Source of the DNA: Lachnospiraceae bacterium
GTDB lineage: Bacteria > Bacillota > Clostridia > Lachnospirales > Lachnospiraceae
NCBI GenBank assembly: GCA_022797375.1
Contig: JAAWKM010000018.1
Span: forward strand, 1 to 38,765
Direction of reading: 5' to 3'
DNA length: 38,765 bases
Position numbers and translations under genes: made by a program. Below, piece after piece: positions 1 to 38,765 of this stretch. Within the stretch, counting starts at the first letter, position 1, and each line of letters starts with the position of its first letter. The notes below the pieces were generated by a model. The model did no database searches. It saw nothing but the letters and a program-made list of their open reading frames with translations, and had not been told where the DNA came from.

Positions 1-85
1 ATGCTGTTTTTGCATTTTTCTTGTGTGAAATTGTAATGATTGTTAGACAGCGTTTTTTGCTGTCTTAGAATCATTTTTCACACTA
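1..85 (+). repeat. Nested hairpin module at left window edge (partial)
   Basis: The window opens inside a hairpin module that also occurs at 15267-15333 and 38672-38765. Positions 23-30 (GTGTGAAA) pair with 76-83 (TTTCACAC). Positions 35-51 pair with 59-75, with two mismatches, around a T-rich loop. The module is followed at once by the terminal TTTCCAGTTAT of the first palindromic element. Its first 58 bases are identical to the last 58 bases of the window. It lies between the outer arm and the conserved terminus of the repeat, so it looks like an insertion into the element. No protein is expected here. Confidence 0.8.
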
Positions 86-289
86 TTTCCAGTTATCCTT
101 TGCTGGCAAACTGACGCAGGGTTTCCAGTGCCAGGGCGGGTTTATTCCACTCCAGGGCACACTTGCGCTACAGTAACCCACACAGGGGCTTAAATGCCGG
201 CGGGGTTAAAGTGCACCTGTCATGAAATAAACCCGCCCTGGCATATGGAACCTGCTGTCTTCTGTCAGACCTGGAATTATAACTGGAAA
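86..289 (+). repeat. Nested palindromic repeat, copy 1a (forward)
   Basis: This 204-bp element is bounded by TTTCCAGTTAT (86-96) and ATAACTGGAAA (279-289). Inside, 129-149 pairs with 223-243 (20 of 21 positions). GACGCAGGGTTT near the left end mirrors AACCTGCTGTC near the right end, so nearly the whole unit folds into one long hairpin. Its apex lacks the extra tip hairpin seen in other copies. It forms the left half of an inverted pair with copy 1b. The function is unknown. The architecture resembles a MITE or a paired REP-like element, but no transposase is nearby. Confidence 0.85.
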
Positions 290-433
290 TTTTATTGTGT
301 GCTGAATTATCCAGATAAACGGGAGGTACTGCAATATTATTTATATGGCGGCAAATGGAATAAATGCTGTCATATGGTGTGTGGAACATATCACTTCAAA
401 TTTACAATAAACCCCGGATAATAAAATTAACAG
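290..433. repeat. Spacer between repeat copies 1a and 1b
   Basis: This AT-rich stretch holds no credible gene. Positions 307-334 (TTATCCAGATAAACGGGAGG and following bases) and 397-415 match the mini-repeat at 33222-33262. There the two pieces are joined directly, so about 62-65 bp (335-399) look inserted here or deleted there. A diverged form of the first piece is at 24718-24737, next to copy 3a. Confidence 0.65.
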
Positions 434-689
434 TTTCCAGTTATATTATTCACTTTGCCAGAAGACAGCAGGTTTCACATGTCCAGGCTGGTATTATTCC
501 ATGACAGAAGCACTTTGGCCCCGCCGGCGTTTGAATCTGGTTTTTTCAGATTTTATGCGCCGTTGCGTGGGCTGATGTAACGGAATGCGTGCAAAAGCCA
601 TGTCTGCGACATGCTTTCCTGGAATGGAATAATACCAGTCCTGGCACTGGAAACCCTGCGTTCGTTTCCAATCACAGTATAACTGGAAA
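434..689 (-). repeat. Nested palindromic repeat, copy 1b (reverse)
   Basis: This 256-bp copy has the same termini as 1a but lies in opposite orientation. The conserved body reads in reverse order: the gaagacagcagg end first, the GCCGGCG / GCGCCGTTGCGTGGGC core in the middle and the ccctgcgtt end last. The tip is AATCTG / CAGATT around a T-rich loop, the reverse complement of the tip of copy 2a. The outer flank continues to 707. Positions 679-707 are the exact 29-bp reverse complement of 9946-9974, the left end of cluster 2. Confidence 0.87.
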
Positions 690-814
690 TTTTATGAAAC
701 GGACGTGTTATTTATCCATTTTTTACTTGCGGACTGCTGCCACTCGTAGTATTATGAAATACAAAGTGCCTTTTAATGGCGCAAACCAGGTAATATTTAT
801 TAGTGGAGGTAACA

Positions 815-1696
815 ATGCATCGTTTTTTACGGACCATTGGTTTTAGTAATATTAATACACGCCAGGATTTAGACAAACTGGTGGGCGTTATTATGGATAA
901 ACCAAACCTGACAAAGAAAGCCAGCCATAATGGTGAAAGTATATATACTGAAATAACAAAAGAATTCGCCCCTCATACGGGCATTACTCTTCGTGGGGAA
1001 TATGATAAATTAGGTTTTTTCTATCTTGACCATTATTTTCCATACTGCGAAAGCATACTTGTGACTTCTAATGAAGATGTTGTTGTCAACAAAAGGGTAG
1101 ATACAAGCGCATTTACTGGCATGTGTGATGATTTGCGGCTTGGCATTTCAATGATTTTTTATTTGCAGAACTCGGTTGACTATATACATTTAAATTGTCC
1201 TGAAAATACTCCTTGCAAGGCAAAGCTGTCTTTGTCAGGCCTGTCACTTGAAGGATGTATACTGCTTGGAATTGCACAAGACAGTGATTTACAGGAAAAG
1301 AAAAACCTGCGGACACACATACGCAGCCAGCTTATAGCTAAAGCAAAGGCTGGCAGCCAGGAGGCTATTGACAGCCTTACACTTGATGATATAGACCTGA
1401 GCGCACGTGTCAACAGGCGTATACGGACAGAAGATTTATACAGTATTGTTGAAACAAGCTTTATCCCATATGGTTCTGAGTCAGACAATTATGCTATACT
1501 TGGCACAATTATTAACTGGAATAAAGCTCTGAACCCTTATACCAATGAATATATTTACCAGCTTTTATTAAACTGCAATGATATTATAATGAATGTCTGT
1601 ATTAATAGCAAAGACCTGGCAGGCGAACCAATGGCTGGCAGAAGATTTAAGGGTACAATATGGATGCAGGGACATGCAAGTTTTATACATGCTTAA
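815..1696 (+). CDS. DUF3881 family protein
   Basis: This 293-residue soluble protein of unknown function opens MHRFLRTIGFSNI and resembles the DUF3881 family common in Lachnospiraceae. There is no signal peptide or membrane segment. The middle carries a polar helical stretch (roughly residues 160-200, RTHIRSQLIAKAKAGSQEA). The ATG at 815 is chosen because GGAGG sits a few bases upstream; an in-frame GTG at 803 has no such site. The gene lies alone on the plus strand behind repeat cluster 1. Its stop codon overlaps the stop of the convergent penicillin-binding protein gene in a shared TTAA at 1693-1696. The family call is from memory of the N-terminal pattern. Confidence 0.8.
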   Translation: MHRFLRTIGFSNINTRQDLDKLVGVIMDKPNLTKKASHNGESIYTEITKEFAPHTGITLRGEYDKLGFFYLDHYFPYCESILVTSNEDVVVNKRVDTSAFTGMCDDLRLGISMIFYLQNSVDYIHLNCPENTPCKAKLSLSGLSLEGCILLGIAQDSDLQEKKNLRTHIRSQLIAKAKAGSQEAIDSLTLDDIDLSARVNRRIRTEDLYSIVETSFIPYGSESDNYAILGTIINWNKALNPYTNEYIYQLLLNCNDIIMNVCINSKDLAGEPMAGRRFKGTIWMQGHASFIHA

Positions 1697-4113
1697 GGTA
1701 CACCTGTTAACAATTCTGTCTCTGTAGAATTTATATGCAGGTTACATTTTTTATGGGGCTGCGTGCCACCTGCAAAGTATTCGGGGCGTACCTGGGAACT
1801 GCTATACACAGAACCACATGCCCCAGTATTGGCAAGCAGCCCTGATGAAGTACAGATATTATATGAAACAATTCCATCTGGTTCTTTAAAGCTCTTTTCT
1901 TCCAGTTTCATTCTTTTATGGATTTTCTCCATAATATCTTTCCACATCCTTTTATGGAAATTTCCAGAAGGCTGTGGTGTATTTATATCATACCCTGTCC
2001 ATATGCCAGCAGTATAATATGGCGTATAACCTTCAAACCAGTAGTCTGTATTATCAGAAGTAGTTCCTGTTTTGCCAGCCTGCGCAGTCCCTATTTCTTC
2101 AAACTTTGCTGCTGTGCCTGTACCATATGATATTACATCTTCCATAGCATTTGTAAGCAGCCATGCTGTAGATTCTTTCATAACCTTTTTTGAGACAGGT
2201 TCATTTTTTAACAGCACATTGCCATCATGGTCAATTATTTTTGTATAAAAAACAGGTTCAATATATGTCCCTCCATTTGCTATACTTGCATAGGCAGCTG
2301 TAAGTTCAAGGTTTGTAACACCATCTGTAAGCCCGCCAAGTGCCGTAGGCAGTTGTATATCAGTGTATATTTTTCCATCTTCAGACTGCTTTTTATCTAC
2401 AAGTGTAGAAAATCCTAAGTTTAGAAGATAGTCAAATCCTGTCTGTGGTGACACCTTTTCAAATGTCTTTACTGTTACTACGTTATTAGAATGGACAATT
2501 GCGTCACGCAGCGTAATAAACCCCCTGTAACCTGAACCATCCCAGTTCCTTACTGTAATATCCGTCCCAGGATATTTATAAGGGGCATCCTCCTCAACAC
2601 TGGCAAGCGTCATGCCACATGTGTCAAGTGCCGGCAGGTAGGTTGAAAGAATTTTAAATGTTGAACCAGGCTGCCTCTTGGAAGAAACTGCCCTGTTAAA
2701 TGTCCTGTCTGCAATTTTCCTTCCCCTTCCACCTGTTATTGCCTGTACATGCCCATTATACTGGTCAAGCAGTACAAATGATGCCTGTGGCTGCTTAATG
2801 AAATTAATGCTTTCGCTGGTAATTTCACTATCTTCATTTAAAATACTTTTCTTAAAAGCATTTATATATTTGTCTGCGCTTTTCTTCTTTTTAAAATAAA
2901 GGCTTATTTCCCTGCCCTTATTACTGGAATAAAAAGACTGTATATCCTTTTCTGTATAATTTGATATTTCCCCATCAGGGCTTTTTACAGACAAAGCGTA
3001 TGAAAGATATTTTACTGTCCCTTTTGGATAATAGCTGTCATTATTTATAACGCTGTCGCAAATATCCTGTAGTTCCTTTTTCTGGCATGAATATATCTTA
3101 AGCCCTCTTCTGTAAACTGCATTATATGCCTGTGTTTCAGTATATCCAAGCTCTTGTTTAAGGTCTTTTATTACACTGTCTATAACTGCATCCACATAAT
3201 AAGAATTGACAAGGATTTTCGCTGAAGATTTTTTTTCATTGACCTGCTTTATATATGAATAAACATCATCACCAAGTGCATCCTCATACTCATCTTCTGA
3301 AATAAAGTTATGTTCCAGCATTGCTTTAAGCACAAGTTTGCGTTTTGCAGCATTATTCTCCTGGTTAGTGATAGGATTGTATTCTGTAGGGTTCTGTGTA
3401 ATTCCAGCAATAACAGCAGCTTCTGAAATATCCAGCTCCGATACAGATTTATCGAAATACCTTTTGCTTGCTGCTTCAACTCCCAAAGTATTCTGGCCAA
3501 GGTTTATTGTATTAAGGTAATACTCCAAAATCTGGTCTTTATCCATATTGTTTTCAAGGTCAATTGCAAGGCACTGTTCCTGTATTTTACGTGTAAACCT
3601 TGCAAAAAATGACGTTTCATTGCCACCTCCGAAAACCTGGTTTTTAAGGAGCTGCTGTGTAATGGTACTTGCGCCCTGTTCCAGCCCTTCACGGTTTATA
3701 ACACCAGTATACACAGCCCTGATTATTCCCTTTAAGTCTATTCCCTTATGTTCATAAAACCTTGCATCTTCAATTGCTATAAATGCATGCTGTACATCTT
3801 CAGGAATCTGCCCTATATCTACATATATCCTGTTTGCATCAGAGCCTACAAGTGTCTGTGTCACATTTCCATCTGCATCATAAATTGTAGTCGCATAACC
3901 ACTTGGCATAAGTTCCACTTCTGACAGGGCAGGTGCACTGTCAACCAGCCCGCGCAGCACACCTGCAGCGCAAAAAGCAACAACCAGCAGTGAAACAAAT
4001 AATATAATAATAAAACTTACAATACTATAAAGTTTAACCCTGTTTATGATTTTGCTCTTTGGAGACGCAAGAATTTTGATTTTTCTTCTAATCTGCTGTT
4101 CGCCATAGTTCAT
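1693..4113 (-). CDS. Class A penicillin-binding protein (PBP1A type)
   Basis: This is a bifunctional peptidoglycan glycosyltransferase/transpeptidase of 806 residues that polymerises lipid II and cross-links stem peptides outside the membrane. A single N-terminal membrane anchor spans residues 27-52. The GT51 domain shows EDARFYEHKG (catalytic Glu115) and GASTITQQL (147-155). The transpeptidase domain shows STFK (Ser484-Lys487), SNN (542-544) and KTGT (681-684). The region 300-430, between the domains, is Lys-rich and poorly conserved. The start has a GAGGG site six bases upstream. The gene follows purA at 150 bp on the same strand, with a strong hairpin between them, so it may have its own promoter. 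The family call is secure; the exact paralogue is not. Confidence 0.95.
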   Translation of the reverse strand: MNYGEQQIRRKIKILASPKSKIINRVKLYSIVSFIIILFVSLLVVAFCAAGVLRGLVDSAPALSEVELMPSGYATTIYDADGNVTQTLVGSDANRIYVDIGQIPEDVQHAFIAIEDARFYEHKGIDLKGIIRAVYTGVINREGLEQGASTITQQLLKNQVFGGGNETSFFARFTRKIQEQCLAIDLENNMDKDQILEYYLNTINLGQNTLGVEAASKRYFDKSVSELDISEAAVIAGITQNPTEYNPITNQENNAAKRKLVLKAMLEHNFISEDEYEDALGDDVYSYIKQVNEKKSSAKILVNSYYVDAVIDSVIKDLKQELGYTETQAYNAVYRRGLKIYSCQKKELQDICDSVINNDSYYPKGTVKYLSYALSVKSPDGEISNYTEKDIQSFYSSNKGREISLYFKKKKSADKYINAFKKSILNEDSEITSESINFIKQPQASFVLLDQYNGHVQAITGGRGRKIADRTFNRAVSSKRQPGSTFKILSTYLPALDTCGMTLASVEEDAPYKYPGTDITVRNWDGSGYRGFITLRDAIVHSNNVVTVKTFEKVSPQTGFDYLLNLGFSTLVDKKQSEDGKIYTDIQLPTALGGLTDGVTNLELTAAYASIANGGTYIEPVFYTKIIDHDGNVLLKNEPVSKKVMKESTAWLLTNAMEDVISYGTGTAAKFEEIGTAQAGKTGTTSDNTDYWFEGYTPYYTAGIWTGYDINTPQPSGNFHKRMWKDIMEKIHKRMKLEEKSFKEPDGIVSYNICTSSGLLANTGACGSVYSSSQVRPEYFAGGTQPHKKCNLHINSTETELLTGVP

Positions 4114-4195
4114 ATAATACCCTCATTCTGTCAAAACGGATATAATACTCCGCAAATACTTAACATGTTCCTGCCTGGTATTTCCACAGTATTGC

Positions 4196-4230
4196 AAAAT
4201 AACTGCTACAAGCTGTGCAGCAGTTATTTT
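4196..4230 (-). terminator. Terminator-like hairpin between purA and the PBP gene
   Basis: A perfect 12-bp stem pairs AAAATAACTGCT (4196-4207) with AGCAGTTATTTT (4219-4230) around an 11-nt loop. It lies 37 bases past the purA stop. A-rich and T-rich stem bases on both sides let it act on either strand. It probably ends the purA transcript. Confidence 0.65.
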
Positions 4231-4266
4231 ATAAGTACCATAAGGCAATGCCCCTGGTATGGAATT

Positions 4267-5550
4267 TTACTTGCGGTATATTATATCTGTCCTTTTTGGC
4301 CCGTTTGATACCATTTTAACAGGAACACCAATCTGTTTCTCAATAAATTCAACATATCTGCGGCAGTTTTCTGGAAGTTTTTCATATTCAGTTATGCCAC
4401 ATATGTCAGTTTCCCACCCAGGCAGTACCTCATATACAGGTTTTGCCTTGGCAAGTTTCGCTGTTACTGGGAAGTCTGTTACTACTTCCCCGTTAATTTC
4501 ATAACCCGTACATACAGGTATTTCTTTGAGATAGCCAAGACAGTCAAGCACTGTAAGCACTACTTCTGTAGCACCCTGCATCTGGCATCCATAGCGTGTT
4601 GCAACTGCATCAAACCACCCCATACGCCTTGGGCGGCCTGTCGTTGCGCCATATTCACCGCCATCACCGCCATGTCTCCTTAACTTATCTGCCTCTTCTT
4701 CATCAAGTATTTCACTTACGAACTCACCTGCGCCAACTGCACTTGAATATGCTTTTACTACTGTAACAATCCTTTTTATCTCATATGGAGGTATTCCTGC
4801 ACCAACTGCGCCATATGCAGCAAGTGTAGAAGATGAAGTAACCATAGGGTATATTCCATGGTCAGGGTCTTTTAATGAGCCAAGCTGTCCTTCAAGCAGT
4901 ATATTCTTTCCTTCTCCAAGTGCCTTCCTGAGAAAAGCAGAAACATCACATACATAAGGTGCAACTATATCACGGTAACTATGCAGTGTTTCCAGAAGTT
5001 CTTCTTCATTAATTTCTGGTTTGTTATAAAGATGCTTTAACAGTATATTTTTCTGTGTACAAATTCTTGAAATCTTCTCTTTTAACGTATTATCATCAAG
5101 AAAGAGTTCTGAAACCTGTATGCCTGTTTTAGCATATTTATCTGAATAAAATGGAGCAATACCTGATTTGGTAGAGCCAAATGACTGTTTGCCAAGACGC
5201 TCCTCCTCATACTCATCAAATGCTATATGGTATGGCATAACCACCTGGGCCCTGTCAGATATAAGCAGCTTAGGTGCTGGCACTCCTCTTTTCTCCAGTC
5301 CTTCTATTTCGTTGAAAAGATATGGGATATTTAATGCTACGCCATTACCTATTACATTGGCTGTATGGTTATAAAAAACGCCTGAGGGAAGCAGATGTAA
5401 AGCAAATTTACCATAATCATTGATTATCGTATGCCCCGCATTGCTTCCACCCTGGAAACGGACAATAATATCCGACTCCTTTGCAAGCAGGTCAGTAATC
5501 TTACCCTTGCCTTCATCTCCCCAGTTAGCTCCAACAATAGCTGTTACCAT
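4267..5550 (-). CDS. purA: Adenylosuccinate synthetase
   Basis: PurA joins IMP and aspartate using GTP to give adenylosuccinate, the first step from IMP to AMP. The 427-residue protein starts MVTAIVGANWGDEGKGKITD, with the family's GDEGKGK GTP loop, followed by NAGHTI. Later motifs are GSTKSGIAPFYSDK, DPDHGIYPMVTSSST and TTGRPRRMGWFD. The third of these differs from the usual GTTxxGIGPAYxDK, which suggests a diverged subfamily rather than loss of function. The ATG at 5550 has GGAGG seven bases upstream; a longer frame to 5583 lacks any site. A small hairpin (TGCCG/CGGCA, 5566-5582) precedes the ribosome site. It follows the HD-GYP gene by 73 bp. Confidence 0.96.
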   Translation of the reverse strand: MVTAIVGANWGDEGKGKITDLLAKESDIIVRFQGGSNAGHTIINDYGKFALHLLPSGVFYNHTANVIGNGVALNIPYLFNEIEGLEKRGVPAPKLLISDRAQVVMPYHIAFDEYEEERLGKQSFGSTKSGIAPFYSDKYAKTGIQVSELFLDDNTLKEKISRICTQKNILLKHLYNKPEINEEELLETLHSYRDIVAPYVCDVSAFLRKALGEGKNILLEGQLGSLKDPDHGIYPMVTSSSTLAAYGAVGAGIPPYEIKRIVTVVKAYSSAVGAGEFVSEILDEEEADKLRRHGGDGGEYGATTGRPRRMGWFDAVATRYGCQMQGATEVVLTVLDCLGYLKEIPVCTGYEINGEVVTDFPVTAKLAKAKPVYEVLPGWETDICGITEYEKLPENCRRYVEFIEKQIGVPVKMVSNGPKRTDIIYRK

Positions 5551-5565
5551 AATATTCCTCCATTC

Positions 5566-5582
5566 TGCCGTTTTATGCGGCA
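5566..5582 (-). promoter_or_regulatory. Leader hairpin before purA ribosome site
   Basis: TGCCG (5566-5570) and CGGCA (5578-5582) form a 5-bp stem. On the transcribed strand it runs directly into CAGAATGGAGG, the leader box described under findings. The same arrangement precedes the Cys-rich gene at 11915. A role in mRNA stability or translation is inference. Confidence 0.4.
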
Positions 5583-5623
5583 AGTCTTATATTAACAATC
5601 CTTTGCACCCATTATGGCATGTA

Positions 5624-6790
5624 TTATATTATTATGTTCTGGATGCGTATGGAAGTTTCCGTTGATAAATCATAGTATTTGTCACCAACTTTTACTACAG
5701 GCTTAGAAAGTTCTTTCCTGTTAATCATAATAACCCTGCCTGTTTCACCAGTTGTAAGTTTTACTTTAGTATTTACATATGCATGTGCTGCTTTTTCAAG
5801 AAATTGCAGTAAGAATTTTACATCATATTTCACAAGGCCTTCCCTTTCAAACATATGTATAACTTCAAATGGGCAGATTGCCGGACGGTAAGGCCTGTCA
5901 GTTGTCATTGCATCATATGTATCTGCTATAGCTACAATCCTTGCAAATTCCTCTATCTGGTCTCTTCTGAAACCACCAGGATAGCCGCTTCCATCGCACC
6001 TTTCATGATGGCGCATGGCAACTTCTGCAATGCGCGGGTCAATATTAAGCCCTTTTAAAATATTGTTGCCATGGAATACATGTGTCTTTGCAATATTATA
6101 CTCAGGAAGTGTAAGCCTTCCAGTTTTATTAATAACCTCTTCTGGTACAAGTATTTTGCCAATATCACATAAAAGCCCTGATAATGTAAGGACTTCCAGT
6201 TCTTCGTGGGATATTTCAGGATACACAGTCCTTCCTATAAGGTTGCTTAATAATGCAACATTCATACAATGCACATAAGTAACATCATCATATCCCCTCA
6301 TACACTGCAGCATATCAAGTATATGGAAACTGTTCCTGCCCTTTGATACTACTTCTTTGACATCTGAAAGCAGAAGAGATGTGTCAATTTCTTCGTTCTT
6401 CATTACAACACTGTTGAATACATTTTTAAGGTCATCCACACTTTCCATAAATGCATTCTCAAATTCCCGGAATTCCTTAGTTTCACTAGTATTTGGGATT
6501 CCATCATCTTCAGGAATTTCTAATATACCAGACTCTATGGCAAGGTCTTCACCATTCATATCCTCTGCCATTGTTTCTTGCTCCTGTTCATCCATAAGTA
6601 CAGGAGTAACTCCGTCCCCGCCTGTATCGACCCTGATTGCAAATACTGAGTGGTCTTTTAATGCTGCTATTATATCTTCTGTAAGGACAGTTCCTTTAGG
6701 GATAATAAGCTGGTTATCCGTTGTATAAACATCTTCAGATGTCACCATATTAACTCTGGCTTTGGTTGTTAAAATTCTTTTACTTGCCAT
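5624..6790 (-). CDS. HD-GYP domain protein with altered HD motif
   Basis: This 388-residue cytoplasmic protein belongs to the HD-GYP family, whose active members hydrolyse cyclic di-GMP. The HD-GYP core covers about residues 155-345: His174, DIGK at 209-212, His240, HHERCDGSGYP (261-271) and Asp290 in ADTYDAMTTDRPYRP. The usual HDIGK reads CDIGK, so Cys208 replaces a metal-binding His. Activity may be lost or the metal site changed. Residues 1-110 hold an acidic linker and no recognised domain; the C-terminal 45 residues look like a small beta-rich tail. It lies between purB and purA with no obvious link to purine synthesis. The start follows GGGGG. Confidence 0.87.
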   Translation of the reverse strand: MASKRILTTKARVNMVTSEDVYTTDNQLIIPKGTVLTEDIIAALKDHSVFAIRVDTGGDGVTPVLMDEQEQETMAEDMNGEDLAIESGILEIPEDDGIPNTSETKEFREFENAFMESVDDLKNVFNSVVMKNEEIDTSLLLSDVKEVVSKGRNSFHILDMLQCMRGYDDVTYVHCMNVALLSNLIGRTVYPEISHEELEVLTLSGLLCDIGKILVPEEVINKTGRLTLPEYNIAKTHVFHGNNILKGLNIDPRIAEVAMRHHERCDGSGYPGGFRRDQIEEFARIVAIADTYDAMTTDRPYRPAICPFEVIHMFEREGLVKYDVKFLLQFLEKAAHAYVNTKVKLTTGETGRVIMINRKELSKPVVKVGDKYYDLSTETSIRIQNIII

Positions 6791-6842
6791 AATGCCCCCA
6801 ATCTGCCTGGATACCAGTCTTTATATTTTACTGGCACAGGGC

Positions 6843-6878
6843 TTATACCTATTATATAGTTTCTTTATACCTATTATA
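6843..6878. repeat. Short direct repeat at the purB stop codon
   Basis: TTATACCTATTATA occurs at 6843-6856 and again at 6865-6878, a 22-bp period. The second copy contains the purB stop codon. It looks like a local slippage duplication. Confidence 0.7.
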
Positions 6879-8328
6879 CTGTTATTTCTGCTTTTATTCC
6901 AAGAATATCCTTATTAGCATCAAGCACAGGTTTTACAAATCCGTTTATATATTCTTCAACCTGTGATGCAGCACGTCCTGTATACTTTGAAGGCTGCAGT
7001 GCACCCTTAAGTTCTTCTTCACCTGCTGGGAATTTATCACTTTCTGCAATAAGCTGTAAAAGGTTGTTTTCCCTGCCATATTTCTTAACATTTTCTCCTG
7101 CTTCCATAGAAAGCCTGCGTATTTCCTCATGGAGTTCCTGCCTGTTGCCTCCTGCCTTTACAGCATCCATCATTATATTCTCTGTCGCCATAAATGGAAG
7201 TTCTGCCATAAGGTGTTTTTCTATAACTTTGTCATAAACTACCAGGCCATCTGCTACATTTGCCAGCAAATCAAGTATCCCGTCTGTTGCAAGGAAACCT
7301 TCTGGTATACTTATACGCTTATTGGCAGAATCATCAAGAGTACGTTCAAACCACTGGCACGCTGATGTATACATTGCATTTGTAACATCTGACATAACAT
7401 ATCTTGAAAGTGATGTAATCCTTTCACATCTCATAGGATTACGCTTATACGCCATTGCGGAAGAGCCTATCTGGTTCTTTTCAAATGGTTCTTCTACTTC
7501 TTTAAGATGCTGCAAAAGGCGTATATCACATGCAAATTTATGCGCACTTGCTGCAATTCCCGCAAGTACATTTAACACACGCGTATCAAGTTTGCGTGAA
7601 TATGTCTGTCCTGATACTGGGAAACATCCGCTAAATCCCATTTTATCCGCAATTATTGTTTCAAGTTTCTTGACTTTTTCTTCGTCACCATCAAACAGTT
7701 CCATAAAACTTGCCTGTGTGCCAGTTGTGCCTTTAGAGCCTAAAAGCTTTATTGTGGAAATTACATAATCTAAATCTTCCAAATCCATCATAAATTCCTG
7801 TATCCAGAGGGTTGCACGCTTACCAGCAGTTGTAGGCTGTGCTGGCTGGAAGTGCGTAAATGCCAGTGTTGGAAGGTCTTTGTATTCCATAGCAAAAGCG
7901 GCGAGTTTGTCTATTACATTTATAAGCTTTACACGTACAAGCCCTAGTGCTTCTGACATAACTATAATATCTGTGTTATCACCTACATAACATGAAGTAG
8001 CACCAAGATGTATAATACCCGCTGCACCCGGGCACTGTACACCATATGCATATACATGCGACATTACATCATGGCGCACAAGTTTTTCACGTTCCTTTGC
8101 AACTTCATAATTTATATCTTCTGCATGTGACTTTAATTCCTCAATCTGTTCCGCTGTAATGGCTGGCTCTCCTTTTTCATTCTTAAGGCCAAGTTCATTT
8201 TCAGCCTCTGCAAGTGCAATCCAGAGTTTCCTCCATGTCCTGAACTTTTTATCTGGTGAAAAAATGTATTGCATTTCTTTACTTGCATAACGCTCTGAAA
8301 GCGGGCTTGTATATCTGTCGTTGCTCAT
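6874..8328 (-). CDS. purB: Adenylosuccinate lyase
   Basis: PurB releases fumarate from SAICAR and from adenylosuccinate, so it acts twice in purine synthesis. The 484-residue product has the fumarase/aspartase superfamily features: TSCYVGDNTDI near residue 110, HFQPAQPTTAGKRA near 160 and the signature GSSAMAYKRNPMRCERI near 295. Usual signatures read SSAMPYKRNP; here Ala replaces Pro. The start follows GAGG inside a leader box identical over 18 nt to that of trpS. It lies 79 bp downstream of purF, with a hairpin between. Confidence 0.96.
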   Translation of the reverse strand: MSNDRYTSPLSERYASKEMQYIFSPDKKFRTWRKLWIALAEAENELGLKNEKGEPAITAEQIEELKSHAEDINYEVAKEREKLVRHDVMSHVYAYGVQCPGAAGIIHLGATSCYVGDNTDIIVMSEALGLVRVKLINVIDKLAAFAMEYKDLPTLAFTHFQPAQPTTAGKRATLWIQEFMMDLEDLDYVISTIKLLGSKGTTGTQASFMELFDGDEEKVKKLETIIADKMGFSGCFPVSGQTYSRKLDTRVLNVLAGIAASAHKFACDIRLLQHLKEVEEPFEKNQIGSSAMAYKRNPMRCERITSLSRYVMSDVTNAMYTSACQWFERTLDDSANKRISIPEGFLATDGILDLLANVADGLVVYDKVIEKHLMAELPFMATENIMMDAVKAGGNRQELHEEIRRLSMEAGENVKKYGRENNLLQLIAESDKFPAGEEELKGALQPSKYTGRAASQVEEYINGFVKPVLDANKDILGIKAEITV

Positions 8329-8373
8329 CTTTTTTCCTCATTTCTGCGCTGCTGGTATTTACATATAAAGTGA

Positions 8374-8401
8374 ATCTGTGTTACAGCGCAATTACACAGA
8401 T
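8374..8401 (-). other. Hairpin between purF and purB
   Basis: ATCTGTGT (8374-8381) pairs with ACACAGAT (8394-8401) around 12 nt. No clear U-run follows on the minus strand, so partial termination or RNA processing between purF and purB is possible but unproven. Confidence 0.45.
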
Positions 8402-8407
8402 AATTGT

Positions 8408-9871
8408 TTAATGTTCATAATCCCCGCGTATATCCTCTTTAGGCGGCTCTACAGGGTATTTGCCTGAGAAACATGCATCACAGTACCCGGGCTTCCCTCC
8501 TGCCAGCTCACCAAGACGGTTTATATCAAGATAACCAAGTGAATCAGCACCTATTATCTTGCAAATCTCATCAACAGTATGGTTATATGCCAGAAGCTGG
8601 TCGCTTGAAGGCACATCTGTCCCAAAATAACAAGGGTACAGGAAAGGTGGTGAGCTTATGCGCACATGGACTTCCTTTGCCCCTGCATCTTTTAGCATCT
8701 TGACTATACGCGCGCTTGTAGTGCCACGGACTATTGAATCATCTATCATAACCACCCTTTTGCCATTCACAACATCCCTAAGCGCATTAAGCTTAACCAT
8801 AACACTTGATTCACGTGCTGACTGTTTTGGCTTTATAAATGTACGCCCCACATAACTGTTCTTTACAAATGCAGTTCCATAAGGTATTCCTGATTCAAGT
8901 GAATACCCCATTGCAGCAGCATTTCCTGATTCTGGCACACCTACTACAATATCCGCATCTGCAGGATATGTCTGTGCAAGTATTCTGCCAGCAACAAGCC
9001 TTGACTCATGTACACATACGCCGTCTATATAACTGTCTGGCCTTGCGAAATAAATATATTCAAATATACATCTTGCTGTTTTTCCGCCTGCCATGCTCAG
9101 GTCTGATTTAATACCATCTGCTGTAATTGCCACGATTTCCCCTGGTTCTACATCACGGACAAACTCTGCACCTATAGTATCAAGAGCACATGACTCTGAT
9201 GCAAGTATATATGCATTGTCCCTTTTGCCAATACATAGCGGTCTGAAACCAAACGGGTCTCTTGCACCTATAAGTTTGCGCGGGCTTGCAACCACAAGTG
9301 AATAAGCGCCTTTGATTTTTTCCATAGCTTTCTTTACTGCATTTTCTGCTGTACCTGATTTAAGCCTTTCACGCGCAATCAGATATGCTATAACCTCTGA
9401 ATCAATACTTGTCTGGAAAATAGCACCATCCGCTTCAAGCCCGTCCCTTAATTCAACCGCATTAACCAGATTGCCATTATGTGCAACTATAAGAGTTCCT
9501 TTTATATAATTAAGTACCAGTGGCTGTGTATTTTCTGCAATGCTTGCACCAGCAGTTGAATAGCGCACATGTCCTACGCCAATATCACCGTGCATCTTCT
9601 CAAGTGCTTCTGCATTAATAACCTCATTGACAAGCCCCATGCCCTTACATACACAAGAATTGCGTTTAGGCCCATCTGTACGGCTTACTGCAATACCACA
9701 GCTCTCCTGGCCTCTGTGCTGTAATGAGAAAAGCCCATAGTATATAGCTGGTGCTACGTCTGCACCATCTAAATCATACATCCCAAATACGCCACATTCC
9801 TCACCAAGCCCTGTATCATTGCCAGGCACATCATTATAATGTCCATTGCTATACTTTACTATTTTATCCAT
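8408..9871 (-). CDS. purF: Amidophosphoribosyltransferase
   Basis: PurF makes phosphoribosylamine from PRPP and glutamine, the committed step of purine synthesis. With the ATG at 9871 (GGAGG upstream) the protein has 487 residues. EECGVFG places the catalytic nucleophile at Cys26, so a 25-residue propeptide must be removed, as in the Bacillus-type enzyme. The N-terminal Ntn glutaminase domain is followed by a phosphoribosyltransferase domain with RVVMIDDSIVRGTTSARIV. The C-terminal CDACFSGKYP supplies cysteines typical of the iron-sulfur form. The longer frame to 9940 has no ribosome site. Upstream is repeat cluster 2. Confidence 0.96.
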   Translation of the reverse strand: MDKIVKYSNGHYNDVPGNDTGLGEECGVFGMYDLDGADVAPAIYYGLFSLQHRGQESCGIAVSRTDGPKRNSCVCKGMGLVNEVINAEALEKMHGDIGVGHVRYSTAGASIAENTQPLVLNYIKGTLIVAHNGNLVNAVELRDGLEADGAIFQTSIDSEVIAYLIARERLKSGTAENAVKKAMEKIKGAYSLVVASPRKLIGARDPFGFRPLCIGKRDNAYILASESCALDTIGAEFVRDVEPGEIVAITADGIKSDLSMAGGKTARCIFEYIYFARPDSYIDGVCVHESRLVAGRILAQTYPADADIVVGVPESGNAAAMGYSLESGIPYGTAFVKNSYVGRTFIKPKQSARESSVMVKLNALRDVVNGKRVVMIDDSIVRGTTSARIVKMLKDAGAKEVHVRISSPPFLYPCYFGTDVPSSDQLLAYNHTVDEICKIIGADSLGYLDINRLGELAGGKPGYCDACFSGKYPVEPPKEDIRGDYEH

Positions 9872-9945
9872 TATTTCCTCCAGATATATACTCAAATACA
9901 TTATATCAATTTCTATAAAAAGCGCAAGTGTTCTTTCCAAAAGGC

Positions 9946-9994
9946 CACGTCCGTTTCATAAAATTTCCAGTTATTCTGTGTTTGGAAACGGACG
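9946..9994 (+). repeat. Outer arm and local hairpin at left end of cluster 2
   Basis: CGTCCGTTTC (9948-9957) pairs perfectly with GAAACGGACG (9985-9994), and the loop holds the terminal TTTCCAGTTAT. In copy 1b the equivalent hairpin is kept with one mismatch. The terminus can therefore either pair locally or pair with the far end of the element. Confidence 0.6.
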
Positions 9995-10193
9995 CAGGGT
10001 TTCTGTGTCCAGGCTGGATATTATTCCATGACAGAGCACGCTTCCGCTACACCGGCCCACGCAGCGGCGCATAAAATCTGAAAAAACCAGATTCAAACGC
10101 CGGCGGGGCCAAAGTGCTTCTGTCATGGAATAATAACAGCCTGGACATGTGAAACCTGCTGTCTTCTGGAATACCCATAGTTATAACTGGAAA
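9964..10193 (+). repeat. Nested palindromic repeat, copy 2a (forward)
   Basis: This 230-bp unit between purF and the GH3 gene is bounded by TTTCCAGTTAT and ATAACTGGAAA (10183-10193). Arms 10006-10034 and 10120-10147 are complementary nearly throughout. The inner core GGCCCACGCAGCGGCGCATAA pairs in part with CAAACGCCGGCGGGGCC. The apical tip is AATCTG / CAGATT around an A-rich loop. The body matches copy 1a in order and sequence. Confidence 0.88.
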
Positions 10194-10214
10194 TTTTTGG
10201 AATTTGGTTTTATT

Positions 10215-10430
10215 ATAACTTTTCTGAAGACAGGTTCCGCGTACCAGATACCAGCAATATTCCGTAAAAGGGGTACTTTAACCCCGCCGGCATTTAAGTT
10301 CCTGTGCCCTGGAAGAAACGTAAGTTTCTTTCAGGGTACAGGGGCTTTATGTGCCGTTGCGTGGGTTACCGTAGCGGAAGCGTACCCCTGTGCGGAATAT
10401 TCTGGTTCTGGCACAGGAAGCGTCCGTCAG
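10215..10430 (-). repeat. Nested palindromic repeat, copy 2b (reverse, end truncated)
   Basis: A reverse-oriented copy starts about 20 bp after 2a. It keeps the body (gaagacagg, CCCCGCCGG, GTGCCGTTGCGTGGG, gtagcggaagcgt, gtccgt) but has lost both clear termini; the right end runs into the GH3 stop region. Its tip is unlike that of 2a: 10301-10319 pairs with 10324-10342 over 19 positions with two G-T pairs around GTAA. Boundaries are approximate. Confidence 0.75.
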
Positions 10431-10451
10431 GCATCTATCCAAATCCAAAAA

Positions 10452-11690
10452 TTATCCTTCCACTTTCATTATGCCACGCATATATTTGACTGCCAATATC
10501 CTTAACACTGAAGCATCAAGCCTTTCTTCAGATATTTTCCCAAATTTTATCTTATTAACTACTTCATTATATGCCATTTCAAGGTCAAGTGGCATAAGCA
10601 CTATATCAGCCCCGCCGCTTATTGCCCCATATGCAGCTTCTGCTGATGTATAATTGCTTGTTATTGATGCCATATCCATTGCATCTGTAATAATAACCCC
10701 CTGGAAACCAAGTTCATCACGCAGTATTGTATCCATTATCAAACCTGACATACTGGCGGGCTGGGATGTTTCTGTAACTTTGCTTACAGATATATGTGAT
10801 ACCATTACAAAATCAGCGCCTGCATCTATTCCAGCTTCAAATGGCACGAAATCATTTTTCCTAAGCCCTGTTATGCTGCTGTCTATATTTACGCTTTCTA
10901 TATGTGTATCACCACTTGACGACCCTTGTCCCGGAAAATGTTTTAGAGTGGCACTTACATTCTGTTCTTGTATCCCTTTCACAAAAGCTGATACAAAATC
11001 TGATACTTTGCCAGGTTCACCACCAAAAGACCTTGTGCCTATCTCAAGATTTAGTTCACTAGTTTTTACATCCGCAACTGGCGCAAAATCAACATTAAAT
11101 CCAAGTTCCTTTATTTCCGAACCTATAGTTGCCCCCATATCATACACATATGAAGTATCTTTTGTATTTCCTATTTCTTCCATTGTGGGAAACACTGTTG
11201 TCCCCATCTTCCCATTATTAGCTATTCTGGCAACATCCCCTCCTTCCTCATCTACTGTTACAAAAAGTGGTATAGCGCTGCTTTCATTAAGACGGTTTAT
11301 AAGCTTATGTGTCTGCTTCCTGCCAGCTATATTCCTTGAAAATAATATAACCCCTCCAATATGGTATTTATTAATTGTTCTTTTCATTGCCTTAGTGCAC
11401 TTCTTCCATTCATAGTAGTTACCATTTCTCTGGTCAAGAAGTTCAAGGTTTACTATAAAAAGCTGTCCCGCTTTTTCTTCAATAGTCATATTTTCCATAT
11501 ATTTTGCTGCTGCTTCCACAGCCTCATCATAACTCATCCCTGTACTTTCTTCTTGTCCATCTTCCAGACCAGGGCTGTTTTCCGGAATTTGCACCTCTTC
11601 ACTTCCAGGCTGCAGGGCACACCCTGTAAGGCAGATACATAATAAAATGCTGTAAATGGCTTTTATAAAACCATATTTATTAATATTCAT
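10452..11690 (-). CDS. GH3 beta-N-acetylhexosaminidase-like lipoprotein
   Basis: This 412-residue glycoside hydrolase family 3 protein resembles NagZ, which removes N-acetylglucosamine from muropeptides or chitin-type sugars. An N-terminal signal with lipobox LTGC (Cys24) places it on the outer face of the membrane. The catalytic domain shows DEEGGDVARI (147-155), KHFPGQG (250-256), DTH (261-263) and ITDAMDM with the nucleophile at Asp336. The general acid/base Asp-His pair of NagZ enzymes appears kept as DTH, but the usual KHFPGHG has Gln255 for His, and the loop is SSSG. It stands alone between repeat cluster 2 and the divergent Cys-rich gene. The exact substrate is uncertain. Confidence 0.88.
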   Translation of the reverse strand: MNINKYGFIKAIYSILLCICLTGCALQPGSEEVQIPENSPGLEDGQEESTGMSYDEAVEAAAKYMENMTIEEKAGQLFIVNLELLDQRNGNYYEWKKCTKAMKRTINKYHIGGVILFSRNIAGRKQTHKLINRLNESSAIPLFVTVDEEGGDVARIANNGKMGTTVFPTMEEIGNTKDTSYVYDMGATIGSEIKELGFNVDFAPVADVKTSELNLEIGTRSFGGEPGKVSDFVSAFVKGIQEQNVSATLKHFPGQGSSSGDTHIESVNIDSSITGLRKNDFVPFEAGIDAGADFVMVSHISVSKVTETSQPASMSGLIMDTILRDELGFQGVIITDAMDMASITSNYTSAEAAYGAISGGADIVLMPLDLEMAYNEVVNKIKFGKISEERLDASVLRILAVKYMRGIMKVEG

Positions 11691-11883
11691 TGTAAATAAC
11701 CTCTGTCTCCATTCATCTTTATTAATACCTTGTCATATTCCATGGCTGCTCTTTATAACTGCCAGCAGCATGTTACTTTAATTGTAACGGAATATGCAAT
11801 ATATATCAATCTAAAAATTATTTTTATTTTTTAGTAAACTGTCCAAGCAGTACCGCATATTATAAAACTGTAAATAAATTTAA

Positions 11884-11901
11884 CTGCCGCAAGAACGGCA
11901 G
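11884..11901 (+). promoter_or_regulatory. Leader hairpin before the Cys-rich gene
   Basis: CTGCCG (11884-11889) and CGGCAG (11896-11901) form a 6-bp stem directly before TTGGAGG and the ATG at 11915. It parallels the purA leader in sequence and position. It may protect the 5' end or set translation; this is inference. Confidence 0.45.
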
Positions 11902-11914
11902 ATTGGAGGATTTT

Positions 11915-12130
11915 ATGAGTGATTTAGCAGCAACAAATTGTGGTGGATGTAATTCAGGTGAAAACGGATGTAGCTGGATAATTATCCTGCTTCTTCTTTG
12001 CAGCTGCTGTGGCGGTGGCAGCGGATTTGGCTTCGGCGGAGGATGCGGCGGCGAATCCGGATGCGGTTCAATTATATGGATTTTATTGCTTCTCTGCTGC
12101 TGTGGCGGTGGTAACAGCTTCTGCTGCTAA
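11915..12130 (+). CDS. Cys/Gly-rich small protein (chorion-class high-cysteine type)
   Basis: This 71-residue protein has 13 cysteines (9, 12, 19, 29, 31, 32, 44, 50, 61-63, 70, 71) and many glycines. It is an internal duplication: residues 18-35 and 49-66 each hold a short Leu/Ile run (WIIILLLLC; IIWILLLLC) followed by Cys-Gly-Gly-Gly. The pattern fits small Lachnospiraceae proteins labelled 'chorion class high-cysteine HCB protein 13' and also recalls YjcZ-type sporulation peptides. The ATG at 11915 follows TTGGAGG and a leader hairpin; the in-frame TTG at 11903 overlaps that site and is unlikely. A strong terminator follows. The function is unknown; a membrane or coat location is a guess. 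Confidence 0.82.
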   Translation: MSDLAATNCGGCNSGENGCSWIIILLLLCSCCGGGSGFGFGGGCGGESGCGSIIWILLLLCCCGGGNSFCC

Positions 12131-12181
12131 TTCCTGGCTTTGCACAGTTCCAGCTAGTGTATAAGAATCTGGGAATTTACC

Positions 12182-12243
12182 GGGGCAAGGCCCCACAACT
12201 TTAAAAGGGCTGGCGCTGGCGGTAAACCCGCTAGTGCCAGCCC
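12182..12243 (+). terminator. Double hairpin, bidirectional terminator
   Basis: GGGGC/GCCCC (12182-12194) is followed by a longer stem, GGGCTGGC at 12207-12214 with GCCAGCCC at 12236-12243, then GGTTTATTT. On the other strand the same stem ends in TTTTAAA. It can therefore serve both the Cys-rich gene and the convergent gene ending at 12270. Confidence 0.75.
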
Positions 12244-12269
12244 GGTTTATTTACTTAAAAACATACAGG

Positions 12270-12467
12270 TTATTTCCTGCACCTTAAACATTCTTCATCT
12301 ATTTCATAAACAGTATCATCTTCTATAACAAGTGTACTGTCTCTAGAAAAACGGCTGTCATATGCCTCCCCTGGTTTGTCTTTTACCATATAAGCACTGC
12401 CTGATGCTTTTAATTCCCTGTCCTCTGTAAACATACTGGTTTTATTTCCATAATGATAATACCTCAT
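12270..12467 (-). CDS. Small protein of unknown function
   Basis: This 65-residue soluble protein is charged, with an acidic middle and a C-terminal EECLRCRK that holds a Cys-x-x-Cys pair. It has no signal or membrane segment. AGAGG lies seven bases before the ATG, and the terminator shared with the convergent Cys-rich gene follows. I do not recognise a family. The good ribosome site and fit between terminators support a real gene. The 194 bp upstream, to aroC, are very AT-rich and probably hold its promoter. Confidence 0.6.
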   Translation of the reverse strand: MRYYHYGNKTSMFTEDRELKASGSAYMVKDKPGEAYDSRFSRDSTLVIEDDTVYEIDEECLRCRK

Positions 12468-12661
12468 AGCTGGCCTCTTTTCTATAGTTTCTAATAAAAT
12501 AAAAGTACATATGGCACAGTATACTGCAATCTATTTATACACAAATTACCATATATTATATATTATAAATTTTCAAAATACTGTACTGGTATTATTATAT
12601 GAATAAAACAGCTTTTTTGCCACAAGCCATTGTAAAGGAGGAACCAGTTCTTACCCATATG

Positions 12662-13765
12662 TTACAGGGTAAAGAATTTCTTAATTAAATCCAGCCTTGA
12701 TGTCATTGACACCATAAGCATATCAAGAATAACAGCAGCAACCATTGTTTCAACTACTACAACTGCCCTTGGTACAATAACAGGGTCATGCCGCCCTCTG
12801 ATTTCTATATCTATGTTTTCACCTGACCTGTTAACTGTATGCTGCAGGCTTGATATCGAAGGAGTTGGTTTTATTGCTGCCCTTACAATAATATCACTTC
12901 CATCGCTTATGCCTCCCAGAATTCCTCCTGCATTATTTGTCCTTTTTATGATTCCACTGTTTTTATCATTATAGAAGCTGTCATTATTTACAGAACCAGA
13001 AGAAGCTGCTGCTGCAAACCCTGCACCAATTTCAACGCCTTTAACTGCACCAATTGACATTACTGCCTTGGCAATATTAGCATCCAGCTTTTCAAAAACA
13101 GGTTCACCTATGCCTGCCGGCATTCCTGTCACAATGCATTCCACTACTCCTCCTGCCGAGTCCTGCTCCTGCATCCTTTGTAAAAGTGCTTCTTCCGCCC
13201 TGTCTGATGCTTCAAGGTCTGGCATAAAAAGAGGGCTTTTCATAATATTTTCACGTAATGCATTATTTTCATCTATAGTTATGCCACATATTGATTTGGT
13301 GTATGCATATAAATTAATTCCAAGTTCCTTAAGAATTTCTTCTGCAACTGCACCTGCTGCGACCCTGCCAATAGTTTCACGTCCTGAAGAGCGCCCGCCG
13401 CCCCTGTAATCCCTGAAACCATATTTCTGGTCAAATGTATAATCAGCGTGTCCAGGCCTGTAACACTCTGCAATGGCAGAATAATCTTTAGAGCGCTGTG
13501 TCTTATTATATACTGCCATTGATATTGGTGTACCTGTTGTCTTCCCCTCAAATACACCAGAAAGGATTTCTACTGTATCTTCCTCTTTCCGTGGGGTAGA
13601 ATATTTAGTCTGCCCGGGCTTGCGCCTGTCAAGATATGCCTGTATACGGCCTTCATCAAGTGCAAGACCCGCAGGACAGCCGTCTACAACAACCCCCACG
13701 CCTTTTCCATGTGATTCGCCCCATGCCGACATTTTGAAAATATTTCCAAAAGATGAACCAGCCAT
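12662..13765 (-). CDS. aroC: Chorismate synthase
   Basis: AroC converts EPSP to chorismate using reduced FMN, the last shikimate-pathway step. The 367-residue protein starts MAGSSFGNIFKMSAWGESHG with the family signature, then RRKPGQ near residue 48. YRGGGRSSGRETIGRVAAGA, near residue 120, is the second signature, and RHDPVIVPRAV lies near the C terminus. It lies 18 bp downstream of trpS on the same strand, so it is probably read from the trpS T-box transcript. A GGAG site precedes the ATG. Confidence 0.96.
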   Translation of the reverse strand: MAGSSFGNIFKMSAWGESHGKGVGVVVDGCPAGLALDEGRIQAYLDRRKPGQTKYSTPRKEEDTVEILSGVFEGKTTGTPISMAVYNKTQRSKDYSAIAECYRPGHADYTFDQKYGFRDYRGGGRSSGRETIGRVAAGAVAEEILKELGINLYAYTKSICGITIDENNALRENIMKSPLFMPDLEASDRAEEALLQRMQEQDSAGGVVECIVTGMPAGIGEPVFEKLDANIAKAVMSIGAVKGVEIGAGFAAAASSGSVNNDSFYNDKNSGIIKRTNNAGGILGGISDGSDIIVRAAIKPTPSISSLQHTVNRSGENIDIEIRGRHDPVIVPRAVVVVETMVAAVILDMLMVSMTSRLDLIKKFFTL

Positions 13766-13783
13766 TTGAACAGCTCCTTTCTG

Positions 13784-14788
13784 TTAATGCGGAATATCTG
13801 TAAAACCAATCTTTTTACGTACTTTGCGGAGTGTTTTATTAGCAAAATATCTTGCCTTATCATCATTTTCTTTAATAATCCCGTCAAGATACGCCTTATC
13901 TTTTAAGATACGTTCAAATTCTTTATGCATAGGCTCTAAAATTGCATTAACTGCTTCTGCCACAGCAGGTTTAAATTCACCATATCCTTTACCATCAAAC
14001 TCTTTTTCCGACTCCTCTATGGATTTGCCTGTACATGCAGAATAAATTTCAATAAGGTTGCTTACCCCTGGCTTATCCTCAGAATAACGTATTTCACTAT
14101 CTGAATCTGTAACAGCACGTTTACATTTACGCAAAACTGTATCTGGGTCATCCATAAGATAAATACTTCCATTAGGGTTCTCATCAGACTTTGACATCTT
14201 CTTAGAAGGGTCCTGCAGGCTCATAACCTTCGCACCCCTTTTCCCATAATATCCTTCAGGTATTGTAAATACATCTCCATAAATTGAATTAAATCTCTGT
14301 GCAATATCACGTGTTATCTCAAGATGCTGCTGCTGGTCCTTTCCAACTGGCACATAATCTGACTGGTATAAAAGTATATCTGCCGCCATAAGTACAGGGT
14401 ATGTATAAAGCCCTGCATTAATATTGTCAGAATGCTTAGCCGCCTTGTCTTTAAACTGCGTCATACGGTTAAGTTCACCCATATAAGTAAAACAGTCAAG
14501 AATCCATCCCAGCTCTGCATGTGCTGAGACATGTGACTGGTAATAAATACAGTTTTTTACAGGGTCAAGTCCCGCAGCAATATAAAGTGCAAGCAAATTT
14601 CTGGCACGTTTCCTGAAATCAGCCGGCTGCTGGCGTACTGTGATGGAGTGTAAATCCATAACGCCAAAAAAGCACTCATATTCTTCATTAAGCGTAATCC
14701 AGTTCTTAAGTGCTCCGAGATAATTCCCTAAAGTAAGGTTTCCTGTTGCCTGCATACCACTATATAACACTTTCTTATCATTAATCAT
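13784..14788 (-). CDS. trpS: Tryptophanyl-tRNA synthetase
   Basis: TrpS charges tRNA-Trp. The 334-residue class I synthetase starts MINDKKVLYSGMQATGNLTLGNYLGA, where TGNLTLGN is the HIGH-equivalent, and carries KKMSKSDEN, the KMSKS loop. GKDQQQHLE is the conserved tryptophan/ATP-site segment. The ATG at 14788 is preferred to the longer frame because GAGG lies nine bases upstream and the family begins here. A T-box leader lies directly upstream and aroC directly downstream, which makes a tryptophan-responsive operon. Confidence 0.96.
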   Translation of the reverse strand: MINDKKVLYSGMQATGNLTLGNYLGALKNWITLNEEYECFFGVMDLHSITVRQQPADFRKRARNLLALYIAAGLDPVKNCIYYQSHVSAHAELGWILDCFTYMGELNRMTQFKDKAAKHSDNINAGLYTYPVLMAADILLYQSDYVPVGKDQQQHLEITRDIAQRFNSIYGDVFTIPEGYYGKRGAKVMSLQDPSKKMSKSDENPNGSIYLMDDPDTVLRKCKRAVTDSDSEIRYSEDKPGVSNLIEIYSACTGKSIEESEKEFDGKGYGEFKPAVAEAVNAILEPMHKEFERILKDKAYLDGIIKENDDKARYFANKTLRKVRKKIGFTDIPH

Positions 14789-14897
14789 AACAAACCTCAT
14801 TTCTGCGCTGCTTCTTAAAGCCTGGAATACAATCTGTACCAGACAGCGCCCAGGTACAAATTCCAGCATATCTTTTAACAGGAAGCATGGTTATATT

Positions 14898-15145
14898 AAC
14901 AAAATAAAAAGCCCCTGGCTATTATATTATTTAATAGCCAGGGACGGATTATTATTAACCGTGGTGCCACCCTGTTTTATGGTCTCCCATACTCTCTTAA
15001 GGATACTAACATACCCCTGGCAACTAACGTATGCCTTAACGTCATAGAATACTCAGGTTTATACAAAACCCTTTGGCTATGCCCTCCGTGGTCCATTTAA
15101 CAGACTGTTGCTGCGGGTTTCCAGCACTCCCCGCTCTCTATAAGT
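14898..15145 (-). promoter_or_regulatory. T-box leader (tryptophan) of trpS-aroC
   Basis: On the minus strand the Stem I region begins near AGAGAGCGGGGAG (about 15140). The T-box proper, AGGGTGGCACCACGG, is at 14973-14959. The terminator stem pairs 14913-14924 with 14932-14943 (CCCTGGCTATTA / TAATAGCCAGGG), followed by GCTTTTTATTTTG. A TGG triplet at 15095-15093 inside AAATGGACC is a good candidate specifier for tRNA-Trp and fits the downstream gene. Uncharged tRNA-Trp would favour read-through. The exact limits of Stem I are estimated. Confidence 0.93.
14913..14943 (-). terminator. T-box intrinsic terminator
   Basis: A perfect 12-bp stem with a 7-nt loop is followed by TTTTTATTTT on the minus strand. 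It is the off-state hairpin of the T-box and competes with the antiterminator that uses 14959-14973. Confidence 0.9.
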
Positions 15146-15245
15146 ACATATTCTGTTTTTATATCCACATCAGCAGTTTAAACAAATATTTAACTGTAGT
15201 ATAGTATACTCTTTTAGATACTTTTGTCAAGAGTGTTTTTGAAAG

Positions 15246-15344
15246 CACATGTCCGTTTCATAAAATCCCCATGCCGTGCTTTGCATGGCACAAATAGTAA
15301 TGAAAAATGCTGTTTTTGCATTTTTCATTACTATTTCCAGTTAT
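15246..15344 (+). repeat. Lone repeat end with inserted hairpin module
   Basis: CATGTCCGTTTCATAAAAT (15248-15266) matches the outer arm of cluster 2. TTTCCAGTTAT (15334-15344) matches the terminus. Between them lies a module absent from 9946-9974: hairpin TGCCGTGC/GCATGGCA (15272-15290) and a perfect 15-bp stem, 15296-15310 with 15318-15332. No body follows; the phosphorylase gene ends at 15374. The same module bounds the window at both ends. It lies between the trpS leader and the galactoside operon. Confidence 0.82.
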
Positions 15345-15373
15345 AAAACTTTTTGTAACATTAACTATATTTT

Positions 15374-17023
15374 TTACTTGGAAGTTATTTCATACTGGTA
15401 TGTTGCAAAATCTGCTTTTAATACTGCCTCTGCCCCGCCTTTTCTCCACTGGAATTCCAGATAGCTTCCATTTCCTTTTATTTCAAGTTCTGCATCAAAT
15501 CCAAATGCCTGGCATGTATTCCTGAAATGCAGAAGTTCAAGCTGTTTTTTTACAATATCCTGCTTTAGTGCTTCTTCTGCCTGTTCTTTTGTAATATTTG
15601 TGCGGTTTATCTCTTTATGCCCGCCTGGGCCAGCCATTTCTACAGCTTTATAATCATTTTTTCCTGCAAATAAATCAAGATACCACACTTGCGGCTTCCC
15701 TGGCATAAATATCTGTAAAGCCCTGGCAAAAAGCATCTTCTGGTTATCTTCACCAAGCGCACTATAATAAGTTGCGTTTACCTGGTAGTACATATTCTTC
15801 TGTCCATGCAAGTTTTTAACATAACCGCCACGATTTGTAATAATATCTATTATTTCTTCAATATCTGCATCTGGAAGGAAGCCTTTTAAATCCAGAAGTG
15901 GTATGCCATCATGGCATCCAAGCATATTTACTGTACGTATTTTTTTACTAGATAGTTCTGCTGCCCATCTGGCAAGCACATCACCATTTTTATGTTCTAC
16001 CGCATAAATTACCAGTCCTGGAAGGAAGAAATCATATGACATATAACCTTTGCCTGCAAGTGTTTCATATATTTTCTCACCATAGCTTGCATGGATTTCT
16101 GGAAGAAGCTGTATATTATACTGGTCTGCAAGTTCTTTTACCTTTTCCAGCAATTCCCATGTCCCTGGCTCATTTAAAAAATTCTTGCTGCCTGGTTCTT
16201 TTGGCGCATATGCAAAAGCATCAAGGCGCACAATTTTAGCACCATACCCTGCGAGTTTCTTTAAAGTTTCCTTATAATGCTCCCATACAAGAGGGGATTT
16301 TATATTTAAGTCCATCTGGCCAAGGTAACTCCTGCCACTCTCCAGCATTCCTTCTACTACTACTTTGTATTCTTCATATTCCCCAAAAGACAGGCTGCCT
16401 GGTTTCCCGCCCTCTTCAAGCTGTTTGTTTATTAAACCTGCAAGCTGTTTTGCATCACTTGTTCCAATGCCTGTTTCTTGTATTAATTCTTGTGTAGCAA
16501 TATGTTTATACTGTATCTCCTGGTAAAATGTATTCCAGTATGGTACTTCTGTCCCGTCTGGAAACCTTACCATAAGTATTGGAAGTCCCGGTTTACGGAA
16601 AAACATATCCTTTATTAATTCTTCACGTGGGATAATATAGCCTTGGCCTGACATTTCCCCACAGCCTTCCCAGAATTTATTCCAGTTAATAAAAAAGTCC
16701 TTATACTGTGAAGCTTCCCCGTTTTCAATAATATCCTGGAACTGTGCTGAAAGCACAGATAAATGGTTTAAAATAAAATCAAGCTTTAAATTAATTCCAA
16801 GACTTTTTATCCCGTCTAAGTCCCCCTTGTCTGCCATGCTTTCATTTATATCATAATCAATTACAGAAAATCCCCTGTCCAAGTCTGAATGGTAAATACT
16901 TGGCAGTATATAAAATGACTCAAACACATCCTTAAATTCTGGTTTCTTAAGAACAGATACTATATCACCAAGAGTCCCTCCTATGCTGTCAGGATAAGCA
17001 TTAAGCATTGGCCCGTCACTCAT
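15374..17023 (-). CDS. GH13 sucrose / sucrose-6-phosphate phosphorylase
   Basis: This 549-residue GH13 subfamily 18 enzyme should split sucrose or its 6-phosphate with phosphate to glucose-1-phosphate and a fructose product. Active-site residues are visible: LDFILNH (Asn86, His87), VRLDAF (nucleophile Asp268), LPEIHASY (acid/base Glu309) and GCHDGIP (His371, Asp372). Compared with the roughly 490-500 residue enzymes, an extra 70 or so residues lie between His87 and Asp268, probably within 165-235. Its start overlaps the kinase stop by 8 bp (ATGAGTGA), which indicates coupling. With a sucrose kinase next to it, sucrose-6-phosphate is the likelier substrate; this is inference from context. The classical gtfA name would fit sucrose phosphorylase. 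Confidence 0.87.
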   Translation of the reverse strand: MSDGPMLNAYPDSIGGTLGDIVSVLKKPEFKDVFESFYILPSIYHSDLDRGFSVIDYDINESMADKGDLDGIKSLGINLKLDFILNHLSVLSAQFQDIIENGEASQYKDFFINWNKFWEGCGEMSGQGYIIPREELIKDMFFRKPGLPILMVRFPDGTEVPYWNTFYQEIQYKHIATQELIQETGIGTSDAKQLAGLINKQLEEGGKPGSLSFGEYEEYKVVVEGMLESGRSYLGQMDLNIKSPLVWEHYKETLKKLAGYGAKIVRLDAFAYAPKEPGSKNFLNEPGTWELLEKVKELADQYNIQLLPEIHASYGEKIYETLAGKGYMSYDFFLPGLVIYAVEHKNGDVLARWAAELSSKKIRTVNMLGCHDGIPLLDLKGFLPDADIEEIIDIITNRGGYVKNLHGQKNMYYQVNATYYSALGEDNQKMLFARALQIFMPGKPQVWYLDLFAGKNDYKAVEMAGPGGHKEINRTNITKEQAEEALKQDIVKKQLELLHFRNTCQAFGFDAELEIKGNGSYLEFQWRKGGAEAVLKADFATYQYEITSK

Positions 17024-18017
17024 TTTTGCCGCCTCCTTCCTGTCCTTTCTCCATTAATTCCATATATTCTTTATATGACAATATTTCACCTGCCTTAGAA
17101 AGAATAATTTTTGCCTTATGTGCCTGGCTGTGCAGCAATTCTTGTTCAATTCCAAGAACCATAGTTGTAAACGGGCTGTCAACACCAGCATCCCTGCAAC
17201 GCTTTCTCCTGTATTCCAGTGTTTCCTCTGGTGTACTGTTTAAGAAAACAGGTATGTCTATACCTTTAAGGTAATCACTATTGCCATGTGTCCACTCTAT
17301 TACTAGTACGTTTATATTACTGAAATTAACCTCATCATACCAGCACTCGCTGCTGGTACGCCCCATTTTCTTAAGCCATATTGAAGAAGCCCCGTCTTTA
17401 AAAGCACTTATAATTGAATTAACTTCATCAAATGCAATCTCCCTGTCTGTGCCAAGATATTGCCTTAATGCCTCTTTTCCTGCTTCAATATAAAAACTGA
17501 ACCACGGATTTCTTTCAATATAGCTTATATCTGCATCCACATCATGTTCCTGCCATATCTGCACCTGTTTAAACCTGTCTCTTGTATACTCACCTGATTC
17601 TACCATTCCCTGAAGCGCCGCCCTGCGGAATACCATAAGGCGTTCTGCATCATTGTAAACTGGTATGCGGTAAGGATAATTATCACCCGAAAGTGTATAG
17701 CTGCCAATCCCATTCTGCGCCAGATAATAAGATAAAAGTGATGCAATTCCTGTTTTGCCAGTGCCAGAGCCGCCGCATACAGACACTACAGCCCTTTCAT
17801 ATGGGTTTATAGTAACTATTTCCTGTAGCAGCCCGGTTAATTCTTTAAAAACAGTCTCCGCTTTTGGCCCAAGGTCCCCAAAACCTTGTGCCTGGTCTCC
17901 TGGCATATCCCCCTGTGGAATTACACCTGTTACTTCCCCTGGCTGCCATGGGAATATACTTTTTAACTTTTCACATACTCCCATATCCAGGCTTATTTGT
18001 TTATAATTCTGGTTCAT
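17016..18017 (-). CDS. P-loop sucrose kinase-like protein (AgaSK C-terminal type)
   Basis: This ATP-binding kinase has Walker A GGSGTGKT (residues 85-92 counting from the GTG at 18026) in a strand ending VVSVCGGSG, and later VLVIEWTHGNSDYL, a probable Walker B-like segment. In Ruminococcus gnavus AgaSK a similar P-loop domain is fused behind a GH36 alpha-galactosidase and phosphorylates sucrose. Here it is a separate gene of 333-336 residues directly after the GH36 gene. The first 80 residues are not recognised. The start is uncertain: GTG 18026 or ATG 18017, both with weak ribosome sites. It lies 131 bp after the galactosidase and overlaps the phosphorylase gene. Confidence 0.8.
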   Translation of the reverse strand: MNQNYKQISLDMGVCEKLKSIFPWQPGEVTGVIPQGDMPGDQAQGFGDLGPKAETVFKELTGLLQEIVTINPYERAVVSVCGGSGTGKTGIASLLSYYLAQNGIGSYTLSGDNYPYRIPVYNDAERLMVFRRAALQGMVESGEYTRDRFKQVQIWQEHDVDADISYIERNPWFSFYIEAGKEALRQYLGTDREIAFDEVNSIISAFKDGASSIWLKKMGRTSSECWYDEVNFSNINVLVIEWTHGNSDYLKGIDIPVFLNSTPEETLEYRRKRCRDAGVDSPFTTMVLGIEQELLHSQAHKAKIILSKAGEILSYKEYMELMEKGQEGGGKNE

Positions 18018-18140
18018 ACTCTGCACCAGGCACTAAGCAGAAATGCCTGTACCTTATCCTTTCTTTATTTTATTTATTCCAATCCACTCCCGGTATCCCC
18101 ATGCATCCACTGCTGCCAAGATTGTCTGTGGCAATTTATT

Positions 18141-18161
18141 CCCTGTCTTTAGAGGACAGGG
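18141..18161 (-). other. Hairpin spanning the alpha-galactosidase stop codon
   Basis: CCCTGTC (18141-18147) pairs with GACAGGG (18155-18161), and the loop holds the TAA stop. No U-run follows. It may mark an RNA-processing or stability point between the galactosidase and kinase genes, which are 131 bp apart in an otherwise compact operon. Confidence 0.4.
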
Positions 18162-20347
18162 AAATTTTCGCTAATCTTAGTTAAAGCCACCTGGTATGAA
18201 TTATATTCACCCAGGCTGCATATAACAGGCATGCCTGCTTCCATAAGCGCTGCACCCTGGTAACATAATCCGCTCTCTTCATCCTTATATACAGCATTTC
18301 CATCAAGACCTTTTAGCTTCACATAAGAAACAGGCATATTCCCATGGATTTCATTAATTATAACACTTAACAGCACCTGGCGCCTGTCTTTTGAAATATT
18401 TTCCCATGCAGTAAATACATCATTAAACGGGTCTGATAAACGGTAATAATCTCCTGACTGGATTAAACCTGCATATTTTTTATACGTTTTTACCTGCTGC
18501 CTGGTTTCTTCTTTCTCTTCCTCTGAAAGCTTTGCAAGGTCAAGTTCATAACCAAATATACCTGACATTGCAGCCACCCCTCTTGTTTTAAGGCTTGTAA
18601 TACGCCCCGTCTGGTGGTTTGGTACTGCTGATACATGTGAGCCAGATACAGACGCCGGATAGAAAAACGATGTGCCATATTGTATCTTAAGGCGGTCTAT
18701 GGCATCTGTGTTATCACTGCACCAGATTTGTGGTGTATAATAAAGCATCCCTGCATCAAACCTTCCACCACCGCCACAACAGCCTTCTACCAGTATATCC
18801 GGGTAGCGTGCCAGCAGTTTTTCCAGAAAATCATATACGCCAAGCACATAATTGTATGCCACACATCCTGGAAAGCTCTGGCTGGAATAAAGTTCTGAAA
18901 GGTTGCGGTTCATATCCCATTTTATATATTCAATATTTGCCTGGTCTAATACGGCACAAATCTGTCTAAATATATATTCCCGCACATCCTCCCTTGAAAA
19001 ATCAAGTACAAGCTGGTTTCTTGAACGCAATGGCTGCCTTCCGGGTATCTGCAGCACAAAATCCGGGTGCTCCCTGTAAAGCCTGCTGTCTTCTGAAACC
19101 ATTTCTGGTTCAAGCCATATGCCAAACTTAACATTTTGTTTATTTACATTTTCTACTAATTCACCAAGCGTGCAGCCAAGTTTTTTTTCATTTACAGTCC
19201 AGTCACCAAGCCCTGAATTGTCACTGTCCCTGTTGCCAAACCAGCCATCATCCATAACAACCAGCCCTATGCCAAGGGAAGCGGCTTCTTTTGCAAGGTT
19301 TATTATAGTATTACCATCAAAATCAAAATAAGCAGCCTCCCAGCTGTTAACCAGTACCGAACGGCACTCTTTCTTATATTTGCCACGGCAGATATGGTCA
19401 CGTATACAGTTATGGTATTTTAATGATAACTCTGAGAACCCGTTTTCTGAATAGCATAAAATTGTTTCTGGCACAACAAGTGACTGCCCTTTTTCCAGCG
19501 GATAATAAAACTGTTCACTCTGCAGCCCCATTATAACCCTTGCCTGCCCAAACTGGTCTTTGCCTGCTTCACACTGGAAATTGCCACTATACACAAATAA
19601 CATGCCATAACATTTCCCATAATCCTCTGTTGTGCCATGTTCTGCCAGTATTACACCTGGATTATGCTGGTGGCTTGAAGCCCCCCTGCGGCTTCCAATC
19701 CTGGTTTCTGTATGTGAAACAGGGACACGCTCTATATTGCGCTCCATTGTATGCCTGCCATGGAAATGTATAAAATCATAATCACCTGGAAGCAAATCAA
19801 GACATGCAGATGCTGCCTTTTCTATTACAAACTGTTCTTTGCCATTATTTGTAATTATAGCACTTCTTGTAATAATATCCTCATCTTCCAGTACACCATA
19901 AAGAAGTTTTACACATACTCCGTTTAATTTATCTTCAAGTATAACTGAAAGGGTTTCTGCACTATCCTCATCTGCATATACAGCGGGGAGCCCTTTTAAA
20001 TTGTATTTGCCTTTTATTATTTCATGTGATACATATCTTAAATCACAGCACTCACTATAATCCGCATTGCGGATTATTAGTGCTGTACTGCGGTTATCCC
20101 CAGTCCCTAGGACTGGGTATTCCTGTGGTAATGTGTCTAAAGAGTATGTGCGGTTATCTGCCATTTCTGCCGGGTTTCCAGAAAATCCCCTGTCTGCATA
20201 AGTAACCAGATACTCCATGTCCTGGCATACATTTTTGCCATAGTACAAATGCAGCAAGTAGCCAAGCTGGTCTGCCTTCATCTGGTAAGTTGTATTTTTT
20301 GTCTGTAAGCTGAAAATCCTTTTTTCCTGGTTATAAATAACTGCCAT
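18149..20347 (-). CDS. GH36 alpha-galactosidase
   Basis: This 732-residue family 36 enzyme removes alpha-1,6-galactose from raffinose, stachyose or melibiose. Motifs with positions in this product: MDDGWFGNRD near 365, EPEMVSEDS near 413, YIKWDMNR with the nucleophile Asp478, CCGGGGRFD near 523 and WCSDNTDAIDR with the acid/base Asp545. It has no signal peptide, so it acts on imported sugar. The ATG at 20347 follows GGAGG by six bases; an upstream in-frame start at 20368 has none. It matches the N-terminal half of the fused AgaSK protein, whose kinase half is the next gene. It lies 57 bp after the second permease gene. Confidence 0.94.
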   Translation of the reverse strand: MAVIYNQEKRIFSLQTKNTTYQMKADQLGYLLHLYYGKNVCQDMEYLVTYADRGFSGNPAEMADNRTYSLDTLPQEYPVLGTGDNRSTALIIRNADYSECCDLRYVSHEIIKGKYNLKGLPAVYADEDSAETLSVILEDKLNGVCVKLLYGVLEDEDIITRSAIITNNGKEQFVIEKAASACLDLLPGDYDFIHFHGRHTMERNIERVPVSHTETRIGSRRGASSHQHNPGVILAEHGTTEDYGKCYGMLFVYSGNFQCEAGKDQFGQARVIMGLQSEQFYYPLEKGQSLVVPETILCYSENGFSELSLKYHNCIRDHICRGKYKKECRSVLVNSWEAAYFDFDGNTIINLAKEAASLGIGLVVMDDGWFGNRDSDNSGLGDWTVNEKKLGCTLGELVENVNKQNVKFGIWLEPEMVSEDSRLYREHPDFVLQIPGRQPLRSRNQLVLDFSREDVREYIFRQICAVLDQANIEYIKWDMNRNLSELYSSQSFPGCVAYNYVLGVYDFLEKLLARYPDILVEGCCGGGGRFDAGMLYYTPQIWCSDNTDAIDRLKIQYGTSFFYPASVSGSHVSAVPNHQTGRITSLKTRGVAAMSGIFGYELDLAKLSEEEKEETRQQVKTYKKYAGLIQSGDYYRLSDPFNDVFTAWENISKDRRQVLLSVIINEIHGNMPVSYVKLKGLDGNAVYKDEESGLCYQGAALMEAGMPVICSLGEYNSYQVALTKISENFPVL

Positions 20348-20404
20348 AATAATCCTCCATTCCTGCAAAAGCCTGGCTTCATAATCTGTAAACTTCTGCT
20401 GGAT

Positions 20405-21244
20405 TTATTTTACTGCGCCATTAACAACACCATTTATAATCTGTTTCTGGCAAATTATATAAAATATAAGTATTGGTATTAATGATAATAAGTATGATGC
20501 AAATGCAAGGTTGTAATTAGTGCCAAACTGTGACTGGAAATTCATCTGTGCAAGCGGAAGTGTATTTACTCCTGAACCAGCCATAATAACAAGCGGAGTC
20601 ATTACGTCATTCCATACTGTCAGTGCTGTTATTACTGCAACTGTTGCATGCATTGGCTTCATAAGCGGGAATATAACTTTCCAGTATGTCCTCCATGTAG
20701 ATGCACCATCCACCCTTGCTGCCTCTTCAAGCGCTATAGGTATATTTACAAGATACCCTGAATAAAGCATTATGTTCATTGGCATATAAAATACTACATA
20801 AAGGAGTATTACACCAGACCAGTTTGTAAGCCCAAGCTCTGCTGTTTCCTTTGCAAGAGGCATCATAAGTATTGCAAATGGCACAAACATACCACTTACA
20901 ATAAAAAGGTATACAAATCCATAAAATTTACTGTGGTTTTTATTTCTTCCAAGTACATACCCAATCATGGAATGTACCAGTATTGAAAGCACAACTGTAA
21001 CAATTGTAATTAAAAGGCTGTATCCAAGTGAATGCCAGAAATCAGTAACTTCCATTGCTTCCCTGAAGTTATCAAAACTCCAGTGTTTAGGCAATGACAA
21101 TATGCCACTTATTGTATTTGACATTTCAGAAGGCTGCTTAAAAGCAATTACAATAGTCATATATAATGGAAACGCAATAGTTGACAGCCCAAGGATTAAA
21201 AGTACCATTGGAAGCCAGGCTGGATTTAATTTTTGTTTCATCAT
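20405..21244 (-). CDS. Sugar ABC transporter permease (MsmG/RafG type)
   Basis: This is a 279-residue inner-membrane permease of the CUT1 sugar family with about six membrane helices. The conserved loop EEAARVDGASTWRTYWKVIFPLMKP (around residue 180) contacts the ATPase. Its start overlaps the preceding permease stop by ATGA, so the two are translationally coupled. Operon context suggests uptake of raffinose-type galactosides. No ATPase gene is in this operon. Confidence 0.92.
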   Translation of the reverse strand: MMKQKLNPAWLPMVLLILGLSTIAFPLYMTIVIAFKQPSEMSNTISGILSLPKHWSFDNFREAMEVTDFWHSLGYSLLITIVTVVLSILVHSMIGYVLGRNKNHSKFYGFVYLFIVSGMFVPFAILMMPLAKETAELGLTNWSGVILLYVVFYMPMNIMLYSGYLVNIPIALEEAARVDGASTWRTYWKVIFPLMKPMHATVAVITALTVWNDVMTPLVIMAGSGVNTLPLAQMNFQSQFGTNYNLAFASYLLSLIPILIFYIICQKQIINGVVNGAVK

Positions 21245-22107
21245 AACTGCTCCTCCTTCTTACCAGAAAATTTCATCTGTGCTACAGAAATAGCTACAAT
21301 TACTATAAAGAACACTACGGCATTGGCACTCTGGAAACCAAACTGCCCGCCTTTCATACCATTATTGTATATAAGGTATGAAATGGACTCTGTACTCTGT
21401 GCAGGACCACCCTTAGTCAGTGCCATAATCTGGTCAAATACCATTAAGAAGTTCTTAACACAAAGTACCATGTTAATACTGAAAAATGGTACAATTAACG
21501 GGAATGTCAGTTTCCAGAACTTCTTCCAGCCTGTTGCTCCATCAAGTGAACCAGCCTCATATACATCTTCTGGAACAGTCTGTAAGCCTGATATATAAAT
21601 AATTGTATTCATTGCAACTGCCTGCCAGGCACATACAACCACTATGCCTATCCATGCTGTATTTTTACTTGCAAGTATACTTGTCTTTAAAGCCCCAATA
21701 CCTGCCATTTCAGCTAATGCTGGGACAAGGTATGTAAAGAAGTAGTTAAAAATATAACCAACAACCAGTGCCCCAAGTACATTAGGAAGGAAATATGCGC
21801 CACGGAAAAACCCCTTTGCACGGATTTTACTATTTAATGCAAGTGCAAGGAGAATACTAAGCACATTTACAACAATTGTTGTAACAACTGCAAGTTTAAT
21901 AGTAAAAATATATGAACTTCCTACCCTTGCATCAGAAAACAAATCAATATAATTCCTAAAACCAACCCATTCATAATTTCCAAATCCCCTGAAATTAGTA
22001 AAACTATAAACTACACCCCTAAGCAGCGGGATTGTATTAAATGTAATAAATAATGCTAATATAGGAATAGTAATTAGCAGATAAGTACGCTTCTTGTCGT
22101 TTTTCAT
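21241..22107 (-). CDS. Sugar ABC transporter permease (MsmF/RafF type)
   Basis: This 288-residue permease partner has an N-terminal helix and about six membrane segments. The ATPase-contact loop YEAGSLDGATGWKKFWKLTFPLIVP lies near residue 185. GGAGGG precedes the ATG. It is 11 bp after the binding-protein gene and overlaps the next permease by 4 bp. It forms the heterodimeric channel with that protein. Confidence 0.92.
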   Translation of the reverse strand: MKNDKKRTYLLITIPILALFITFNTIPLLRGVVYSFTNFRGFGNYEWVGFRNYIDLFSDARVGSSYIFTIKLAVVTTIVVNVLSILLALALNSKIRAKGFFRGAYFLPNVLGALVVGYIFNYFFTYLVPALAEMAGIGALKTSILASKNTAWIGIVVVCAWQAVAMNTIIYISGLQTVPEDVYEAGSLDGATGWKKFWKLTFPLIVPFFSINMVLCVKNFLMVFDQIMALTKGGPAQSTESISYLIYNNGMKGGQFGFQSANAVVFFIVIVAISVAQMKFSGKKEEQL

Positions 22108-22118
22108 TTTAATCCCTC

Positions 22119-23399
22119 CTATTCATTATTATTTTGCTCATATTCCTGGACTTTACGTATAGTATCACGGTTATAACGCTGCCAGTTTTTATCAAATGTT
22201 TCCAAGAAACCATTTACATCCTGTTCAATAAGGAATGTCTGGAGCAACGCATCCACTGACATTTCACCTGGATAATAATGGTCATGGAAATCCGCCATTT
22301 TGCCTGCCTCAATATACTCTGACATGCCATCAAGCATTGATGCAAGTTTAAAATCCCCTTCTTTGCATGGAATTGCATTCTGCGCATCAGCATACTTCTG
22401 TATATTTTCATCTTCAAAAAGGAAATTTAAAACTTCATAAGCAGCTTCCTTGTTCTCACATGCCTCCGTAACACAGAACTGCAGGTCAATTCCTGAATTA
22501 AGGGTGTTGCCATCAGAACTGTCACTTGCAGGCATTACAAATGAATCAATATTTAAATCAGGGTTTACAGAAAGTATCTGTGGCACAGCATAACTTCCTA
22601 TAGGGTACATTACAGATTCCCCTCTTGCAAATGCTGTACATGCATCATTATAACTGTATGCAAACGGTGACTCAGGTCCATACTCTAGTAAGCTTAAATA
22701 CTTCTTTGCAGTTTCTGCATATTCTTTTGTAAAAGTAGTTTCTCCCCTGTTCACCCTTTTAACAGTATCTGGCTCTGTAAGCCCGACTGCTATTGCATTC
22801 CAAGGTGCCATACAGCTCCATGTATCTTTAAATCCGAAATAGAATGGCAGCATACCCTTTGCCTTAATATCTTTGCAAAGTGTTATAAATTCATTCCAGT
22901 TATTTGGGATTTTCCATCCGTTCTCTTCAAATAAATCCCTGTTATAAAGAATACCTGCTGCATTTGCCATATATGGTATAGCAAATGTGCCTTCTGTTGG
23001 CACAATTTCAAGCGATTCATCAATATCCCTGTAAACCTGCTTAATATTATTTAAACCTTCATAACCAGAAACATCTGCCAGTATCTGTGCATCCACATAA
23101 TAAGAATACTCTATATCCCCTCCAATACCAACAATGTCAGGGTAATCCTCCCTTATAAATCTTGTTCTTAAAATTGCCGCTGCATCATTAGGTGAATTAA
23201 TCGTGAGGTGTATGTCGTCATGTGTCTTATTAAATTCTTCCTCAACCATTTTAAAATAGTTGGAAGCTTCTGGCTTATATTGCAAAATTTCAATTTCTGT
23301 TACAGAGCTGTCTTTTTTAGAACCGCACCCCTGTAAAGAAATAATACATGCCAGCATACAGCCAGTAAATAGTAATCTTGCGAGTCTCCTTCCCTTCAT
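22119..23399 (-). CDS. Sugar ABC transporter binding lipoprotein (MsmE/RafE type)
   Basis: This is a 426-residue extracellular solute-binding protein, family 1. The signal peptide ends in lipobox LQGC (Cys25), then a mature domain opening TEIEILQYKPEASNYF. Features typical of the family are WKIPNNWNEF near 145 and the NSGIDLQFCVTEACENKEAAYEVLNFL stretch, split by the hinge. It is the first gene of the galactoside operon, with GGAG before the ATG and the AraC-type gene divergent upstream. The substrate is inferred from the neighbouring GH36 gene. Confidence 0.93.
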   Translation of the reverse strand: MKGRRLARLLFTGCMLACIISLQGCGSKKDSSVTEIEILQYKPEASNYFKMVEEEFNKTHDDIHLTINSPNDAAAILRTRFIREDYPDIVGIGGDIEYSYYVDAQILADVSGYEGLNNIKQVYRDIDESLEIVPTEGTFAIPYMANAAGILYNRDLFEENGWKIPNNWNEFITLCKDIKAKGMLPFYFGFKDTWSCMAPWNAIAVGLTEPDTVKRVNRGETTFTKEYAETAKKYLSLLEYGPESPFAYSYNDACTAFARGESVMYPIGSYAVPQILSVNPDLNIDSFVMPASDSSDGNTLNSGIDLQFCVTEACENKEAAYEVLNFLFEDENIQKYADAQNAIPCKEGDFKLASMLDGMSEYIEAGKMADFHDHYYPGEMSVDALLQTFLIEQDVNGFLETFDKNWQRYNRDTIRKVQEYEQNNNE

Positions 23400-23430
23400 A
23401 GTGACTTCTCCTTTCGTTTTTGATAATAAA

Positions 23431-23535
23431 ATTGTATCATGCCATTATGCTATCTAAAATAGCGTGTTTATTGCAGTTTTATGCCAAAATGCTGTTTTTA
23501 AAATATATATTGAAAAACACATAGCATTTTGGTAT
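23431..23535 (-). promoter_or_regulatory. Galactoside operon promoter and AraC-type operators
   Basis: ATGCCAAAATGCT (23481-23493) and AGCATTTTGGTAT (23523-23535) are inverted copies, 12 of 13 matching, with centres 42 bp apart. On the minus strand TGATACAAT gives an extended -10 (TACAAT at 23436-23431) without a good -35, as expected for an activated promoter. The nearer site lies roughly 60 bp before the predicted start. A small palindrome, GCTATCTAAAATAGC, lies between. Binding by the adjacent AraC protein is inference. Confidence 0.65.
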
Positions 23536-23576
23536 ATTTGTAATAATAATCAAAACTGCCAAAGGGGATTTTTCTA

Positions 23577-24431
23577 ATGAGCGAAGTTATTTTTTCAGTA
23601 TTTCCAAGTGAAAACTTTATTGATATGGGACTATACCAGTTTGGCTGGGAACAGTGTGACCCCTCACACTCCTTTGGTCCTGCTGCAAGAAACCACTTCT
23701 TATTCCATTATGTCATATCTGGTACAGGTTTATTAATGGCAATGAATTCCAATGGTGACACAGTGCAGTATTCTATTAAAAGCGGACAGGGGTTTATGCT
23801 ATTCCCACAGCAGATATGCACATACATAGCAGACAGCAGGATACCTTGGGAATATGCCTGGCTTGAATTTGACGGCCTGCGCGTAAAACAAACTATTGAA
23901 ATGGCAGGACTTAATATAAACAGTCCTGTATACAAGGCAAGATATAAAGATATTGCACAGGCCATGAAAGATGAAATGTTGTATATTATAAACCATAAAG
24001 ACGCCTCGCCATTCCACTTAATAGGGCATCTCTATCTTTTTATTGACGCACTGCTCCGTTCTTCTAATTCTACACAGATAACAAAAGGAAATACATTAAG
24101 GGATTTTTATATTAAAGAAGCAATTTCATATATAGAACAGAACTTCCAGAATGAAATCACAATAAAAGATATTGCAAAATTCTGCGGACTGGACAGAAGC
24201 TACTTTGGTAAAATATTCCATGAAAACATTGGAAAAACCCCACAAGAATTTTTAATCTCATACCGTATGACAAAAGCAGCAGAATTATTAAAGCTGACAG
24301 ACTTGCCAGTGGCCTATATAGGAAATGCAGTTGGATATCCAAACCAGCTTCATTTCTCACGTGCATTTAAAAATGTTTATGGAAAATCTCCAAGACAGTG
24401 GAGATACGAAAATGCAGTACCAGCAAAATAA
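23577..24431 (+). CDS. AraC family transcriptional regulator
   Basis: This 284-residue regulator has an N-terminal cupin-like sugar-sensing domain (about 15-160) and two C-terminal helix-turn-helix motifs. The motifs are ITIKDIAKFCGLDRSYFGKIFHENIG near 200 and VAYIGNAVGYPNQLHFSRAFKNVYGKSP near 248, the standard AraC signature. It is divergent from the galactoside operon, as MsmR/RafR genes often are, and probably activates it when galactosides are present. AAAGGGGA precedes the ATG. Repeat cluster 3 starts seven bases past its stop. Confidence 0.93.
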   Translation: MSEVIFSVFPSENFIDMGLYQFGWEQCDPSHSFGPAARNHFLFHYVISGTGLLMAMNSNGDTVQYSIKSGQGFMLFPQQICTYIADSRIPWEYAWLEFDGLRVKQTIEMAGLNINSPVYKARYKDIAQAMKDEMLYIINHKDASPFHLIGHLYLFIDALLRSSNSTQITKGNTLRDFYIKEAISYIEQNFQNEITIKDIAKFCGLDRSYFGKIFHENIGKTPQEFLISYRMTKAAELLKLTDLPVAYIGNAVGYPNQLHFSRAFKNVYGKSPRQWRYENAVPAK

Positions 24432-24445
24432 AATGGCGGGGATAA

Positions 24446-24700
24446 TTTCCAGTTATCTTTTTTGGCAGACGGACGCAGGGTTTTATGTGTCTGGCTAAAT
24501 TTATTCCATTACAGGGCACGTTCCCACTACGTTAGCTCACGCAGCGGCGCATAAAATCCCTATGTTGCAAAAAATTTATATTTTTTGCAACATAGGGATT
24601 TAAACGCCGGCGGAGCTAAAAGTGCCCCTGTTATGGAATAAATTTAGCCAGACACTTTAAACCTGCTGTTTACTGGCAAAACCAGTATTATAACTGGAAA
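24446..24700 (+). repeat. Nested palindromic repeat, copy 3a (forward)
   Basis: This 255-bp unit has the usual termini and body (GACGCAGGG, CACGCAGCGGCGCATAAA, AAACGCCGGCGG, AAACCTGCTGT). The tip is a perfect 21-bp stem, 24554-24574 with 24581-24601, unlike any other tip in the window. Next to it, 24718-24737 carries the diverged spacer motif TTATTCAGACAAACGGCAGG. Confidence 0.88.
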
Positions 24701-25071
24701 TTAAGTTGTGTGGAAGGTTATTCAGACAAACGGCAGGATAACACAGAAATATACCATATCCGTTTTATAAACCAGCAATATATATAAAAATTACCTAGTC
24801 AGTTATAATTTGCATTTATGAGTTGTACATATATGTTCTGCTCTAATTAAAGTTATTTTATAATAATATAACCAGCAATTTTTGTACAAGATTATATTTA
24901 TGAAACAGGCATAGCTAAAATATTAAAAAATATTGCATTATTGAAACATAAGCAATTAAAGTCTGAATACTGTATTTAGAATATAAGCTGGAACTAGTAA
25001 ATCAATTTTTAAAACATAATTTACAGTTGTAATATTATCCTGGATTTTATTGCAAATTTACAAATATTACA

Positions 25072-25306
25072 ATGACAGGTTGCACATGCCGGATACCAGT
25101 AATTATTCCGTAAAAGGGGTACTTTAGCCCCGCCAGTGTTTGTATCCCGTTTTAAATATAAAAAAGGAACGGCAGTTTCTTTTTTATATAGGGATACTAT
25201 GCACTGTTGCGTGGGCTGACGTAGCGGAAGCGTACCCCTGTACGGAATATTCTGGTTCTGGCATGTAAAACCGTCCGTTTTACAATAAACCCAAGATAAC
25301 TGGAAA
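25072..25306 (-). repeat. Nested palindromic repeat, copy 3b (reverse)
   Basis: A reverse copy with body CCCCGCCAGTG, GCACTGTTGCGTGGGC, gtagcggaagcgt and terminus ATAACTGGAAA (25296-25306). Its left terminus is not recognisable, so that boundary is approximate. The tip pairs 25156-25170 with 25175-25189 with one G-T pair, inside TATCCC/GGGATA (25143-25148, 25191-25196). Confidence 0.78.
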
Positions 25307-25351
25307 TTATCCCCACTCCCACTTGCCGGTTTCCTGGTAAGTGTTGTATTT

Positions 25352-25552
25352 TTATTTAAAAATAAAAATCTCCTCTATAGGCACGCCTACTATTCTCGAA
25401 ATATCAACTGCTAGTTTAAGTGAAGGGTTATATTGTGCCTTTTCCAGACGCATAATTGTTTCCCGGCGTACTCCGGCTTGTACTGCAAGCTGTTCTTGTG
25501 TCAGGTCTTTCATCTGCCTGTACTTTTTTAATCTGCATTCAAAATCTGGCAC
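25352..25552 (-). CDS. XRE family (Cro/CI-type) regulator
   Basis: This 66-residue one-domain DNA-binding protein has the helix-turn-helix LTQEQLAVQAGVRRETIMRLEKAQYNPSL (residues 18-46) and ends in the common FIFK tail. It starts at a GTG three bases after the stop of the membrane-protein gene, with a GGGGA site, so the two are co-translated. It probably binds the three operators at 26249-26329 and represses its own two-gene operon, as such small regulators paired with membrane proteins often do. The signal it answers is unknown. Confidence 0.9.
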   Translation of the reverse strand: MPDFECRLKKYRQMKDLTQEQLAVQAGVRRETIMRLEKAQYNPSLKLAVDISRIVGVPIEEIFIFK

Positions 25553-25554
25553 TT

Positions 25555-26232
25555 TTATTCCCCGCTTTCATCAAATTGCCCATCAATACAATCATTATCA
25601 TAATGATACAGAAGATACATTCCAAGAAACATTTTAAGTGCTATTGAAAGTGTTACGGCAATAACAAAAGCAATTAATGTATATTCTGTATTTCCCATTA
25701 AATTCCCATGCCCTAGAAATAATATTGCGATAAAAATAATTGAAAATGCTATTTCATCTGCTTTTACCTGTGCTTTTATTTTATTTTCTTTGTATCTTTC
25801 ATCAATAAAAGTGTTTGACATTTTTCCCTTGTAGAAAAAACCAAAAAATCCAAAGAATATAAAAAATGCAAATGGAGAAACTGTTTTATCTATGCTGTAA
25901 GTCCAGAATCCGAGAAAGCCAAACAAACCGGAAAACCCACAGTAACCAAATTTGGGATTTACTATTCTGGTAAACTGTGCTTTTGCTTCATTGCGCTTAT
26001 TTATAATGCTTTTCTTCATCAATAGTAAAAAAATATATAACATATATAAAGTAAAAAGCACAACAGAAATAATTACAGGCAAATCCTTTAACCTGAAAAC
26101 ATATTCTGACATATCCATCGGCGCAATAAACCTTGAGTCATTAAAAACTGCTGTGTACAGGAAAGATACAATTACAAATAATACACAAAACACACCTAAA
26201 AAAATTATACGTTTTTTATTATTCTTCTTCAT
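25555..26232 (-). CDS. DUF3796-like membrane protein
   Basis: This 225-residue integral membrane protein has predicted helices near 8-27, 50-72, a glycine/phenylalanine-rich segment (FGYCGFSGLFGFLGFW, then FFIFFGFFGFFYKG, about 94-134) and two near 160-205. The FGYxGFxGxxGFLGF repeat recalls DUF3796 proteins found beside XRE regulators in Firmicutes. The acidic C terminus is cytoplasmic in a simple model. It is the first gene of the operon, with AGGAGG before the ATG. The function is unknown; the family name is from memory. Confidence 0.75.
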   Translation of the reverse strand: MKKNNKKRIIFLGVFCVLFVIVSFLYTAVFNDSRFIAPMDMSEYVFRLKDLPVIISVVLFTLYMLYIFLLLMKKSIINKRNEAKAQFTRIVNPKFGYCGFSGLFGFLGFWTYSIDKTVSPFAFFIFFGFFGFFYKGKMSNTFIDERYKENKIKAQVKADEIAFSIIFIAILFLGHGNLMGNTEYTLIAFVIAVTLSIALKMFLGMYLLYHYDNDCIDGQFDESGE

Positions 26233-26248
26233 AATTTTGCCTCCTTAT

Positions 26249-26329
26249 GTGATATATTTGTCACTTAATAAGATAAATATATCACTTATAGAGAAGACTG
26301 TCAATAAATTTGAGATAAATATATCACTT
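26249..26329 (-). promoter_or_regulatory. Promoter with three phased operators
   Basis: Site A GTGATATATTTGTCAC is at 26249-26264. Sites B and C, identical GATAAATATATCACTT, are at 26272-26287 and 26314-26329; A is inverted relative to them. Core centres are 21 and 42 bp apart. On the minus strand TTGACA (26304-26299), a 17-bp spacer and TATATT (26281-26276) make a near-consensus promoter whose -10 is inside B. C lies upstream of the -35 and A downstream of the -10. This fits repression by the XRE product. Confidence 0.8.
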
Positions 26330-26341
26330 TTTATTCCCTTG

Positions 26342-27031
26342 TTATTTCCAAGGACGTTTCTTTCCTGTCCAGCCTTTTTTCCTCCAGTAGTCTGCATCTG
26401 CTTTGTTAAACCCGTTTTTCTGTGCAATCCGCATTATGCCAAAAAATACCCTTGTTTTAAATGCTGGTTTTACATGCCCATGTTTTCTCCTGATTTTAGC
26501 AGCCAGGGCAGATGTTTTTTTATCAATACGTTTTTTTATTCTATCTGGCACACCATCCCATGAAACCGCCCTGACTGCTGCACCATATTTATACGTTTTT
26601 CCAATCCCCCAGAAAAACATGCTGTCTGACATATCCTTATTTGTACTTTTAATCCCTGCGCCAGCAGCAGTTGAAATGCATACTGCCTGTTTAGAAAACA
26701 TTCTCTCCATGGGACGGTGTACCATCCACCTGTAACCATAATGGTCTAAGAAAACTTTCATAGCACCTGTTACATGGTATACATAAACAGGGCTTGCAAG
26801 AATAATTACATCTGCATTATCTATTGCTTCTGTAAGTGGTTTAAGACTACTGTAATGCGGGCACAGCTTTTCTGATTTCTCAAAACATGCCGTACATCCA
26901 GTACAAAAAGAGTTAAAATCCCTTGGCAGGAAAAATTCTGTAACATCCCCGCCTGTTTTTTCTGAAAGCATTTTTGCAATATGGTAAGTTGAACCTTTAT
27001 GGTTCTGTCCATGTATAATTGTTATTTTCAT
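26342..27031 (-). CDS. Flavodoxin-like NAD(P)H-dependent oxidoreductase
   Basis: This 229-residue flavodoxin-fold protein likely binds FMN. MKITIIHGQNHKGSTYHIAKML gives the phosphate-binding loop. The segment FCTGCTACFEKSEKLCPHY (about 42-60) carries the Cys-x2-Cys-x2-Cys set common in this group, and ADVIILASPVYVYHVTGAMKVFLD (73-96) is the second flavin loop. The C-terminal third is basic. It lies just upstream of the XRE-controlled promoter on the same strand and ends 13 bases before operator C. The substrate is unknown. Confidence 0.85.
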   Translation of the reverse strand: MKITIIHGQNHKGSTYHIAKMLSEKTGGDVTEFFLPRDFNSFCTGCTACFEKSEKLCPHYSSLKPLTEAIDNADVIILASPVYVYHVTGAMKVFLDHYGYRWMVHRPMERMFSKQAVCISTAAGAGIKSTNKDMSDSMFFWGIGKTYKYGAAVRAVSWDGVPDRIKKRIDKKTSALAAKIRRKHGHVKPAFKTRVFFGIMRIAQKNGFNKADADYWRKKGWTGKKRPWK

Positions 27032-27087
27032 TTATTGTCCTTTCCATTATTCTAATCCACCTGTAGCGGTCCTATGGAAACATTTCA

Positions 27088-27137
27088 TATGGATTGCCAA
27101 ATGACAGCGCCATTAACCTTAATTCTGGCAATCCATA
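27088..27137 (-). other. Long perfect hairpin between glnQ-type and flavodoxin genes
   Basis: TATGGATTGCCA (27088-27099) pairs perfectly with TGGCAATCCATA (27126-27137) around a 26-nt loop. It lies between the ATPase stop and the flavodoxin start, both minus strand. No U-run follows. It may terminate weakly, stabilise the upstream mRNA or bind a protein. Confidence 0.5.
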
Positions 27138-27171
27138 CCTTTGCTAAGAAATATACATATTGGTATTCCTG

Positions 27172-27921
27172 TTACACATGTAACTTCTTTAAAAATGCTT
27201 TTGTGCGTTCATTTTCTGGATTATCTATTACATCTTCTGGCTTCCCTTCTTCAATTATTACACCACCATCCATAAATACAACCCTGTCTGAAACTGCCCT
27301 TGCAAAATCAATTTCGTGTGTTACTATTACCATTGTCATCTTCTCTGCAGCAAGGCTTTTTAAAACACGCAAAATCTCTGCTGTAATCTCCGGGTCAAGT
27401 GCTGATGTAGGCTCATCAAAATAAAGCATCTGTGGATGTAGTGCAAGCGCCCTTGCAATAGCTACACGCTGCTGCTGTCCCCCTGAAAGTTCACACGGAT
27501 ATGCATTTTCCTTATCCTCAATACCAACCTTTTTAAGAAGTTCCCTTGTCTCCTTGTAAACTTCCTCTTTATCCCTTTTCTGTATTACTATTGGTGCATC
27601 AGAAATATTCTTCAGGACCGAAAAATGCGGGAACAGGTTAAAATTCTGGAACACAAGCCCAAAGTTGGCACACGCCTGCTGTAACTCCTTCTTTGATGGA
27701 TATACGGCACCTTTACCCACAATTTTTTTGCCTATATATGAAATTTCCCCATTATCAATATGTTCAAGAAATGTTGCACACCTTAAAAGTGTTGACTTGC
27801 CTGACCCTGACGGTCCTATAATTGAAACTACCTCACCTTTTTCAACCTTTAAAGTTATATCTTCAAGAACCACCTTGCTTCCAAAACTCTTTCTAATATT
27901 ATTTATTTCTAAGACATTCAT
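27172..27921 (-). CDS. Polar amino acid ABC transporter ATPase
   Basis: This 249-residue ATPase of the GlnQ/HisP group powers uptake. It has Walker [10 protein letters not shown] (35-43), signature LSGGQQQR (about 146-153), Walker [15 protein letters not shown] (about 165-178) and H-loop VIVTHE. It lies 14 bp downstream of the receptor-permease fusion, with which it forms the transporter. Glutamine or a related polar amino acid is the likely cargo, by family only. Confidence 0.94.
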
Positions 27922-27935
27922 TATAAAACCTCCAT

Positions 27936-29531
27936 TTATTTGTAATAATCAAGACGCTTCTCAATTCTCTCCATTATAAAGGCAACAATAAAGTTAAATA
28001 TATAATAAAATACTCCTGCCACAAACAGAGGGACTAATGATGTCTGGGCGGCGGCAATCTGCTTTGCCTTTGTGAACATTTCTGCATAGGAAAGTGCAAA
28101 TGCAAGTGATGTATCCTTTACAAGTGTTATAACTTCATTAGTTACAGGAGGCAGCACACGTTTAACCATCTGTGGGAATATTATCCTGAAAAATGTCTGT
28201 GACCTGTTATACCCCATAATCTGCGCTGCTTCCCTCTGCCCCTGTGGAATGCTCTGTATTCCTGAACGGTATATTTCAGCAAAATATGCAGCATAATTTA
28301 ATGAAAATCCAATAATTACAGCATAAAAACGGTAAGAATAAGGTGTTGAAACCTCAAATATGTAAAATGGTGCAAAAAATACAACAATAAGCTGCAACAT
28401 AAGAGGAGTCCCTCTCATAATGGAAATATATATCTTTGCTATCCATTGTATTACTTTAAACTTAGACATCCTTGCAGCCGCAATAACAAGCCCAAGTGGC
28501 ATTGAAAATAAAATTGTAAGTACAAATATGGCAACTGTAGCAGCAAGCCCTGATGAAAGCTGTTTTATAATCTGTGTAATACTTAGTTTTTTAACCTTTG
28601 GCACATCAGCCTTTATAACACTATTGTTATCTGTGCTGCCTGTATCTTCCTGTTTAACTTCCCCGCTGTCCGCACTGTCCCCTCCTGGGACAGGCACTTT
28701 ACTGCCATCTATATATGTAGTATCTTCAAGGCTTAGACATACACTGTCCTGAAGTCCCCATTTACTGGCAATTTTTTCAAAAGTGCCATCTTCCAACATT
28801 TCAAACAGCGTAAGCTGTACTTCATCCCTAAGCTCTGTGTTACCAGATTTAAAGCCTATGCCATACTTTTCTGTAGCAAGCCTCTCATCAAGCATTATAA
28901 ATTTATCACTTTTTGATGAAAGCTGGTATGATGCAACACCTATATCCATTGCGATTGCATCAACCATACCACTTTCAAGGTTCATAAAAGCAGAATTATA
29001 GTCATCCACCTGTTGTAATTCTTTTAATGATTTTGCAAGTGCTTTGTTTTCATCTGTGGCATCTTCCCCTTCCAGTGCAGCTAGTGCTGATGAATCAGCC
29101 TGCACTGCCATGATTTTTCCAGATAAGTCTTTAAGCCCCTTAATCCCTGAACTGCTGCTAGTAATTACTACCTGGGAATTATCAACATATGGCGTTGACC
29201 ATGTATATTCACCTTCCCTGCCATTCATTGTAAACCCGTTCCATAAACATGAGATTGAACCAGAATCAAGTTCTGAATCCTTAAAATCCCATTTAATAGG
29301 ACGTTTTACCAAAGACCATCCCTTACGCTTACAGACTTCCTCTGCCAAATCCAAATCAAACCCCGTATAATCCCCGTTCTCATCCATATATCCATATGGC
29401 GGGAACTCTGCATCAAAGCCCACAATAAATTCCTGCTTTGCCTGGCAGGCACTCCCTGCAAAAATAAATCCTGCAAATATTGCAGTCACAAAAAGGTATA
29501 AAACCTTTTTAATAATTCTGGTATTATCCAT
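27936..29531 (-). CDS. Amino acid-binding protein fused to ABC permease
   Basis: A 531-residue fusion. A signal segment (about 8-30) leads to a periplasmic-type binding domain (about 35-265) opening [32 protein letters not shown], the family 3 signature. A polar linker rich in Asp and Ser follows (270-310). The permease domain (315-531) has the loop [30 protein letters not shown]. Such receptor-permease fusions are known for glutamine-type transporters in Firmicutes. The binding domain would sit tethered outside. It is first in the operon with the ATPase gene, behind the structured region at 29570-29738. Confidence 0.93.
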
Positions 29532-29569
29532 TACTAAAGTTCTTCCTCTCTTAACATTATTTTATTGTT

Positions 29570-29738
29570 ACAGTCCAGCCATCGTCAATATTATGTGGAC
29601 ATTATTCTTGCATGAATGGACACATAATGCAGACGATGGGCTTACGCCCATAAAGCCTCAGACAAAAGCTGCTTTAGCAGCGGATAACCTGCAATACAGG
29701 CGGTCTGTGGCTTGAATAATGGGCGCAGGCTGGACTGT
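29570..29738 (-). ncRNA. Multibranched structured leader, family not recognised
   Basis: The outer stem is ACAGTCCAGCC (29570-29580) with GGCTGGACTGT (29728-29738). Inside are ATCGTC/GACGAT (29581-29586, 29632-29637) extended by ATTATGTG/CACATAAT, CGCCCAT/ATGGGCG (29645-29651, 29719-29725), and AAGCCTCAGAC/GTCTGTGGCTT (29653-29663, 29703-29713, one mismatch). GCTGC/GCAGC and CCTG/CAGG complete it. GCCCAT can instead pair with ATGGGC at 29636-29641. It ends 39 nt before the transporter start. It is a candidate cis-regulatory RNA; a DNA element is the alternative. Confidence 0.6.
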
Positions 29739-29750
29739 TACTATTTATGA

Positions 29751-30878
29751 TTACAGTTTCAACGCAAACTCCCTGTCCTGCATAAACTGTATTGTATTAT
29801 AAAGCACAAGCACATCTGTTGGCCTGTAACTGCCTAAAAGCCTTGTCATCCCTATATTCAGGTGGCGCATGTCTGCTACAACCACTTTCTCATAATCTTC
29901 TGCCAGAAATGGAATCATACAGTTGGCAAAAGAATCCTTTACAATAAACAGTGTCTTATTATTTTTAACGCCACCTGATATCTCAAGGACTGCCTGGTTT
30001 CCACCAAAAAATACACTGTACTTATCCTTTTTCTTTAAAAAATCTGTCTGGTAAAATGTATTTTCTGTTTTTTCACCCATATTATATATAACTTCCATTT
30101 TATTTTCCGGCTCATAAATATTTATTTCATCTTTCTGTGAATACATATTTACTTTTGAAAATGTTGTACCAAGAAAATCCATTGAAACCCTTTTTAATTT
30201 TTTCTTTGCTCCTGCAGATTTTTCATCCTTGCCACATGCTTTATTATAAGCACTATAGCCATACCATGCACCCTGCGTTGTCCAGTGGTGGTCTGTCCTG
30301 TAAAATATATTTTCATCTGTATGCTGGTTTAAAATGCTATAAATATCTATAAGTACGTTGTCTGGAAGTTTCTTTTCCAGATTATTATAAAATATATTTT
30401 CGTTATAAGTTTCTGCAAAAGCTGGCAGGTAGTTTTCAAGCGTAAACGTTTTAGATGGCACCATCATAACTTTCACATCTGAAACTTTTAAAGCTTCTTT
30501 AACAAATTTGCCAAGTACCTTTATATTTTTATCCGCAATTTTATTATCAATATCTTCTTCTGTATATTTCTCTAAAAGATACCCGTCCTTGCCAAAATAT
30601 ACCCCATTGGACTCAGTTTTCCCAAACATCCTTTCTGTAACAGTCTGGAGTTTTACCCATGAATCCCTCTTTGGAAACTGGTCACTTAAATATGTTTCAT
30701 ATTTCTTTTGGAACTTGCCATTCAGTACCCTTTTTACAGTAAATTCAGGAAACTGCTGCAATGTCCTGTTTTCGGCAGAAGAATATGTTTTATCTTTCTG
30801 TAAAACACCAGCCGCCATTCCTGTAATAAGCATAAGAAATAATACTGCCACTGGTAAAATCCTGGACAAACGTTTCAT
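29751..30878 (-). CDS. DHHW family protein (AlgJ/AlgX-like)
   Basis: A 375-residue extracytoplasmic protein with an N-terminal signal anchor (KRLSRILPVAVLFLMLITGMAAGVL). The FYRTDHHWTTQGAWYGYSAY segment (about residue 195) contains the family DHHW motif. Relatives of the SGNH-type AlgJ/AlgX group help transfer acetyl groups to polysaccharides together with MBOAT proteins. The neighbouring MBOAT gene, 130 bp upstream in the same direction, supports that role. The ATG at 30878 is preferred to the TTG at 30890, though neither has a strong ribosome site. The polymer modified is unknown. Confidence 0.87.
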   Translation of the reverse strand: MKRLSRILPVAVLFLMLITGMAAGVLQKDKTYSSAENRTLQQFPEFTVKRVLNGKFQKKYETYLSDQFPKRDSWVKLQTVTERMFGKTESNGVYFGKDGYLLEKYTEEDIDNKIADKNIKVLGKFVKEALKVSDVKVMMVPSKTFTLENYLPAFAETYNENIFYNNLEKKLPDNVLIDIYSILNQHTDENIFYRTDHHWTTQGAWYGYSAYNKACGKDEKSAGAKKKLKRVSMDFLGTTFSKVNMYSQKDEINIYEPENKMEVIYNMGEKTENTFYQTDFLKKKDKYSVFFGGNQAVLEISGGVKNNKTLFIVKDSFANCMIPFLAEDYEKVVVADMRHLNIGMTRLLGSYRPTDVLVLYNTIQFMQDREFALKL

Positions 30879-31009
30879 GCTTTGTACCAACCGCCAGGCA
30901 GAAATGCCCGTATTCCTGGTTTTATCCTTTCCTCTTTTTCACCACAAAAGCCATCCTGGCAGCACCAGGACAAATGTAATAATATAAATTACTAATTATA
31001 TCTGGTAAT

Positions 31010-32434
31010 TTAAAACCTAAAATATAAAAATGGGTTATATGTTCCATTTACCAGATATGAAACTGATATAATAAATACCACTGCTATAAAAACTGCCTGG
31101 AAAATCCCCTTACAGGTTTCATTCCTGCTACAGAGCCATACACCTGCTTTAACCGGGATATTTGTACTTCCAATTACCAGAACAGCCAGAAGCACAATAT
31201 TGCTAACAACCATATACATTGTACTTGTGCTGTTTAACCCTGCTTCTGCCATACCTGCCATTGCCTTCACAAAAACCCTGTGCTGTGCTATATCTTCCCA
31301 TGCAAAAAGCAGCCAGCCTCCATAAACCACAAGAATTGCATATATATGGCTTAAAACTGCTGGAACTTTGTCAAGTATTTTTAAAAAACCAAGTTTTTCC
31401 ACCAGCAGGAAAAAGCAGAAATACATTCCCCATGCTATAAAATTAAGGCTTGCCCCATGCCATAAACCTGTTAAGAACCATACAATAAAAATATTAAAAA
31501 AAGTCCTTGGAATACCCTTTCTGCTGCCGCCTAATGGAATGTAGACATATTCTTTAAACCATGTTCCAAGTGAAATATGCCACCTGCGCCAGAATTCTGT
31601 AATGCTTTTTGACATATATGGATAGTTGAAATTCTCTGGGATACTAAATCCAAATATTGACATAAGCCCTATGGCCATATCCGAATATCCAGAAAAGTCA
31701 AAATATATCTGGAATGCAAACATTAAAAGACCAAACCATGCGGATATTGTAGTAAGCCCTCCAGCCGGGGATGCTGTAACTGTCTTAAAAATTTCCCCTG
31801 CCTGGTTTGCAAGTATTACCTTTTTACCAAGCCCTGCTGCAAACCTGATGGCACCATAGGATAACTGGTCTAAGGATGTACTTCTCTCCCTTAATAAAAC
31901 AGAAATATCTTTAAACCTTACAACTGGCCCTGCTATAAGCTGTGGAAACATTGCAACATATGCGCCAAAATTTATTATATTTTTTTCAGGTTTTGCCTCT
32001 CCCCTGTAAATATCTATTGTATATGACATAGTCTGGAATGTATAAAATGATATACCTATTGGAAGTGCAAGCTCCTTTATTTTAATATCCATACCACTCA
32101 CATTATTCCAAAGGCCTGTTACAAAACCAGCATACTTAAATACACCTAAAAGTGACAAGTTTATTACTGCTGATAAAAATACAAAAAACCTTGCCGCATT
32201 TTTTTTATTTCTGTTTATAAAATATCCTGCCAGCCCTCCATTTACATAATCAACTACTGTTGAAAAAAGCATAAGGACAATATATACAGGCTCTCCCCAG
32301 GCATAAAATACAAGACTCGCAAGAAAGAGCACCAGGTTTTTCAAAGTATTCTTAAAACAGCCTGGTGCTATAAAATAAATAACCAGGACACATGGCAGAA
32401 AGCGGAATAAAAACAACAGGCTGCTAAATACCAT
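31010..32434 (-). CDS. MBOAT family O-acyltransferase (AlgI/PatA-like)
   Basis: This 474-residue polytopic membrane protein should move acyl groups across the membrane to a surface polymer. It has many hydrophobic helices, DFSGYSDMAIG (246-256), WRRWHISLGTWFKEYVYIPLG (282-302) and GLWHGASLNFIAWG with the conserved His326. These are hallmarks of AlgI-type MBOAT enzymes. It lies 15 bp after the secreted-protein gene and upstream of the DHHW gene, so the three form one acylation cassette. It does not carry a dlt operon around it, so teichoic acid alanylation is less likely. Confidence 0.93.
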   Translation of the reverse strand: MVFSSLLFLFRFLPCVLVIYFIAPGCFKNTLKNLVLFLASLVFYAWGEPVYIVLMLFSTVVDYVNGGLAGYFINRNKKNAARFFVFLSAVINLSLLGVFKYAGFVTGLWNNVSGMDIKIKELALPIGISFYTFQTMSYTIDIYRGEAKPEKNIINFGAYVAMFPQLIAGPVVRFKDISVLLRERSTSLDQLSYGAIRFAAGLGKKVILANQAGEIFKTVTASPAGGLTTISAWFGLLMFAFQIYFDFSGYSDMAIGLMSIFGFSIPENFNYPYMSKSITEFWRRWHISLGTWFKEYVYIPLGGSRKGIPRTFFNIFIVWFLTGLWHGASLNFIAWGMYFCFFLLVEKLGFLKILDKVPAVLSHIYAILVVYGGWLLFAWEDIAQHRVFVKAMAGMAEAGLNSTSTMYMVVSNIVLLAVLVIGSTNIPVKAGVWLCSRNETCKGIFQAVFIAVVFIISVSYLVNGTYNPFLYFRF

Positions 32435-32449
32435 ATAAGTGTCCCCCGT

Positions 32450-33025
32450 TTATTTTTTAAATAATGAATTAATAGTATCTATAATTTTCTGTACTTCAGC
32501 CTTATATGCCTCTATAACCTGTTCCTCTGTATTGTTTTCCTCGACACTGTTATCAACATGGCCAAGCAGAAGGAAAAATACATAATTATCTTTGACATAT
32601 ACCTTTGACGCCTGTATTTTTAATAAATTCATAGGATACTGCAGAGTGTCATTAATAAGTACATTCCTGTAATCTGAAAGCTGTTTTTTAATCTTTTTCC
32701 TGGTATTTTTATTCTTTGCCTTTGCAATTACAAGTGTATCAACATGTGCACTCATCATAGGAATTTCTGCAATAACATCAGTGTACCATGAAGGCTGTAA
32801 CCCAAAACGTTCCTTTATCTCATCTTTCGTCAGCAGCATATTTGCAAGATAATTTTCACCAAGCAGGTCTGTTATTGCCTTGCGGATTTTCTTTACTGAC
32901 GGTGTTTTAACCTTCTTCTTAGCAGCTTCCGCAACTATTGTATTATCATTTAATACTGGTACATGGGCAGTACTCCCAGCCGCCAGTGAAGCAGCCAGTA
33001 TAACAGCTAATAACTTTTTTCTCAT
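32450..33025 (-). CDS. Secreted protein of unknown function, acylation cassette
   Basis: A 191-residue protein with a signal peptide (MRKKLLAVILAASLAAGSTAHVPV) and a basic, helical mature part starting AAKKKVKTPSVKKIRKAI. The Lys-rich region at 110-120 (KNKNTRKKIKKQL) and the C terminus are helical. I do not recognise the family. A similar small exported protein often precedes MBOAT-DHHW pairs in Lachnospiraceae as I recall it, but that is weak. GGAAGG precedes the ATG, and a promoter lies at 33156-33184. Confidence 0.78.
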   Translation of the reverse strand: MRKKLLAVILAASLAAGSTAHVPVLNDNTIVAEAAKKKVKTPSVKKIRKAITDLLGENYLANMLLTKDEIKERFGLQPSWYTDVIAEIPMMSAHVDTLVIAKAKNKNTRKKIKKQLSDYRNVLINDTLQYPMNLLKIQASKVYVKDNYVFFLLLGHVDNSVEENNTEEQVIEAYKAEVQKIIDTINSLFKK

Positions 33026-33155
33026 AATTTACCTTCCTTTCTTCATATTGTATTTCTTATAAATAAACCAGGCACTAGTAACCAGCATATAGCCTGTCAC
33101 TAATACAAATAAGCACTATGCAGCAACTTTTCTGCCGCAGGTACTATATAAGGAC

Positions 33156-33184
33156 AGTATAACTTACTTATACAAATAATACAA
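33156..33184 (-). promoter_or_regulatory. Candidate promoter of the acylation cassette
   Basis: On the minus strand TTGTAT (33184-33179), a 17-bp spacer and TATACT (33161-33156) resemble a sigma-A promoter with a weak -35. It leaves a leader of about 125 nt before the secreted-protein gene. Apart from this and the repeat and terminator at 33222-33303, I see nothing in 33026-33375. Confidence 0.45.
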
Positions 33185-33221
33185 CAGGTTTTATTTTCTA
33201 TAACATATCCAGTCCATAAAA

Positions 33222-33262
33222 TTATTCAGATAAACGGGAGATACTGCAAATTTACAATAAAA
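33222..33262 (+). repeat. Mini-repeat matching the cluster 1 spacer
   Basis: TTATTCAGATAAACGGGAG and the bases that follow it match 307-334 and 397-415 joined together, without the 62-65 bp between them. No palindromic body is present here. It abuts the terminator stem at 33261. Confidence 0.7.
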
Positions 33263-33303
33263 CCCCCTTGCAGCACATACTTCCATGTTGCAAGGGGGTT
33301 TTT
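33259..33303 (-). terminator. Strong bidirectional terminator
   Basis: AACCCCCTTGCA (33261-33272) pairs perfectly with TGCAAGGGGGTT (33289-33300), flanked by AAAA and TTTTT. On the minus strand it ends the ABC transporter operon that stops at 33376. Confidence 0.88.
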
Positions 33304-33375
33304 ACTATCTTGCTTCTATAGCTTAATGCATAAGCACTTCAATTATAATAAGATATTGGTGCTCCACATTATATA

Positions 33376-34131
33376 TTATGCAAGCCCACGCTTCCTTAAT
33401 ATCCTCTTCTCAATTACTGAGAATATACATTTATCAATTATTATACCAACTGCAACTATAACTACCATTACAAGCATAACCTGGTTAATATCTGCAAGGT
33501 CACGCCCCATTATAAGAGTCTGTCCAAGCCCTATAGATGTTGTCATTACCTCGCCTGCCATTAATGCCCTCCATGCAAATGACCAGCCCTGTTTTAAACC
33601 TGATACAAGTTCAGGAAGACTTGCAGGGAATATTACATTTAAGTACATCTGCTTTCTTGATGCTCCCATTGTAAGGGCAGCCTTTGTATAAATTGGCTGT
33701 ATATTTTTAATAGCATTATCAACTGAAATAGAAATACTAAAGGCAGAACCCATAATTACAACAAACAGTATTGCATTTGTTGAAAGCCCGAACCAGAGTA
33801 TTGAAAATGGAACCCAGCATACACTGGGAAGTGTCTGTATGCCTAATACCACCGGCTTAAGGTTTTTCTGCAAGTAGTTAAAATGGTTTATAAGAAGCCC
33901 TACTGCTATGCCTATAATAACAGCTATCAAATAACCAGCCACACCACGCATAAGTGAATTAAATGTTGCTTCAAAAAGAGTCCCGTCACTGCAGAGCTCA
34001 ATAAATCTTTTCGCTACCCCTGCTGGTTCTGGAACGGCATATGGCTTCCAGAGTGCAAGTAAATCAACGCCAATCCAGTAAAACCCTTGCCAGGCGAGTA
34101 TAATTATTACAATAAATATTAACATCCCCAT
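33376..34131 (-). CDS. Sulfonate/nitrate-type ABC permease
   Basis: A 251-residue permease of the SsuC/TauC/NrtB group with about six helices. The conserved loop is IYTKAALTMGASRKQMYLNVIFPASLPELVSGLKQGWSFAWRALMAGE, split here by family-typical spacing (about 150-198). The start codon overlaps the ATPase stop by one base, so the genes are coupled. It forms the channel of the three-gene system. A strong terminator follows. Confidence 0.92.
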   Translation of the reverse strand: MGMLIFIVIIILAWQGFYWIGVDLLALWKPYAVPEPAGVAKRFIELCSDGTLFEATFNSLMRGVAGYLIAVIIGIAVGLLINHFNYLQKNLKPVVLGIQTLPSVCWVPFSILWFGLSTNAILFVVIMGSAFSISISVDNAIKNIQPIYTKAALTMGASRKQMYLNVIFPASLPELVSGLKQGWSFAWRALMAGEVMTTSIGLGQTLIMGRDLADINQVMLVMVVIVAVGIIIDKCIFSVIEKRILRKRGLA

Positions 34132-34874
34132 TATACAGCCTCCCCTCTTACCTGTTCCATAATCTTATGTCTTAACTCAACAAATTCAGATGAATATACA
34201 TGTCTTGGCCTTGGTATGTCTATAGTTATTATACTAGCTATACGCCCAGTATCAGGGGAAAGCGCAACTACCCTGTCACCAAGGTATACAGCTTCTTCAA
34301 CACTATGTGTTATAAATAGAATGGTCTTTTTAGTTTCCATCCAGATTCTCTGGAGTTCCTCTCTGAGCCTGTTAGAAGTCTGCTTGTCAAGAGCTGAAAA
34401 AGGTTCATCCATAAGAAGGACCTTTGAATCCATTGTAAGTGCCCTTGCCAGTGCTGTCCTCTGCCTCATACCTCCAGAAATCTGGTGTATGGGATAGTCC
34501 TTATAATCCTGCAGATGCACCATCTCAAGGTAATGCATTGCCTTCCTTTCCTGTTCTTCCTTTGGTACACCTGCAAGTTTCATTCCAAACTTGACATTCT
34601 CTATTACATTTAACCACGGAAAAAGCCCATGTTCCTGGAACATAACTGTCCTGTCTGCCCCAGGCCCGCTTACTTCCTCACCATCAAGCAGTATTTTGCC
34701 ACCTGTAGGTTTCTCAAGCCCTGCCACAAGATTTAAAAGTGTACTCTTGCCACAGCCTGATGCGCCTACTATACAGACAAATTCCCCGCTTTCAATTTCT
34801 AAGTCTATCTCATTAAGAGTCGCTTTCTCACTATTTTCAAAGTGTTTATTAAGGCCTTCAATAACTAACGACAT
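34131..34874 (-). CDS. Sulfonate/nitrate-type ABC ATPase
   Basis: A 247-residue ATPase of the SsuB/TauB group. It has Walker A GASGCGKST (37-45), signature ISGGMRQR (about 138-145) where Ile replaces Leu, Walker B VLLMDEPFSALDKQ and H-loop LFITHS. The start overlaps the binding-protein stop by 10 bp. It energises uptake of a small organosulfur, nitrate or pyrimidine-precursor solute; the exact ligand cannot be read from the ATPase. Confidence 0.93.
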   Translation of the reverse strand: MSLVIEGLNKHFENSEKATLNEIDLEIESGEFVCIVGASGCGKSTLLNLVAGLEKPTGGKILLDGEEVSGPGADRTVMFQEHGLFPWLNVIENVKFGMKLAGVPKEEQERKAMHYLEMVHLQDYKDYPIHQISGGMRQRTALARALTMDSKVLLMDEPFSALDKQTSNRLREELQRIWMETKKTILFITHSVEEAVYLGDRVVALSPDTGRIASIITIDIPRPRHVYSSEFVELRHKIMEQVRGEAV

Positions 34875-35845
34875 ATAAGTTCTCCTTCCGGCAGCTCAGA
34901 AATAAAACCTTCTGATTTGCTTATATCTGCAAAACCTGTAACAGATTGTTCATTAATTTCTGTACTTACGCCAATACGCTCAAAAGCTTCACTTATAATA
35001 TCATCCCCTAAAGCCTTTCCTGTAGCTTCTTTTAATTCATTATTAATAGTTTTAAGGGAGTTTTCTTTATCATCATTAACTTTCTTTGTTGCTGCTTCAT
35101 GCTGTTTAAGAAATTCATCAACTATTTCAGGATTTTCTTCCATAAATTCCTTTCTTACAACAACTACTGCAACATCATACTCACCATTCTCAAAAATCTC
35201 ATTATAATCAAGCACCATTTCTGCATCATTTGCAAGAAGTGTAGCTCCCCAAGGTTCTGGTACAAGCGCAGCGTCAATATCACCACGTTCCATTGTATTT
35301 GCCACATCAGCATTGGCAACTGCACTTACCTTAACTGTACCGCCACTTGTATCAGGTTTAAGCCCATTATCTGCAAGAAGCTTTAAAAGACAAAGATGCT
35401 GTGTATTGCCAATCTGTGGTATGGCAACAACTTTACCATCTAAATCTGCAACACTGTTAATGTCTGCACCCTTTCTCTTAACAAGGACTGCTCCACCCTT
35501 AGTTGCACTTGAAATAATTACTACATCGCCTTTAGATTTAACATTAGCACTAATAGCTGGAACAGGTCCGATATATCCTATATCAATATCTCCTGAAAAT
35601 AACGCTTCAACTTCAGCAGGTCCTGCATTAAATGCTGTCCATTTAACACCTACATCATCACCAAGGCTTTTTTCAAGAGTTCCCTCTGCTTTCATCATAA
35701 GTGCCTGGGCATGTGTGATATTATTAAAGTACCCCACATTTACCTCTTTTTTCTTCCCAGAATCTTTTCCGCATCCTATTACACCAAAAGCTGTTACTGC
35801 AATAATTCCTGTTAATATAATCTTTTTTAATTTACTCTTTATCAT
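34865..35845 (-). CDS. Sulfonate/nitrate-type ABC binding lipoprotein
   Basis: A 326-residue binding protein with a lipobox IGC (about Cys25) after a typical signal. The mature part starts VNVGYFNNITHAQALMMKAEGTLEK and contains ALFSGDIDIGYIGPVPAI and GDIDAALVPEPWGATLL, hallmarks of the SsuA/THI5 fold. Known ligands of this fold include aliphatic sulfonates, taurine, nitrate and pyrimidine precursors. It is first in its operon; the leader box CAGAAATGGGGG precedes the ATG. No sulfonate monooxygenase is nearby, as expected for an anaerobe. Confidence 0.92.
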   Translation of the reverse strand: MIKSKLKKIILTGIIAVTAFGVIGCGKDSGKKKEVNVGYFNNITHAQALMMKAEGTLEKSLGDDVGVKWTAFNAGPAEVEALFSGDIDIGYIGPVPAISANVKSKGDVVIISSATKGGAVLVKRKGADINSVADLDGKVVAIPQIGNTQHLCLLKLLADNGLKPDTSGGTVKVSAVANADVANTMERGDIDAALVPEPWGATLLANDAEMVLDYNEIFENGEYDVAVVVVRKEFMEENPEIVDEFLKQHEAATKKVNDDKENSLKTINNELKEATGKALGDDIISEAFERIGVSTEINEQSVTGFADISKSEGFISELPEGELICR

Positions 35846-35993
35846 AATAATCCCCCATTTCTGTGCTGTTTTTTATACATAAATAGTTTTGTGCCAGGCA
35901 CAAATAAAACTTCATTATAAAACCAGCTTGCTTTACATCCATTCAACGTATCTTAGTTTACGATAAATATAGCCATAAATTAACAACTATATA

Positions 35994-36007
35994 TGATAAC
36001 GTTATCA
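35994..36007. promoter_or_regulatory. LacI-type operator 1
   Basis: TGATAACGTTATCA is a perfect 14-bp palindrome with a central CG, the form bound by LacI/GalR proteins. It lies in the divergent region between the ABC operon and the LacI gene, just before TATAAT at 36024-36029 on the plus strand. It probably serves autoregulation and perhaps the ABC operon. Confidence 0.75.
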
Positions 36008-36082
36008 CTTGATTTTTTCCTTATATAATGCTAATATAACAAAAATTACCTTTTTATTAATGCTATATATTAATATTTTATC

Positions 36083-36096
36083 CGCAAACGTTATCA
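36083..36096. promoter_or_regulatory. LacI-type operator 2 (imperfect)
   Basis: CGCAAACGTTATCA keeps the right half AACGTTATCA of operator 1; the left half is diverged. The centre is 89 bp from that of operator 1, so DNA looping is possible. The rest of 35846-36236 is AT-rich and shows nothing else I can name. Confidence 0.55.
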
Positions 36097-36236
36097 TATA
36101 AAACAGCATAAAGGCTGTAAGATATTTTCATGTTATATAAAACGCATGTTTATAGTTTGTTTTATAGTTTTCACATAAAACTAATCTTATATACTTTTAA
36201 GTTTTAATACAAATTTCCAAAAGAAAGGGATTCCAT

Positions 36237-37319
36237 ATGTCTTTAAAAAAAATTGCAGAACTTGCCAATACCTCTGTTTCAACTGTTTCACGTGTACTTA
36301 ACACACCAGGGCATACATGCCACATACCTGGCCTGTCTGAAAAAATATGGGAGCTTGCCAGGGAGCTTGAATATATTCCAAATGAAGCAGCAAGAAATTT
36401 AAGGATGGGAAATAATATAACAGAAACCCCGTTTTTTGCTGACATCCTGCTTACAAGATTCGATTCTATAGATAAAGACCCATTTTTTGCTGAACTTTTT
36501 ATACATATCAAGGAAGAACTCATTGCAAGCAATACGGTGCTTGGAGAAATTTTAAATTTTACTGATATTATGTCACTTGGGGAAAAAGATACTTCTGCAC
36601 AAGCAGTACCTTATAAAACATCTTCAAAAGTAATTGAAGAGAAACCTGCTGCCTCACCCGCGTTTATTTCCAAAAAGCATAACACAGGGCTTATACTTCT
36701 TGGCAAATGCCCACAAGGGCTTATGCCTGTGCTTAAAAAAAGATATGCTTATATATCAGGCATAGACAGGAATCCTACAGATTATGAGTATGATGAGGTA
36801 ATATGCAATGGTATAACTGCCGCAAGAAAAGCCGTTGAATACCTTGTAAAGCTTGGGCACAATAATATTGCATATATCGGCGACTGCACATTTGAATCCA
36901 GGTATACAGGCTATTACCAGACACTCCTTGACCATAAAATCCCTTTAAATTATGCCAATGTACACCAGACTGGACAGACTGAAAAGGAAGGGTTTATGGT
37001 TATGTCTGAAATAATAAAGCAGCCTGTAAGACCCTCTGCAATATTCTGTGCTAATGACATTACTGCAATAGGTGTATTAAATGCCTTAAGAACAAATAAA
37101 AAAAGGGGGTATCTGCCATCAGTAATTTCTATTGATAACATTTACCCCTCACAAAAAACAACCCCTATGCTTACTACAATAGACATTCCCAAAAAAGAAA
37201 TGGCACACCTTGCAGTTATGCTGCTTCTTGACAGGAAATCTGGCAAGCACAGGGAAAATATACGTATTGAACTCCCGTGCAGGCTGCTTGAACGCGAAAG
37301 CTGCACTTATAAAGGGTGA
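36237..37319 (+). CDS. LacI family transcriptional regulator
   Basis: A 360-residue regulator. The N-terminal helix-turn-helix SLKKIAELANTSVSTVSRVLN (2-22) is followed by the hinge-like EYIPNEAARNL (about 46-56) and a sugar-binding-protein fold. SAIFCANDITAIGVLNAL (around 262-279) and ISIDNIYPSQKTTPMLTTIDIPKKEMA are family landmarks. Residues 85-150 look longer and less conserved than usual. AAAGGGA precedes the ATG. It is divergent from the sulfonate-type ABC operon, with palindromic operators between. The effector is unknown. Confidence 0.93.
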   Translation: MSLKKIAELANTSVSTVSRVLNTPGHTCHIPGLSEKIWELARELEYIPNEAARNLRMGNNITETPFFADILLTRFDSIDKDPFFAELFIHIKEELIASNTVLGEILNFTDIMSLGEKDTSAQAVPYKTSSKVIEEKPAASPAFISKKHNTGLILLGKCPQGLMPVLKKRYAYISGIDRNPTDYEYDEVICNGITAARKAVEYLVKLGHNNIAYIGDCTFESRYTGYYQTLLDHKIPLNYANVHQTGQTEKEGFMVMSEIIKQPVRPSAIFCANDITAIGVLNALRTNKKRGYLPSVISIDNIYPSQKTTPMLTTIDIPKKEMAHLAVMLLLDRKSGKHRENIRIELPCRLLERESCTYKG

Positions 37320-37328
37320 TAAAGTTTA

Positions 37329-38576
37329 CTATATCATAGTAGTAAAACCTCCGCCAGATGGCACAGGTGCAGTACCAGATGCACCTGTTACCATTGATGC
37401 CGCTATTGTCTGGCTGCCAGATGCCTGCGCAGAAGAAACTGCTGTATTAACACTTTCCACTATTTCTGCCATAGCATCTGCCCCAATCTCATTATTTTCT
37501 ATAAATTGTTCTATGCTTTCTTTTATTGCTTCTTTTCTCATAATGCTGTAACTTGCATTAATAGCAGTATTCATGCTTACATTCATAACACCAGAAGAAG
37601 AGCCCTTTCCTCCGCCGCCTTTAATATACTTAATCTGTGCTTTTAAGTATTCCATGTCAGCCTTAAGAAGTTCTAAGTCCTCATCTTTGCGGCGTTCCCT
37701 CTTACGGCGCTCTCTGAAGTCAACAGATAATTTATCCTGGCTGCCATATTTATCAGCGGCTTCTTCCTCCTTCATATGCGCAAGCTTTACTTTGGCTATA
37801 CGCACCATTTTGCCTGCATGTGTTATTGCCATAGTGATTTCCTGGGAATTGTACTTACCGCTTGCTGCTTTCCTTCTTAAACTTATAAGTGAGTTTTTCG
37901 CTTTATAAACAGCATTTCCAGCCTGTGTAACATTTTTTGCCTTTGAAATTGTAGCAGAAACTTTCTTAAACTGGTAATTTAAGGTTTTTTTAGCCGTCTT
38001 CCTCTTCTCATTATTAGCCCTGTACCGCTCCCTTGCTTTTTTCATATCTTCTAACAGCCTGTTCATATAGTCTATATCTTCATCACTAAATCCATATGTC
38101 TTACTGCTCTTTTTATTCTTTTCCTCTTCTTCAAGTAAAGCAAGCTCTTCATCTGTTAGTACATTTTCTTCTGTTATGCCATTTTTTTCCGCTGAAGCAG
38201 CAGCACCTGCCGCATTCTGGCTGTTGCCACTAGCTTGTGCCTGTTTATTATATGCCTCCTGCGCAGCATTAAAATCCTTTGCATTTCCCTGTGGTACTGT
38301 CCCTGTCTGGACTTCTGCCCCGCTTTCTGATGTCCCATCCTGCATCCAGCCAGCAATATCTTCCTGGCTTACAATAGAAGAAAGCCTTCCAAACCTGTCA
38401 GGCAATGCATAAGCATTATTATTAATTCCCTGTGTACTTGTATTCCTGGCAGCTGGCGCATATGCTTTTGCCGCATTCCTTCTTGCAGATGCTGTTGTCC
38501 GTTCCCTTCCATTGGCAGAATATGTCCGGCCTGCCTGGTTTCCAAAATTACCATCCGTGGTTATAAATCCATTCAT
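37329..38576 (-). CDS. Unrecognised coiled-coil protein
   Basis: A 415-residue soluble protein. Residues 1-150 are low-complexity, rich in Ala, Asn, Gln and Gly. Then comes an acidic stretch (LTDEELALLEEEEKN) and a long charged helical region (about 165-320) with strings of Lys/Arg/Glu (FRERRKRERRKDEDLELLKADMEYLKAQIKYI). A Gly/Ser linker (GGGGKGSSSG) leads to a final helical domain and a Gly-rich tail. The ATG at 38576 has GGAG six bases upstream; earlier in-frame starts up to 38624 do not fit as well. I do not recognise a family. A scaffold or envelope-associated role is only a guess. It is convergent with the LacI gene. Confidence 0.7.
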   Translation of the reverse strand: MNGFITTDGNFGNQAGRTYSANGRERTTASARRNAAKAYAPAARNTSTQGINNNAYALPDRFGRLSSIVSQEDIAGWMQDGTSESGAEVQTGTVPQGNAKDFNAAQEAYNKQAQASGNSQNAAGAAASAEKNGITEENVLTDEELALLEEEEKNKKSSKTYGFSDEDIDYMNRLLEDMKKARERYRANNEKRKTAKKTLNYQFKKVSATISKAKNVTQAGNAVYKAKNSLISLRRKAASGKYNSQEITMAITHAGKMVRIAKVKLAHMKEEEAADKYGSQDKLSVDFRERRKRERRKDEDLELLKADMEYLKAQIKYIKGGGGKGSSSGVMNVSMNTAINASYSIMRKEAIKESIEQFIENNEIGADAMAEIVESVNTAVSSAQASGSQTIAASMVTGASGTAPVPSGGGFTTMI

Positions 38577-38671
38577 AAGCAACTCCATTTCCTTATACAT
38601 GGCAACCGCCAGAACGCCAGTCACTCATCCTGGCAGCCGCACCAATATAATAATCCTCCATAAAAACCCCC

Positions 38672-38765
38672 ATGCCGTGCTTTGCACGGCACAAATAGTA
38701 ATGAAAAATGCTGTTTTTGCATTTTTCTTGTGTGAAATTGTAATGATTGTTAGACAGCGTTTTTT
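38672..38765 (+). repeat. Repeat hairpin module at right window edge (partial)
   Basis: TGCCGTGC (38673-38680) pairs perfectly with GCACGGCA (38684-38691). Then AGTAATGAAAAATGC begins the stem seen at 15296, but the right arm switches to the longer variant that opens the window. Positions 38708-38765 equal 1-58 exactly. The terminus TTTCCAGTTAT would lie about 28 bases beyond the window edge. Confidence 0.85.

Follow-up and report, generated by a model that had tools for sequence, protein, structure and literature searches.

The window, by which the whole analysed stretch of 38,765 nucleotides is meant, contains the six structured units which had been described in an earlier note on this DNA. 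Two covariance models were used for searching: R1 has 19 training sequences, five of them from this genome including the unit at 10022, and R2 has 87 training matches, all from other genomes and chosen with R1. At E<=0.01 both models recover all six units and match nothing else in the window, R2 yielding an E value of 1.7e-7 or better for each (Table 1). The units form three divergent pairs (- +, - +, - +), an inverted pairing absent from the earlier note. The proposed folding into a hairpin was confirmed in the four units which were folded, each compared with 200 shuffled sequences, none of which was equally stable. Their size, which had been called constant, ranges from about 204 to 256 nt, and the shortened tip of unit 86-289 has the lowest model score of the six. 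The 11-mer TTTCCAGTTAT has 11 matches in the window at up to one mismatch, compared with 1.2 expected, and none of 100 shuffles reached this number. As to the termini which had been assigned to all six copies, the 11-mer is present at both ends of four units, at one end only of 25072-25306, and at neither end of 10215-10430. It marks an inner boundary; the end of the transposon carrying the units, in the following called the vehicle, lies 18 bp further out where it is seen. Pair 3 (24438-25314) has a different outer end, a 22-bp perfect repeat GGGGATAATTTCCAGTTATCTT in place of CACGTCC, which is a second end type in this genome; no target duplication was seen flanking this pair. Since both contig ends lie inside the Z module of the vehicle, this module accounts for the assembly breaks there.

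Table 1. Features of the window, with the putative functional strand given for the units
Feature	Position	Strand	Evidence
Subterminal "Z" module of the first vehicle; the contig starts inside it	1..85		98.8% identity between window 1-86 and the end region, on contig C42, of a broken ISAs1-family element
Unit 1, shortened tip	86..289	-	R1 143-225, E 5.6e-10; R2 E 1.7e-7; fold z -9.1
Spacer of pair 1	290..433		Position between divergent units; parts of its sequence recur in other composites
Unit 2	434..689	+	R1 500-606, E 1.3e-21; R2 E 5.7e-17; fold z -8.4
Outer terminal inverted repeat TTTTATGAAACGGACGTG, right end of vehicle 1	690..707	-	Exact match, 29-mer search
Outer terminal inverted repeat CACGTCCGTTTCATAAAA, left end of vehicle 2	9946..9963	+	Exact match, 29-mer search
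Unit 3	9964..10193	-	R1 10022-10128, E 5.7e-31 (R1 training sequence); R2 E 4.4e-25
Unit 4, no 11-mer termini, long apical hairpin	10215..10430	+	R1 10262-10399, E 8.5e-20; R2 E 5.4e-19; fold z -13.6
Lone vehicle end, Z module and TTTCCAGTTAT, no tip	15248..15344		15267-15326 98.3% identical to Z of the ISAs1 element
Left 22-bp terminal repeat GGGGATAATTTCCAGTTATCTT, pair 3	24438..24459	+	100% complementary to 25293-25314
Unit 5, long apical hairpin	24446..24700	-	R1 24502-24636, E 9.8e-23; R2 E 4.8e-20; fold z -15.4
Unit 6, long apical hairpin	25072..25306	+	R1 25108-25249, E 2.7e-24; R2 E 5.7e-22
Right 22-bp terminal repeat, pair 3	25293..25314	-	100% complementary to 24438-24459
Z module at the right end of the contig	38668..38765		Identity with the end region of the ISAs1 element, 100% along 98 nt

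The vehicle of this genome

Many units of the genome lie inside a non-autonomous transposon with the outer ends CACGTCCGTTTCATAAAA..TTTTATGAAACGGACGTG. BLAST with one window unit as the probe found 83 pieces in the genome, and the genomic copies are often inverted pairs with a spacer. When CACGTCCGTTTCATAAAA was searched as a 28-mer with up to three mismatches, 52 forward and 54 reverse matches were obtained, 106 in total, compared with none for the reversed pattern. Target duplications were looked for at sixteen units whose two outer ends both lie in the examined stretches; two rows of this set share one right end. Five are flanked by 10-bp duplications with at most one mismatch (four exact; 0.0 in a mismatched-pair control), and two further rows have 10-bp duplications with two and three mismatches. 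Of the other lengths from 6 to 14 bp only one duplication was found, at 9 bp. The 11 of 16 units without a duplication at up to one mismatch count against the vehicle reading. One empty site was found, with a flank identity of 76% (L296 compared with L348).

A search of the genome for DDE_Tnp_1 gave nine matches, eight of them over the cut-off. One, on contig C42, adjoins CACGTCCGTTTCATAAA, which reproduces the 18-base outer end exactly over 17 positions (C42:4725-4741, stretch L466). Two pieces of this transposase match the ISAs1 family (E 1e-33 and 1.9e-19, the second just at the curated cut-off) and a third piece has no match; the gene is broken, and one end of the insertion sequence is visible while the other lies beyond the contig break. 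The contig ends in the Z module, 98-100% identical to window positions 1-86, 15267-15326, and 38668-38765. Because the same end and the same module adjoin ISAs1 transposase pieces on this contig, the vehicle is an ISAs1-type miniature inverted-repeat transposon (MITE). It has its terminal inverted repeats in common with an ISAs1 element of which a single end is visible, and its 10-bp duplication is of the length found in the family, where target duplications measure 8-10 bp. That the units sit in ISAs1-related miniature inverted-repeat transposons is concluded with high confidence. The new non-autonomous mobile element suggested earlier is thus borne out for the vehicle by outer inverted repeats, 10-bp duplications, 106 outer ends, and a broken ISAs1 relative. 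A match to a named IS-derived MITE had been put forward as a refutation; the ends do match an ISAs1-type element, and the hairpin core is left unexplained by such a match.

The outer 29-mer is absent from the 298 other family genomes sampled, and an exact search with its 25-mer core, from which the records of this genome were possibly left out, retrieved neither genome contigs nor viral ones. Vehicles without a tip also exist, one of 77 bp (L084) and one of 162 bp (L088:3890-4051). At L088:585-2660 (G000:C211) a gene which by eye resembles a GntR/aminotransferase-type (MocR) regulator takes the place of the spacer between two divergent units, and may be cargo or the result of a rearrangement. 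Within the spacer of another composite (L075:366-590, G000:C246) a partial IS200-like Y1 transposase is followed by a GC-rich hairpin.

The conserved tip

Within a unit the conserved part is the tip of the hairpin, about 107 nt long and built as a three-way junction in which a mini-hairpin bears a GNRA cap; its stems covary freely. Of 80 distinct sequences, 77 have a GNRA side loop (GAGA 35, GAAA 18, GCAA 8, GCGA 6, GGGA 5, GGAA 5) and the others AAAA (2) or ACAA (1), the third loop base being a purine in all 80; an internal loop UU/UAU is conserved in 60 of 80. In a first alignment of 19 tips (A1) two-sided changes were seen in 26 of 34 pairs. In the alignment of the 80 distinct sequences (A2) they were seen in 33 of 34, with 96.1% of 2693 cells paired as compared with 27-44% for slid partners. 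Two-sided cells numbered 872 compared with 246 in shuffles, so that covariation exceeds the controls; further pair types showed no excess (91 compared with 95.5 in shuffles).

Selecting the strand by G.U pairs and GNRA loops has a precedent (PMC2864571). A2 contains 79 G.U and 15 A.C pairs, counts from an alignment whose members were chosen with R1 and which was fitted to a model allowing G.U on the modelled strand. Forty-eight copies from the genome itself, recruited independently of R1, were considered at 79 column pairs whose pairing is predicted on both strands: G.U occurred 126 times, A.C 44 times, and other mismatches 160 times, a comparison for which the p-value is too small because the copies are related. 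The excess of G.U over A.C marks one strand. The structured RNA considered in the earlier note stands in so far as a fold under a one-strand pairing constraint is concerned, on the evidence of covariation and of G.U over A.C. What is observed is a conserved structure; that this passenger is RNA and constrained at the RNA level is likely, as judged from sequence data.

The tip is far more widespread than the vehicle of this genome. BLAST with a window unit found matches, mostly over the tip, in seven of 28 genomes of the genus, its own included, and elsewhere in the genus these tips sit on stems of other sequence. R1 at E<=1e-3 found the tip in 25 of the 28, again including its own. Absence of further copies, which would have spoken against a family, was refuted by this genome, where 133 of 139 scored candidates pass this threshold; G311 has 74 copies, G301 has 70, and G299 has 40. 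At E<=1e-5 the tip was present in 70 of 200 family genomes, this genome and one congener included, with copy numbers which are floors because scoring was limited to 19 candidates in each genome. Across 398 genomes sampled from the phylum, five matched at E<=1e-6, namely this genome, three others from its family, and G682, which belongs to another class. Rare or weak carriers could be missed in this sample, since the filters were strict and scoring stopped at nine candidates in each genome. The two tip matches in G682 (L417, L418; E about 1e-7) have longer apical stems, and transfer or mis-binning is possible. A pattern search of named genomes returned at least 120 stretches; among the matches listed, 66 of 80 titles name Lachnospiraceae or a genus assigned there, by which the sampled family is probably Lachnospiraceae. 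Viral contigs gave no exact pattern match.

Other genomes carry the tip in other surroundings. In G166 all four fetched copies lie in an element of 263-264 bp with the ends GGGTGTCAAAAGCCC, and 8-bp duplications, read by eye without a control, agree at 8/8 positions in two copies and at 7/8 in two. In G037, G094, and G311 other ends and no clear duplications were found. G110 has tandem head-to-tail arrays of two to four near-identical units (L243, L244, L245) with periods of 178, 187, and 137 bp. Adjacent units within 700 bp of each other, from 236 matches with orthologous and array copies included, are divergent in 25 cases, tandem in 11, and convergent in none. One hairpin copy was met in two genomes in different intergenic surroundings (L334:5452-5614 and L352:3028-3190, 96.9% over 163 nt); the two have a common 3' tail outside the palindrome, and no duplication is visible.

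Persistence at fixed sites could be followed in G207 and its sister species G718, which have 15 and 12 units at E<=1e-5, 11 of them occupying shared sites in the compared stretches. The G207 fold gave 734 scored pairs, of which 597 show no change, 87 a change on one side (54 broken), and 50 a change on both sides (35 still paired). These 50 two-sided changes compare with 11.9 expected from pooled independence, a figure which is too low because the loci differ in divergence. The 54 breaking one-sided changes indicate that the outer arms are only moderately constrained. For pairs predicted on both strands, with each species pair read in both directions and events therefore possibly counted twice, the two-sided changes are Watson-Crick in 48 of 55 counts and the one-sided changes are G.U in 22, A.C in nine, and other in 31, the strand test being weak here (22 compared with nine, p 0.03). 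In G191 and G207 the copies within a single genome have outer arms which bear no sequence relation from copy to copy but are complementary to each other, which had suggested arms copied from the target. This idea was dropped, as the arms at the orthologous G718 sites show compensatory changes by eye and in the counts.

Neighbouring genes were compared by position and direction only, so that a conserved gene partner may exist. While 194 units lie between genes, one lies inside a spanning open reading frame of at least 150 amino acids. Both flanking genes run in the direction of the unit in 59 of the 194 cases and opposite to it in 64, with 39 convergent and 32 divergent; this near-random orientation counts against a cis-regulatory leader with one fixed role. 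Promoter-like sites upstream of 139 single units (38 compared with 33.5 shuffled) are not clearly above the shuffled level, and a promoter belonging to the units was rejected on this ground; the density of TATAAT-like words is somewhat raised between -140 and -20, a region which AT-rich arms also occupy. For 132 single units the median distance to the gene is 122.5 on the 5' side and 72 on the 3' side, a difference found mostly where the end of the gene faces the unit (128.5 compared with 53), which points to additional element sequence on the 5' side of the hairpin. A scan for terminators (hairpin plus T run), confined to 60-800, gave one weak site with a shuffled mean of 0.8.

Interpretation and related elements

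The observations are probably best explained in two layers, as a structured-RNA hairpin family of Lachnospiraceae, new to Rfam, which is dispersed by miniature transposons. The vehicle would presumably be moved in trans by an ISAs1-family transposase. The strand directed outward from each divergent pair would then be transcribed, either from the spacer or through read-through, and its transcript would fold; this fold may be bound by, or be resistant to, a host RNA factor in processing, stability, or read-through control. Such an interaction could keep intergenic insertions harmless or useful, and a role of this kind would explain how the fold outlives its vehicles. The same tip occurs in about a third of the sampled family genomes, carried by vehicles whose ends differ or are not visible. 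A further-reaching version, offered tentatively and with more doubt than belief, would make the tip a selfish or host-adopted structured RNA independent of any vehicle: a single fold would have been acquired again and again by unrelated miniature transposons across the Lachnospiraceae, frequently in the form of a divergent pair which fires outward from a common spacer, and would persist at fixed sites by compensatory evolution after the vehicle has decayed.

Weighed against the two-layer explanation, a purely DNA-level element is unlikely. In this reading a protein of recombination or transposition would recognise the hairpin as a cruciform or as a fold of one DNA strand, and the arms would be kept complementary through template-switch correction of quasi-palindromes without selection on RNA. 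The long complementary arms of G191 and G207, unrelated between copies, would fit such an origin, as would the location of 194 units between genes, with one in a spanning open reading frame, and mini-loops of the GNNA type are stable in DNA too. Template-switch correction, however, would erase the unpaired loop and the one-sided side hairpin, both of which persist across genera, and the excess of G.U over A.C points to one strand, with a purine as the third loop base throughout. That the units are a plain ISAs1-derived MITE with the hairpin as functionless structural debris is very improbable. Such a reading accords with the outer ends, the 10-bp duplications, and the Z module in common with the ISAs1 element, and with the vehicles lacking a tip; as a full account it is largely refuted by a tip in 70 of 200 family genomes set against an outer 29-mer in 0 of 298, by the other vehicle in G166, and by the covariation in A2. 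REP/REPIN-type repeats moved by a RAYT (a Y1 tyrosine transposase) can scarcely be meant here. The units resemble them in being palindromic, intergenic, and numerous, and the Y1 remnant in composite L075 is the only Y1 match in the genome at E<=1e-5. At this threshold, in 35 genomes searched, some of them incomplete, Y1 was matched in 10 of 21 carriers as compared with 11 of 14 genomes without tip matches. RAYT as a general mover was rejected on this distribution, on the size of the units, and on target duplications of 10 bp and 8 bp.

Should the two-layer explanation hold, Rfam 15 would lack a large structured-RNA family present in a major bacterial family and matched by the model at least 133 times in this genome, and a folded RNA would be seen to outlive and change its transposon vehicles. 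A covariance model and orthologous sites are on hand for direct tests.

None of the 4227 Rfam families matched the window at its gathering score, and none matched 430-700 at E<=10. Among seven further loci searched at E<=1, six had no match on the unit, and at the seventh (L140) a miRNA model overlaps the hairpin with 34.7 bits at a gathering score of 245. Outside a unit, at L138:902-1170 on the minus strand, BsrG matched with 41.5 bits (gathering score 55). Among the papers listed by literature searches, none describes the repeat.

The REP/REPIN-like unit proposed earlier finds no support. Palindromes of that class measure 20-40 bp in PMC3733652, where bcr1 of the Bacillus cereus group is also named as a MITE. 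Like REP/REPIN elements with RAYT the window units are high-copy intergenic palindromes; unlike them they are much larger (204-256 nt), their vehicle duplicates its target, and a Y1 match is missing in 11 of 21 carriers. A palindromic class of candidate structured RNAs from human microbiomes, in which 20 of 250 are not predicted as terminators, is reported in PMC8040213. The likeness lies in the palindromic class; all four of the examples which it names come from Bacteroidetes, and the present family may overlap with other candidates of that work. The insertion sequences of the ISAs1 family and their MITEs agree with the vehicle in outer end, subterminal module, and 10-bp duplication, and differ from the units in that the visible part of the ISAs1 element has no conserved tip and that the tip also rides on another vehicle in G166. 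The bcr1 repeat is a short dispersed mobile repeat of about 155 bp with a conserved RNA-type fold, and is not known outside one group. From it the window family is set apart, by description only, in that here one fold extends across many genera and at least two vehicles.
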